From Nereocystis luetkeana (lineage: Eukaryota > Sar > Phaeophyceae > Laminariales > Laminariaceae): DNA of 64,000 nucleotides. Below, piece after piece: positions 1-64,000 of this stretch (the first letter of the stretch is position 1; every line of letters begins with the position of its first letter). Under the pieces are notes generated by a model. It searched no databases. It saw only the letters and a program-made list of their open reading frames with translations, and had not been told where the DNA came from. The position numbers were made by a program, and so were the translations under genes. The stretch spans positions 3,869,501 through 3,933,500 of the forward strand of contig JARUPZ010000004.1 in assembly GCA_031213475.1 (NCBI GenBank). The letters are read 5' to 3'.

Positions 1-115
1 ACCACACATCCCTTTCGAGACGGAGCACGAGGGGGGGGAGAGGCGTACTCATTTGTTGCTTGCCATAGCCATTTGACCAGTGACCACAACTCCCTTTAGA
101 GACGGAGCACCGAGG
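1..115 (-). repeat. degenerate pieces of the C-tract-ended repeat family (reverse orientation)
   Basis: Two partial copies of a motif with a G tract, then GTACTC, a TTGTTGCTTGCC block, a TTTGACC..TGACCAC block and CCCTTT..GAGACGGAGCAC. The same blocks recur at 30,030-30,115. GACGGAGCAC is shared with the better copies listed at 1,640, 26,210 and 28,793. No coding potential is visible. Confidence 0.5.
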
Positions 116-794
116 GGAGAGGGGGGGGGGGGGGGGTTACTCGCATTATTACGATACGGTAAGTGGCAACGTCCCCGGGGAGAAAGAGTAACGCCGATTC
201 AGGTTGAATTTGTTACAAGTTGTGTGGGAAAGAGGACGTGTTCGACACTAAAAACGCAATCAGAATGATAACTTCAGCTCAAGAGGGTCGCGAATTTCGC
301 ACATTTTTTTTTTCGTTTTGATTTTTTTCCCCCAATTTTTTCTGCAACTAACGACCACTCGATGAAGCACGCACGCAGCGACCAAGTAACGACCGATCAA
401 CCTACCAAATCGTCCATTCACCGCGGCCACAACCACCAACCACGCAACCCCTTCGAGGCAAAAAACAACACCATCGGACGCACCTCTGTAGTGAGCCCAG
501 CATCGTCCCCGTTATCCTCCTGCACTATCCTGCCCAGTTCCTCCAGGTCGCCCATCTCCGCACCCGCCGCCTTCAACTTATTCTCGAAACCCTGTCGAGA
601 GTCGAAACCAATCATTGCAAGGTTGCCACCTTCAACTATTAGTAGCACCAAACGGGACAACGAGCATCGAATGGCAGAATCGCATGGGACTTCGAGAGGA
701 TGGGAATATTCGTATGGCGCATCTGCCGCACCCCTATGTCTCCGTCTTCAACTTCACTCCCATCCCCCCCCCGCCCCCCCTCCGTACTCCGCCC

Positions 795-1468
795 CCACCT
801 GTGTTGCACTGCCTGTATGAAAAATATATTGCCAAAACTCCTGACAACAAAGACACTGGAACCGCGTCTGCCCGCGTTTTTTCCATGAGGATGTTTCGTT
901 TTTCTGCCTCTACTGTAGCTCCGAACGTTCCCTTCGAGCCAAAAAAGGGCGGATATGAGCTCCTTGATGCGCTTCCGTGAATCTGCCCAAACGACAGCAT
1001 TTTTCGTGTCCTCCTTCGGGGCGGACCTCGTCGCTGCTGACGTTTGAAAATGTGGTTCCAGGCGCTTGAATTTTCAGTTTCTCTTATTGTAGCCAAGTAG
1101 TTCTTCTGGTGTAGAACGAGAAAGAGGAACGTACTCGTACAGCTTCTGGGTTATTTCTTCTCGTTCTACAGCAGAGAAAAAAGACACTTGGCTACAATAC
1201 AAGCAACTGAAAATCCAAGCGCCTGGAACCATATTTTCAAACTTTAGCGACGGGGTCCGCTCTGAGAGAGGACACGGAAAGTGCTGCCGCTTTGGCACTC
1301 ACAGGAGCGCACCAACGAGCTCACATCTGACCTGACAAATTTGGGCTCGATGGAAACGTTCGGAGCTGAAGCAGAAACATGAAATGCCCCCAGGAAAAAA
1401 ACAGCGGCAGGCGTGGTTCCAGTGTCTTTGTTGTCGGGAGTTTTTTTTTGTGTTTTGTGGGCAGTGCA
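795..1468. mobile_element. foldback element with about 320-bp inverted arms
   Basis: The sequence from about 795 to 1,123 recurs as its reverse complement from about 1,157 to 1,468, around a short loop near 1,140. Matching blocks in order include CACCTGTGTTGCACTGCC, GACAACAAAGACACTGGAACC, AACGTTCCCTTCGAGCC against GGCTCGATGGAAACGTT, GGTTCCAGGCGCTTG and TGTAGCCAAG. Arms differ by substitutions and small indels, so it is old. No transposase frame is present. It is probably a foldback or long-TIR non-autonomous DNA transposon. The overlapping short open frames are shadows of the two arms. Confidence 0.75.
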
Positions 1469-1513
1469 ACACAGGTGGCCCCTCCTTTCCCCTCTCCCCC
1501 CCTCCTCCACCTC

Positions 1514-2220
1514 TGCCTGGTCGGTGATAACTCGACGTGGTCCGCCACGGCAGTGTACGTATGCGAGAGTCTATCTTCATACGCCTACGGACATGTATGA
1601 TGTCGAGTACAACCTCCCTCCCCACTCGCACCGGAAAACAAATTAGCTCATAGAAGCTGTCGTCCATGTGCAAGGCCGCCTCACAAGCGGTTCTTAGCAG
1701 GATGCAGCTCACCCTTCACGCGACTCGCCGGATACGTTCACGGCGCTTCGCGCTTGGTGCAAACGATGTCTACCTGGTCGGTGAAAAACCTGACGTGCTC
1801 CGTCCCGGCATCGTACGGATGCGACGGTCTATGGTCACACGGCAACAGACATACACGATATCAAGTACACCCCCCCACACACACACTTCGCCTTCGTATT
1901 CCTACCATTTCCCCTCCTCCTCCTGCTACTCTCTCATCCGCCTTCTCCCCCTCACCCTTCTCTCCCCCGCCTGAAGGAAGCAGCCCATCCTTCATGCGAC
2001 TCGCCCAACACCTCACGGCACCTCGTGCTCGGTGCAAGCAATGCCTGCCTGGTCGGCGAACACCCGACGTGCTCCGTCCCGGCATTGTAGGGATGCGAGG
2101 GTCTATGAACATACGACTACAGCCATGCATGACAAAAGTGCACGCCCCCCCTCCCCCCCTCTTCTTCCCGGCTTATAACTCGTTGTCCGCCACCAGGGGG
2201 GGGGGGGGGGGGGGAAAGGA
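1514..2220 (+). repeat. three successive copies of the C-tract-ended dispersed repeat
   Basis: Copies lie at about 1,514-1,625 (partial), 1,640-1,880 (near full) and 1,975-2,160 (partial). The core reads AAGCGGTTCTTAG, GGATGCAGCTCACCCTTCA, CTGCCTGGTCGGTGAAAAC, GACGTGCTCCGTCCCGGCAT and a CATGCATGA..GAGTA block ending in a run of C. Other copies are at 26,210 (minus), 28,793, 30,280 and 36,205. Whether it is a SINE-like retroelement or another class cannot be told. A G18 tract follows at about 2,197. Confidence 0.7.
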
Positions 2221-2384
2221 AATGGGTGCCATTTAAATAAATTTCAACTTCCCGGCAGGATGACTACCCCCCAAAAGCACCCTGCACGCCCCCCAAACGC
2301 ACCGATCTTAATTTAAAGCGACACAACGGCCCGAACTACCAGAATCCCGTATTTTACGATCGCGCGGGGAGAGCGGGTGGGATA

Positions 2385-2790
2385 CACAACACTCGTGTCC
2401 CAAGCGGGATAATTATATTTCCTGCGGCAAGCGGGATAACTGTGTTTCCTGCGGCAAGCGGGACAACTATCTCTTGTGCCTCTAGCGGCAAATTATCGTC
2501 TACTGCCGTAGTTACTCAAGCCGAAATATGTATCCGGTATCACGAGCGGGACAATTATTGATTGCGCCCCAACCGGAACAATTCTCTTTTGCGTACATAC
2601 AGAGCGTGATACAAATACAACGTGTCCGAAGCGGGAAAATTGCATGCCATGTCCCTAGCGGGGGAATTACACCTAACTAAGTGCATCTTGTGTCTCAAGC
2701 GGGACGATTATTTCTCTTGTCCCAAGTGTGAATATCTCGGGACGATTGCCAGTACCTCTCGCATCCCAACCGGAGATAGACGCAAGGCAC
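2385..2790. repeat. degenerate tandem array, about 30-36 bp unit
   Basis: The block AAGCGGGACAATTAT followed by a TTCCTG, CTCTTG or TGTCCC spacer recurs more than ten times with heavy divergence. The clearest consecutive units are at about 2,398-2,475 and 2,625-2,740. It looks like an eroded minisatellite. Nothing coding is supported. Confidence 0.6.
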
Positions 2791-2859
2791 AGGCAAGGTG
2801 CAACGAGAGCAAGGTGCGGTATGCAGCGAAAAAATACTCATGACACTCGGCGCAAGACC

Positions 2860-4020
2860 CGCGTTTAGGGCCTAGCTAGACATACCTGGATCTCGCTCAA
2901 AGCGCCGGCCTGCCTCAGGAGCATGCCCTCGAAACTCCTGCGGCGGAAGTAAGCAGAACAGGCGAATCAATCCGTATTTTGCAGCGTGGAGGGGTAACTC
3001 GTATTTCCTTTCGAGACACGAGACGAGACACGGGGCGCAAGAGGCCCGAGACACAAGAGAAGCAACAGGCGGCTACCCTCGGGCCCATGCGCAACGTCAA
3101 CCCGCGCTTATTGGTCAATGGTTGGTGGCGACAACTACCCCGCCCTGCCGCAGGCGGGCCGTGTTTGTTGGCTGCATTGCTGAAAAAAATGTGGTTCAAG
3201 ATGTGAAGTGGTTGAAAAGCTGAGGCAGTGCTCGCGACTGATTGGTTGACTCGCCCAGGCTTTGGGAGGGCGGTGGTACTAGCTACGAAACGCCACGAAC
3301 AGATGCCGTTTTCGAGCGCCAAAACGCGAAGCCGCAACACGTCAAAACAAACCGCACTCCCATCTGGAGGACAGTTTAGCACTTAGCCGATACTATGTTG
3401 GACGCACCCTGCGTACCTGGTACGGGCCAAGCTACTGTAGGGTGAACCCTACCCCAACCCCTTGAACCCTGACCCTAAACCAATCAAAAATCACCAAGGG
3501 TTGTTGACCAATGAAACTTCAGTATTTCCTTTCCGAAAAAGTGGCAAAAGCTCTACCGCCGATCTGCACATTCGGATGAGTCGCAAGGGAAATAAGAAAC
3601 TCGAGATTCGGAAACCGGTTAGCTCAAGATAGTCTAGAATGCATCCTCTCCCAGATAAGAAATCCAGTCTGAGTCCGGCATTTTTGTTCCCTGCTACGTA
3701 CTGTGGGTGTACTCGCAGTATGCTCCTGTTGCTGTTGCGTTGCAAGTGATACGCCATGGTATATACCACAGCTCGTTAGTATCGTTCCCTTCCGTACTGG
3801 TACTGGTGCAGTGCACGTATTATTGTACTGGTTTGTCTTCTGCCCTTGACCCGTTTTTTTCAGCCTGCGCTGTGACCGCGAGCGAAAATTCTGGAAATGT
3901 GCTATCAATAGTGTGAAAACATCAGCACTGCTGAACAAAATCCAACCCTCCCCATCCTGACGCATCATCCCTGCTTCTGACTGCTGTAGATGCCCTGTGA
4001 TATAGCCGAAACCAAGCCCC
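2860..4020. other. no recognisable gene
   Basis: No exon with convincing splice sites is visible. A short telomere-like stretch (CCCTGACCCTAAACC and neighbours) lies at about 3,440-3,480, and a TACCTGGTA motif at 3,414. Confidence 0.5.
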
Positions 4021-4026
4021 TCTCAC

Positions 4027-4151
4027 CTGTTCTCGTCCTGAACCCTCTTCGCGACGCCCTCGAGCTCGTCCGCCAGAACCAAGCGGACGAGGTCGTCTTC
4101 TTGCTCTACCGATATGGGGGAGGCTATCGCCGGCTGGCTGCTTCCAGGGAC
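4027..4151 (-). CDS. internal exon candidate of an unidentified minus-strand gene
   Basis: On the minus strand an AG acceptor (GACGGCAG) at 4,152 and a consensus donor (AACAG then GTGAGA) at 4,026 bound 125 nt open in one frame. It encodes about 41 residues: a Pro/Ser start, then acidic ISVEQEDDLVRLVLADE and LEGVAKRVQDEN, probably helical. Codons are GC-rich in third positions, as in the confirmed exons of this window. It could belong to the same transcript as the membrane-protein exon at 11,024-11,314, but no linking exon was found. No family recognised. The plus-strand frame over the same DNA is less exon-like. Confidence 0.3.
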
Positions 4152-4316
4152 CTGCCGTCAAGGGTTACACATACATCAGCGAGTTAGATACCAGGTACGT
4201 CGTAAAACTCAACGGTTTTATACATCCTATTGACTCCGCACATATCATCGTATTGATACAGCAGTAGTACGAGCACGATTCGTTTTGCGCCGTCAGCTGT
4301 TACTCCGAAAAAAATA

Positions 4317-4426
4317 TATTACGAGGGACCATAGTAATTAGGACCTACGGTACACTCAAAAACCTACATATTTTCCTATTTTTACCAACGATACTTGGTC
4401 GTATGTACTATGGTCCCCCCGTGATA
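4317..4426 (+). mobile_element. MITE family 1, copy 1
   Basis: About 110-bp element with terminal inverted repeats of the form TATTACGGGGGACCATAGT and its reverse complement at the other end, and an AT-rich asymmetric centre (ACAAAAACCTA, ATTTTTACTAACAATA). Twelve copies occur in this window. Each is flanked by or ends in TA, suggesting TA target-site duplication. No coding capacity. This copy is diverged (GAGGGACC). Confidence 0.8.
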
Positions 4427-5633
4427 GCTTTTACACTACAATACCAAAAAAAAGTCCTCCTCGAATTACAATTGGATTTCCCCCGGAACATGGTTTCAAT
4501 TATGAAGGGGCTCATAGGTAATAAAGTACATACAGTGGCAGGCTTCGACACGTACTAGCGGTACGGCCACGGCTCCGCCCGTGGCCCTAGCCCTGCGTTA
4601 CCGATTGTAGTGCGCCCACTAATGTGCTTCGTACGTACGTGCATCAGCTGATACTGATGATACTTGATACACGTACCCATGTGCATCTACGTACTGCTTG
4701 CTGCTGAACATACTGCTGAACGCGGTTACCTGCTGCACGTGTGGTAACCTACGGATGATGTACCTCCTGTAAATGTGCGTAACGACTGCGCCTAATGTTG
4801 TGCCTACAACTGTACGTACTGCATTAGTAGTACACATTGTTTCTATTAATAGGTCGTGCCAAGCATTTAGCAATATACCGGGTACATATATATACGAAAG
4901 TGTGTGTTCTTGCTGAATTCAATAGTCATATCCTCAATGCGGGGCAATGCGGGGCAATGCGGGGCGACGTTCCGGGCAGGTTTCTCTCTGGCGATATTGT
5001 GGTATACCCTAGAGTGCGCACCAGGGGGGTCGTCGGTACCCCGGGTCTACACTACACGGAACGGAGTGACGGACCTTGGGGTGTGACCTTAAACTTGTGT
5101 GTAATGAGGCGGTACTTTTTAGGGGAGAGGGGAGCTGGTATCCACATCAACAGCCGCTGCGTACATTGTATTGACCCCGTTGGGACTTGAGAAGGGAAGA
5201 TAAATATGTCGGAAATAAAATTATGGTTGCAGAATCAGCCACGTGATGCAAGCAGCCCAGGCCTATGGTAGGGCCTAGTGATGCATGCATGCTACGGTAA
5301 GGTTGCACCGGAAATTTTCTGGAACTCTTCACTTGAAGAGCTCGATACCCAACTAAAAATAACGACTGTTTTTATGTAAGGAGGCCAACCCGACGAGCCA
5401 TGTGACCTTAAGGTATATTACGGAAAAATTGTTTTGAAAAAATACGTGTTTCGTAGTACCTCCGTTGAGGTACCCCCGTTAGTCAGAAATATTGCCTTAT
5501 AAGGCAAAAAAGTGCTACCCCTATCGCAGCACGGGTCTACAGTAAATAAACATTTTGAGAGTAACCGTTTCTCACCGACGGGGTTCCTCGTCAACCATTG
5601 CACACCACGGACAGATAATCGATTCCCACTCGT

Positions 5634-5880
5634 ACATGATCTAGGTACTTCAAGGCAGATCTGTCCCCAATGATATTGAATGATCTAGCTCGTGTTGCCG
5701 GGTGGGACCCGTGTAAATTTGCACGATCTACGACATGTTTCCTGGGTTGGATCATGTGTTATGCAGATTCCTGCATAACCTCTCACAGCGGCAGGTGAGG
5801 AACTAGATTATCTACTACTGTAGAGATATAGATAGATAGATAGATAGGTAGGTAGATAGATAGATAGATCATGATATGTC
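5634..5880 (-). repeat. GATCTA-rich dispersed repeat, copy 1, with GATA microsatellite
   Basis: Shares, in reverse orientation, the blocks GATCTAGTTCCTCACCTGCCG, TCTGCATAA, a CAACCCAGGAAACA block and CCCACCCGGCAACA with copies at 10,345, 26,782, 33,900, 46,617, 47,660 and 63,785. A (GATA/TAGA)n microsatellite with GGTA variants follows at about 5,828-5,869. Confidence 0.65.
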
Positions 5881-6174
5881 CCATATGTGAACCATTTGCA
5901 ACATCGCAACCGAGGATCTACCCAAACATGGTTGGAGCAGACGTCTACTCTACAACAACATTCACAGTGTATGCCAAGAATTCGGTGTGAACCAATTTGG
6001 TTGGGTTCCTTTCGGTCAGTTTCCTACACAAAAATGAACCCAAACCATGGAACCTTCCTACGAGTTGCTTCACCCAACCCGACAATATTTATATGAAAAA
6101 TGGCCAGAATGCCATTCCTAACCAAACTATTCTTGGGGTGGGTCAACTCCCAGGGTTTCGTGGATTTGGTTGAT

Positions 6175-6270
6175 TAACCCTTTTAGAACCGCAGCCCCAT
6201 ATGTGGGGACAAACCACTCAAATTTCAAGTAGTTTGTCCCCAAAACGGGACTGCGGTTCTAAAGGGGTTA
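6175..6270. mobile_element. MITE family 2, copy 1
   Basis: A 96-bp near-palindrome beginning TTAACCCTTTTAGAACCGCAG and ending CTGCGGTTCTAAAGGGGTTA, with internal GGGGACAAACC and TAGTTTGTCCCC. Two further copies lie at 58,516 and 59,149. Ends abut TTAA or TA. No coding capacity. Confidence 0.75.
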
Positions 6271-6802
6271 ACAAACAGGACACAAAAACCCCAACCAAAT
6301 CGGTGCCAACCTTTTTTTTCGCAAGCACTGTGCCCCTCCTAACCTCAATATTTCGGGGTTGGGATATAACTCTCAGGAAGGTTCCATGGGTTGGTTCATT
6401 TATATATATATATGTATATGCATAGCAAACAGACGACAAGAAACCCAATCAAGTTGGTTCCAACCAAATTCTTGCGCAAACACTCTACAATGGGGTCATG
6501 TATCGGTCTTAAGGTACCCTTCAAAAGTCTCTGAAAGGCAAGGAAGGTATTGAGATACACATCTTCTCTTCGTGGCGAGGAAGGCATTGAGCCTCAGAAC
6601 ATTAAGTGGATGCCCCTGTCAGGCAAACACGCGTCGGCAAATGGGGCATGTAACAAGGAGTGTACAGCGTAGCGAGATCGATGTATGGCGCGCGCGCGCC
6701 GGCATGAATGAATGATGTCTGTGCTGCTGAACACTCTTTCCTGTTGATGGACGGTTGGTAAAGCCGCAAAACTCACCGTTTTTGAAGGTCGCTATACGAC
6801 TC

Positions 6803-6925
6803 TATTACGGGGGAACATAGTTAATAGGACCTGTGGTGTACACAAAAACCTACCAGGTACCAGGTATATATTGAGCCATTTCTACTAACAGTATTTGGTC
6901 CTATTAACTATGATCCCCCGTAATA
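6803..6925 (+). mobile_element. MITE family 1, copy 2, with two tandem 7-bp insertions
   Basis: Both terminal inverted repeats are intact (TATTACGGGGGAACATAG and ATGATCCCCCGTAATA). Compared with the other copies, which read AACCTATATATT in the centre, this one carries two consecutive CCAGGTA insertions at the TA (6,851-6,866). Confidence 0.85.
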
Positions 6926-6929
6926 GCAG

Positions 6930-7790
6930 AGTTGTGAGATCGAGAGGATTTCGCCGACAAGTACCTTTGCAAGCTATACTTTGATCGCGAGTACTACATG
7001 TCATATCATGACCTCGTGAAGGATACATACCTCTTACTGAGGGGGGACAAGTCTGGAAACGAGTAAGAATGTACCTCTGGGAGGGAAAACGAAACCAGGG
7101 AAAATAACCGTTGCAACTCTGGAGTGGAACACAACTATTAGACTATATACGAGGTATGCGTTGCAGGCTTATGTTCGAAATATTCAAGCTTACCTCCCAT
7201 AGGCACGTAACAAGAGATGTCAGCAGCGAGTGGTGTACTGACTGTAGGCAAACGACGGCAGCAGATACGTACGTACGTGCCTACTGCTACCCTCTCGGCT
7301 GGCAGCGAGAATCGCACTGCCGCCGATGCCGCCGTCGGTGCCGCTTGCTGTCGTTCGTAGCAGCACAACAGCAGCAGGATGGCATCTACCCCGCACAGGC
7401 AGCAGAGAGCCCCGGCCCATATTGGCGGCTTATCGCGTGATTATTATATCCTTCGGTTCAGCATCTGATGAATGCTTGGTGAGTTATTTCTTCGCTGCGC
7501 GTCCAAAGAACGTGACCTTGCGTCAACTGGACGTAGAACTGAATGGATTCCTCTTCGAGTGCGAACTGGAAGTATCTCACAACGCAAAGAATCAGTGCTC
7601 GTAGTGTTGTCGATAACCTCCGGACGCTACGAGTATACCGGCATACGTGTATCTGATTGATGACAATCCAACCGCGCCCATGCCACCCTCGGCCCGTACG
7701 CATAGATATAAGGATTCACCCAACGACCACGCTGTAACCGAAAGATTTGAATACTAGCGTAAGCGCTCCCGGCAGCTTCAAAACAAAATC
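6930..7790. other. no gene assigned
   Basis: A GC-rich patch at about 7,260-7,440 has open frames on both strands, and a GTGAGT donor-like site follows on the plus strand near 7,480. No acceptor-donor pair with a recognisable peptide was found, so no exon is called. Confidence 0.4.
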
Positions 7791-7794
7791 CGCC

Positions 7795-9200
7795 GGTGAT
7801 TCAAACGGGGCTGTTGCCAACGCCGCCTCTGGCCCCCAGCAAAGCGGCGCAACGGGAAGTGCAGGGGGCAGGAAGTTGCTCCAGCTGGATCGCGGTTCCG
7901 ATCGCAGCTGCCGGCGGCAAGGGGTTCAGACCAGGCCATGGCGCCCCCAGTGCTTCGAACGGGACCATTGCCATCGCTGCGTCAGGCTCCCGGCGAAGCG
8001 GCGCAACCGGAAGTGCATGGGGCAGTGGCGCAGCAGGACGTTGCTGCCCCTGAATCACAGCTCCGATCACAGCTGCTCAAGGGAAGAGCCTAACGGCAGG
8101 CCACGGGTCCGCTGATGCTTCGAACGGAGTTACTGCCAACGCCGCGTCTGGCTCCCAACGAAGCGGCTGAACCGGAAGCACCGGGGGCAACGGCGCAGCA
8201 GAAACGTGTTCGAGCTGAACGACGGCTCCGAGCGCAGCTGCCGGAGGGATGGGATTCAGGGCAAACCACGGTGCCGCCGGTGCTTCGAACGAGAATGCCA
8301 CCATCGCCGCATCAGGTTCCCAGTGAAACCGTGCAACCGGAAAGCTCAGGGGTTACAAACTCGTCGCAGAAAGTTGCTCCAGCGGAATCGCGGCTCCGAT
8401 CCCAGCTGCCGGAAATAAAAGTCTCACGGCAGGCCACGAGCGCGCTGGTGCTTCGGACGGGACTACTGCTAACGCCAAATGTGGCTCCCAACGAAGCAGC
8501 TCGACCGGAAAAGCGCTGGGAGCAACAGCGCAGCAGAAAATTGTTTCCAGCTAAATGACGGCTCCGAGCGCAGCTGTCGGAGGCAAGGGAGACCCACCCT
8601 TCCCTGCGGCTGCTGCGCTCGGAGCCACGATCCAGCTGGAGCAACGTCCTGCGACACAGTCGTTGCCCCCTGCACTTTCGGTTGCGCCGGGACACTGGAA
8701 GCCAGACGCGGCGTTGGCTATAGTCCCGTTCGAAGCACCGGCGGACCCGTGGCCTAGGCAGGGCAGTCCATGGGTCCGCGGGTGCATCGATCGGCACAAA
8801 TACGAACGCCCCGTCTGGCTTCCGGCGAAGCGGCGCAAGCGGAAGTGCAAGTGACACCGACTGTGTCGCACGACGTTGCTCCAGCTGACTCACGGCTCCG
8901 AAAGCAGCCACCCGAGGCAAGGGGCTCAGGGCAGGCTACAGCACCGCCGGTGCTTCGAACGGGACTATTGCCATCGCCGAATCAGGCTCCCAGCGAAGCG
9001 GCGCAACCGGAAGCGCAGGCGGCAGCGGCGCAGCAGGACGTCATTCTAGCTGAATCGCGGCTCCGAGCGCAGCTACCGGGGGAAAGGGGCTCAGACCAGG
9101 CCACGACGCCTCCATTGCTTCAAGCGGGACTATTGCCAACGCCGCGTCAGGCTCCCAGCGAGGCGGCGCAACCGCACGTGCAGGGGAAAGCAGCCAAAAA
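7795..9200. repeat. 165-bp GC-rich tandem array with one inverted unit
   Basis: The landmark GTGCTTCGAACGGGACT recurs with TTCGAAC-type hexamers at about 7,800, 7,954, 8,119, 8,284, 8,452, 8,953 and 9,119, a period of 154-168 bp, mostly 165 bp or 55 codons. Between about 8,598 and 8,790 the unit is present as its reverse complement (CGTTCGAAGCACC at about 8,730), joined by a hairpin-like junction near 8,590. Stops are rare in several frames. One plus frame gives LRTGLLPTPRQAPSEAAQPE and RLRAQLPE repeats, and a donor-like ATG/GTAAGG occurs near 9,257. The inversion breaks any single frame, so coding is unproven. Confidence 0.8.
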
Positions 9201-9399
9201 AAAAGGGACTACTTCCAAGAGGCAAGGAGCCCCCGCCGTACCAGGTCTCAAAACTATGGTAAGGGTGTTTACCTACTACAAAATTGGGTTTTCTCGTCCC
9301 CGTTCGTTCCAAGGCGGGCTGTCAAGCAAGCAGCCGAACAGCAGAACGGGCACGGCCACACGCACCCAGCGTCGGTAGAAGGAGGATGGGAGAGGGGCC

Positions 9400-10060
9400 T
9401 ATCGCGGAGCGAAACTAGACGCGGAGCCTGGTGGTGGTTGTGGTATTGGTGGTCGGTCGTCGTCGTCGTCGTGGTCGGTCGTGGTCGTGGTGTGGTCGTT
9501 TAGTATACTTTTTTTCGTTGTATTGTTCCACTGTTGCGCACAGCAGCAGCAGCAGCAGCAGCACAGCAGCCTTGATGGGTCGAGGGGGGGGATAACGCCA
9601 GCCAACGACGAGCCGAAGCAGGAAGGGAGAGAGTTCAACTGCGGAGCGGAGAGGCGCGAAGCCTGGTGGCGGTGGTGGTCGGGGTGGCGGCGGTTGTGGT
9701 GGTCGTCGTCGCGTCTCACGCCACGTGTTCGTGTGATACTTTCCCCCCTGATTCCTGCCTCTCTTTTTGTTCTTCTGAGTACGTGCCTCTTGATCAACGC
9801 GCACACACGTCTCGGCCGAGCGGGGGCAAGCGCTAGCCAGCGACAAGCCGAATCAGGAAGGGGAAGAGCTTGACTACGGAGCGAACCTAGACGCAAAACC
9901 TGGTGGTGGTGGTGGTGGTGGTGATGATGTGGTGGCAGTCGTGCCTCACGCCACGTACTCGAATGATGTCTTCTGGTATTTCTTATTTCTTGGTTCCTGA
10001 TTTTTTGTGTTTTTCGCTTCTGTGTGCGAGTACGTGCCTCTTGATGATGGCCTTTAGACG
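9400..10060. repeat. tandem duplication of about 240 bp with GGT/GTC microsatellites
   Basis: The blocks AGCGACAAGCCGAATCAGGAAG, GACTACGGAGCGAACCTAGACG, GCCTGGTGGTGGT, CTCACGCCACGT and GTACGTGCCTCTTGAT appear twice (about 9,597-9,831 and 9,832-10,050), with a third partial copy at about 9,408-9,470. Units contain GGT, GTC and CAG trinucleotide runs. Long open frames here are compositional. Confidence 0.65.
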
Positions 10061-10344
10061 GCAGCCACGAACAACTGCTAATTGTCCACTGCCTGTTGTC
10101 CACCATTCACCAACGCTCGCAGGTTGACGATAGTTACAAAAGTCCGGTTGCGCGAGTTCCAATAGCGAGAGCTATACGAGTACCATCTTCAAGTCATATC
10201 CGTATGCGTCATCTTCAACTGAAAAGTTGGTGTTGTACACCAGGTATATGCCTGCGTCGTACCTGGTACGTCGGTCCCCGTCTACACTGCTGTCAGGGCA
10301 GATGGACCTCTGACGTCATGTTCATGACCTACTTGAGATAAGGT

Positions 10345-10515
10345 TGCCGCATCGGAGCCGTATGATCTACATGCATCATTTAAGATACCGCGTAGGCGTT
10401 CTGGGTTGGATTTGTGCGATACAGATCCGGCATAACGTTTCATGACGACAGGCATATCTGGCAGGACATAAATCATCTACAGCAGTACGCGTAGTGATAC
10501 ACGATCTATCCGATG
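10345..10515 (-). repeat. GATCTA-rich dispersed repeat, copy 2 (degenerate)
   Basis: Retains GATCTACATG, GGGTTGGATTTGTG, GATACAGATC, GACAGGCA and ATCATCTACAG blocks in the order of the family described at 5,634. Confidence 0.45.
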
Positions 10516-11023
10516 ATACGTCGTGAATGTTGCGTACAACAGTTCGCCAGCTGCAAAGATGTCAGAAGGCATGCCAAGCAACGCAAAACGTGCACTGTCA
10601 AGGGTCACGGGTGTACGGCCGAGTGTTCCAAACTTAAAACTTACGTACATGCAAAGCTGTCTCCTGACATCTTTGGTCAGCTGTGAGTTCGACCAAACAA
10701 GTTCGTCGATACGTACGAGTACGAACTCTCCTACCAGGAATTTCGTATTGCAACCTGTTTATCATTGCCACGCATGTCGCGCGTTGTTCTACTGTACATT
10801 CAACAACATGATATAAGCCGATGACCCCCCTACACGCTTGTTGTGCGTAACCCAACCAGATACGCAATGCGAAGCCTCTCAAGTACAATGGCGCTATGCC
10901 TACTGATGGTATTGTAGGTCGATACTGATGCGTACTGCTACTGGTGTTGCTGTGTGCTTTGTGCTGGTGTCCGCAAGGCTCGTTTGGTTTCTTGTCGAGT
11001 CCAACGGGCGAGCGAGAACTCAC

Positions 11024-11314
11024 CGGCAGCAGAAAGCTTCTCAAAACCGCCAGCACCGCCACCCCCACAGCGAACAGGCATAGAGTTTTGCGCGGAGGCA
11101 CCTCCACCGGCTCGCTGCAGCACAACCTCGCCACCTGGACGGCTTTTGCGGCCATGGCCCCGCCAACGCCCGAATTTGTACCCAAACTCGACTGCTCTCG
11201 GTCAGGCCGTGGAGTGGTGTCTGCGGAAGGTCTCGAGACCGATCCCGCGGAATCGTCTTGTGCTCTGCCCTTTCCCTTCCCCTTTGCCGTGCTATCTCCT
11301 GTTGGCCCAGCCAT
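11024..11314 (-). CDS. first exon of a small membrane protein (TMEM230-like possible)
   Basis: On the minus strand an ATG at 11,314 opens 97 codons ending exactly at a strong donor (CTGCCG then GTGAGT). The peptide starts MAGPTGDSTAKGKGKG, is hydrophilic and disordered for about 70 residues, then has VEVPPRKT followed by one hydrophobic helix (LCLFAVGVAVLAVLRSFLLP). A PP-K motif directly before the first membrane helix is the layout of the TMEM230/TMEM134 family, but the second helix and the conserved GFY..RIAYYA segment were not found downstream, so the family is tentative. An in-frame ATG also exists at 11,482; the 11,314 start is preferred because the extension lies in the shared promoter region. 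Head-to-head with the gene starting at 11,590. Confidence 0.5.
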
Positions 11315-11589
11315 GATGATACCGTCTGCTCGGGAAGCGTGAGATGGGAAGGCAGGCCGAGCTGTTGCCGTGTTGCGGCGAGCGAAGCCTGAAGCGCAGA
11401 AGGCCGATTTGAACTCCCGCCGCATTTTTACTCCCCCTGCTGAAAAAGGCCAAGCAAAATATTGAAACCTTTCGTCAATCAATCCTATCGTCTCCTTCGG
11501 TCCTCCTTCGCCCTTCGGCCACTCGGGTCTCCTACTCTTGCTTGTTGCGTTGAATTGTTTGGAAAAGGATCGTCCAAGACTCGATAGAC
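11315..11589. promoter_or_regulatory. candidate bidirectional promoter
   Basis: A 275-bp interval between two divergent ATGs, each followed by an exon ending in GTGAGT. No TATA box is obvious. A shared promoter is an inference from the head-to-head arrangement. Confidence 0.4.
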
Positions 11590-14500
11590 ATGTCGGCGAA
11601 GCGTGCTCGAAGAAGTGCTCCCGAGCCTATGGCAAGCGCTCCCGAGCCCTTGGCAAGCGCCAGCATTACGGAGAAGCATGTCGGTGAGTACCTTTTATAC
11701 TCGTAGCAGTACTTTCATTTGAGCAGTTGCGTCCATAACCATACTTGGGTATCGCATCCGGTCCTGCACTGACCCTTGGTCAAATTCTCTCAACACCAAT
11801 AATTCGCCCTATACCACTCTCTGTCGTAGGTGCCCGTGCAGGGCGGTAAAGAATCAGCGCATCAGCCCGGACACTCTGGGTATGCGGGATGCTGATGGGC
11901 AGAAAGAACGAAGAACACACACATAAAATGATAAACCACTCTGTCCGGAAATGTAAGAAGTATTCAATATCAATATAAATATTCTAATGGTCTTTAAATT
12001 TACGGACAAATCGGTAGCGGTATGCTCCCATACTTATACTTTCAGTATCATACCCTCCTCGTACCCGTACCCCGGCAAGTAGCATCGAGTGGTCGTCGAC
12101 TGAGCGCGCCAACTACTCCCATGCCATGGCCATGACCAAAGAGGGGCACTCCCAGTGTTCTATTCTGCGTTGGGTGCCTACGTGGCCACTGGTTGAGATG
12201 ATCGGAGGGCCCACTTCTTGATGTCTTGCGCCCGTTTTGTGTGTTTGCATTCACCATGACGCATATCGTCGACTGCCCTTTAGATGAAGAAATGAAGAGA
12301 TCTCGGCGCTGTGAACTGTGAAACCGAGAAGTGCGTCGAAACTAGTATATACCTGGTACGTACCTGGTACCCCGTACGACTCGTACCGGTATTTGGCAAC
12401 CTGCGTGTGATACTGCCTACGATCACAACGCTGTCATCTGAAATAGGGCTGGACTTCACGGCTATTAATAGTTACTACCGGTAGTTGCCTGTGGCAAAAT
12501 AGCCCAAACTTTTACGGGGGGGCATAGAGACCTATGCCAATGGAAACGCGAAGTTCGAAAGTTTTTTTTCAAATATATTGCTTTAAAAAAACAGCCGAAA
12601 AAATTCTCGTACCGCCGCTGTGGGGAAAAAAGAGAAAAATGTTTGATTTCTTATTTTTTTCCTCCCAACGGCTGCAGGCGGCGCAATTTGTGTTTTTCTG
12701 GTTGCAAATTGTCAACACGGTGATAGAAACCAGCTCGTGCGACGATCGACGCTCGATCTCGACATAGACTCAGCCCACGGCCGACCCGCTCGGTATCTGG
12801 CAAGGCCAACGAATATAGATGACGGCCTCGAAGATATCAAGTGGATCCATGGTCTAGGGGACGAGAGCTTGCCGGCGGCGTCCTACGGTACCCTCCCAAA
12901 CCTGAAAAAACTCTATTTTTTGCCATTCGAGACGGATGGAGAAGTTTTGTCTTCTGTTTTGTGCAAACCAGCGGCCAAATGTTTTTTTATCATACACCTG
13001 GTCTGCTCCCGCCACATGACACCGGCCATGGTGTGAAGACGGTGACCCTAGGGTGGGTCGGAGCCCCTAACGAGCGCACTCCGTTCAGAATTCATGACGC
13101 AATCGTTGGTTTTGTTGATCGATGTCAGTCGAGGACTCGGAATCTCGCCGCTTCGAATCAAAGATCGGCCTGAGTTTTTCTCAAGCCGATGTTGGCCCAA
13201 CATCGGCCCCAGATTTGCTTTTTTCGGGCTTTTCCAAAAGTTGGGAACTTTTTATTTTTTGTACGTGGCCCATAGGAAGCGTGTTCTGAAACATTTTGGC
13301 GGGTATCTTTGAAATTCAAACTTTTTATTGAAACTTCGATGTACCATTGGCATAGGTCTAAATAGGACAAAATATTGTTCATACGAGGGGGGCATAGTAA
13401 ATAGGACCTACGGTACACACAAAAAAACTATATATTTCCCTATTTTTACTACAAACAGTAGCAATATTTGGTCCTATTTACTCCCCCGTAATATTAATAT
13501 TACGGGGGGCTATAGTTAACAGGACCAAATATTGTTAGTAAAAATGGTTAAATATATAGGTTTTTATGTATACCATAGGTCCTGTTAACTAGGGTCCCCC
13601 GTAATAGTAAAATTGGGGAAATATATAGGTGATTGTGTATACCATAGGTCCTACCTGGTATTTAATAAGCCCCCCCCCGTAATATCTGGTGTTCTGCAGT
13701 GTACGGCAGCAGAAACTGATACCAGGTAGGATTTAAAGCTCTCTTATTTAATAACAAGACTCACAGTCAGTCCAAGCCACTCACGCCCAAGTTAGATACC
13801 TGGTATAAAAGACGCAGAACGCAAGTTACCGCACGCAAATACTAGTATATTCGTACTACTGTAATAAGTGCTGCACTGTAGTGCCTACGTAACCAACTAA
13901 TCACTAGTCGGCGACTTGAAAGTCAGCCAACTCACGGCGCTATGAGTACGTCGCGATCGCACGTGCTACGCCTCATGAAGGGTATGCAGTACGTAGTAGG
14001 TCGATTGCTCCCCTGGGTGGCAGGAGTACCAAGGCCGACAGGACGATTTTACATAGACGGCCTTCTTGGGCAAAACTCTGACCAGCAGCCCAGCAGGTGC
14101 CGTACCTCTGGTATCCCTCAGAGGAGCGGCCCGCCGACGAGGCCTTCCCCGGCGCTCTCCGTAGCGCGCGCGCACGCCTCGGCACGCACCAACTTTCTTT
14201 GACCGAGCCCGGAAGAGGACGCCGCACAGGGGAGGCACTCGTCAGCCCTCCGACAACCTTGTCGTATATCAAGCCGGAGAGAGTGGAAGCTGCTCGACCG
14301 GTTCCTGGTTGTCCGGAAAAAGCAAGATCGGTACATATTCCCCATCGGTGGTCGTACACGCGCTGGTTTTCCCGAGCCAGCATAGACCGTCGTCACCTTT
14401 GTACCAAAAATGGGCCCCGTTGGGAAGCACCGCGGTGCTGTAGCGGCGTGTAACCCTTCCGCGCGCAACATACAGCCGTAGCCCGGTGCCTAAAAACGCT

Positions 14501-17500
14501 CACGGTTATGTCGAGAAAGCTCTCGCTGTTGCAGCGCCAATTCTCGTCCGGCAGTAGAGGCGGTTGGTTTGGCGGGGAAGGTTCGGAGCGCCAGCCCAAT
14601 ATACCTGGATATAGAGCAAAGTTTAGCTGGCGAGAGATGTTGTGGTCCAGCGCGTCTCGTACATCACCGCGATGAGCACCCGCCTCGACCGCGGACCGAT
14701 TGATGGCCGGTAATCTTCACACCTTGAGACGTTGGAGGGACGCCGACGCGTCTTCCGGAGCGACGTGACATTGGGGGTATTTCTTGGTGAAGTTGTTGAG
14801 CACGTACTGACTGTGTCAACCTTATGGGGAATGACCCTTTACGTTCTTGTTTCGTAGGATCATCCCCCGTAAGTGTCAACCCCACCGGCATATACTTCGG
14901 GATATCGCCGCTGTCGCAGAGATTTGACACAGGGCTTGCAGCATGCGACGGAAACTCGGCGGTGTGCATCCGCGCCGGGCATGTCTGATGAGCCCTGCTC
15001 TCGGAGTTTTGCTCGAATTTTGGCCACGCAGGTCGTTTCCATTGCACGTGCCCTGCTTCTGGCCCTGACGATGCCGCTGCAGTCCGTCCGCCTGCGGCTG
15101 AACCAGACTGGAACCGGAACTTTCGCCTAACGAGACCTCACAAGGCTCGTCCACGAGTCAACCTCCACCTTCTCTCGTCCGCCCTCGTTGTTCCTCCCCC
15201 TCGTCAATTTTTTCCAGGTGCACCGAGTGCACCCCCCACGTATCGACCACATCCGACGGCAAAAAATCGCAAGTAGTCGATGCGTGTTGGTGCAGTTGGT
15301 GAACCTGGAAGAGGTCAACGCGGGAGGGGGGGGGGTGGATGAAGGAGAGTGGAGGTCGATTCGTGGACGACCCCTGATGAGCCTTAGTGCAGCAGCATTA
15401 CGTACAGCAGGCACAGTACGTAAGCTCGATCGACCAGAAATCGTCCGCGTCCGAGTTGTACTGCGTATATTATGTGCAGCAGCAGTAGCAGTAGCGCTCT
15501 TCGTAAACTCAAAAGTCAACCTCACCTTGAGATCAGTTTCCAGTTCAGCGATTTCCGAACCCGATGGGTATCGTATATAGTGCCGGCGTCCCCGGTGGCT
15601 TGGTAGGTGGGTGGTCCGCGTGCATACCGAGATCAATTTTATAGGTTCGAGTCTCACCGAGTGCATACTGGTAGGGAATTTTTCTCGCATAAAAATCGAT
15701 TAGCGGAATTCGCGAGAGCGTAAGGCAGCAACGTTCGATAAAAATCGACGAGCAGTGGGAATGCTGAACCCTATGCGCGATGAAAAATGAAGGCACGGAC
15801 CGGGGGAGGGGAGTAGAGAAGGGACGACACCTGTGACCACGGCTTGTCCAGAAGATTGCTGAGGGTAAAACCTCCTACGAGTTAAGCTGGAAAGTAAAAG
15901 TGATTATTCAAACACATGCATACATATATATATATATATATATATATACCAGGTATTTATTTATTTTTTCTCAAGGTTCCCCTCTGGAATATGTTTGACT
16001 TGAAATCCCGAGAGTATCGCAAGTTGAAAAGGGGGAATATCATCAGGCGTTCTTTATACCGATATACTCGAGTATGATGATGTTTGACCTACGGCATGCG
16101 ATGCCATGATGAGATTCGACGATGTGTGCTTGATTACTGCGTTGGACGCAAAAATGCAGTCATGTTTGGGCCTCTCCTGCTCAGCACTGCACACACCTGT
16201 ACAAACACCGTGGCTGTCACAAAGACAAGAGCTTTGAAGCGCGACTGTTGTTGCCGCTGCTGCGATTGTACACTATTGCGGGGGGCCATAGTAAATAGGA
16301 CCAAATATTGTTAGTAAAAATAGCGAAATATATAGTTTTTTTTTTGTGTGCCGTAGGTCCTATTTAATAGGGTCCCCCGTAGTAGTCTGCGGTGTGCTGT
16401 GGATGGAATTCAGAGGGAGCGCGGTTCGAAGAGAGAAGGTGGGCTTGATGTCGTACTGCGCCGTCCACGGTTATTCCCAAAGCGAAAGCTATTGCACCGC
16501 TCTTGGGATTGTGTTCCTGGTTCCTAGGATGACAGGAAGCACGATGGCACACACGCACATATTCGAAGCACCCGTCGGTGACTGTAACAAAGCGAGGAAC
16601 TTGAAGTGCGGCTGCTGTTGTGCCGTGCTTTCCACACCGCAGAGAGGTTGAAGGGCGGTGTGATACAGACACTTGCGAAGGATATATATAGAGAGAGATA
16701 CAGCAGAGACGCCAAAAGCTAAGAATGTGACCGCCGTTTGGGTTTCTATGGTCCTGCGTGGCTCGGCGGGACGGAACGAAATCCCTTGGAAAAGGAGCCA
16801 GCTCGCGCAACTTTGGGACCCCAGAGTTCCCGCCACGGAGGTCGACCGGGGCCCAAACGTGCGCCGTAGTGTACGGGCGCGGTTCCTGCTTGCTCCGCCA
16901 CCGGAAGAGCGAGAAAGGACCAGCGGCCGGCAGAGAAGACCGTGCGAATGCGCACAAAAGCAGGGCTGTTCACACGTCGGGTCAAACCTCGCGGGTCGGG
17001 CCGAGTCGAGTACGGGTAGCCCGAACCGATCCGTGAGAGTTTGAAAACCTCCCGACCCGACTCGTGATATTCCGGAATCTTCCTGACCCAAACCGCGGAT
17101 CGGGTCATGACCCGTCAAGAGCTCTGCAAAAACGTGCATTTGGTACTGATGATACATAATTATACCATACTGCTGCGCTCCTAGCGTGGTCCTTACTCGA
17201 ACTTCACCAACGCCCCGGTCCCTGAATCGCGTTATTTTTTTGAAATCGTTCTTCCTTTTTTTGTTTGTGTCATCGTTTTCGTTGTTGCTGCAGACGCTAC
17301 CGACGAGGAACAAAGCAGTGACGACGAAGCCCCGGAAGAGGTGAGCGCCGCCGCGGCAACCGCTCTGGCGGGCCGTCGCAGAAAGGCCGAGCAGCAGGCG
17401 CGCCAGGCCGCCGCCGCTCCGAAGAGAAAGCGCGCGCGGTCTTCCAAGGTTGGAAAAAACGCCTCCGATGCTGATGGTGATGCTGTCGCGGGGAAGGGGG

Positions 17501-19388
17501 GTGGGGGATCGGGGTTGGTCGGAGGCGATGAGCTTGAGCTTCCGTCGGACCTGCTGTTGAAGGTCAAGTCCGGAGGTTTGCAGCGGATGGAGGCTGATGT
17601 TTTGGCGGCGAAAGAGATGAAGGAGCAGGCGGACGCTGCGTCGGCCACGGCGCTATCGGCTGGGAGGAGGGTCAGGAAGAGGGCCGGGGACCTCCCAAGG
17701 AGGTGGGGTTGAGTCGCGGCGCGAATCCTATTGGAGCACGTATGATGTGATATTATACTTTTATCGTACCTACTCCTGTAAGTGTTGTCGGGTTCCGATA
17801 TCTTCATTTCCCTCTTTTGGCACTTCAGAGGGTATGTTTTGGGTGAGTCAAATAACGATTGCAGCAATATCTGCCACACGTAAATATTTTGTAGCAACCC
17901 GGCGCTGCTTCTATAGGTTACAGAAAGTATTTAGTAGCTACGAGATCGAGGAGATCGTCGAAAGTCATCAATGCAAGCTGCGTGTCATACTTCGATGGCG
18001 CGTACCACTGGTTTCATTTGACATCATGAAGGATATCGTATATATTTGATGCCAGAACTATAGTGCAATTGCAGCAATATCTGCCACGCATTTCAGCAGT
18101 AGCAATCCGGCGCTGCTGTAGGTTTAGAGGATACACCTGGTGTACCACTCTGTGGGCGGAAATATAAGGATATTTTGGTTTTGCCTATTTCGTATAACCC
18201 GGCGGTCGTTGCATTTCCGTCGAGAACGGTATCTGACACCGGAACTACATACAACCAGGGCAGGGTTGCGCAACACACTCGCGGCGTGATACTGCTCGTA
18301 CTGCAGATCGCTCACCCTCGACGGTGGGTGTCTCAACTTTTTGGTTGCTGTAGCTTCGGGCCCGAATGGGTTATCACGACCAGGGCTGTTCACGGGTCGG
18401 GTCAGACCTCGCGGGTCTCGCTGGTCGGGTCGGCTCGGGTCGGGTAAGGGTGACCCGGCCCGACCCGTAAGAGTTTGAAAACCTTCTAACCCGACCCAAC
18501 CCAACCCAACCAAACCGAACCGAACCGAACCCGACCCGTGAGATTTCGAAAACTTTCCGGCCAGACCCGCGAGTTGGGGTCGTGAACAGCGAAGAGCCCT
18601 CCCTGATTAGGACCCCCTTGACAATTACAGCTGCACCCACGTTTCGGGGACAAAATTCGTTCCATCAGAGTGGGGTCATATTTCGATACTTGACGCGCTA
18701 ACTTACGTCGAAAATGCTGTAATCGTATACGACGTACGGAATATTCTGCTTCCCCATTATACAATACTTCCCAGGTACCTGATAGTTTTTTTTTCACGGT
18801 TTGATTTTCTGCACATGTGTGTGTGAGACTTCGGCGTCTCTCATACTCTCGCTCTCTCCAATAGCTCTAGTCCGCGGACCGTCCGTGGGACCCGTGTCGA
18901 GGCACACACACCTGCTCGCACGAAGTTCAACAAACCGTCGTTTCCCCGAAACGTCTAGTCGATTTCCGTTTTTCTTTTTTTTTGCCAACCTTAAGCTTCG
19001 CAGTAATGTTAGTCGCAATTGAAAGTCATAAGGTAGTGCGGTTTCTTCCTGACGCCGTCACACACTCTGCGTACGCGAAAACATTTTCTTGGTCATGTTT
19101 CATGTCACCCATTGATTTATTTTTGAACATTATTTTGGGCTGTCGTTTCGATTTTATCTTCTGCTGGTATTCTCATGTTATCATTCCTGTTGCTACTCTC
19201 GCAGCGACAACTTTCAACTGGTGGTTCTGGACGAGGACGACAGCGGCGTTGGCGACGGAGCGGGCAGCAAGCCTGTAGCCGCAGAAAATGCGAGGAAATT
19301 TCTGCGCGACCGCCTGGGGAGCCGAAAGCGCGTCAGCTACAGCTTGTTGAAGGCTCGCAAGCGTGTCGCCCCCTCGCCGAATTTTTGA
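11590..19388 (+). CDS. NOL7/Utp16-like nucleolar protein
   Basis: Three exons join in phase: 11,590-11,683 (donor GTGAGT), 17,294-17,702 (acceptor CTGCAG, donor GTGGGG) and 19,205-19,388 (stop TGA), giving 228 residues. Exon 2 opens with DATDEEQSSDDEAPEEVS, the acidic SDDEAPEE motif of metazoan NOL7 and the yeast Bud21/Utp16 group, then a long basic helix (RRRKAEQQARQ, PKRKRARSSK) and LELPSDLLLKV, matching the KLLPDTILEKL segment of NOL7. Exon 3 ends ARKFLRDRLGSRKRVS..LLKARKRVAPSPNF, corresponding to the C-terminal NUC129 domain. In known family members the protein acts in the nucleolus in the small-subunit processome. Exon 1 (MSAKRARRSAPEPMASAPEP) has a short near-repeat. Intron 1 is 5.6 kb and holds MITEs and a SINE-like element. 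Identity is by motif recall, not by search. Confidence 0.82.
13381..13493 (+). mobile_element. MITE family 1, copy 3 (intronic)
   Basis: Left end ATACGAGGGGGGCATAGTAAA, right end CCTATTTACTCCCCCGTAATA. It lies in intron 1 of the NOL7-like gene, 4 bp from the next copy. Confidence 0.8.
13498..13606 (-). mobile_element. MITE family 1, copy 4 (opposite orientation)
   Basis: Ends TATTACGGGGGGCTATAGTT and AGGGTCCCCCGTAATA. The asymmetric centre is reversed relative to copy 3, so the two form an inverted pair. Confidence 0.85.
13607..13684 (-). mobile_element. MITE family 1, copy 5, left end missing, with 7-bp insertion
   Basis: Shares its left border with copy 4 and has only the right terminal repeat. 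Other copies read GGTCCTATTTAATA; here CCTGGTA is inserted after the TA to give GGTCCTACCTGGTATTTAATA (13,652-13,660 is the 9-mer). Confidence 0.8.
15585..15890 (+). mobile_element. tRNA-derived SINE-like element, copy A
   Basis: The head has a box A-like TGGCTTGGTAGG at about 15,597 and a box B-like GGTTCGAGTCTC at about 15,643, spaced as in tRNA genes. The body (CAGTGGGAATGCTGAAC, AAATGAAGGCACG, a G-rich stretch, GACACCTGTG.CCACGGCT, GCTGGAAAGT) recurs at 42,330-42,510 and in part at 34,447-34,760. Pol III transcription is inferred from the boxes. Confidence 0.65.
16274..16384 (-). mobile_element. MITE family 1, copy 6 (intronic)
   Basis: Left TATTGCGGGGGGCCATAGT, right GGGTCCCCCGTAGTA, with a T-rich run in the centre. 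Sits in intron 1 of the NOL7-like gene. Confidence 0.8.
16964..17118. mobile_element. CAGGGCTGTT / CGGGTCGGGT repeat family, copy 1
   Basis: Begins CAGGGCTGTTCACACGTCGGG, continues as interleaved CGGGTC and GACCCG blocks and ends GACCCGTCAAGAGCTCTG. Flanks CACAAAAG and CAAAAACG agree at 6 of 8 positions. CAGGG termini and an 8-bp duplication would fit hAT-type elements. Related copies: 18,382, 46,155, 62,748; 53,090-53,270 may be a distant one. Confidence 0.5.
18382..18601. mobile_element. CAGGGCTGTT / CGGGTCGGGT repeat family, copy 2
   Basis: Starts CAGGGCTGTTCACGGGTCGGG and ends with GGGTCGTGAACAGC..AGAGCCCT. The interior is CGGGTC, CCCGACCC and AACCGAACCG blocks. In intron 2 of the NOL7-like gene. 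Confidence 0.5.
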
Positions 19389-19389
19389 G

Positions 19390-20827
19390 CGACAGAAAAT
19401 TAATAAATGAAAATGCTCGCGTGTGTGCTCGCTGTGAATGAATGCCCGCTGACCCACACGGTTAATTTTTTCCGGGGGCTAGTCGTGTTTTTCGCGAATG
19501 CAGGTTAGTTTTTCGGGGGGGGGCTTGCGCGTGTTTTCTGATGTTTTTGTGTTTGCATCAGCTGTGTCAGAGGTAGCAAGTGGTCCGGATTGTGTTATTG
19601 TATCTTACTTGAAATTCAGGCTGAACTTGGGAGTTGTGGTCGTTGCGCGCAGATTCGTCGCTCCTCCTGTGGGTAGACATTTCTTACGACGATGGTGGCC
19701 AAATAGAAGTTCGTTTGGTTTTCAACACTGCTCAATTAAGGGGGAGACAACAACTTCCACTGTTTTATATTTAAAATACACCAGGTAGTCGTTAGCTCCT
19801 GCTTCATGCCAGGTATAATATCTAAACCTGCGCAAAGAAGCTGCAATGAACTGCTCGGTGTGGTGTGAGTAACCGGCATCTCGCAAATGTCGGCCGAGTT
19901 GGTGCTGCTGCCGTGTTGTTGTGTTGTTGTGTTTGTTTGCTCTCCGACAGTATGAAGCGTGCCAAGGTAAGCGCCAACGCCAATCACCTCTGAACATCCA
20001 TTGGAAAAGAATAAAACCAAGGGAAAATCGGACAGGGGGAGGAATCTCATGTACGCGTCTACAGCAGCTCCGCTCTATCTAAATCTGGCTTACTACGATT
20101 ATCGGTCTGCGGTTCTCGTTCTCCACCTCTGCTGCCTTTGCTCCACCTTCCCTCTCGTTACGCACCCGATTATCTGTAACTCTCTTTGATCCTGTTTTTT
20201 GTTTTAGTTGCTGTTGCTACTTTTTCCTTCTACCCAACGCTATCCGTCACAATCCGAGGTCCGTAAATCAAAGGTAATCGTTCACATTTTCAAACACAGG
20301 TAGGTGTCAACCTAGAGGGTCTTCATCAGTGTTGTATATCGCGTTTTGCGATCACGATTATTATCGCGATTTCTGGTGAGCGTGATCGAAAAATTCTGAC
20401 GCGCGATCACGATCATTGGATAAAAGCCTTCGATATATATATATCTACTGCACAGACATCCAGCAAGACTGCTGGCTGCCACTTTCTTAGTTCCGGCATG
20501 CACTACTCGCCAACGATTGTGTATTCGTTTTCATGTATTGCTGCGCGATATGTGTCTGGTGATTGTGTTGTGACGAGTGGAAGGGTGGTCGAGTTCATAC
20601 CTGGTAGGTGGTGAATTAATGTTGGGAGTAGAGAGAAACGAATACAACAACCAACTCAACAGGCCAACATCGCTTATGGGTCATGGAAACCCATGCATTG
20701 TATAGATGCAAAGAGTCTGGTTGTGGGGTCGTGGCTGAACGTGGATCCCAGGTACCCAAATCATTGGTTTCGTTTCTTCCGTGTACGAAGGCATTCCTGT
20801 GCGGCGTGCACCTACCTATCCTATGCA

Positions 20828-20863
<36 letters not shown>

Positions 20864-22460
20864 GTGAGACGCAATCGATGGTGAGAATGGTTCAAACTTG
20901 CTCTCGGCTGCGCCGAGTGCTGAGCACTTCCTTGACTACTGCTCTACAGTAGATACGTTGGGTTCCTCTTGATTTGCCCCACACTTTGTGCCCGAATATC
21001 GCGATATGCAACACCCAGCACAACAACTAAACAGCTGTGCTGTGGTTTGGGTATGATATGAGGACGGGTGTATGCGCGTACCTACTCTGTAATACCAGTA
21101 ATATTCTGCGTACCAACGAACGTCGTACGTAATAAAATACTGTAAACCCTGTTGTTGGCACTCGAGCTGGACGGTGGACGGGCTCAAACAGTGTAGAGTG
21201 ATTCGAGGCAAACACACACATATACGACTGGGAGGGGCGCTGTTCGACTAAAAGGGGCAACAGAGTCGGGAGATCAGACAGACCCCCAAGAGAGGAAAAG
21301 TCTACAAAAATGGGTATAAGGCTGGCCCCTGCACCCTGCCACAGAAAGCATCGCAGGTGTTGGCACTCCCTGATTTTTTGTGCCACGCGCCCCTAAAAAT
21401 GATAAATCATTGTCGACTTGTCGCAGCGCTGGCATACTGCGTTCTACAGGAGGAGCACCTCCTCTGCACACTACCATGAGGCGCTCCCTTTGTGTGGGTG
21501 AGCAAAGGAGTACGATGTGGGCTACCCCCCTCGCCTTCGTGTGGCCTGCCATCAGTGCAGTGCGCCATACGAGTTAATCTGGTTGATCTTGTTTTTTTTC
21601 ACTCAAAATCAAGGAATTGTCACCCCCAGCAGCCTCGTCATGACACAAGGAGGCACAGACGGGACGGCCAGCTTCTCATCCCCATCAAGCGGGCAGGATC
21701 TGTATATTTCTAGCGTAGGGTTGCTACTCGGAGCCAGCGTGTCCTGGCCCATGTGTGGGCTGGGAAGTGAGCAAACGACTGCTGCCGCTGCTGCTGCGTG
21801 TGTTTTTACTGCTACTCCTGTTTTTACAGAAGTGAACAAACTGACAGTCCCGCAGCATGTCTTTTTACCATCTGTGATGCAAGCACGAACAGGCTTGCCA
21901 GTTTTCTACTGGGCTTCATACCTGGTACCTGGTGCAGGTGAGTACGATGCTGTGCGCACGTGCGCACACATCACACCGGGAGTCCAGTACGTACAGGACG
22001 CCCACAAAGAAACCAAGCTCTAAGAAAGACAGGCTGAGATTCGTGAGAAATATGAAAAAATCTCGTATCTCCCGACGCGTTTATCTTGAAGTTGGTGTCC
22101 TGGTGTAGAACACACTTTTCCCCCTCCAAGTAAGAATTCCAGGCTACAGACAGTAGTAAACGAGCATCCCTGTTTATTATCTCCTGTACCGTGTATAGCT
22201 ATTAATAGTACCAGGTAGGTAATACTGCTGCATACGTAGCGACCCCAGAATTTCTTCCTTCCCGCGAATCTTGACCTGGATTTCTTGGTGTTCGTTTCTT
22301 ACTACAGTAATGGTCCCTCTGCACCGTAGTGCCCGTATGCGCCAGCCAACAACAGCAACAAAACACCAACAGAGTACCTGGTAGATCAACAGAGTAGACC
22401 CAATGATAGCTGCAGACAGACGCGTATATAACTCAAAATAATTTTATCAAGACACAGCAA
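19390..22460. other. intergenic region without a supported gene
   Basis: Holds a (TA)n microsatellite at about 20,829-20,860, TACCTGGTA motifs (20,598; 21,919; 22,209; 22,375) and a CTATTAATAG at 22,199. A tiny first-exon candidate (MKRAK, 19,952-19,966, followed by GTAAGC) could be the start of the TraB transcript, but nothing links them. An unassigned 168-codon frame at 21,517-22,023 lacks support. Confidence 0.4.
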
Positions 22461-22765
22461 CGGTATAGACAATGGGACCCTTGCATAACGACGGTAACGA
22501 CGGCACACTTCCGCAGCCCCATTCCTTTCGAGCCGCTTTGCAATATCAACATTTCGCTTGTGCAAGCATTTGTCTCCGTTGTGTGTTTCCCCAACCAGAC
22601 GTTTTTGCAGCGTTGCGAGCTGACCACCTATCACCGACCCTCGCTTTTTTTTTTTCGCCCCCTCCCTCCACACCTCGTCCGTCTGCTTTCGCACATTGTC
22701 GTCCCCTGGGGCGACAACGATATCAACATTCAACATCCAACGACAAATAATCGCCAACAACGCCC

Positions 22766-23235
22766 ATGGCCGCCACCATCACCACCAACATCAACAACAC
22801 CGACAACACCACCACCCCCGCCACCGCCGCCACCACGATAACCACCACCACTACTCCCACCAACACCATCCCACCACCACCACCACCACCACCACCACCA
22901 CCACCGCCCGCCGCCCCCCCCGCGACCACCACCAAAAAGGCGCCGCGGTGGTTGTCGCCGCCCCTTCCGCCGCCCGCGCCCTTCTAGCGTTCCACACCCC
23001 GTTACCGGCGCAACCTACCGGGGGTGGCATTGCGTCTGCTCGCGCTCGAAGGGGGGTAGGTACGTGCTCAAGACGGTCGCGCCAAGGCTACCGCCCGCAG
23101 CAGCGGTCGCTTCTGCTCGAGCCGAGAGCGACCCATGCTGCTGGGGTTAAGTCTTTGGCGAGTGTAGCAGCGTCGGAAGGCATCGGTGATGTGTCGGAGG
23201 GTGGGAGGGGTCCGCTGTCGTCTCCACCGCTGCAG
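22766..23235 (+). CDS. candidate 5' exon of the TraB-domain gene, frame disrupted
   Basis: An ATG in good context (CCCATGGCCGCC, 22,766) opens a Thr/Asn/Pro-rich low-complexity frame that hits a stop at 22,987. A second frame covering 22,900-23,235 (Ala/Arg-rich, AAPSAARALLAF, KSLASVAAS) has no ATG but ends in phase at CTGCAG then GTGTGT, matching the phase of the first confident TraB exon at 24,692. A one-base error or mutation in the C8 run at about 22,912-22,920 would join them; alternatively the real start is in an upstream exon. A hydrophobic Ala/Arg-rich N-terminus would suit organelle targeting, which is speculative. Confidence 0.35.
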
Positions 23236-23935
23236 GTGTGTTGTATTTTGGTCGCGTTGCCATGGTGACGGTTGTTTTGTGAATGGCTGTTTCTGCTGGT
23301 GGTTTGGGACGGGGGGGGGGGGTGCTGATGGTGGTGGTGGTCGGTCGTGGTTGTGGTGGAGGTTGTGGTATAATTTGTGTTGTTGTTGCTGCTGCTGCTC
23401 CTGCCGCCGTTGCTGTTTTTGTTGCCGCAGCTGTTGTGACCCAACGTTGTTTTCTGCACTTGTTATAATACTTTATGTCATGACTGAACGCTTAATATCG
23501 ACACGAGCGTGGAGATTCATGGTTTTGGAACAAACAAAACTTCCACGCGGTGTCGTTATGGATGATACGCTATCCCCTAGAATAGTAGATAGCACCGCTT
23601 CTTTTAGCCGCCTAGTTTATTTTACCACCGGTTTATGTACCCCCCCCCCCCCCCCCCCCGTGCACGCACCTGCATGTGCGAACCCCGGCAGAATATTCCG
23701 CCGTCTTCGTTGGTGCTTAGGGACGAGTCGACGGGCTGCGACATTTATTTGGTATGTGGCCCAGAGAGGGTATTGGCCTCGCCCTCTCTCACCCTATCGA
23801 CCGAATCCACTTCTTGATATGACCGAATCCACCTTTTCGTACATGACGGCTCGCGTATCGCCCTGTCGTATTCGTTTTGCCACCTGGGGTATATTAATAG
23901 CAAGTTGTTTTCTTGGGTATCATCAACCTGAAGGA

Positions 23936-24412
23936 TAACCTTCACCCTAACCCCCGACACTAACCCTAAACGTAAACCCTAACCCTAACCCTAACCCTGA
24001 CCCTAACACTACCGCTTAAAACCTCAACCTTGAGCTAGACCCTAAACCGCAACCCCCAACATTAAACCTTAGCCCTTAGCCCTGCACCTTAGCCTTGAAC
24101 TAAGCGCTATCCCTAGACTCTAACACTAAACATTGACCCTGCACGTTAACCTTAGTATAGAGCAGACGCTAACCCTGAACCATATCGCTAACCCTGGATC
24201 TCGACCTTACTCCTTACCTCGAACCCTAACACCGAACCCCAAACCTTTAACCCTGCACCTTAACCTTAATTTAGAACAGACGCTAGCCCTAAACCCTAGC
24301 CAGACACCTTAACCCTAAAACGTAACCTTAAACTAGACCTTAACCCTAAACTACACGGTCACCTTAGTCTATACCTGGTACAATAGACGCTAACCCTGGA
24401 CCCTAGCCCCAG
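23936..24412 (-). repeat. interstitial degenerate telomere-like array (CCCTAA)n
   Basis: About 475 bp of AACCCTAA-type repeats: perfect for three units near 23,975, then degenerate with CTTGAACTAG and CCTGCACCTTA variants. More scraps follow at 24,590-24,635. It lies in the intron before the first confident TraB exon. Smaller TTAGGG-like scraps occur at 3,440, 31,555 and 35,815. Confidence 0.75.
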
Positions 24413-24439
24413 CCACTATAGCTTTGTTCACTGTTTAGT

Positions 24440-24575
24440 TTGTTTTTTCCAAATTTTCCAAATTTTCAAAGAAATCAATTTTATTTTCAAAACGTTTTTT
24501 CTTCTTATACCAGCAGCGGTAAATTTGGAGATTTGGAAATTTGGAAATTTGGAAATTTGAAGTTTGGAGGGAAAA
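24440..24575. repeat. AT-rich inverted repeat (CCAAATTTT / AAATTTGG)
   Basis: Tandem CCAAATTTT blocks near 24,450 face tandem GGAAATTT blocks near 24,530-24,560 and could form a hairpin of about 30 bp per arm. Confidence 0.55.
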
Positions 24576-24691
24576 AAAACTATAAACAGGACCTTAACTG
24601 CACGTTAATCTTGAACTAGACCCTAGACCCTAACTACGACCTGGTAAGTTGGTTTGTAACCGCTAATGGTCGACCGCTGTCGCCATTCCAG

Positions 24692-27600
24692 GTTGGGTGC
24701 TTGCATGGGTCCCACGCATCTGGGCGAGACGTCCAGGGGGTGCTGGAGAGGGTGAGGCCTGGCGCGGTGGTGTTGGAGCTTTGCGACAGCCGGCACCGGT
24801 CGCTGCGGCGAGACCTCGAGAAAGGGGCGAGGGTAAGCGTGGACGTGCGAGCGCTGCTATCAGAGATGGTGGTGCTTGGATGGTGGTGGTTTTGGTAATG
24901 GTTGTGGAGGTGGTGGTTTTGGTGTTGGTGGTGAGGGTGGGGGTTGGGGTGGTGGTGATGGTAGTGGTGGTGCTGCCTGCTGCTGCTGCTGCTTCAATTT
25001 GAGGTGTTGGTGTTGGTGGCATCGTTGTTTCTCATCTTTTTGTTGCGGTGTTGTTGCTGCTGTTGTTGGCGTTGCGGTTATGAGTGGTAGTGTTGGTGTT
25101 GGTGGGGTTGAAGGAGGTGGTAGGGGTGTGCGCTGGTCGGGGCAACTTTACATTTGTTTTGCCAAGCATCTGGCGCTGCAGGCTTTGTTGTTGTTGTTGT
25201 TGTTGTTGTTGTTGCTATTACTCGATTGCCGCTGCTGTTGTCAATTTTCTGCCACCTACTCCAGCAACAGCGGATGCTGTTATGGCGCGTCTATGCGTCT
25301 ACAGTTAAGCTGACGTTGTGATGATTTTTTAGGTCGACAAGCAGTCCTTGCTTCGTGGTGTGGTTTTGAACGTCTGGTTTTCGTACCCGGTATCAAGGAA
25401 GGGAGGCGTCTGCCCACTGCCCACCCGGCGTGTGGTAGTCGTTATCCTGCCTCGCCCTCTCGACCCCGTTGGCCCCTTTGTTTATTTTTTTTCTTCAGGG
25501 TTTCCCTCAAGCGTCACGGCAGGCGTTTTCTGCTCCCTCCTCCGTGTACCATGGCCCAAAAACCATGCCCTCCCCGAGGTTTTTGTCCCGTCGGCGATTT
25601 TTCCTCTTTCCGCGTCGGAACTGCTGACCTGGTGTTGTACGTTTTTTTGAACGCAATCCGCTGCTGCTCCTGTCGCAGGGAGACATACCTCTGGAGGGAA
25701 AAGCGAGGTGGACAGCTGTGTTCCGGGCGTGGGGAAAGGGGGTACAGAACACGACCAAGAAATCCGGCTTGCTCCAGGTGTTTTTTTTTTTGTTTTTTCG
25801 TTGCGTGTGTGTTTTTTTTCTTCTGTCCCTTCAGCGGTGCACGAAAGAAAGAAAAAAAAAACGATACCCCACTACGACCATTTTCGAGACCCAGGCAGGG
25901 GGGCCCAAAAACAGAGACGATAAAAATATACCAGGTACCAGGTAAGTGTTTTATTTTCTTTTTTCTTCTTCCCATTTAGTATATTCGCCCTTCTTTTTAT
26001 CTCGCTCTCTACATCCTCCCTAGTCGTGACTCAGATGACGGGGGTCACAAAGGAGTCTCTCCTTCCCCTTGCCCCACTACGGTTCGCGCCTGTTTTTTGT
26101 TTTCGCGACAAGACTTCAGCACTTCAGCCCTTTCTTCCCTAGTCGAATCGCGTCGAGTCACGCCACGCCTGTTCCCCACTACATACATTTTTCGAGACCC
26201 ATGCGAGGGTGGTGTGGGGGGTGGGGGGTGTGTACTCGATAGGAGAGATGTACTCGATCTCATGCATGGCCGTAGTCGTATGACCACAGATCTTCGCATC
26301 CCTACAATGCCGGGACGGAGCACGTCGGGTTTTCACCGACCAGGCAGACATTGCTTGCACCAAGCGCGAAGCGCCGTGAGGTGTCCGGCGAGTCGCATGA
26401 AGCGTGAGCTGCGTCCTACTAAGAATCGCTTGTGAGGCGGACTTGCATATGGATGACAGCTTCAAAGAGTTAATTTAATTTCCGTTGTAGGTGGGGGGGT
26501 GGGGGGGGGGTACTCATTAGTTGCTCGCCTTAGTTTATTGTCCATTGGATGGGGGGGGAGGGGGGTATACTAAAACCAAGAAAAAATGCGAAAAACAATC
26601 GTTTTTTTCTTCAGGTTGTTCAAATACCTCGCCCCACCGTTTTTTTTCTCTCATTGGAGTACACGACCTTCGGTTGAAAGTGTGTTGCCTTCTTTTTTTT
26701 TCTTTCTTGGTCATGCTCCCCCTCTCCATTGTGTGTTTTCGTCGGCAAAAGCAAAGGTTCACATCTCTGACACATAAACCATGATCTACCTATAGACGAT
26801 CTAGTTCCTCACCTGCCGCAGTGAAAGATTATGCAGGATCTGTACAGCGCAGATCCTACCCAGGAAACGTGTCCTAGATCGTGCAGGTTCTACGGCTCCC
26901 ACCCGGCAACATGAGCTAGATCATACAGACCATACAGATCAGGAAAATATATTTCGTAAATTATCTAGATCATGAAGTAGCAATCGATGGATCCGTCGGA
27001 GGTGTGGAAAGGTTCAACCAGGGTTGATCGGTCTGTTGGTTGGTTCCCGGAGTGATTGGTTGGCAGGTTGGCTTGTGGGCTGGTTGATGTGTTGGTGGTT
27101 TGATGCGTTGATTACTCTGTTGGTTGGTGGGTTGGTTGGTTGGTTTTTGGTGGCTGGTTAATTGATTGCTTGATTTGTAGAATGGCTGGTTGATTGGCTG
27201 ACGGATTGATTATTTGGTTGGTTGGTTGGTTAGTTGGTAGTCAGCGTATGTTGGTTGACAGATCAGTCGATCGATTTGTCGTGATAAAGGGCGGGGGCGC
27301 GCAGAGAGGTCGCAAACAGCGCTTTAACACTTTTGGTTGACCATGGTCTTGTCGCCTGTGACCGACCCCGCCCCACATGCCCCATGTACGCGGATGCGTC
27401 GTCCTTGGTCTGCTCAATATGCCACAGCTATAGCTATGACAACGACCAACCAGGCAAGCAAGTGACCCCCCCCCCCTCTTCTCTTTTCCACAACTGCCGC
27501 TCATTTTACAAAACCCGCACCCACACGAACGCGCCATCCCTAAATAATGGCGCCGGGACTAAAGGGGTTGCTGGCCGGGTTCCTGAGCGCACCGTACGTC

Positions 27601-27740
27601 GTACAGCGCCTGGGAGACTTTGACCCGGGTCTGGAGTTCAAGACCGCCATGGTCTACGCGGACGCCTCCATCCGGCAGCAGTCGCCGAACACGAAACCGT
27701 CGCCGGTCGAAATTTCCGGGAATTTTCCGGAGGGGGAGGG

Positions 27741-27779
<39 letters not shown>

Positions 27780-30700
27780 AGGGGGTGGGGAAGAAGCCGG
27801 TACGGCTGTCGGGGTCGAGTTAAGCGGCATTGAGGCAAGCGCGGTGAGAGCGGGGGTCGAAGGTGGGGTGGGGGGGGGGCGGGGCCGCCCTTGGGGAGTG
27901 CGCGGTGGTGTTGGGTGACAGGGACGTGCAGGAGACGCTGAGGCGGCTGGGGGGCGCCCTGACCGCGCTGACCGATCGGAGCGGTAAGGGCGAGGAGGGC
28001 AAGGGTAGTAAGGGTGAGCGTGACGGTATCGGTGGGAGCCCGGGGGGGCGAGGAGGAGGAGGGGAAGGGGTCGGGGGGGGGCAGCGGGGAGCAGCCGGGG
28101 TTGGAGTTGCATCTGTGGCTGGAGGCGTTGGGGTGCTGGGGACGGGGGGCATCGGCGAGTTGGAGGTGGAGGTGAGCGGGCGTGCACGGGGAAAGGATAC
28201 TGGTGGGTGGGTGAGGAGGTTGATGGGTGGATTGCGTGAGGTGAGGGGGTGGGTGGGTGGGTGATTTGGAACCCAGAGAAGACGGCAACAAGAAATGCCA
28301 TAGCTTTTTTTTCTTCTTATCAACCGTCCACGAGTCTGTAACACCTCGATGGAACATACATAGTAGTCATATTACGGGGGACCATAGTAAATAGGACCCC
28401 AAATATTGTTGGTAAAAATGGGTAAATATCTAGGTTTTTGTGTGTACATTAGGTCCTGTTTACTATGGTCCCCCATAATAGTAGTCAGAACCAAGTGTAG
28501 GGTTGTAAGCTTAGTGTAGGGGTATACACCCGGCCTTTGGGTTCATCGTGGTGTTCTTGCTCAACCGTACTGCTGTAGTATGCTTGTTTACCCTCCGGCC
28601 CGTGATAGCGCGAGTTCGCAACAGCGCAGCAGTAGCACTACAGGAGTATGTACGTTAGTGTCGCGCCCCGTGTCGTACTGCTCCGTCCCTGTATTTCAGT
28701 GCGAAGAGCCCCTAGTGTTGGAGGTGTTCACCCCCCCCCCCCCCCCCCCCCCCGCTCAACCTCTGGAAACGCCTACACCGGAACTTGAATCAACTCATTG
28801 AAGCTGTCATCCGTATGCAAGTCCCCCTCAAAAGCGGTTCTTAGTAGGATGCAGCTCACCCTTCATGCGACTCGCCAGACACCTCACGGCGCTTCGCGCT
28901 TGGTGCAAGCAATGTCTGCCTGGTCGGTGAAAACCCGACGTGCTCCGTCCCGGCATTGTAGGGACGTGAGGGTCTATGGTCATACGACTACATCCATGCA
29001 TGACAATGAGTACCCCCCCCCCCCCCCCCCCCCGCGAACATAAGCAGTGTTTTTCTGTGCTGTGTTGTGCTGTGCTGTGCTGTGCTGTGCTGTGTTGTGC
29101 TGTGCTGTGCTGTACTGTATGTACTGTACTGTGCTGTGCTGTACTGTACTGTACTGTACTGTACTGTACTGTACTGTACTACCATGGTATACTGTACTGT
29201 ACTGTACTGTACTGTACTGTACTGTACTGTACTGTACTGTACTGTACTGTACTGTACTGTACTGTACTGTACTGTACTGTACTGTACTGTACTGTACTGC
29301 ACTGTACTGCACGGTACTGTACTGTACTGTACTGTACTGTACTGTACTGTACTGTACTGCACTGTACTGCACGGTACTGCACGGTACTGTACTGTACTGT
29401 ACTGTACTGTACTGTACTGTACTGTACTGTACTGTCCTCTAGGGAGGTGAGAGGCGAAAAGGCACAAAACAAGTGAAGGGCTCGTATAAAACCCTAGCCC
29501 TGTCCCTAAGTTGAAGTTGTTTTTGCTTCAATGTGCCGTATCGGTGCATTGGCGTTATTGCTGTTGTTGCTGTTGTTGTTGTTGTTGTTGTTGTTGTCGT
29601 TGTTGCCTTTTCTTGCTGAAAACTATCTGTCGTATCGGTGTGAACGCTCGCGTTCTTATTTCTCGTTCTTACTTTCGTCCTTGCTCTTGTTTTTGTATGC
29701 GCTCTCGTTCCTGGTCTTGATGGTTTGGTGTTGATATTCTCGTTGTTGTTTTTGTTGTTGACGTTCCATCAAAACATGTTGCTTTGTTCGTGTTGATGAG
29801 GATGTTTGTTGATTTCCTGTTTTTCCGTGTTCTGGTTTCTTGCAGGCTGCGTCACCACCCGAGTGGAGCCTGGTCTCGGACGCCAAGGTGCTGCGCATGG
29901 CGATTGTCGGGCCGGCAGGAAGGCAGTGGCCGGACTCGCTCAATGTGTTCGACATTGTGTGGCGAGAGAGACAGGCAAGAGAGGGAGGGAGGGAGGGAGG
30001 GAGGGGGAAGACGGGGAGAAGAGAGGGGGGGGGGGGGGGGGGCGTACTCATTTGTTGCTTGCCTTAGTCATTTGACCATTGACCACGCGTCCCTTTCAAG
30101 ACGGAGCACCGTTCCTACTCCTAATAGAGGGGGACTAAAGAGAGCTGAATACTAGTGCTCTCCTTTCGCCCTGTTGCCGATCCCCACGCTGCGAAAAATG
30201 CTTCCGTCCCCTAATTTCCCTTGGAAAGCTTTGAAATACCGCTCCTCCCCTCCCCCCGCCTCCCCTCTTCCCTCCCCCCACACGGCTCGCCCGACACCTC
30301 ACGGCGCTTCGCGCTCGATACTAGCGATGTCTGCCTGGTCGGCGAAAACCCGACATGCTCAGTCCCGGTATTGTAGGGATGTGAGGGTCTATCGTCATAC
30401 AACTACGACCATGCATGATATCGACTACACCCCCCCCCGTACGCCGTCCCGGCAATGTAGGGATGCGAGGGTCTTTGATCTTACGACTACGCCATGCATA
30501 ATATCGAGTACCCCCCCCCCCCCCCCCCCCCGCCGCCCCGCGCGCGCTTCCAACCTCTGCACGTTTCGAGCCCTTCCCCCCCTTCTTACCGCCGCATTTT
30601 TCGACCCCCCCCCCCCCTCTGGTAACGCCGCATTTTTCGAAAACCCAGGCGCTTGGAATGCTCTTGTTGCCGCTGCTCTTCGTCTTAACGGTTATTTCCG

Positions 30701-32664
30701 AGGCGCTCCAGAGGTCCATCGGAGGCGCGGCAGCGGCGGCGGTAGCGGTGACGGGGGGAGGCGGGGGGGACTCTGCTCTAGGCAGCGGGGGAGCAGCGGG
30801 CGCGTTCGGGGGTGTAGGGTTGGGCGGCGGCGGGGTGGGGGGGTTCGAGATGGGGCTGTTTCTGGAAGCCGCCGGCGATGTTTGGGACACGATATTCGTG
30901 GCTTGGTCTGTCTGGTACATGCTGCGGTTTTTTCGGTGGGTGATGCTCATGAAGGGCTCATGGTTACGTGATATTTCTGAATTTGAAAAAAAACAAATAA
31001 AGCACCTGAGCTGTGAGATCGGAAAAATCCAGAAAACTCCCTCAGAAGTCATAGTTGCAAGCTCGGTGGGATGCTTATATATACTACTGCTGTATCTTCA
31101 AAAGCGTGATGCGGGATGTCTACCTTCACGAAGTACCAAAGTTTCGGTTTTTTCAAGTAACGCTTGTCCGTTTTTTCAAAGCAACTGCACTTATTAGTCC
31201 ACAACAATCTGAAGTTGTTTAACCGCAAGAAATATTCCGCTCTACTTCCTGCAGTTCCGAGCTGTTTACTGCAAGAACTTCCGCTCTAACAACGAGCTGC
31301 TCACTGCAAAGGTTCATGCATTTTGTACTTTCGCCGCAGCCACGCTGACCCCAGCGATTCACCGGCCACTCTTTTTTTGAGTAGGTTTAGCAATCTGGGA
31401 GAAGGGATATTTAGGGATGTTTTAAACTTGAAAAGTGCGTAGCGTGGTCTGCACTTCGGAATCGTCGACCGCAACTGAGAAATTTCCTGGTTCGATGCAA
31501 ACGCGGCGCAGCCGCGTCTATGGCGAGTTTTGGCCCGTTTTGGCTGCGGTTTGGGGTCAGGGTTAGGGTTAGAGTTAGAGTCAGGGGTTGGGTTGGGTAT
31601 TCGCCCGTACCTTGATCCCAACAGGAACCGAAACACCTGAACAGCCTACCAACCTAAAAATCCCTTCTCCCAGATTGTTAAAGGTCCTCAGCTGTTCACT
31701 GCAAAGGTTCGTATATTTTGTATTTTCGCCGCAGCCACGCTGACCCCAGCGATTCACCGCCCACTCTTTTTTTTTTGTCTCATCGGTGGTGCGGTGCTGT
31801 GCTGGGTGGAACCGTGCGGATGACAATTGTGTTTTTTCGCCGCGGCTATTTACCCCCGACCCGCACCAACTCCAGATAGTTTCCCCTCGAGAGCGTGGGT
31901 GCGATTCCGAAGGGATCGAGCTGATCCCGGCGTTTCGTCGCGTCTCGATTGTGTCTCGTCGCCGGTTCGGTGCGGTGCGGTGCGGTGCGGTGCGATGTGG
32001 TTCGTAGTAGGTGCGGTCCGCAATTTGTTCTTTCCCCACGTGCGGCTATCCTGTGACCCCCGCATTTCGTCGTGGTTGAGTGACCAGACGCCCGCTTTTG
32101 GTCGCCGCCGCCGCTGCCGCCACCGCCGCCACCGCCGCCGCTTCTCGGTTCCTAGCGCACCCCCGCGCTTGTGCAGGCTCGCAAGTATGTCAGAAGGCGG
32201 CAATTTAGGGCTGTGACGCCCCGCTTGTAACATACTCCGGAGTAATGCAGGCCGTACCAACAAAGAGTATAATATTACACGGAGTGCGTACGATTTTTAC
32301 CCCGACCCCTGGTAATTTTTCCCATATTATTATATGGTCTCGCCCTATATATATACAGGCATGGGAAGCCACATACTATGCTAATAGTAGCTTTAGTGTC
32401 AAGAGCTCCTTACGTTGTGACTGATGTAACACGCCCCCAAAACTGCTGTCCTCCCTGCCGACCTATTTCTGCAGGCTGGTGATCAAGGAACGGGACGATG
32501 TGCTGGCGGAGTCGATCATGAAGGCGTGCCGCGACCACCCAGGGCGCCCCGTCGTGGCGGTGCTCGGGCTGCTCCACTGCAACGGTGTGGCCGACATCAT
32601 CCGCAATTCCGCCGCCTTTGCCCCTCCCCCGACGGAGCGAACAGGGGGCGGCTCGACGCCTTAA
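24692..32664 (+). CDS. TraB-domain protein (TRABD/PrgY-like)
   Basis: Exons join in phase: 24,692-24,832; 25,679-25,777; 27,565-28,240; 29,846-29,974 (apparent GC donor); 30,649-30,914; 32,475-32,664 (stop TAA). Exon 1 has VGCLHGSHASGRDVQGVLE and RPGAVVLELCDSRHRSL, the diagnostic start of the TraB domain. Exon 3 has FDPGLEFKTAM (family: PG.EF..A) and AVVLGDRDVQETLRRL (family: V.LGDR..Q.TL.R). The last exon has VIKERDDVLAESI and VVAVLGLLHCNGVADII, the C-terminal ERD and VG.GH strand; the usual Gly-His reads LLHC here. Within exon 3 the frame shifts at a G10 tract (about 27,870-27,879); removing one G restores it, so this is a sequencing error or a mutation. Exon 5 encodes hydrophobic stretches (LLLPLLFVLTVISEAL, FVAWSVW) and Ala/Gly linkers, likely membrane segments; exons 4 and 5 are the least certain. 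Plant and animal relatives are mitochondrial membrane proteins. Confidence 0.8.
26210..26475 (-). repeat. C-tract-ended dispersed repeat, minus-strand copy
   Basis: Reverse complement of the copy at 28,793, nearly full length, with the tract (here G) and GTGTACTCGAT at its left end and AAGCGATTCTTAG and CATATGCAAG at the right. In a TraB intron. A second G tract with GTACTCATTAG follows at 26,490-26,530. Confidence 0.7.
26782..27010 (+). repeat. GATCTA-rich dispersed repeat, copy 3
   Basis: Contains GATCTAGTTCCTCACCTGCCG, ATTATGCAGGATCTGTACAG, CCCAGGAAACGTG, TCTACGGCTCCCACCCGGC and TCTAGATCATGAAG. One of the most complete copies. Confidence 0.65.
27020..27250. repeat. degenerate (TTGG)n tetranucleotide array
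   Basis: TTGGTTGGTTGG runs mixed with TTGATTG and CTGGTTG variants. Intronic in the TraB gene. A mirror-type array (CAATC, CCATC) lies at 40,740-40,900. Confidence 0.7.
28372..28480 (-). mobile_element. MITE family 1, copy 7 (intronic)
   Basis: TATTACGGGGGACCATAGTA at the left and TACTATGGTCCCCCATAATA at the right; inverted repeats nearly perfect over about 27 bp. Uninterrupted reference for the 7-bp insertions seen in other copies (centre reads AAATATCTAGGTTTTTG). Confidence 0.88.
28793..29033 (+). repeat. C-tract-ended dispersed repeat, best plus-strand copy
   Basis: Runs from AAGCTGTCATCCGTATGCAAG through GCTCACCCTTCATGCGACTC, CTGCCTGGTCGGTGAAAAC and GTCCCGGCATTGTAGGGACG to CATGCATGACAATGAGTA and a C20 tract. 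A second C20 tract without this body stands at 28,732-28,753. Confidence 0.75.
29045..29436 (+). repeat. pentanucleotide array (CTGTA)n with CTGTG variants
   Basis: About 390 bp of 5-bp repeats: CTGTG-rich for the first 90 bp, then almost pure CTGTA with rare CTGCA and CGGTA units and one interruption (ACCATGG) near 29,180. The period of 5 keeps several frames open on both strands, which is not evidence of coding. In the intron between TraB exons 3 and 4, directly after a C20 tract. Confidence 0.95.
30030..30530. repeat. cluster of C-tract-ended repeat copies, one reversed
   Basis: 30,030-30,115 is a reversed degenerate copy (G20, GTACTCATTTGTTGCTTGCC). 30,280-30,445 is a forward copy ending CCATGCATGATATCGACTACA and C8. 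30,446-30,530 is only the last 65 bp of the unit, ending ATCGAGTA and C18. Intronic in the TraB gene. Confidence 0.65.
31292..31776 (+). repeat. direct repeat of about 87 bp, 396 bp apart
   Basis: 31,292-31,378 and 31,688-31,776 share CACTGCAAAGGTTC, TTTCGCCGCAGCCACGCTGA and CCCCAGCGATTCACCG..CCACTC. Between them is a telomere-like patch (GTCAGGGTTAGGGTTAGAG, 31,556). Intronic in the TraB gene. Confidence 0.75.
31970..32160. repeat. (GGTGC)n and CCGCCG short arrays
   Basis: Five GGTGC units at about 31,969-31,995 and a CCG/CCA trinucleotide stretch at about 32,106-32,145, both intronic. Confidence 0.7.
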
Positions 32665-32911
32665 CTGTGATGAAACCTCTTGGGGGCTTCGGAGGAGGAA
32701 AATGGACGATATTGAATGACGGTTACAGAAACGGCTACTGCTGCGTGATTGGCGGGGGGGGGTGATACAATGGTTGGTGTCCGAGTTACAATGGTTGGTG
32801 CGAGTGCTGCTTGCTGGGCGCTCTCGCCGCTCGTGAACGGTTGATGACGCCAGAATTATCAACCATATTGGTTTTGGGGCACTGCTGTGTCTCGAGAACT
32901 CAAAATGGGGT

Positions 32912-33020
32912 TAGTACGGGGGACCACAGTTAATAGCACCCAATGTTGTCAGTAAAAATGATTAAATATAGAGGTTTTTATGTACACCATAGGTCCTATT
33001 AACTGTGGTCCCCCGTAACA
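32912..33020 (+). mobile_element. MITE family 1, copy 8
   Basis: Left end TAGTACGGGGGACCACAGTT, right end AACTGTGGTCCCCCGTAACA. Lies about 250 bp downstream of the TraB stop codon. Confidence 0.85.
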
Positions 33021-33074
33021 GGAGACCCGTCGCGTGAGGACAATCTCTTCGGGGGCCTAACAGTACGGAGTCAA

Positions 33075-33245
33075 CAGCTGTGCCAGGTGTAAGAGACCGA
33101 ACACTTATGCCAGATGTAGATACCAAAAACTATGCCAGGTGTAGAGACCGAATGCTATGCCGGGTGCAGAGACGAAAACGCTGCCAGGTGTGGAGACCGA
33201 AAGCTCCGTCAGTCGTAGAGGCCAAACCTATCTATGTCAGGTGTT
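33075..33245 (+). repeat. 31-33 bp tandem repeat, about five units
   Basis: Unit: TGCCAGGTGTAGAGACCGAA plus about 12 variable bases (ACACTTA, ATGCTA, AAGCTCC). Confidence 0.75.
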
Positions 33246-33899
33246 TGCTGCCTTATCTGCAGCCGTCAAGTGCGGTTGTGCATCAGTACGACTACAGCAG
33301 CGCAGACAGCAGGACACCCATTCGAATAATAACAAAACGAGCAGTGCGAAAATGGCAAGGCTGAAAAATTACAGGAATTTATGATAAGAGATTCGGGAGT
33401 CCTTACACTGATGTTCGGGTAGAACGCTTCCATCCTCAAATAAGAAATCCAGATAAGAAATCCAGCCTGGGGCCATGCCTCCTGCGTTTCTCAGTATTAA
33501 TAGTTGCCCTACCTCTGTTGCGCGATACCATAGGATCACGTGGCGTGCGTGCCGGAGATGGGTGTTCTCTTGCGTTGTTGTAGCTCGGGTACACCCGCTA
33601 CCTATACCTCTCAGTAGCCGGGGCTGCTTGCTTCCTGTGTGACCGAGATTGCTGGTGTTATCGTCTCTTGCTGTCGGCAACTTTTTCCCCTCTGGAAGTC
33701 AATCCCAATGGGGTTAATGGGCCTTGGTACCTTTAGTTACCCCAGCTGACTGTTTTTTTTTGTGTTTCTTCAAATCCTCCGGGTGACACGGGGTGCAATC
33801 ATACCTCAACCCTTCCAGAACCTCACCATCCCGTTTTCTGGGGGGGGGAACTATTAATAGTTGCTTTTTTGCGCGGGATAGTTTCGCATCTCGGGCGGT

Positions 33900-34185
33900 C
33901 AGATCATCTACAGATAGATCATGATCTACAGTAGATGATCTAGTTTCCACCTGCCGTTGTGAGAGGGTCGTGCAAAGAAACTGCATACTCATACTCATAG
34001 TGCAGATTCAACCCGGGGAACATTCACTTGGTCGTCGTGCGGATGGTACAGGTCCCACCCGGCAACATGAGCTAGATCGTAACAGATCTTCCTTGGACGA
34101 GCTAGATCATGCATGCAGTAGGAATGATCTGTAGATTATATGTAGCCGATCTGTAGATGATCTGCCCGAGGTGCGGATAAGTTTG
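33900..34185 (+). repeat. GATCTA-rich dispersed repeat, copy 4
   Basis: Near full length: palindromic GATCTACAGTAGATGATCTAG start, CACCTGCCGTTGTGAGAGG, GTGCAGATTCAACCCGGGGA, CCCACCCGGCAACATGAGC, and an end GATCTGCCCGAGG..GCGG. Confidence 0.7.
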
Positions 34186-34446
34186 AAGTTTGCAGACAAA
34201 AAGGGGGTGAGCTCACCACCCTCCTGTATTATATATCCATCCGCTCTGGCCGGAAAGAGCGGTGTTACATTGTGCGTGCTCCAGCCCGGACGGGTGTGCT
34301 GTTAGTGTACGTCCGTGTGTTATTTTTTTTTAATCCTTCGTTCATTTGTTTAAAAATAAATGAAGTCAGGCCCATCATCATTGATCGATTTTTCATCATT
34401 TTTTTTTTACTGAAACTTTTTCACGGGTTTGCTACTGTAGCTGGAG

Positions 34447-34760
34447 CTCGCCGTCGTCTAGTGGTTTAACCTCGTGACCACTAAAAAACAGAGTTCGCGA
34501 CTTTGATCCCCCCTAGGGTCGGTTATTTTTTCTTGTGCCAAATAGGCTGCTGGAAGCGCCCATACCGTGAGTACGCACAGTTCCACGCGAGTCGACGAGG
34601 GAAATATATTGTTAATTGTACCCGCGATTTTATATCCGCGACCTAAATGAAGGCACGTGCACCGAGCGGGGAGGGGGGAGGAGTGCCCTCTATGTGATGA
34701 CCCCGGATCTGAGCTGCAAACCGGAGGCACCTGAAGAAGTAGGACAAAGGTAATGGAATG
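34447..34760 (+). mobile_element. tRNA-derived SINE-like element, copy B
   Basis: The head GCCGTCGTCTAGTGGTTTAAC resembles a tRNA D-arm and CTTTGATCCC resembles a T-arm, with a T run after, but the arms do not pair, so this is not an intact tRNA gene. The body includes AAATGAAGGCACGTGCACCG and a G-rich stretch shared with copies at 15,585 and 42,330. Confidence 0.5.
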
Positions 34761-34779
34761 GAATGGAAGAAACAACAAC

Positions 34780-35960
34780 ACCTGAATGGTGCGTAACGCG
34801 TATTATTGTGCTGAAGTATGTGCAGAGGAGCCAGTCCCATCCTAAAACGATCCTCTTTTTTACAATCAGTGCATTTTTTTCCCGTGTTTCTAAAACAGCA
34901 GTGACGCGTTTGAACAGGGCGTTTTCGGAGAGCGCCTTCATTCTGGAAGCTTATATACCGAAGCTAAGAAAGGAAAGCAGCACACAGACGTCGAGTGGAG
35001 CCGGGGGGTCCTCCCCTCGTGCAGAATGTTCGCATCGCACAAGGTGTGATAGCGTGGCAAGCTGTCCCCTGCCGTTGTGAGTACGGTCTCTCGCCGATAT
35101 CCAAAAAACGGGTGGGGTATGTTTTAGAGTCTGGTTGTCTCTGCCTGCTGGCACTGTAAAATGTGAGTGCTCTGATTGGCCCGGCGGGGGCGCAATTGTT
35201 AGCCGCCGCGCGAGCTGATTGGGGAGCTCGCCCGTTTTATTTTTTATGTTTACAATTTTGTACGAAGCACGGATCGATTTTGACGGAACCCTCTGCACCT
35301 TTACCAGTGTACCCTGGTTTACCAGTAATATTTTTAGTAGAGTAGCAGTAGAAACTTACTTACTGATTCAACCCATCATAATCGTGGAACACAGAGTGCG
35401 TATCGTATGCACACTGTACCACATCTTTGTGGGGGCACGTGCATGCCACGCATGCATTTTTTTTTTTTGCGATTTAGCCCGGCCTCAATATAGCTAAGAT
35501 GAAATGATGTGGGGGACGGAAATTGGGAAACGGCTGGCAGAGAAGCGTATGAGGAATACTGCTGATTTACGGAAGGATATTCGGTTTATATTGGAATGGC
35601 ATCTACACTATATTGTCAGAAGGCAAGCATATAAATAATAACAACGATTAAACTGGAGAAATTACGTGTGTAGAGTACAGCAGTACCCGAAAAGAAAAGA
35701 GTCTGAAACCACGCGTATACTTTCCGAGGCGTAGGCAGGGTGGGGGGTCATACTAGAAACGATACAGAATTTGGTTACCTATTCGGATGGCAGTTCCCAA
35801 CCAAAAGTCAATCCTAACCCTAACTCCGACCACCGCCACCAACACTAAGATCACCCTACAAAACGCCCCAACACGTAATAAGGTACTATTTAATAGGTTG
35901 CATCTTGGCACAAGCACGGCAAAGCATGTCGATGCCGCGTTCTACATTAGAAGGAAGTAG
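34780..35960. other. no recognisable gene
   Basis: AT-rich and mixed sequence without supported exons; a short CCTAACCCTAA scrap at about 35,815. Confidence 0.45.
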
Positions 35961-35972
35961 ACTTGTGTGATC

Positions 35973-36060
35973 AAGGTGTTACCTACTGAGCTATACACCG
36001 GGGTGGTAGATTGGTCGATTCACCGAGCCCAGAGTACGCCATACAACTTTTATAACCCCC
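35973..36060 (-). repeat. tRNA D-arm-like repeat, copy 1
   Basis: On the minus strand TATAGCTCAGTAGGTAACACC matches the Pol III box A consensus and is followed by CTTGATCACACAAG, which resembles an anticodon arm; no sound T-arm follows. Copies of the same approximately 75-bp block lie at 53,882 and 57,096. Confidence 0.5.
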
Positions 36061-36204
36061 GAGTTAGATCATTTTCGTGCAGGGTGGAGCACAAGAGGGA
36101 TGATCTTATCACTTAGTGGTTGGGGTAGAGCACCCACGAGGCAGTCACATAGTAAACACGCGTTGCTGTCTCTGGAAGTGGCCACACCAGAAATTAAATA
36201 AAAA

Positions 36205-36440
36205 TTGACGCTGTCATCCATATGCAAGAAAATCCGCCTCTCAAGCGGTTCTTAGTAGGATGCAGCTTACCCTCCACGTGACTTGCTCAACATCTCACTG
36301 CGCTTCGCGCTTGGCGCAAGCAATGTCTGCCTGGTCGGTGAAAACTCGAGGTGATACGTCCCGGCATATAATTGTAGGGTTGCGAGGGTCTATGATCCTA
36401 CGACTACGGTAATGCATAATAATGAGTACACCCTCCCCCC
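36205..36440 (+). repeat. C-tract-ended dispersed repeat, diverged copy
   Basis: Has GCTGTCATCCATATGCAAG, AAGCGGTTCTTAGTAGGATG, CTGCCTGGTCGGTGAAAAC and AATGCATAATAATGAGTACA followed by a short C tract. Confidence 0.7.
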
Positions 36441-37913
36441 AGATATCCTAGGAGATAGATGGTTTGGCCGCCAAGGGTGAAACAGAAAGGGGATCGCAAG
36501 ATAAGCGAGGCGTTTCTACTTCTTATACGTGTGCGGTACATGGGGAAAACGTGCTGTGCGCCAAAAATGTTAGGGGTTGTATCTCTATGATAAATAGGAG
36601 TATAGTAACGGTGCTGCGTGCTGCGTCCCAAAAGGGATGGGAGATCAATATGGTCTAATGTCTACGGCAAGACACACATTATGAGTATACCGCATACCCC
36701 AAGCCCCTCTAAAACACATGTTGTTGTGTTTTGTTGCTGTTGTTCTCACATTATATGTACGTGTCTATACAACGTAACAATTGCAATTACTGGGAACCCA
36801 GGCACAGACAGGGAGACAAACAAACAAGTTTTTTGTAGGATACACGCCGCGCACGCGCAAGCAACGTTTCTGCGTATGCAAGAAACATTCGAAATGATAT
36901 CTGCACCCGTGTCCTGCCGACGACGCCTACTAAATGCGAGGGGAAATTAGTATTTGCCCTCCGGAAAACTATCGATCGAGTGCCCGGCCCAGGCTGAGTG
37001 AGGCCTTTGGAAGCGCTTGACTCTGCACCTTTGATCCTAACACCGATCACCCGGACAACGATCATAGTTATAGCCGTTATTGATAGTGCGAGAGGTAAGT
37101 CCTGGACGTATCGCGTGGTTTTTAAAGTTGAGAATTTACCATTTTACTCAACTGGCCGAAACAGCTGACGCATTTGTGACAATTTTGAAACGACGAGTAT
37201 CAACCATCTTGACCAACTATGGATTTGATCGAATTCGCAGCGGGCGTATTTGTAACGATGTTTTTGAAAAAAATGGCGAAACCGATGCCGGGCGATATCC
37301 ATTGTACATATGTACTGTACTCGTATACTCGTACGACGATTTTGGGTCGATCAACTGGAACCCACATTGACGGACAGACGGGCGTGTACGCACTGTCTTT
37401 TCGTCGTAATATTTATCAAAATGAGTCAGGCGGAATTTCCCTTTTCCTTCCCTTGTCCTTCCGTGTAATATATGTAGGCGATGGTCTACAGAGTGCACAG
37501 CGACATACAATAACACAGACGATAGAAATATGGCATATATATAGAATGCTGGGAGAAGCGAGATGAGTGTGCTTTGAAGTCTGCGCGTTGCACGTTGCAG
37601 GTTTTGGCGCGTCGAGACGTCGGGGAGGCATTCCGCTCACAGCCGTTCGCATTCAGCTATCATTACTTGAAATATCATTGCTGTTCGCGTATACAGACTA
37701 CACACACAGCCGAAGAACGGCATGCCCCCCACCGTGAGAATACTGCAGGAGGGGATACAGAGTAGACCTGGTACTACCGCTGTACCCGGTAAATAGCGCG
37801 CAAGATAGCACACACACCCTCATCGGGCGAATGAATGCCTCACATCTGATTTGCTCGACAACGGAGGGAGTACAGATAGATACAAACGCCGAGCGATGCA
37901 TCTATATCTATCT

Positions 37914-38063
37914 GATCTCTGGAAAGGTCTCCGCGAGGAGATCGTTCCAAAGCCACCATTTTTGTGCTGCACGTGCCCCTTGTTTTTCGATCTCTGGAAA
38001 GGTCTCCGCGAGGAGATCGTTCCAAAGCCACCATTTTTGTGCTGCACGTGCCCCTTGTTTTTC
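37914..38063 (+). repeat. perfect 75-bp tandem duplication
   Basis: The 75-bp block starting GATCTCTGGAAAGG and ending CCCTTGTTTTTC is present twice without visible difference, so it is recent. Its first part (GGTCTCCGCGAGGAGATCGTT) is itself partly palindromic. Confidence 0.9.
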
Positions 38064-38203
38064 GGAGAATATCTTCTCGGAAAGTCGGAAATTCGTCCGG
38101 AGGGGTGAATTTCATCTTGCGCGTTACCTGGTACCTGCGGCAGTGGTGGTGTACTGTACGGTGTGGTGGATGCTCGACGGATCTGTCGGATTTCGGTTGT
38201 TTT

Positions 38204-39184
38204 CAGGGATGCGTATTTCCCGGTAGCGGTAATTACCCGAAATTAATAGGGCTCGAGGTAATAATTTTTTTCAGAGGAAATTCTTTGCGTCCCCTATCCC
38301 CGGGCAAATAACGCCTCCATATAGAATGGAAACCCCCGTTTTTTTTTTCAAACGCTGCTAAGCTGTGCAGCAGAGCAGAGCGCTACGTAGGCGCCCACAC
38401 TTCGATTTCTGATTTTTGGGTTGCGACTATTTGGGAATGTAGCGCTGCCCATTGCGTTGCGTACGCATGTGATGTTTTGCTGCGAGGAATTGGATGTTAT
38501 GGCGAGCGGGATCATCGAAGGAATGTACTATTAATACAATATAAAATATAATCATATATAATATGAGCTGACATATTCGAATGGAAAGGGTGAACTCGGC
38601 GCAGATGCAGCTGGGACGCTGGGATTTCGTTGAGGCGTCCAGCGTCCATGTTTACAGTTTCTAGTCGCGGATAAGGTCGCGATCGCTACACGCGTACGAA
38701 GCAGCGCACTGCTGTAACTGCTCACTTCCTGCTTTGCGCTTTATGTTGCTGATTTACCTCGCGACATATCATAAGTATATTCGTACATGAGAGATCGCTA
38801 TCAGTACTACGGCAGTAGTCCTACTATTCCAGTATCAAATTGCTGCAGGACGAAATCAACGAGGACATGAACAATTAAAAATCAACTGAAACCGATGAAC
38901 ATTTACTAAAGTACTTGCATTGTGCGCAACTGCTACTACTGCTGTGCACCTGGTGCCGGTAGAGTGAAAATGATCGAAAATGTCTGTCCGAAGGCCTGAA
39001 CGAATCTTATACTTGTGCTTTATGTAGTGCATGGGCCACCCGGGGATGATATTTTTTGTCCCCCCCCCAAAATTACGCCTTTTTTTCCTCGAACGAGAGG
39101 AAATAGGGGAAATTTTTTGGAAAAGCTGAAAAAGGCTGTTTCCCGGAAATTTTTGGGTTCCGGGTGAGGAAATACGCATCCCTG
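38204..39184. mobile_element. non-autonomous hAT-type transposon with 8-bp target duplication
   Basis: The 17-bp terminal repeats CAGGGATGCGTATTTCC (38,204) and GGAAATACGCATCCCTG (ending 39,184) are perfect. The flanks are identical: GTTGTTTT immediately before and GTTGTTTT immediately after. An 8-bp duplication with CAGGG-type ends is the hallmark of the hAT superfamily. The 981 bp contain no transposase frame. A fragment resembling one end lies at about 50,300-50,345. Target gene: none (intergenic, 390 bp upstream of ORC6). Confidence 0.88.
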
Positions 39185-39575
39185 GTTGTTTTGTGGGGTT
39201 GGTTGCTCGTCCGAAATACACACCTCCGGAATCGCTGCAGTTGTGCCCACTGCGACGCAAGAAGACTGGGATACGTATCAGGCATGCCCTCGAAACCCTA
39301 CTACCCAAGCAATCCTACGGTACGAGTATGACAGCAGTAGTAAGAAAAACAGATGGTTGTCGGTTGTCCTGTAGTCCGGGTTTTGTGTCGGATCATGCCC
39401 GCTGCCTGAGAGTTTTTTTGTTTGTGAGGAGGAAGTCCAAAATCCGAAACCGTCAAAGAAGAAAGCCTTCCATCTCTGCTTCAACGCCTACATTCAGTTT
39501 GAAATTCACTTTTGCAGTACCAGGCAAGGAGCGAGACGAAGCTGCGGAGCAGAGGCGCAAGTCTCGAGAGGATCC

Positions 39576-42500
39576 ATGCCTCCCAATCGACATGATGCTA
39601 AGCTGGAGCGCCTGCGTCTTGCATGGCAGGTCGACTCCGTAGAGGCGGTCCCCAAGGCTCAAGAGGTGACAACACGTTGTTCGTTTTATTTGTGTCCAAT
39701 TTCGCAATTTTTGAAATTCTCAAGCTTTGTACAGCGGTGCTGGCGTGCGGCATGAGCAGCAGCAACGGTCGGCTCTCTGCGCACATGAAGGAAGCTATCC
39801 TGTGTACGGCAGTATCGAGCCTACACTAAGATAAGACGGGGTGGTATGCCCCACCGTATGCGACTCAGACCAACGCGTTGTGCCGGACTCCTACGCCCAG
39901 ACTAGGCGATGGTGCCCTTGATTGTTAGTTTTGGTGGATTGTCAAAAGTCTTTTCAATGCTAAATCCTATATATGTACTGGCACGTACTCCAACATGCTT
40001 CGTACCTCCAGTACTAGTACGTACGTAGAGAAGTTGTACACCAAACACCAACACTGCAGTTGCACAAATACGAGTACCTGCTACTCGTATACCTGGTACT
40101 CGTATATTCCACAGGTACATTTACTTCGCGTAAAGTTTACGTAGAGAAGTTGTGCATGAAACACTCCACAATACCTGCTACTCGTATATTTATATACCAC
40201 AGGTACATTTACTTCGTGTACGTACAGCAGTATGTACTCGTAACTGCTGCTGTGTGTGGTGTATACTGCGGTACTTATAAATTAAAAAAACAGCTGTGAT
40301 GAGATCGAGGATTCGGTCGACACTACTAGCTGTATCTTTGCAAGCTGTGTGTGACCCTTCGATCGCATTACGAGTACGGGTTGTACATGGTCTCATGAAT
40401 GAATTGCAGTCCTCCTACTTCGAAGTATGAGTATGACCAGAACCGGAGCAAGAAATTGTCCCAGAATGCCGCAGCCCATGTTCCACCAAAGAGGCAGCAG
40501 TGTTCCAAGAAGGGAGTGTCTCCCCGCCCAGCCGGTCTAAAATTAGTGCATCGCAAAGAAAAACAGAGACAAGGTATTTACTGCCGTGTAGACAAGTTTC
40601 CAGCAAGGTCCATTTTTACCAGGTACTTAATTTCCAAGTTGACTGTCCCTGCACTGCTGTACTTGTACCACAGGTAAGTTGCGAAAGTACTCTTGGTTCC
40701 TTGAAGCCCCGTCTGTGATGTCGATGTCGCACATCATCTTTTTAACCAACCAACCAATCAACGAACAAACCAACTATGACAATCAATCTACCACTCAGTC
40801 AATCCAATCAATCAACCTATCACTAATCATTCAATCAATCAACCAATATATCCATCCATCCATCCATCCAATCCATCAATTCATCCACCGACCTCCGTGT
40901 CCCGCGTTTACTGCTTCTGCTCGTGCTGGCAGTTATGTGAAGATTGTGTTTCGGCGTGAACCTCGGCCCAGTTTGGACAAAAATGTTAGAATGTACCGGT
41001 ACCCTGCTACTTGAATTTCAACATAAAACCCCAGCCCTAACCTCGACCGCCAGAGATTTCCATCGGAACGAAATGTAATCAGGAGTTAATGCGGACTATC
41101 AACTATCTATTCATACTCTAAGCTGAACCAAGCCGTAAACACCGCCGGTACTGGTTGTTGTCGCCGTCTTCCAACAGTTCCTGCGGATAATGGGCTTGAA
41201 GTGCAGACCGGGGGCCCTGGGCAAGGGCGAGCCGTGCCGAACCGAGATCGCCTTGGACCTCGCCTGCCGTGCCCTCGGCTGCCCCGTCCCTCACAAGACC
41301 GCCGTCCAGCTCTGTGGAATACCCGAGGCTATCTATCTGGCTGCTCTGGGCACAGCGCAGAGGTATTATTTCCAAGTGCTACTACTGCTGCTACCAAGTG
41401 CTACTGTTGTCATAGTCTCTGCTACTGGTTTTGCTTCTGAGTTTTGTTGTTGCTCGCACTGCTATATTTGTTAAGGCTATGTGCCGGCACTTTTGTGAGG
41501 TTGCTATAATTTGCTGCTACTGACATTGGTACAGCTACTGCTACTGCTGATTTTTTCGTTTGTGCTACTTCTATTCCTACTGCTACCGCTGCTGATATTT
41601 CTACTGCTATTGCTACTGCTACTGTTACTGCTCAATTCCCCTTTGAACCGACCGTTACTGATATTTCTACTGCTACTGCTACTGCTTAGTTTCCCCAGCG
41701 TACCGACCTACAGCAATGCACTCTGAATGGTCTTGTTTTCGCCGCGGACAGGTTGCTCGGGGTGCAGCGACGGTATAGCTGTAAGGAGATCGCCCAATCC
41801 GTCGGCGGAGCACGGGTGGGAACGATGGCCACCTCTGAGCTGAAGCGATACAAGGTCTGCCACCGCTACTGCTGCTGCTGCTGTGTAAATTGTCTTGTTC
41901 CCATTAAAAAGAGTAACATAACCAGTGCGAAGCCCGAGTATTTCTGGCAGTTTCCTTTGGTGACTCGAAATATCCATGGTTGATCTCATGCCGACGGAGT
42001 TGTTGATTTCTGGATGCACGTCAGCATGCAGAAGCAGGCGCGGTGCTCACTCCGTGTACCATGCCATCCGTGTCACAAGCGCAAACCTGCGCGAGAATGG
42101 CCGGCGTGACACAACGAGTACCTGCCTGTTTGGAGAGGCCTAGTGGCTCGCGTGTGGGACTAGTTCTTTTTTTTTTCTTAGTTCTGCCCTTCAGCTTTGG
42201 GCGGCGTTGCAAGATAGCGACTGGCTTCGCCAGCACTTACCCGGTACGGGAGATGAGCGCCGGGGTGCGACACCCGGCGGGTTCCCTTCTTTTTTTTTCT
42301 TGTACGGGTTTTCTTCTCACGTGGCGGAAAACGCGTGAGATATTAATAGCAAAAGTTCGACGAGAATCAACGGGCAGTGGGAATGCTGAACTCCTCTGCG
42401 CGGTAAAAAATGAAGGCACGTACCGAGGCGGGGGGGGGGGGGGGGGGGGGGGGGGGGGAAGGAAGACACCTGTGTCCACGGCTCTATCCAGAGAGCTGGA

Positions 42501-44552
42501 AAGTGAAAGAGGGGGCTAAAAAAACTTTAACATGAAATAAAATAGGTTGTATGATTCGCGCTTGTAACGCCAGCGTCATTCGCCAGCTACCGTCGCAACG
42601 CAGGCATCTTTCGTATTCTATCTTCCAGGTTCCGTCTTGCGCATTCCATGTTCCATATTCCATTCATTTTCCATCACCCTGCGATCGATACATGAGCAAA
42701 GGTGTCAGGAGACGGCGCTTTCGCCCCTTGCCAAACACCTGTCAAAGCAAACGCCTTGACAGACAACATTGACGGCCAGAACCCGGGGACAAGAAATAGA
42801 AGCCACCGTTTTTTTGGGAAATGTCTCTCACCTTTAGAAACATAATAAAATGGATGTGTATTGTGTCTCCCACGTTTTTTTTTTTTGTACGTATTGGACA
42901 GGAGCGGTTCCTAGCGTCCTACCCAACGAGACAGGCGGCCAGCATCGATCTCGACAACACCGTCTACGCTGTCGCGGCGTTCTACCTGTGCGCCAGGAAG
43001 ATCAAGGTGAGTATGCTTTTGTTCATGCTATTTGGTTTGCTTACCCCCTCACCGCCCTCCCCCAGCCGAGGCGTTTAGCGATAGAGGCCCACCCCTACCT
43101 TTCGGAGGCTTCTCACCTAAGGAGCTCCATACCTCACCCGAAAACTGACTTGAGCGAACATCAAATTTTGCATCCTGAGGAATAATCCCATGGCCCAGGT
43201 ATACAAAAACGTCATTTTTCGACACCAGATTGACGTTCCGACGATTTTGCGATAAGAAACCCGCCAATCCGCAAAATATTACTGCGGAAATGTGCTACCT
43301 CTATTGAAGAACGCGTCAGCCCCTCCCGCCCCCTCCGCTACACTGCACTCTTTCTACGCCATTTTATTTTTTGTCTGGAACTGCATGCACTTTTTTGGCG
43401 ACAAGCTATTTGGAAGTAGTGGGCTTTGGTTTTGCAATGGTGAAAGAGTTGTCACTACGAGGTACCCAGGAATGCATTTTCACGCCTCGTACCAGTAGTA
43501 CTTACATCACCAGTGATTATTGTTATTTTATATTATTATTTTGTATGGGATAATAATGTGTGCACACCCCAATAGGAAGAGTAACCAACCTTTTATGTAA
43601 CTGTAGTATACCTGGTACCAGGGTATACGTTTTCACGCCCCCCCATGCCGGCTGAACGAAGCTGAAGCAACGTGTGGTGCCCTTTCTTCCGCTCGTCTTT
43701 CTCTGTTCGATCGAGTTGATACTACAAGCGTCTAGAAAGGGCAACAAGTAAATTCTCGGAATATTCCTGAGATTTCATTTATTCCGAGTTAACGCGAGTT
43801 ACTAATTCAAGCCGCGCCACAATGGGGATCCCTTTCGAGTTTATTCCCGAAGCCGATCCTACGACCGAGCGTCCGCCGACCGAAACCCATTTACTCGATT
43901 TTCCACTTTTTTAGAACCCAACCAACGCACACAAGTTGACGACAGTTACAAAATATGGTGCTGGGCGATTTCGCAGCCCCAGTTTATACTACGTGCCTGG
44001 GTATATTTTTTGTATGTTTTATGAGCTTTCTCAAACCCCGCTTGGGCTTGCCTTCTCACCCCGCTTGACGCCCTTGCCCAGCTCACGCTAACCGAGGATA
44101 CAGCCGAGGGGTCACGTTCAGGGAGGATAAAGCTGGGTCGCTGGATACGATACCGAACATACCTTACCCTCAGCCAATCAGACCCAATCAACCATTGTAT
44201 GTATGGGGTTAGGCATCTTCGTCTCTTACACGGCAGGCGCCAACCATAGTGGTGAACTCTGTGTATCGGTACGTACGTGACTCTTTTGGGGGGGGGGTTC
44301 TGCTTTCAGCAGCCGCTCGGAAAAAAAAAAATCCCGCGAAATGCTGCCCTGTTTTTTTTGTTTTTCTTCTTGTTTTGCGTTTTTAAGCTTTTGGGCTGTC
44401 CGGTTTTCGCGATTCGCGATTGCACCGCCGTGGAATTATATGTTGGTCTGCGTCATCAAAATTATGATACCAGGTATTATAAAATCCGTTTTTTGAGTCA
44501 GGTACAGAGCGGCTCGTGCGAGTGGTCTACAGTCGGCAGATAGCATTGGGGT

Positions 44553-44583
<31 letters not shown>

Positions 44584-47500
44584 GTGTTTTTGTTGTTGTC
44601 CTTACATTACCTTATGGCCACAAAACCGTGCAGTCCGTGGTGGCAGGACAGACTCCAACAACTCTGGAGTGGCAGAATACCTCGGGGAAAAATAAAAATA
44701 GGCAAAGAATAATACACATGGTACGTGAAGCACATCTACACCTCAGACGAAAAAGAAAAGTGACGTCCGCGCACGTACGCATCAGGTACATGCGGTACGC
44801 TGTACAAGTCGCCACGGAAACCGAGAAGACCGCATAATACCCGGAAGAAATACAAAACGGGATGAAAAAGCAACTCGACGTCGAAAAATCGAAAATCAAA
44901 AATCAAAAATCAAAAAGGGAAGAGAGAGAGAGAAAACAAAACAAGCAAGAAAGCAAGAAAGCAAGAACGCAAGAAAGCAAGAAGAACACACACACAAAAG
45001 AATGCGCAGATTTTCGCAGATTGTAGGCTCGCAAGCTACGCGAGGGGTCTAGAATAGAGACAAGAACCAAAAACAAACATACTTACTCCGCTACCAAGAA
45101 GACCAGGGAAGCAAAAAATAAGCTTCATAGACAAAAAACGACAAAAAACGAACTTATATCCCCTCCTTTACCGCTCACCGCATCCGGTTGGCGCCCTGGT
45201 GCCACGAGCGCATCGTCTGGACTGATTTCGTCTTCTTTTTTTTTTTTTTTTCGAGCAGCACCCGGTCAACAAGCAGCGGCTGCTGGAGCTGTCCCTCGTG
45301 CGCGAAGCGGAGCTGACCGGCGTCTGCCGAAGCATGCTGGTGGGTGGAACTCGTTAATTCGTCAATTTCGTAGAGGTGTAAGGCGACAGGGCTTGACGAC
45401 AAATAAGTAATCGGTTGGTGCTGCTAGCCAACAAACTGACTCTATTACGGTGAACCATAGTAAATAGGGCCAAATATTGTTAGTATAAAGGGGTAAATAT
45501 ATACCAGGTAGGTTTTTTGTGTGTACCGTACGTCCTATTTACTATAGGTCCCTCGTAACAGTCGGCCGACTTGCCGACTTGAGTCAGGCGAGCGAAGCGA
45601 GCCAAATCGCCCCCCGTCGCCGGAGGGGCCCCGCCCAAAAATATACAGTGTACCAGGTATCCAGCATTCAACTACCCTTCCTGCAACCATGGAAACCCAA
45701 TCACTCGGATAGTCGGCACCTCCGGGAAACGACTACCAGGTAGCTACCAGTTCAGCGAAGACCTATTAATAGTTGGCGACTTGAGTCGTACCGACTCACA
45801 GCTCTCTACGAATTTGTGAATTATATATGTTTTGACTTGGCCATATACACTACCAGGGTAGTCAGTACCAGGAACACAGCGACCAAAACAAAACGACGCG
45901 TGCGATCGATTTTAATATATCCAAAGCGTCTACGTACTCGTAGGAAGAGCTTGCAGCAGTATGAGTACGACCACCATGTCGTGCGTGCGCCGTATATGCG
46001 AGCTTACTGCGCTGCCCTTCGGGCGCAAGCCTACCGCAGCAGCCTGGGGTATAAGTTTTTCATGTGGCCGAAGCTGTAATGCCGTAAATAAAGAGCGTTG
46101 AGTGTCGCACGCACAGGGGTGACATCGTTTTTGCCAGCGATCGTTTTTTTTCCCTAGGCTGTTTACGGGTCATGATCCAGCCCACGGGTCGGGTCCGGAG
46201 GTCTTTGAGACCTCACGGGTCGGGCCCGGCCGGGCCCGAAGGTACTCGAACGCTCACTGGTCGAGTCCGGTCGGCTCGGGTCGGGTTAGGTGACCCCATC
46301 AGGCCCGACCCGCGAGTTTTGACCCGCAACCCGCGAACAGCCTTGTTCTTTTCTCGACAGCGATAAGGGTGCTATATAGAGCCGAACATAACACTATCGG
46401 AAGGCCCTGTCTCTCTCTCTTTCGACCACGTAGATCTGTCTGAAAACACGTTTGTTAGGTGCTTTGGCAACCGGTCCCGCTCTTGGAAATAAAGCCGGAG
46501 CGCTGACAAAAAAAAAGAAACGATCGCACGCACCCCTTGTTGCGAACTCGAACGCTATTTACAGTATTCCTTCATTTTTTTCGCCCCGTTTGAAACGTCG
46601 TCGGACATTGATACAATCTACAGTACTCGTAGGTCATCTACCGTAGATTATAATCTGCCGTTAAGAAATGTTGTGCAGGATCTGTATGGTACAAGGCCCA
46701 GCCCAAGGCACATGTGCTAGATCATGGAGATTTGACGGAGGCTTTTGCCCTGAAGGGTCGAGATAATGAAAATGGGAATCCGTGGCATGTCCGATGCGTG
46801 CACTGTTGCCAACCCCTTTATTCTACCTCAGGATTCCAAGCAAGTTATTTTTCTGTAAATGTGTTAACTGGACCCGCAGTTCCTGGTGTACGTAGGCCCC
46901 GACAGGGTACGCCGGGGCCGGCAGGAACGAGTCTGGCCTGGCTTGATTGACTTGGTGATATTTTTTCGACGTTTTGCGCCTCATTCTTATGTATATATAT
47001 ATATCGCATCGCACGGAAACTCACTGTAGGGTTTACTATGTGTCCGGCCCGTAGTTTTCTGAGAAAACGTTGCCCCCTGTTGCGACGATATGTATACTAC
47101 CATGCACGCCAACGTGATTCACTACGCACCGTCTGGACGGCGCATGTACTTTCACCTCCAGGAACTCTGCTACAGCACGCTGGGCGTGTCTATCAGCGAC
47201 AAGCCCAGCAAGGAACGCCTCGAAATGTTGGCCAAAACAGCTGCCCTCACCGGTGGTAACACCGCCGGACAAAAGCCTCCATCCGGCAGTGGCAACACTA
47301 CCACCGCCACCACCGCCGCTGCCGCCGCGGAAGCTCCCAGCGGGAACAAATCCGGCCGTTTCGGCACCGCAAGCGGCGGGAATGGTTCCGGTTCGTCGTT
47401 CGGCAACAAGCGCAGAGGTGGTGGCGGTGCCGGTGCGGCCGCCGGGAGCGCCAGTCGCCGGCCGATTCCGTTGACGCGCCTTGTGGGGCCCGGGGGGGAG

Positions 47501-50500
47501 CCGATGAACCACGTGTCCGCGCTGGCGTGGAGCATCCAGGCTGCTGCTGGGAAAAAGCGGGCCGGGGGCGCGACTGTCGCCGCGGTAGGTCTGAACGGTC
47601 TGATGGTCCTTGGTCTCGTTATGAAAGTACATCCAGCACACACCGGACATATCACGATCTACTCTGTAGATCATCTGGGTCCTGAACTGTCGTTCTGAGA
47701 TGTTGTGCAGGGCCTATATATGTACTGTGGTACAAATCCGACCCGCGGGAAACACGTGCTAGATCGTGCAGATTATGCATGCGGCTTCCACCCGGCAGCT
47801 TGAGCTGCAGTAGATCATAGTACGCATCAGGGGTCTGTCTTCCCCTGATTTATCTAGATCATTACGTGCGGATCGGTGATTCTGTCCGAGGTTGTTGTTT
47901 TTAAGCGTCAGCCGCCGATGTGAAAATCAGCTCAGCTGGGTTTTTCCCCCGCCGCGCCCCCGCGGTGATGACTTTGTGGTTCGCGGACTTATCACAACGA
48001 CGCCTTTTTTTAATCTTGCGAGCGAGGGAGACTGCGTGGCGAACATGTTTTTAAGACCTCTTTTTCTGTTCCGGCGAGAGCTTCATGTCAGCGTTTACAC
48101 AAACCGCCCTTGTTGGTCCTAATGGAATATTCTTCGCTTCTTTTCTGTGTGTACGGCCGCAATTTCGTCCCCGAACGGCACTACGTGTAGCGCTCGTCCT
48201 TTTGTTTTTTCGCACGCGCGCTGATGTGTTTTTCTTGGCTTGATTCGCCGCATGTGCCCATGCCCGAATTGTTTTTACTACGTGGCTCGGCTTCGATAAA
48301 AAAAAAACGCTGAAATATTTTCGACTCTATGAGCCTAAACCTACCCCTAGCGTCGACCCTTACGGCCTGAGAAATTTCTCGGAAATTGAAGGTATATTGA
48401 GCAGTCTCTGTGCACCTATAGCCCTAGCACCAACCCCTACCGCCTGGGGCAGTTCAGGGACTTAAGGTGTAGTGGGGAGTCTTTTGTATTGCGCTGCTGT
48501 CAATTTTTTTGTCGAACCTACTGCCACAACCCCTTGATCGAGCATACCAGTAGAAAATAAGCAATAACAGCCGCGGAGTTCTGCGGCCATGCTGAGTTCG
48601 GCCCATGACGCTCTTTGTCAGTCTCCTTCTATCTTTTTTTTCTTGTCCGACCAACTCCTGTGATGTAGTAGTCTGGGCTCTCATCCTCGCGTGTCTCCAT
48701 GCTTGTTCAGGTCGAGCCGGGAGGGAACAACGACAGGAACAACTCGATCAACGACAGAACGTATCGACCAGCCCAAACCAAGCGTCCGCGCCCCAACGCC
48801 TCCACCTCCACCTCGGCCTCCACCACCGCCGCCGCCGGCCCGGGGCGCGGGAGCCGCGGGAGTTCCATTACCGCGGCTTCTACCGCAGCTTCTACAGCAG
48901 CCGCCACTGCAGCCTCTACTGCAACCGCTACTGCAGCATCTACTGCGGCTGCTACTAGTCCCGCGCTTGCTCCTCCGCCTGTGTCGAGGGTTCCTCGCGC
49001 TCCCATGGTCAACCCGTACGGGGCTAGAGCAGCAACTACGGCAGCCACCATCAGACGTCCGGTGGGAGGGCATGGTAGCAACGGCGGGGCCGACGGGGCG
49101 GTTGCAGTAGCGTCGACTGGAGCTGCTGCTGTTGCTGCTTCTACTGCTACCGCGAACCGTGCCTCTACCCCTGCCGCGCCTCCTACGTCGGTCTCGAGGG
49201 TTCCTCGCGCTCCCATCGTCAACCCTTACGCGGTTAGAGCAACAACAGCAACAACGATAGCCGCCGTCATCGACCGTCAGGTGGGAAGGGGCGGTAGCAA
49301 TTGCGGTGGCGCCAGCGGGTTGGTGGTTACATCAGTGCAAGAAGTGCTTGCTACCGCTCCGGCAGCTGCTCGTACTGCTACCGCGGCCCGTACCCCTAAC
49401 CCTGCCGCGCTTCCTCCTTCGTCGGTCTCGAAGGTCCCTCGCGCTCCGCTGCCGCCTCCGGTTGGACGCGACGGAGCAGACCATGGGAGAAGGCCGCTCC
49501 TGCTGCACGACGCGGCAGCGGAAGGTGGAGCGGCAAGCGCGCGTGGTGACGATGGTCTGCCGCCGCCGACCGTATCGCCGGTAAACCCGGTAGGGTCACG
49601 AGAAGGTGGTGGTAGTGAACACCTCACCGTGGATAGCGGAGACGGCAAGAATTACGGTTCTAGTTCGGCCCCTTCGGGTCGTCTTGGGGAAGGGTTTGTT
49701 CATTCGCGGCTGGGGATGGATGGCGATCGCCCCGACAGCGGCGGCAAAGGAACCCGCGGAGGTCCAATCAGCGGCGGTGGTGGCGGCAGAGGTGGTGGTG
49801 GCTGCGGCGGCAGCGGCGGTGGTGGTGGTGATGACGATGGAGGGATCGCGGGGTCTCCGAAAGGGCGTTCTTTGGGGGGAGGGGGGAGGGGAGGGGAGGA
49901 GGGGGGAAGGAGCGGTCGAGGACACGAGCACGCTGAGTGGAGGAACCGGGTGCTAGCGTCGATGGAGAATAGGATGAAAGTTTCTGCGTCCGCCGGTTCT
50001 TCGGCGGCGGCCGCTGGCGGGGGTGGTGCCCGTCCGTTCTCGGCTACAGCGGCAGGTGCGGTAGTCTGTACGTTTCATCGATTTCGCTTTTATTTGGATG
50101 CTGTGAAGCAGGGGCGTGCTGCGATAGGAGTATGTAACATTTTGGCCGAAATATTGGTGACTAGCTGGGCTTCTTAAGGGCGCTGAATATGGTTGGAATG
50201 TGATTTGTACTTCACTACTTTTCTCGTGGTATACCTACTGTGGGCCTCACGGGAGTGCTCATCGGGTGAAGGATTCGTTTTTATCTCAAACGCCAGTGTT
50301 TAGGGCGAGCGGGAAGTCCCCGAAAAAAATAGGTGCATCCCTACCGTAGCGCGCGTCAGCAGTATTACAGGGGGCCATAGTTAATAGGACCTATGGTATG
50401 CATGAAAACCTGTATATTCAACCATTTTTACTAACAATATTTGGTCCTGCTAACTATGGCCCCCCGTAGTAGTAGTACGAGTATGCAGAACGAAAACCGT

Positions 50501-50942
50501 AGTCTGATCTGTGCTGTTGAGTACCTGGGTATACATGCATGTCTCGTCGGTGTTGCGGTACGTAGCTTCCGTGCTGCATTCGTTGAAAACCTCCGCTGCT
50601 TGGAAACGAAAGGAGATGTAGCTGGCTGCTGTATGTGTAGCATATCTAACCCTTGTCTTCTCTCTGGGCGGTTTTCTGTTGCAAGCAGGTCTGTCGGGTC
50701 CTGCCACCACCGGTGCTGCCGATGTGTCCGCTACTACCATCAACACTAGCAAAAACGTTGATGCTGACGCTAACGCGAACGCTAGGGCTAACGCTATCGC
50801 CGACGCCAATGGCGATGGCTCGAGCAGGAGAGGCGACTCGCTTGCGGCGGCGCCGACGGCAGGGAAATCGACCAAGCAGGCTTCTCTTGAGGCGTTTTTT
50901 CCCCCCTCAGCCAGAGGGGAGGAAAATACGAACAGACAATGA
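39576..50942 (+). CDS. ORC6: origin recognition complex subunit 6 with C-terminal PIP box
   Basis: Eight exons join in phase: 39,576-39,665; 41,178-41,362; 41,752-41,854; 42,902-43,006; 45,259-45,339; 47,162-47,584; 48,711-50,055; 50,689-50,942. The CDS is 2,586 nt, 861 residues. Exons 1-5 form the two cyclin-like TFIIB-type folds of ORC6: AQEFLRIMGLKCRPGALG then EIALDLACRALGCPV, AVQLCGIPEAIY, RLLGVQRRYSCKEIAQSVG, then DLDNTVYAVAAFYLCARKIK; these align with human ORC6 landmarks such as YLRLSRVKC, CLDLAASWMKCP and SAALLSACKILKLK. Residues 190-840 are low complexity (Thr/Ala/Gly/Pro) with three VSRVPRAP repeats. The C-terminus carries QASLEAFF (about 841-848). Known ORC6 proteins bind DNA as part of ORC and help load MCM2-7; human ORC6 is 252 residues, so this tail is an expansion. 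Splice sites of exons 2 (GTATTA), 3 (GTCTGC) and 6 (GTAGGT) are weaker than the GTGAGT of exon 4. Confidence 0.9.
40740..40900. repeat. degenerate CAAT/CCAT tetranucleotide array
   Basis: AACCAACCAACCAATC, then CAATCAATC, then five CCAT units near 40,855. Intron 1 of ORC6. Confidence 0.7.
42330..42510 (+). mobile_element. SINE-like element, copy C (3' part), with G30 tract
   Basis: Carries CAGTGGGAATGCTGAAC, AAATGAAGGCACGTACCGAGG, an uninterrupted run of about 30 G, GACACCTGTGTCCACGGCT and GCTGGAAAGTGAAAG, in the order seen at 15,740-15,890. Intron 3 of ORC6. Confidence 0.6.
44540..45140 (+). repeat. dispersed repeat paired with 59,392-59,830
   Basis: Shared blocks in order: (GTT)n, GCAGTCCGTGG..GCAGGACAG, CTCTGGAGTGG..GAATACCTC, ACCAGGGAAGCAAAAA and GACAAAAAAC. 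This copy has extra AAGC/AAAT-rich sequence between them. Intron 4 of ORC6. Confidence 0.6.
45443..45560 (-). mobile_element. MITE family 1, copy 9, with 7-bp insertion, inside ORC6 intron 5
   Basis: Other copies read AAATATATAGGTTTTTTG; this one reads AAATATATACCAGGTAGG followed by TTTTTTG, a clean CCAGGTA insertion at the TA (9-mer at 45,502-45,510). Terminal repeats TATTACGGTGAACCATAGTA and TAGGTCCCTCGTAACA. Confidence 0.85.
46155..46346. mobile_element. CAGGGCTGTT / CGGGTCGGGT repeat family, copy 3
   Basis: TAGGCTGTTTACGGGTCATG at the left and ACCCGCGAACAGCCTTG at the right, with CGGGTC, GGTCGGG and CCCGACCC inside. Intron 5 of ORC6. Confidence 0.55.
46617..46735 (+). repeat. GATCTA-rich dispersed repeat, copy 5 (partial)
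   Basis: TAGATTATAATCTGCCG, TTGTGCAGGATCTGTATGG and GCACATGTGCTAGATCATG. Intron 5 of ORC6. Confidence 0.5.
47660..47895 (+). repeat. GATCTA-rich dispersed repeat, copy 6
   Basis: CTACTCTGTAGATCATCTGG, TTGTGCAGGGCC, AAACACGTGCTAGATCGTGC, TTCCACCCGGCAGC, TATCTAGATCATTACG and TCTGTCCGAGGTTG. Begins about 75 bp into ORC6 intron 6. Confidence 0.6.
50363..50471 (+). mobile_element. MITE family 1, copy 10, in ORC6 intron 7
   Basis: TATTACAGGGGGCCATAGTT and AACTATGGCCCCCCGTAGTA, with an uninterrupted centre (AAAACCTGTATATTCAACC). Confidence 0.85.
50877..50900 (+). other. PIP box codons in ORC6
   Basis: Codes QASLEAFF, an exact Q-x-x-L-x-x-F-F PCNA-interacting motif, preceded by basic KSTK and followed by 13 residues to the stop. 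Confidence 0.8.
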
Positions 50943-51578
50943 CCGATCGTGCTTTCTTGCCACGGTTTCAAAGCTCTCAATGGTTGCTACGGTCTGGGGT
51001 GGGGGGGGTTGGGCTGTGCAGTGCGGGTCTACAGTAGCGCGGATCTCGGCATGGCGAAGTCGAACAGTGCTGCGGGATGGTCGTCTGGCCTGGCCTGGCC
51101 TCGCCTGACCTGGCCTGAGAAAAATAAATAAATAGAGATGCTGCTTGCCTAGCTGCGTTGCGCCTTCCACGATAACAAAACGCGAACCGAGACCAGTTCA
51201 CCACCGAGGCCAGTTCTCTTCCTACAATGCTGCAGTCGGGTAAAAAATCAGACCGAGCACGTATAAAATTGTGTTTTAGAGGAGACCTTGGAAATTTCGT
51301 CGATCCTGATAGTGGGGGGTCCATCATTTTCGTTGTTCCAGAAACTTGACCCACGTTTCGGAGACAATCAACTTTGAATCGGAGTGTACTCACTTGTGTT
51401 GTGGTACAAGGTGGGTCCTTCGGGGGGGGGGGGTTCTTCTCTTCATATTTTCAAGGCGTATGACTCGAGGCACGATGGCGACGTTGACGTGGTGTGTCTT
51501 CAATATTTTATACCACCAGGTATCAGTTTTATTTAGTTTTTGCCCTCCGACAATGTATCGTACATGTTCCATTCCGAC

Positions 51579-51687
51579 TATTACGGGGGACCATAGTTAA
51601 CAGGACCTATGGTACACATAAAAACCTATATGTTTAATCATTTTTACTAACAATATTTGGTCCTGTTGACTAAGGCCCCCCGTAATA
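51579..51687 (+). mobile_element. MITE family 1, copy 11 (tandem pair)
   Basis: Full-length copy, TATTACGGGGGACCATAGTT to AAGGCCCCCCGTAATA. Adjoins copy 12, sharing the TA. Confidence 0.88.
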
Positions 51688-51794
51688 TTACGGGGGGGCA
51701 TAGTTAATAGGACCTATGGTCTACACAAAAATCTATATATTTTGCCATTTTTACCAACACTGTTTGGTCCTATGAACTATGGTCCCCCGGTAAT
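51686..51794 (+). mobile_element. MITE family 1, copy 12 (tandem pair, same orientation)
   Basis: TATTACGGGGGGGCATAGTT to ACTATGGTCCCCCGGTAAT. Head-to-tail with copy 11 through a shared TA, consistent with insertion into the TA duplication of its neighbour. Confidence 0.88.
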
Positions 51795-51799
51795 GACTG

Positions 51800-53880
51800 T
51801 AAACCGAATATCTTCTGATACCGCAGTACTAGCCTCTCTTTACGAGTATAACTCTGAGACAACACAGGCCTTGCTTTTCCCTCTTCGAGGCTTCTGCTTA
51901 CACCTCCCCCCCCTGGCAGGCCCGCGTTTACCCAACTCCTCGTCAATGTTCCACCCCCACGTCAATGGCAGCAGTGCTCCAGTTTCTTCCCTCCCCCCCC
52001 TAGCAGCCTGGCGGTTCCTCAGTGACTGACAAACGCTGACGCTCACGTAGAGGCCAATACTCCTCTCATAGACCACTGCTTCGTGCACATATATGGTGGT
52101 AGTGATAGGGTTAATGTTGTCTAATCAATTTCTCGCGGTACGTGCTTTATCGGTAGTTGTTTTGCCTCGCCCTGATGTTTTCTGGGCATGTGGGGTGAGT
52201 ACTGTAGATACCAAACGTAATCCTCTCCCTGATGAGGGACACACAACGTCTCCACATGGTACGAGTGGATACCATTACTGCTTAAAGCCCAGCGGGCGCA
52301 TCAGCGGTTGTAGTGTAAATGGAGAGCGTATGACGCCTTCTAAGCCTGCAAGGAAGAATCCCTGTGTTTTTTGTGGAAAACTTATTTGAAAAATTATTCC
52401 ACCATCGAATTCAAAAAATGAAAATAATACAAATTCCGAGAAGCTTATGGGCCAGGAAAAAAAATCCGCGGAAATTTTTACTCGACATTTTACAGAAAAA
52501 TCTTAAGACTTTTCTGCGAAAGGTATTGCTCGAAAGAAACTAAGAAATTTCTTAGATTTTTCCGAGATTTTTTAACGAAAAAAATCCAGCACAGAGCCGA
52601 ATATACGCCTTTTCTTCGTAGATCGGTTTTGTTGTGTGGGAAAAAAAATTGTGACAGCCGGCGTTTCGGGCATTCGTTGAGGGGGTCCTCCCCGAAATGC
52701 GCTGTAATGTACCGTGTACGCACGAATATCTTGAGAAGGGCGGTGGCTGGCGGGCCCTCAGCCTCACCGAGCGGCAGCCTGTTGCACCACATATTTTGTC
52801 CGCGGCTAAGAGGACGCGCGCTTCGCGACATTCACGCGCTGCCAGCTGGGGCCATCGTGGAGGACGCGCGACGAGAGAGAGAAAAACACGCGATGTCTGG
52901 GCGAAACACGACAGATCATGTGTGGTGTAGGGGCAACATGGCAGACTCTGCTTCGTACGCCGCTTGTGGACAACGGGCGGCTATACCCAAAGAAACCACT
53001 GGGCGCGGGCTAACGAGCACGCTGTAGCCTCCGAAACTCGAGGAGGGGGGGCCACAGCCTGAAGACAAGAGCGAAAAGGACCTGGGAATATCACAGGCCA
53101 GGCCGGGCAGACGGCCTGCGAGATGGAATCTCGCGGACCGGGCTTGTCCGACGGTCGGTGAGATTGGAATCTCGCAGGCTGGGTCAGGGTTCGACCGGTG
53201 ATTCGAATGTATGACGGGCCGAGCCAGGCGCGGTCGGCCCGGCTCGGCCCACGGTCCGGCCTGGCCGTGCCCCATTCGCGAGAGTTGGCTCCACCCCCAA
53301 AAATCGTTGGATTTGAAATATTGGGATTTTTACAACGTGAAAAATATCACGTAACATGACGTGTTTCGGCTTGTTTTGTTAGAACTGAAAACTCACGGAT
53401 CCTGATTTTTTTTTCGTGCCAAAATTTTCACGAGTCGTGTTTTTTTTTTCGGTTCGTTAGGAACGGCTCTAGTTCACGATAAAAAAATAACGATTCATGC
53501 TAGGGTAGGCAAAAAAAACTTCTGGACCCACACTACCCCCCCCCTCCCTCCCCTCGGCCAGCCCAATTTGTTTGTCCCCCAAACTAAATACCAACGTGTT
53601 TGTGTTGATTCCGAAGCCTCATCAAACCCTTTTACATTGATACCAGTGTATACGTGCCACACATCTAAACCGTACCGACGTGCGCTTTGTTTGTTTTGGT
53701 ATCTCAATCTGAGTGCCAACTTGAGCAAACCAGCGCGCACATAATGTACGTATGTACGCATGTGTCCAGTGTGTGTGTCCAAGTGTGCCGGGAAAAAAAG
53801 TTGGCAAAAAGGCTTGCTCGGCAAAAGAGTGTATTCGATCAAACTTGGTGTGTATGGCAATATGTATGGTGTGTTGTGAT
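51800..53880. other. intergenic, no supported gene
   Basis: A 98-codon plus frame at 52,093-52,389 ends in a cysteine-bearing CVFCGKLI but has no recognisable family or splice context. 53,090-53,270 holds GGCCGGGC and GAATCTCGC blocks resembling the CGGGTC repeat family. Confidence 0.4.
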
Positions 53881-53881
53881 G

Positions 53882-53955
53882 GTGTTACCTACTGAGCTAT
53901 AGGGGTAAAAGATCGATCGATTACCCAGTCCAGGGTAATCCTTATAACACTCTCC
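53882..53955 (-). repeat. tRNA D-arm-like repeat, copy 2
   Basis: GTGTTACCTACTGAGCTATA, GGGGTAAAAGATCGATCGAT and CTTATAACAC on the plus strand; the minus strand carries a box A match (TAGCTCAGTAGG). A similar block lies on the other side of the LTR element at 57,096. Confidence 0.55.
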
Positions 53956-54202
53956 CCCCCTCTGAACGGCGGGATATTTGGAGCGTGGGAACCGTATACG
54001 TCTGCACGCTGGCCTACCCGCTTCATTTCATTACCTGGGGAACCAGGGAGATGTGGTTTTAGGCACGCGCAAGCGTTTCTATAAAATAATCGTTCGAAGT
54101 ATTGCTAAAAAAACAAGTTAAAAGGGGGCAGTCCAAAAACCAAAATATAACAAAAAGAGACACGTTTCCAATCAGCCCATATTATCCAGTACAAGGGAGA
54201 AG

Positions 54203-54474
54203 TGTTACGATACTGCTTTGTATGAGGTTGAAAGCCCGGTAATTCCCTGGGTTCTGGCACTGGCATCGTATTTGTAGTACTTGGAAGGCGTATCTTAGGT
54301 GGAAAACCAGGGGTTTTCCAGAGAGACACGAGCGTGGTCTCAGTCTCTGTCGTGCACGAAAGGAATAAAGCTGCTCCTTTATCTCTAAGCGAACAACAAC
54401 GTGAGTACTAACGAGTACCGACCTAATAAACCCGTCCAGGGATACAAAGTCTCCCGCTGTCTGTGATCTTAACA
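54203..54474 (+). repeat. 5' LTR
   Basis: Starts TGTTACGATACTGC, ends TGATCTTAACA, with GAGACACGAGCGTGGTCTCAG and GTCGTGCACGAAAGGAATAA inside. The ACGAAAGGAATAA stretch could serve as a polyadenylation signal. About 85-90% like the 3' LTR by eye. Confidence 0.85.
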
Positions 54475-56510
54475 AGTGGCGTCGACGGCAGGATCAAGCG
54501 TACCGGGGACCTGGACTTCTTACAGGGGAGTGTCGCCTGCATGGCCGCCGAACCCAACTCGTGCTTCCCACTTGAGGCGGCAGCGAGGGTGGTCTCTGCC
54601 GCTCGCCGACTCCGACCCGACATGCTCGCAGACGACCTCTCCGTCCACGACGCTTGGCTCGACATGGCGGACGGCTCCTGGAAGGCCCAGCAACGCCGGG
54701 GGCACACAGTGGCTCTGGTCATTAGCCTGCGGCAGGCGCACGACCTGTCCCCCTCCACCGTTCTCTAGCCTACTCCGACCGAGTATGGGCGCACTGCAAG
54801 CGCCAGGTCGACCCCGGCGACCAGGGACACCAGCTTTCGGACGTCGGACAGGGCTCGGGACAGGCCCACGCCCCGTCCAACACCCTCTCGGACGACCGGG
54901 CCTACCGACCCCCGGGGCACCAACACCCGGGAGCCCCCGATAGCTCTGGGGCCCACGACAGCTCCCACCGCCGCGATGACGACCGGGACCGCCGGCGCCC
55001 AAGCATGGGAGGAGCCTCGGCCGGCCATGACGGCAGGGCCCGCCGCGGACAGGGTTCAGTTCACGGCCGGAGCACATTTCGGCGAAACGGGGCTGGACGT
55101 CGGCGAAACTGGGGCCAGGGGAAGGACAGCTCGAGCGACGGGCGAAATTGGATCTACCGCCCGCGGGGAGACGCTTCTCTGGCCAACTCTTCGAGGTCCT
55201 CCACGGACGGCAGCGGCGAAAGCCCCGTTCCCGAGGTCACCACCGGCTCCAAGAGGCAAGTGGTCCCCTCTCTAGCGGAAGTTGCTTCCTCCGCCGCGCT
55301 CCTTGGTCGCTTGACCATGTACGATGACCGCGCCATGCCCGTGCTGTCCAACCTTGCCCACGCTCGCACGACGGCGATCGACTCTGCCGCCGCCGCCGCT
55401 GGAAAAGCACACTGCAGACGTCCAACGGGCGTACAAACACCTGGGACTGAAGGACATCTCTCGCATTTCTGTTCTACCTTTTCCCTCCTCGATCAACCCT
55501 TCTGATGCTGCGCAGCAACTCGGTGAAGGTCTCCACGTCTGATATTCTCATGATGTGCAATGATGGCAGCCATGAAGGCCTTTATTCTACCGATTGGATC
55601 CCCGGTAGGGAGTACCCCCTCAAGAAATCCTTCGCGCGCGCCATCGCACCTGACAATCTCACGACCGCCCCCCGCACTATCTTGGCGGATGATTTTTTGG
55701 GGCAGGTGTCGCCCGCCCTCTCAGCCGGATCGACGGGACCGGAAGCATTCACGCTCCTCCTGAGGTTGTTGAGCAACCACTCCGACCGAACCGACACGGG
55801 GGCCAGCTACACCAAGTTGCATAATTTTGGCGTACCTACCGGGACCCCTTTTTTGCGATTGTAGCCGTGCTTTTCGAGGGGTGGTGTCGGCAGCGACGGG
55901 GACTGAGCGTGTTTAGGCATCGGGGGTGGAGGATGTTTTGGAGGTTGTTCGGATGGCAGTGAACGAGCAGTTCCCCAGCTTGATGCCCACGCCGTACCCG
56001 GGAGTTTTGGCTACGGTGTCGAGGCCGTTTGGTACTCTGGAAGCCATGTGGTTGGCTTGTGAGACTCTCGCGAATAATAAGACACCTGGCATCACCGACG
56101 AAAAACATGTTTCTTTGCCTGCTTCTTCGACGGGTGTGCGGCCATCCGCCCCGTCGAGACCCCGGCCCGCCAGTATTGATCGCGGCCAGGGCCGGACGCT
56201 TCCCCAGTCGCCTGTTTGGGAGACGGGGTCGCGCAATAACCCGCTTGTGATGAACGTCCCCAAATCCATCCCTGACTGCCTCGACCCGTGGCTTGACGCC
56301 GCTTCCAACTGCTGGCCCCTAAAATAACAGCACTACGCTGAAGTTCACGCTGTTAGCATGCCCATCCAGACCGAGGGCTCTCCCCTCTGGAGCGGTCTAC
56401 TTTCATCGTCCGCCCGCGCGGCGGCCCTCAGCGAAAACCGAGCCCGCTGTTTGAAGTGCCACGAGGATTTGCACTCCCTCAGACAGTGTAAGCAACCCCT
56501 TTCCCCTTAA
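54475..56510 (+). pseudogene. decayed gag with CCHC zinc knuckle
   Basis: Consecutive Gag-like peptide blocks lie in changing frames: helical VACMAAEPNSCFPLEAAARV and SVHDAWLDMADGSWKAQQ (54,530-54,768), a basic Arg/Asp/Gly-rich stretch and LAEVASSAALLGRLTMYDD (54,770-55,400), ADVQRAYKHLGLKDIS (about 55,410-55,460), SFARAIAPDNLTT and FTLLLRLLSNHSDR (55,505-55,800), DVLEVVRMAVNEQFPSLMP (55,926-56,330), then RCLKCHEDLHSLRQCKQP (about 56,445-56,500). The last has the exact C-x2-C-x4-H-x4-C spacing of retroelement Gag zinc knuckles. At least three frameshifts and one stop separate the blocks, so it is not translatable as one protein. Confidence 0.75.
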
Positions 56511-56685
56511 GGCTACGTCTTCCTTTCATTTTTTTTTACGTATTTTGCCGGCTTCGTTGCCTTGCCGTTCAGAGGTGTGGGAGTGGGTTTTGAGCCGCAT
56601 CTTCGACTCGTGTTCTAGTTCTTGGAATCGGGGTTTCCATGAATTTCCCATAATTCTGCATATACGGCTCATCAGAGTGGGCTAG

Positions 56686-56963
56686 TGTTATGATAATGCG
56701 TTGTATGAGGTTGAAACCCCGGTTAATTGCCTGTGTTTAGGCACTGGGGTCGTACTTGTAGTACTTGGAAGGTGTATCTTAGGTGGAAAACCAGGGGTTC
56801 TCCAAAGAGACACGAGCGTGGTCTCAGTCTCCGTCGTGCACGAAAGGAATAAGCTGCTCTTCTTGTATCTCTAAGGAAGCAACAAACGTGAGTACCAACG
56901 AGTACCGACTCAATAAGCAGACCTGTCCAGGGATACAGTCTCCCGCTGTCCGTGATCTTATCA
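56686..56963 (+). repeat. 3' LTR
   Basis: Starts TGTTATGATAATGC and ends TGATCTTATCA. Collinear with the 5' LTR with scattered substitutions and small indels, so insertion is not recent. Confidence 0.85.
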
Positions 56964-57095
56964 AATGGTGAAGGGAATCACAGCACGACGGTTTGCGGCC
57001 TATTATGAAACAGGGCAAACTGAACAGGGCGGCCGTAGGACGGGAACACGGCAGTTTGCTTGCGACTGCAGTGTCGGAAACCAGGCGTCAAATGT

Positions 57096-57170
57096 GATTG
57101 GTGTTACCTGCGCAGCTATAGGGGTAAAAGATCGATCGATTACCCAACCCAGGATAATTCTTATGAAAGT
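57096..57170 (-). repeat. tRNA D-arm-like repeat, copy 3
   Basis: GTGTTACCTGCGCAGCTATA, GGGGTAAAAGATCGATCGAT and TTACCCAACCCAGGATAA: about 85% like copy 2 over 60 bp. Confidence 0.5.
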
Positions 57171-57174
57171 GTAG

Positions 57175-57600
57175 ACTACAAGCAAGACAAGTCTAGAGTT
57201 AAACTTAAGTACATAAGTAATGGTGTTGCTAATGTAGATGTGCGGCGGCGGTGTGTTTTAAAGTGATTATTTTCTGTTTTTGGCAAGGGAGATGGAACCG
57301 TCCACTCCACAACCCACGCTACTTCATGAACGGACGCCAAAAAGGCAGAGGACACATACATACATAGCTATGTAAACCTCCGGCCACCTCCTCCGGACCC
57401 CCTCGGCCAAGTTTCGGCCGTTGCAATTATCCTCGCCTGCACAGGGCGCCGCCCTCTGCCCCTACGCCCCCTATTCATCATCATCCGATGATGATGAGCC
57501 CTCCTTGCACTTCCTCTTCGCCAACACTATCTGGCCTCTGCTACTTAGAGACACAACTTTAACTTTTTTTTAGACGTCGTGCGGTCACTACCCCCCCCAC
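57175..57600. other. no recognisable gene
   Basis: Nothing coding is supported. CATCATCATCCGATGATGATG at about 57,477 is a short hairpin. Confidence 0.4.
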
Positions 57601-57626
57601 CCGTCCCCGCCCCCTCCCCGCCGGCT

Positions 57627-57960
57627 TCTTCTTCTTCTTCTTCTTCTTCTTCTTCTTCTTCTTCTTCTTCTTCTTCTTCTTCTTCTTCTTCTTCTTCTTC
57701 TTCTTCTTCTTCTTCTTCTTCTTCTTCTTCTTCTTCTTCTTCTTCTTCTTCTTCTTCTTCTTCTTCTTCTTCTTCTTCTTCTTCTTCTTTTTGTTCTTCT
57801 TCTTCTTCTTCTTCTTCTTCTTCTTCTTCTTCTTCTTCTTCTTCTTCTTCTTTTTGTTCTTCTTCTTCTTCTTCTTCTTATTCTTCTTCTTCCTCTTCTT
57901 CTTCTTCTTGTTCTTCCTCTCCTTCTCCTTCTTCTTCTTCTCCTTCTTCGTGTTCGTCTT
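57627..57960 (+). repeat. (TTC)n / (GAA)n triplet expansion
   Basis: About 150 bp of uninterrupted TTC, then TTC with TTG, TTA and CTC interruptions to about 57,960. Plus frames read poly-Ser, Phe or Leu; minus frames read poly-Lys, Glu or Arg. One minus frame stays acidic beyond the repeat (SDSSEFDSGVENEEEDAVED, about 57,975-58,035), which could be a real Glu-rich exon with an acceptor such as GACGTCAG near 58,045. Without neighbours it is not called. Confidence 0.95.
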
Positions 57961-58515
57961 CCTCGTCGTCCTCCACCGCATCCTCTTCTTCCTCGTTCTC
58001 GACGCCGCTGTCAAATTCACTACTGTCAGATCCTCTGAATTGCTGACGTCGCCCCCAATACGTTTGTGTCCCTTCCTGTCTTTGGTCAAGGTTCCTCCCT
58101 TATTTTTGCCACGAACTGACACCTGAATCGAGTGCGCGCACCACAACTGCTCCACCCCTTCGTTTAAGATCATTTTTTAACAGTGCGCCCACACCTTTCT
58201 TTTCAACTTCGCTGACAAAAATACTCGCAACAAACGGTTGACCGTCCGAGCCCTTGCTCCTCTCAGCTTCGCGGCTGTGGCGTGTGCTTGGTGTCCACGT
58301 GGTTCTTCATAGAGTGCATCCATTCCCAATGGTCAGGACAGAATAAGGACTTCAGCGGCGCATTTGTACTCGGTGAACTCGAGGAAGGTGCCTGTGGTGT
58401 ACTAAGCTAAGCTCATGTCGCTTGCGCTACTCACGTGGCCTAGACTGCCGGACTGCTTGGTCTTTCAACAAATAACTTGTCGTAATGCACACCAGGTAGG
58501 AATTAGTGTTGCGTT

Positions 58516-58604
58516 GTTTTAGAACCGCAGTCCCCTTTTGGGGACAAACCGCTCAATTTTCAAGTAGTTTGTCCCCGAAACGGGACTGCGGTTCTAAAGG
58601 GGTC
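58516..58604. mobile_element. MITE family 2, copy 2
   Basis: TTTTAGAACCGCAGTCCCC and GGGACTGCGGTTCTAAAGG around TTTTGGGGACAAACC and TAGTTTGTCCCCGAAAC. Confidence 0.8.
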
Positions 58605-59148
58605 AAGAAGGATTTAGTATACCAGGAGAATCCTCCCCCCCCCCCTGGCGGGTCCAAAATGAAAAAATGAAGTGTGGGTCAAGGAATGGTTTGTTCGCCT
58701 ATACGTACCCTATACCCTTGATTCATGACAAAAACATCACGAATCGTGTTTTTTTTTTTGTTCGTTCGCCAGGAACGGGGCCCTTACTATTTGCCGATTC
58801 GCCATGAGGAGAGTGTTCCACAGTAAACATTCATTGAGATTTACCAAAACACGTGTACCTGGTATACTTTACTTGTACATCCATCAAGACCGGGTATGAA
58901 GACGTACGTATCTGCTGCAACATTTACAGGGAGTACCTCTCTATCAATAGGATGACGTGTATACAAACTTTCCAGAGTGTCTTTTTGTGTGCCCTGGGGC
59001 CCTCACTTGTGAACTGCTATAATACGACACAACAACCTTTCGATTTTGTCTTTTGTGTACCCGAGCCCTCACGTGCGAACTGCTGTTTCAGTGCAGGAGA
59101 TTATATTGGCCGAACTCAATCGGAAATCGAGCCTGTAAGGGTCGATCT

Positions 59149-59238
59149 TAACCCTTTTGGGACCCCAGTCCCGTTTTGGGGACAAATCACTTGGAATTAT
59201 TGAGGTTTGTCCCCAAATCGGGACTGCGGTACTAAAGG
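59149..59238. mobile_element. MITE family 2, copy 3 (diverged)
   Basis: TTAACCCTTTTGGGACCCCAG at the left, CGGGACTGCGGTACTAAAGG at the right, the same GGGGACAAA and TTTGTCCCC inside. Confidence 0.75.
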
Positions 59239-59239
59239 C

Positions 59240-59345
59240 TATTTTTTAGTTTTTTTTACGGTATTTTCCCGAAATTTCGGTATTTCTTGGTTTTTTTCCT
59301 TTAGGGAAATACCGAAATTTCGGGAAAATACTGAAAAACACTCCT
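59240..59345. repeat. AT-rich inverted repeat
   Basis: TATTTTCCCGAAATTTCGGTAT (59,262) and ATACCGAAATTTCGGGAAAATA (59,310) are nearly exact inverted repeats of 22 bp around a 25-bp loop. Confidence 0.75.
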
Positions 59346-59391
59346 CGTTGAGATCGACCCTAAGTATCATCGTCTCGTCGACCCTGCAGCC

Positions 59392-59830
59392 TGGTTGTTG
59401 TTGTTGTTGTTCTCACATTAACTCACAATTCAATGCAGTCCGTGGTCGCAGGACAGGCTCCAATAACTCTGGAGTGGAAGAAATACCTCAAGTAAAAACA
59501 GAGGCAAAAAACAAAAAACAAGCATACGCACTCCACCACTGCGGACACCAGGGAAGCAAAAAGGAGACTATTAATAGCAGACAAAAACCTAAAAAAAAAA
59601 GATGAAGCTAAGCAAAAGAAAAACAAAAACAAAACTAAAGCAGACGCAGATAGCAAAACGCAAAAAAAAAGGCAAAACGGACCATACTAACAAAGACACA
59701 AAGAGGTACAAACGGGAATGAAAGAAAAATGAAAAAAAAGAAGGGACAAAAAAGCGATAATCACGGGCGGGGGGGAAAGAAAATACCAAAGGCAGGCACT
59801 GGAGCATACAGACACGCAAAGTTGCCCAGA
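59392..59830 (+). repeat. dispersed repeat paired with 44,540-45,140
   Basis: (GTT)n, GCAGTCCGTGGTCGCAGG, CTCTGGAGTGGAAGAAATACC, ACCAGGGAAGCAAAAAGG and an A-rich remainder. Confidence 0.6.
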
Positions 59831-59872
59831 TGGCACCATGCTAGTTACTTGGGTCCCAAAGAAAGGAGTGCA

Positions 59873-60808
59873 TCATGACGATGATGACCATAACCAGGCT
59901 TCAGTCTGTTGGGCAGACCGCCTCCCCTCCCCCCCCCCGCCATTCCCCCTCGTCCCCCTTTCGCCCCCCCCCTCTTCCCTGCCATTCTGCACACTCGCGT
60001 TGGCGTCAACGGCTGTGGTCGTGGTTGCAGCTATTCTATGCCGTTCTGCCGATGCCTCCTTCTCATCTGTATGCCATTTCCGCATGAAGGCCTTCGCCCC
60101 TTCCTCGACCCGTCGGAACCATCTGCCGGCTTTCTGTGCTGCCTCGCGCCACCCTTCGAGCTTGATGCCGAACTCCTTGAGGTCCTCCTCAAGGTACCTC
60201 ATCCAGTCCCACTCCCGTCCTCCGGAGTAACCCTTACCCCCAACCATCTCCCCAAACATCACCCTCTTCGGCAGACGCTCCTCTCCCATTCGTGTCACAA
60301 AGCCCGCAAACAAGAGCCTACGTCTGCGTACCGTCGTCTCAACGCTTTCAGATGTTGTCCTGAGAAGCGCGCTAGCATAGGATAGAATGTGGTCTTCGCG
60401 CTTTCGTTTTCGCCACCCGATGCATCGGAGGAGCATCTTGTGGTGGACCTCCCGTAGCCTACCGTAATCAGTCTTGCTCGGGCTCCAAGTAACGCAACCG
60501 TAGAGCAACGTTTCGATCACCTCGGCTCTCAGCATTCGCACCTTCAGGCGTAGGCGCACACCCGGGCGGTCATAAATTTCCATCTTAATATACCGTCCGA
60601 AGCATGCCCATGCCCTCTGGAGTCGACGCGTTACCTCGACACTTCTGCCCGTCCAATCTGCGCTGATAGCCCCGCCCAGACACACAAACTCGGTCGTTTG
60701 TTTGTACACTTGGCCGGCGGCGCATATAACATCCAGGGAGTCACCGAACAGCAGAGTAGTACGTGTATTGTCAATCGCCCGGGAAACAAGAAATAATGGA
60801 AAACGCAC
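59873..60808 (-). mobile_element. 5'-truncated LINE: C-terminal end of the reverse-transcriptase ORF
   Basis: A 311-codon minus-strand frame without its own start begins in ...GQVYKQTTEFVCLGGAIS, VTRRLQRAWACFGRY, ETLLYGCVTWSPSK, REVHHKMLLRCIGWRKRKRE, TVRRRRLLFAGFVTRM and RLPKRVMFGEM. This order is the C-terminal region that follows the reverse-transcriptase domain in many non-LTR retrotransposons. The catalytic domain with its YADD box and the endonuclease are missing: upstream DNA (above 60,810) does not continue the frame. This is the usual 5' truncation of LINE copies. The frame ends in a Thr/Ala and Gly/Glu-rich tail and is otherwise intact, so the copy may be fairly young. Confidence 0.82.
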
Positions 60809-60809
60809 G

Positions 60810-61980
60810 AACGGTTATCATGCATTTTACCAAGTCGAGTATCGACCGGTCGGTTGAACTCACAGCTGACCGACGTGCATTTTTTAGTTCTTCATAAAAA
60901 TAACCTTTTCCTCCGGGAACAAAGAGCAGGGTGCCCCAGCCGTATGCAAAACACGTTATGGGCAGGACTCGGTGGGCCCTGTAAGTTGTGTTGTGCATAT
61001 CTACTGCGTCGCTTGCTCGTTTCAAGTCGAGTTAGGCGCTCCTATGATAAGTCCCTGGCACCCACGCACGAGGAGAGTGGGACGAAAATAATCCTAAAAA
61101 GTTATTACTACAGATTGTTTAATACGCGTACAATAGCAACAACAACCCAGCAGCAGGGACTCGACGAGCCCACTCCTCTGGAGGACAAAGCAACCGCAGT
61201 ACTGCAGTACGAGTACAGCACAACGAGTCTCGTACTGCGCGCACATTCCCGACGGCTTGACGGCGACATGGCTATAATCTGGGAAGGCCATCAGGGGCAA
61301 GACGAGCGACCTGCTATGTGCTGTGCTACCTGGACAGTCTGCTTACCGGTCTGCCGGTCATGGAGTTGTATAGAACTTCAAAGGCAGCAGCAGCAAGGGA
61401 AGCGGGAACGGTGAATTGTCACAGTCCCGCGCATCTCTGCTGCGTCATCATCCGGCATCCAACCTCCAGGCCAGCCTGCTGTTCCGCCGCTTGGAACGGT
61501 TCGCTTGGTAGTTGGTGAGTCTGAGTGGCCGTGGTAGGCGTGGGCCCACAAACCGTCAACCAATCATCAGCACACGACAGACACACCACCCAGCACGCGC
61601 ATACCAGGTGCCAGGTATGACACATGATTTCTGCTGCTGCTGTACGTAGGCAAGGCGAACACTAGCCTAGCGAACACACAACAGGCAGGTATATACAGGT
61701 ACTACGAACTGCTGTACGAGTAACTCCGGTACGTAATAACGACGGCCGTCGACGTAAAGTTATGTACCGAGCTCGTATCATAGCACAGCGTCGTGTTCAT
61801 ACATAGCACATGGGACGGGGCATTTCATTGGCATATCGTACGTATGCAGCCTGTACCTCCAAGGATTATTACGCAGTATTTCGGGGTTCGACACACTGAC
61901 CACAGCTCGGATACTGGCAGCGTTTCGGCCGTTCGTTAGTACGCAAGTCTTTCCAGTACTACTGCTGTTAATACTTTAAG
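60810..61980. other. no recognisable gene
   Basis: Mixed sequence without supported exons. Confidence 0.4.
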
Positions 61981-61986
61981 TACGCT

Positions 61987-62385
61987 CAATACTCCCAGCA
62001 TTCTCGAAGTATGAAGCACCATACTGCAATAGCTGCAGGAGCATTTTCCCTGGTACGATTTGTGATGTATGCACTCGTCCGCTCGCCTCGGTGCTGGACT
62101 AAGGAGTCCACTGGGGTACGTGCTGAGCGCTACTCATCCAAACTGTTTCGGTTGGACTACTGAAGCCTTACGAGTTACCGGTACGATATACCAGTACCAC
62201 TCTCGATACTCTCAGCATTCTCGGGAGAATGAAGTACCGTATACTACAGCAGTGTTGTAGGAGCATACAGGTATGATTTGTGATGCATGCACTCGTTCAC
62301 TCGCCTCCGTATTAAGTAGACTCAGGTAGTCCGCTGGGCTACGTGCTGAGCGCTACTCACCCAAATTACTGCTGTAAGACTGCTC
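61987..62385 (+). repeat. diverged tandem duplication of about 215 bp
   Basis: Two units (61,987-62,200 and 62,203-62,385) share CAGCATTCTCG, GAATGAAG..CC, GATTTGTGATG.ATGCACTCGT, CTCGCCTC.GT and ACGTGCTGAGCGCTACTCA. Confidence 0.75.
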
Positions 62386-62747
62386 GCCTTGCGATATGCC
62401 AGTGCCAGGTGACACTCCCATGCCTCGGGCAGTTCATCCATCCCATCTTGACGACCTATCAATATGCCTGGTAGATATTTCAGGGCTGACAGCGTCTTGA
62501 TCTGTACCAGATATTATCTGCAGTAGCTCGTGTTGACGAGTGGGAGCCGCACCATCTATACATAGGGACCGCCAGGCCGAGGCGTCCCACGCGAGACCTC
62601 CTGATTCAGACCACCGACAGCCATAGATAGACCATGGGCACCCTTTACTCCCAAGTCATTTCAGCTTGCATCCTGACTCGGGCTCTATGAGGCGAGGTCT
62701 TTGGCGGCGGTGATGTATTTGTTGTGATATCTGTGTTGTTTATTGCA

Positions 62748-62955
62748 GGGCTGTTTACCGGTCATGACCCGACCCACGGGAATATAGAAATCTCGCGGGT
62801 CGGGTCAGTTCAAGTCAGGAGGTTTTCAAATATCACGGGTCGCGTCGGGTCGGATATGGAAGCTCCGAAATCTCGCGGGTCGGGCGGGGTCAGTCAGCGG
62901 ACCCGACCCGACCCGTCCTGACCCGTGAGGTTGGACCTGACCCGCGAACAGCCCT
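62748..62955. mobile_element. CAGGGCTGTT / CGGGTCGGGT repeat family, copy 4
   Basis: The clearest termini of the family: CAGGGCTGTTTACCGGTCA at the left and TGACCCGCGAACAGCCCTG at the right, inverted to each other; interior of GGGTCGGGTC and CCGACCCGACCC blocks. The 8-bp flanks differ. Confidence 0.65.
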
Positions 62956-63176
62956 GATTAATTTCAACAGCAGCAACGGTAGACTCAACAGCAGTGCCGG
63001 TGTCACCAGGACCACCCGCGTGCAGAGCAACCCTCTGCGCGCTATGCTATCTTTCTCCTGAGCGTGCTCAGTCGGCACATCCCTGACCTCTCAGAGCTCC
63101 CACCTGGACACCGCCTTCTTCTATTATTAGTTTCCGGCGAGAGCCTTTTTTCTTTATGTTCCTTCTTTTGTTTTAG

Positions 63177-63367
63177 GTGCGCGCGTGTACTCAGACCACT
63201 GCACCGCGGGCGAGCGCGGCGCCATCGCGGGTGTCGACGGGCGCTGGCGCGTAGAGGGGGGTGTCGAAAGGAGCGCGGTTTCGTGGTCAGGGGTCGCGCG
63301 TGCGTGCATCGAGACACGAGAGAAGCACGAATGGGCTCTATCTATCTGGCCTCCTGATGTCGGCTGA
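63177..63367 (+). CDS. exon candidate of an unidentified gene
   Basis: A pyrimidine-rich acceptor (CTTCTTTTGTTTTAG) is followed by a GC-rich frame encoding ARVYSDHCTAGERGAIAGVD, GRWRVEGG, then SWSGVARACIETREKHEWAL and a stop at 63,367. The first 30 residues have coding-like third positions; the real exon may end earlier. No family recognised and no partner exon found. Confidence 0.25.
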
Positions 63368-63784
63368 AGATAATAAGTTCGAGTCCATAAGGGTCGTTTT
63401 GGGTTGCTGAATAAGATTCAAGCGGTGCTTCTTTATGCGACCAAGCTGAATTTCATAGAGAAAGCATCGCAGTCTGAACACCAGAATTGTCTAGCTGGGC
63501 AACGAGGGCCACGGCGAGCACCGGGCTTCACGCGAGGCGGGCGACGGTGCTCACAGGGGCCGAAAGGGAGGAAATAGTTACTCGGACCGAATCGGTGGCG
63601 AGGTGGTCGCGAGAGGGGTGGGCAGCGTACAAAACCTAAGCGAAGCTCTCTGCTATACGATTTTTGTTCTGACCGGCTCAAGGTGTTCCAAACCAGGCGG
63701 GAAATAATTGCATCAGAGGGGACGGATTTTTTATTTTCAACTTTTCTAATTTTCGTTTTCATTAAATATTCAGTGTTTTTGCGG

Positions 63785-63910
63785 TGCGTTGCGAGGCCGT
63801 GTTGGATCTGTACTGCACAGATTCTGCGCGACATGTCATATAACGGCAGGTTAGAATCTAGATGATCTATCTGTACATGATCTATCTGTAGATGATGTAC
63901 CTGTTCCATT
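63785..63910 (+). repeat. GATCTA-rich dispersed repeat, copy 7 (partial)
   Basis: GTTGGATCTGTACTGCACAG, ATCTAGATGATCTATC and GATCTATCTGTAGATGATG. Confidence 0.45.
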
Positions 63911-64000
63911 CCGGATTCCTGTAAATCGAATACATTCTAAAACCGCCGGGGTGGTCCCTCTTCTACTCTCTCTGAACGCTATCTATGTATCCCGTTTTCC

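Follow-up and report, generated by a model that had tools for sequence, protein, structure and literature searches.

The window, a stretch of 64,000 nucleotides of the Nereocystis luetkeana genome (contig JARUPZ010000004.1), carries the nine-base motif TACCWGGTA at 27 exact sites, each at the coordinate given by an earlier sequence-only reading, and several of them lie within copies of MITE family 1 (Table 1). That reading had put the chance expectation at about 0.5 sites; dinucleotide shuffling gave 0.28, with none of 100 shuffles reaching 27, and an order-3 Markov model gave 0.55. After low-complexity filtering, the only commoner 9-mers in the window are words of TACAG microsatellites. Once the two exact tandems are merged, the sites, hereafter called scars, form 25 chains, and their flanks proved on comparison to be as unrelated as had been claimed. 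The scar at 24372 is absent from two diverged nearby repeat copies (79% and 69% identical). The core is palindromic apart from its odd central W. The target sites are biased: 31 of the 56 scar chains lie in a purine-TA-pyrimidine context, which surrounds 35% of the other TAs (p=0.003).

Table 1. Scars, variant scars and scarred MITE copies in the window
Position	Strand	Feature	Basis
3414..3422	.	scar TACCTGGTA	exact match
4189..4197	.	scar TACCAGGTA	exact match
6802..6929	-	MITE family 1 copy with tandem scar	MITE comparison
6851..6866	.	tandem double scar TACCAGGTACCAGGTA, clean 14-bp insert at MITE TA	exact match and MITE alignment
10260..10268	.	scar TACCTGGTA	exact match
12350..12369	.	scar pair spaced 11 bp, TACCTGGTACGTACCTGGTA	exact match
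13605..13690	+	MITE family 1 copy, partial and diverged, with 13652 scar; end approximate	
13652..13660	.	scar TACCTGGTA, 7-bp insert at TA of MITE inverted repeat	
13720..13728	.	scar TACCAGGTA	exact match
13797..13805	.	scar TACCTGGTA	exact match
15947..15955	.	scar TACCAGGTA, end of TA microsatellite	
20598..20606	.	scar TACCTGGTA	exact match
21919..21934	.	scar TACCTGGTA and tandem one-mismatch unit TACCTGGTG	
22209..22217	.	scar TACCAGGTA	exact match
22375..22383	.	scar TACCTGGTA	exact match
24372..24380	.	scar TACCTGGTA	exact match
25929..25944	.	tandem double scar TACCAGGTACCAGGTA	exact match
29180..29189	.	TACCATGGTA, possible 6-nt variant interrupting TACTG microsatellite; insert not clean	alignment-read position
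38125..38133	.	scar TACCTGGTA	exact match
40090..40098	.	TACCTGGTA within near-perfect 15-bp tandem duplication	
40617..40625	.	scar TACCAGGTA	exact match
43609..43625	.	mixed tandem: TACCTGGTA then 6-nt variant TACCAGGGTA	
44468..44476	.	scar TACCAGGTA	exact match
45443..45565	+	MITE family 1 copy with 45502 scar	MITE comparison
45502..45510	.	scar TACCAGGTA, clean 7-bp insert, MITE TA identical to that of 6851	
45651..45659	.	scar TACCAGGTA	exact match
45734..45742	.	scar TACCAGGTA	exact match
45851..45860	.	6-nt variant TACCAGGGTA	
58856..58864	.	scar TACCTGGTA	exact match

Genome-wide abundance and insertion at TA

In the 465-Mb genome, TACCWGGTA occurs 182,395 times and the reversed-motif control 1,744 times, an excess of about 105-fold that is far from a normal genome-wide frequency. 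The density of scars, one per 2.37 kb in the window and one per 2.55 kb in the genome, indicates that the window is typical. Tandem pairs account for eight of 100 genome places listed, with mixed centres in three and equal centres in five, and one locus (L109) holds a chain of four scars with mixed centres. Such mixed-centre chains support the suggestion of the sequence-only reading that tandem scars reflect repeated visits to a duplicated TA. The equal-centre pairs would also suit slipped replication, or the copying of a small number of founding scars, as the source of the tandems and of part of the abundance, as would the multiplication of TACCAGGGTA on C1 by a 528-bp tandem array and the site at 40090, which may have originated by a point change inside its 15-bp duplication and not as an independent scar. 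However, the 25 window chains include just two exact tandems, their flanks are unrelated, and mixed centres occur among the pairs, all of which makes this explanation highly improbable.

The three MITE copies singled out in the earlier reading do carry inserts at TA, of 14 bp (6851-6866), 7 bp (13652) and 7 bp (45502); the copy at 13652 departs from the consensus just past its scar. Among 23 MITE copies, six hold scars, at four TA positions, and 17 are scar-free, so the motif is an insertion and no ancestral part of the MITE. Five of the six scarred copies show plain 7n-bp inserts, while in the sixth (L011, position 2824) four additional bases adjoin the scar. This last copy lies on a MAG contig with host DNA, where three scars fall within about 3.6 kb, two of them within MITE copies. 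In an indel survey of 48 MITE copies, four of the five inserts of exactly 7 bp were TACCWGG. The TA is duplicated around the remnant and single at empty sites, as in an excision footprint. The copies at 6851 and 45502 are 0.74 identical to each other and 0.80 and 0.81 identical to their nearest scar-free copies; neither this comparison nor a tree, itself poorly supported, places them as sisters.

A palindromic motif found genome-wide might also be a protein-binding site, for example a regulatory or chromatin motif, spread or kept by selection. This is contradicted by the 7n-bp TA insertions that are present in some MITE copies and absent from others. Moreover, forms with one mismatch are in large excess genome-wide (120,477, against 180,651 exact), as would be expected if most scars are free to decay, which is no test of neutrality. 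We therefore consider a selected binding site very unlikely.

Length variants and a model of excision

The scars vary in length, and the 6-nt class is directional. TACCAGGGTA, one base longer than TACCWGGTA, occurs 11,422 times genome-wide against 409 for its control, and TACCTGGGTA 1,578 times against 362. In one target context, CCAGGG was found 68 times and CCTGGG seven times among 100 of 295 matches listed. The 6-nt cores in 273 kb comprise eight CCAGGG/CCCTGG, five CCCGGG (two of which form one tandem), one CCATGG and five in total for the remaining seven CCnnGG classes; TACCCGGTA is mildly enriched, with nine in 273 kb. Two MITE copies hold cores of 4 nt cleanly inserted at TA, namely CCAG (L057) and CCGG (L059), and CCAG recurs inside a 14-bp insert (L074).

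In our judgement, TACCWGGTA is very probably the footprint left on excision by a cut-and-paste transposon that targets TA, putatively of the Tc1/mariner type and with a stagger of mostly 5 nt. Insertion of the transposon would duplicate the TA. At excision, the non-transferred strand would be cut within the element at both ends, in most cases 5 nt in but at times 4 or 6 nt. With putative 5'-CCAGGG ends, the 3' overhangs CCAGG would pair at CC/GG and leave the central A mismatched opposite A, and host repair would fix this mismatch as A or T to give TA-CC(A/T)GG-TA. The palindromic core with an odd central W would be required by such pairing of two identical overhangs. In Sleeping Beauty, the footprint core is made up of the terminal bases of the element, with a single mismatch, and we infer the same relation between the scar core and its parent here. 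Overhangs of 6 nt would yield CCAGGG/CCCTGG, or CCCGGG or CCATGG when two mismatches are repaired separately, and those of 4 nt CCAG/CTGG, CCGG or CTAG. The TA of an old scar would often be re-targeted by new insertions, producing tandem chains.

The excess across the genome, the placement of the inserts at TA, the directionality of the 6-nt class and the chains support the excision-footprint interpretation first drawn from the sequence. The asymmetry between TACCAGGGTA and TACCTGGGTA, together with the CCCGGG, CCAG and CCGG scars, agrees with mismatch repair acting on overhangs of 4-6 nt left by 5'-CCAGGG ends, and most of the predicted 4- and 6-nt variants were seen. The CCATGG class is too rare to judge; that it is no commoner than the unpredicted classes counts against the model, as do the level of TACCTGGGTA, still about four times its control, and the mild enrichment of TACCCGGTA. 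Another possibility would be that a transposase- or polymerase-driven micro-insertion, or a tiny mobile unit, adds the 7-bp CCWGGTA directly at TA. Such direct insertion would be in line with the enormous scar excess and with a parent not being found among the candidates fetched (see below), but a fixed unit would not yield 4-, 5- and 6-nt versions with a directional bias, and we regard it as unlikely.

Element insertions both precede and follow scars: scars lie within diverged MITEs, and a pogo-like element (L043) and a hAT element (L084) have each inserted into a scar, which together point to long activity. Given that each hop would add one scar, a small element population, long active, can leave hundreds of thousands of them. 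That scars exceed visible elements would also be expected if a domesticated transposase cut out TA-bounded elements in a programmed, developmentally timed way, the sequenced genome then representing the joined ends; in ciliates, TA-bounded eliminated segments are known. However, many scars carry mismatches and later insertions split the two above, which means that these at least are inherited and not remade each generation. The data here gave no sign of a second genome form, and we hold programmed excision to be extremely unlikely.

There is perhaps a little less than an even chance that a transposon, or a transposase in a new role, exits nearly every site it enters. It would have written inherited 5-nt scars in the hundreds of thousands (perhaps 400,000 with decayed ones) while keeping almost no copies resident; its hops would be recorded continuously in these scars, and the stagger would be longer than in described Tc1/mariner elements. 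Footprints are usually studied locus by locus. At about one per 2.5 kb, their abundance makes break repair, target-site re-use and hop rates measurable genome-wide, and the variants in scar size and sequence already give hints of how mismatches were repaired. A further suggestion is that a transposon's activity can be badly underestimated from the number of its resident copies. Should the parent come to light, a 5-nt stagger would broaden the known range of TA-targeting transposases.

Candidate parents and known footprints

As the sequence-only reading had stated, the mobile element is not visible in the window: TACCWGG ends form no convincing inverted pair at spacings up to 10 kb, and the two best candidates were scars paired by chance at a distance of 9-10 kb. 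Genome-wide, 7,805 TACCAGGG ends lack a TA where the scar has one, fewer than for the reversed control with 38,183, a figure probably inflated because the MITE contains GGGACCAT. From 100 of these 7,805 and 100 of 193 ends after TATATA listed, 32 candidate stretches were fetched. The variant classes fit CCAGGG ends, and no TA-flanked element with such ends was recognised among the 32.

The repeated CCAGGG-end families fetched were hAT, hAT-like or interiors of larger repeats. A 980-bp element with CCAGGGATGCG ends is a hAT element with the true end CAGGG; 8-bp duplications (GTTGTTTT and GTATATAC) flank two of its three copies, and the flanks of the third mismatch. A 0.37-kb element (L107) was likewise judged hAT, which fits equally well for three copies starting CAGGGCTTTTCGCGGG (L108-L110), seen as left ends only and with differing flanks. 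CTCGGCATC, considered as a MITE end yielding TACTCGTA, was ruled out because this repeat lies within an inverted repeat of greater length. As a source of the scars, which duplicate TA only, hAT elements with their 8-bp duplications and CAGGG ends were rejected.

The Tc1 transposase model PF13358 had no match in the genome, and the mariner model PF01359 had none either, a weak absence since its control was also silent. The pogo-like model PF03184 had 28 matches; the recognised ends of these elements, CAGTACCGG... and CAGTGGGGGG..., are CAG, and they were discarded as parents. No matching CCAGGG pair flanks the transposase matches within L020-L052, where most stretches reach only 1.5 kb per side.

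The comparison with Sleeping Beauty made in the sequence-only reading holds in part. For Sleeping Beauty and Frog Prince, Table 1 of PMC3878927 gives the footprint C(A/T)GTA; the resulting TA-C(A/T)G-TA shares with our scars the TA duplication and a short core with central A/T, but the core here is the 5-nt CCWGG instead of that left by CAG ends. The roughly 180,000 exact scars are also extreme beside these two systems. Tc1/mariner footprints are put at 2-4 bp in a passage of PMC7913693, whereas the major core here is 5 nt and the minor ones 4 and 6 nt. In the Triticeae, PMC1925063 describes Stowaway, a Tc1/mariner MITE, as leaving TA-flanked inverted-repeat remnants of 1-4 bp, and a new element as having entered the TA of an earlier footprint. 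Short TA-flanked remnants and re-use of the footprint TA are thus common to both, although the Stowaway footprints reported there come from single loci and one 5-nt footprint dominates genome-wide here. In the brown alga Ectocarpus, Mariner-Tc1 comprises 17 families and 11,912 copies, mostly non-autonomous, according to the main text of PMC12477816, which has no words beginning 'footprint' or 'excision'.

The listed titles and opening lines of abstracts of the open-access literature surveyed hold no report of the TACCWGGTA motif. An IMG/VR scan for the double scar returned nine contigs with 2-3 motifs each, taken as chance, and scans there for the MITE and for a LINE protein had no match. A second scar-like motif, TACGAGTA, is about 8.5-fold enriched. 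Minos, a Tc1/mariner element with CGAG ends, leaves the 4-nt footprint TA-CGAG-TA, which has the form of this second motif, a likeness of footprint alone.

Abundance of the scar and its insertion into MITE family 1

The scar TACCWGGTA, a CCWGG core between two TAs that is read as the excision footprint of a TA-targeting transposon, had been counted at 27 exact sites in the window by the sequence-only reading, and every one of these positions was confirmed. Shuffled versions of the window contained 0.28 scars on average and never reached 27. The enrichment was upheld across the assembly (465,085,209 bases in 1,987 contigs, with the window at C4:3869501-3933500), where 182,395 scars stand against 1,744 matches to the reversed pattern; with one mismatch allowed, the counts were 367,383 and 66,255. 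Subtraction of these controls leaves an excess of 180,651 exact and 120,477 one-mismatch sites. Under a crude model of even accumulation and neutral decay, the oldest scars would be about 0.22 substitutions per site old and their total near 400,000, and a crude single-burst model would place them at about 0.08 substitutions.

According to the same reading, three copies of MITE family 1 carry the motif as a clean insertion at a TA, and sister copies lack it. Alignment of the 12 window copies agrees with this description, with TA inserts of 14, 7 and 7 bp in three copies and none such in the other nine. In a set of 23 copies, comprising 18 from this genome and five on metagenome-assembled contigs, six carried scars, at four MITE positions; five of these six had plain inserts, and the copy at L011:2828 has four further extra bases beside its scar. 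Two scars were found at position 67 and two at position 30, and positions 30 and 93 mirror each other in the inverted repeat, so some MITE TAs are hot. The pair of copies with a scar at position 67 were not nearest relatives in a weakly supported tree.

An indel survey of 48 MITE copies, excluding those that overlapped the pattern selecting their locus, revealed 40 inserts of at least 3 bp, spread over 20 copies. Exact TACCWGG inserts were present in eight of the 48, one of them doubled and some with other changes alongside, and a decayed one in a single copy. Versions of 4 nt occurred in three copies, as clean CCAG (L057), clean CCGG (L059) and, inside a 14-bp insert, CCAG again (L074). The remaining inserts were mixed, some being alignment noise in diverged copies. 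MITE family 1 also occurs on two metagenome-assembled "bacterial" contigs, as a single copy at the contig end in one (L010, JALZVB010000211.1) and with about 3.6 kb of host-like DNA in the other (L011, JALZWD010000061.1). Both look like chimeras of bacterial DNA and DNA from a host related to the organism of the window.

Mobile elements of the window
Feature	Position	Length	Ends	Target duplication
MITE family 1 (12 copies in 64 kb)	4316, 6802, 13382, 13491, 13605, 16274, 28369, 32912, 45443, 50363, 51574, 51680	about 110 bp	TTACGGGGGACC (apparently)	TA (apparently)
hAT element, judged non-autonomous	38204-39184	981 bp	CAGGGATGCGTATTTCC	8 bp, GTTGTTTT

Scar variants and the probable ends of the proposed parent transposon

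The context AAATATATA-CCWGG-notT was found at 295 genome places, against 2 for the control. Among 100 listed of these, a few of which are segmental copies of one another, CCAGGG (68) and CCTGGG (7) were unequal, whereas even numbers would be expected if they arose from CCAGG and CCTGG scars by point decay. Of 30 fetched loci with this context, 16 contained CCAGGG, 13 of them reading TA-CCAGGG-TA. Genome-wide, TACCAGGGTA occurs 11,422 times (control, 409) and TACCTGGGTA 1,578 times (control, 362). TACCAGGGTA also lies in a tandem array on contig C1 (1305185-1308362, period 528 bp).

Variant classes were tallied over 273,505 bases from 60 sources, with overlapping loci dropped and, for L053-L082, the match that had selected the locus masked. 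Among 6-nt classes the commonest were CCAGGG/CCCTGG (8) and CCCGGG (5, two of them one tandem in L049), followed by CCAAGG (2) and by CCATGG, CCACGG, CCTGGG/CCCAGG and CCGAGG (1 each); CCCCGG, CCGCGG and CCTAGG were absent. Paired CCAGGG overhangs would yield CCAGGG, CCCGGG and CCATGG. Since CCATGG was no commoner than the unexpected classes, its counts speak neither for nor against such overhangs. Overhangs of 4 nt, CCAG, would yield CCAG/CTGG, CCGG and CTAG; these cores numbered 28, 13 and 6, CCGG and CTAG being palindromes, and CAGG/CCTG, counted for comparison, numbered 12. The pattern of 6-nt and 4-nt variants suggests that the parent, the transposon whose exits would have left the scars, has ends reading 5'-CCAGGG.

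The scars are best accounted for as products of a Tc1/mariner-type cut-and-paste element with a stagger of mostly 5 nt, and the parent is best seen as working like a Tc1/mariner element. We refrain from filing it there, because the footprint exceeds the 2-4 bp given for Tc1/mariner in passages of PMC7913693, and because the searches described below recovered neither the element nor its transposase. The Sleeping Beauty footprint C(A/T)GTA, as described in an excerpt of PMC3878927, is a parallel to the scar, and part of PMC9976928 reports footprints of 0-4 bp for a pogo element. Excerpts of PMC4423477 and PMC12477816 add further literature beside these parallels.

Chains of scars and the search for the parent

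Eight scar pairs in the first 100 listed genome sites, which all lie close to the beginning of C1, share a TA at 7-bp spacing, and three of the eight had different centres; the number to expect, roughly estimated from the other TAs of the window (about 3,165), is 1-2 pairs of this kind per 100 scars. One locus (L109) carries four consecutive scars with mixed centres. Re-insertion at the TA of an old footprint, described for Triticeae in a portion of PMC1925063, is a parallel to these chains. When each chain was counted once, purine-TA-pyrimidine was found at 31 of 56, compared with 35% of other TAs (p=0.003), and in the window only at 14 of 25, compared with 37%.

The pogo-like transposase PF03184 has 28 matches in the genome, and two pogo/Tigger-like families with TA duplications (L030, L033, L043, L045 and L052) have the ends CAGTACCGGCCCGCTAGTAAGAAAC and CAGTGGGGGGCCCTATATAGTGCAGG, ending in CAG. 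The transposase profiles PF13358 and PF01359 gave no genome matches, the PF01359 control being silent as well. TACCAGGG ends numbered 7,805 genome-wide, whereas the reversed control gave 38,183, a figure probably inflated by the MITE itself; repeated families were present among 100 listed of the 7,805. A perfect inverted pair of such ends at first resembled the predicted parent but was rejected, as it belongs to a hAT element with a target that ends in TAC by chance; the other repeated families fetched were rejected as internal to larger repeats, or as hAT or hAT-like. Candidate ends after the favoured target TATATA occurred 193 times (control, 61), with no repeated TA-duplicating family among eight places fetched from 100 listed of the 193. 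As no parent was among the candidates fetched, resident copies appear, from this minority of candidates, to be rare or absent compared with the scars.

Relative ages, a second motif and other features of the window

Scars sit within MITE copies diverged 12-30% from each other. At L043, the TA of a scar has received a pogo-like element whose 27-bp ends, counting the TA, are perfect, and at L084, on C1, a hAT element is inserted in another scar. The hAT copy of the window is 99.5% identical to the latter, and judging from their sequences this family looks young.

A second motif, TACGAGTA/TACTCGTA, has 20 sites in the window (e.g. 1132, 7628, 10175, 37318, 40069 and 61715), where TACGAGTA is expected 0.99 times by shuffling and 2.9 times by a Markov model. 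Genome-wide, on both strands, TACGAGTA occurs 82,203 times against 9,641 for the control, an enrichment of about 8.5-fold. It may be a TA footprint of 4 nt left by another transposon family; a convincing case of clean insertion was not found for it.

The window, with a GC content of 48-57% and rich in repeats, was judged to be eukaryotic DNA. Pfam gave no matches at E 1 for the nine ORFs searched of 43 listed, Rfam gave none in the window, and no tRNA genes were found there. The ORF at 59873-60808, which lacks a Pfam match, presumably resembles the terminal part of a LINE reverse transcriptase. This LINE-like ORF and the microsatellites of the window are probably similar to those of brown algae. 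A long CTGTA/CTGTG microsatellite at 29055-29435 consists partly of TA-CTG-TA units in a row and is interrupted by TACCATGGTA.
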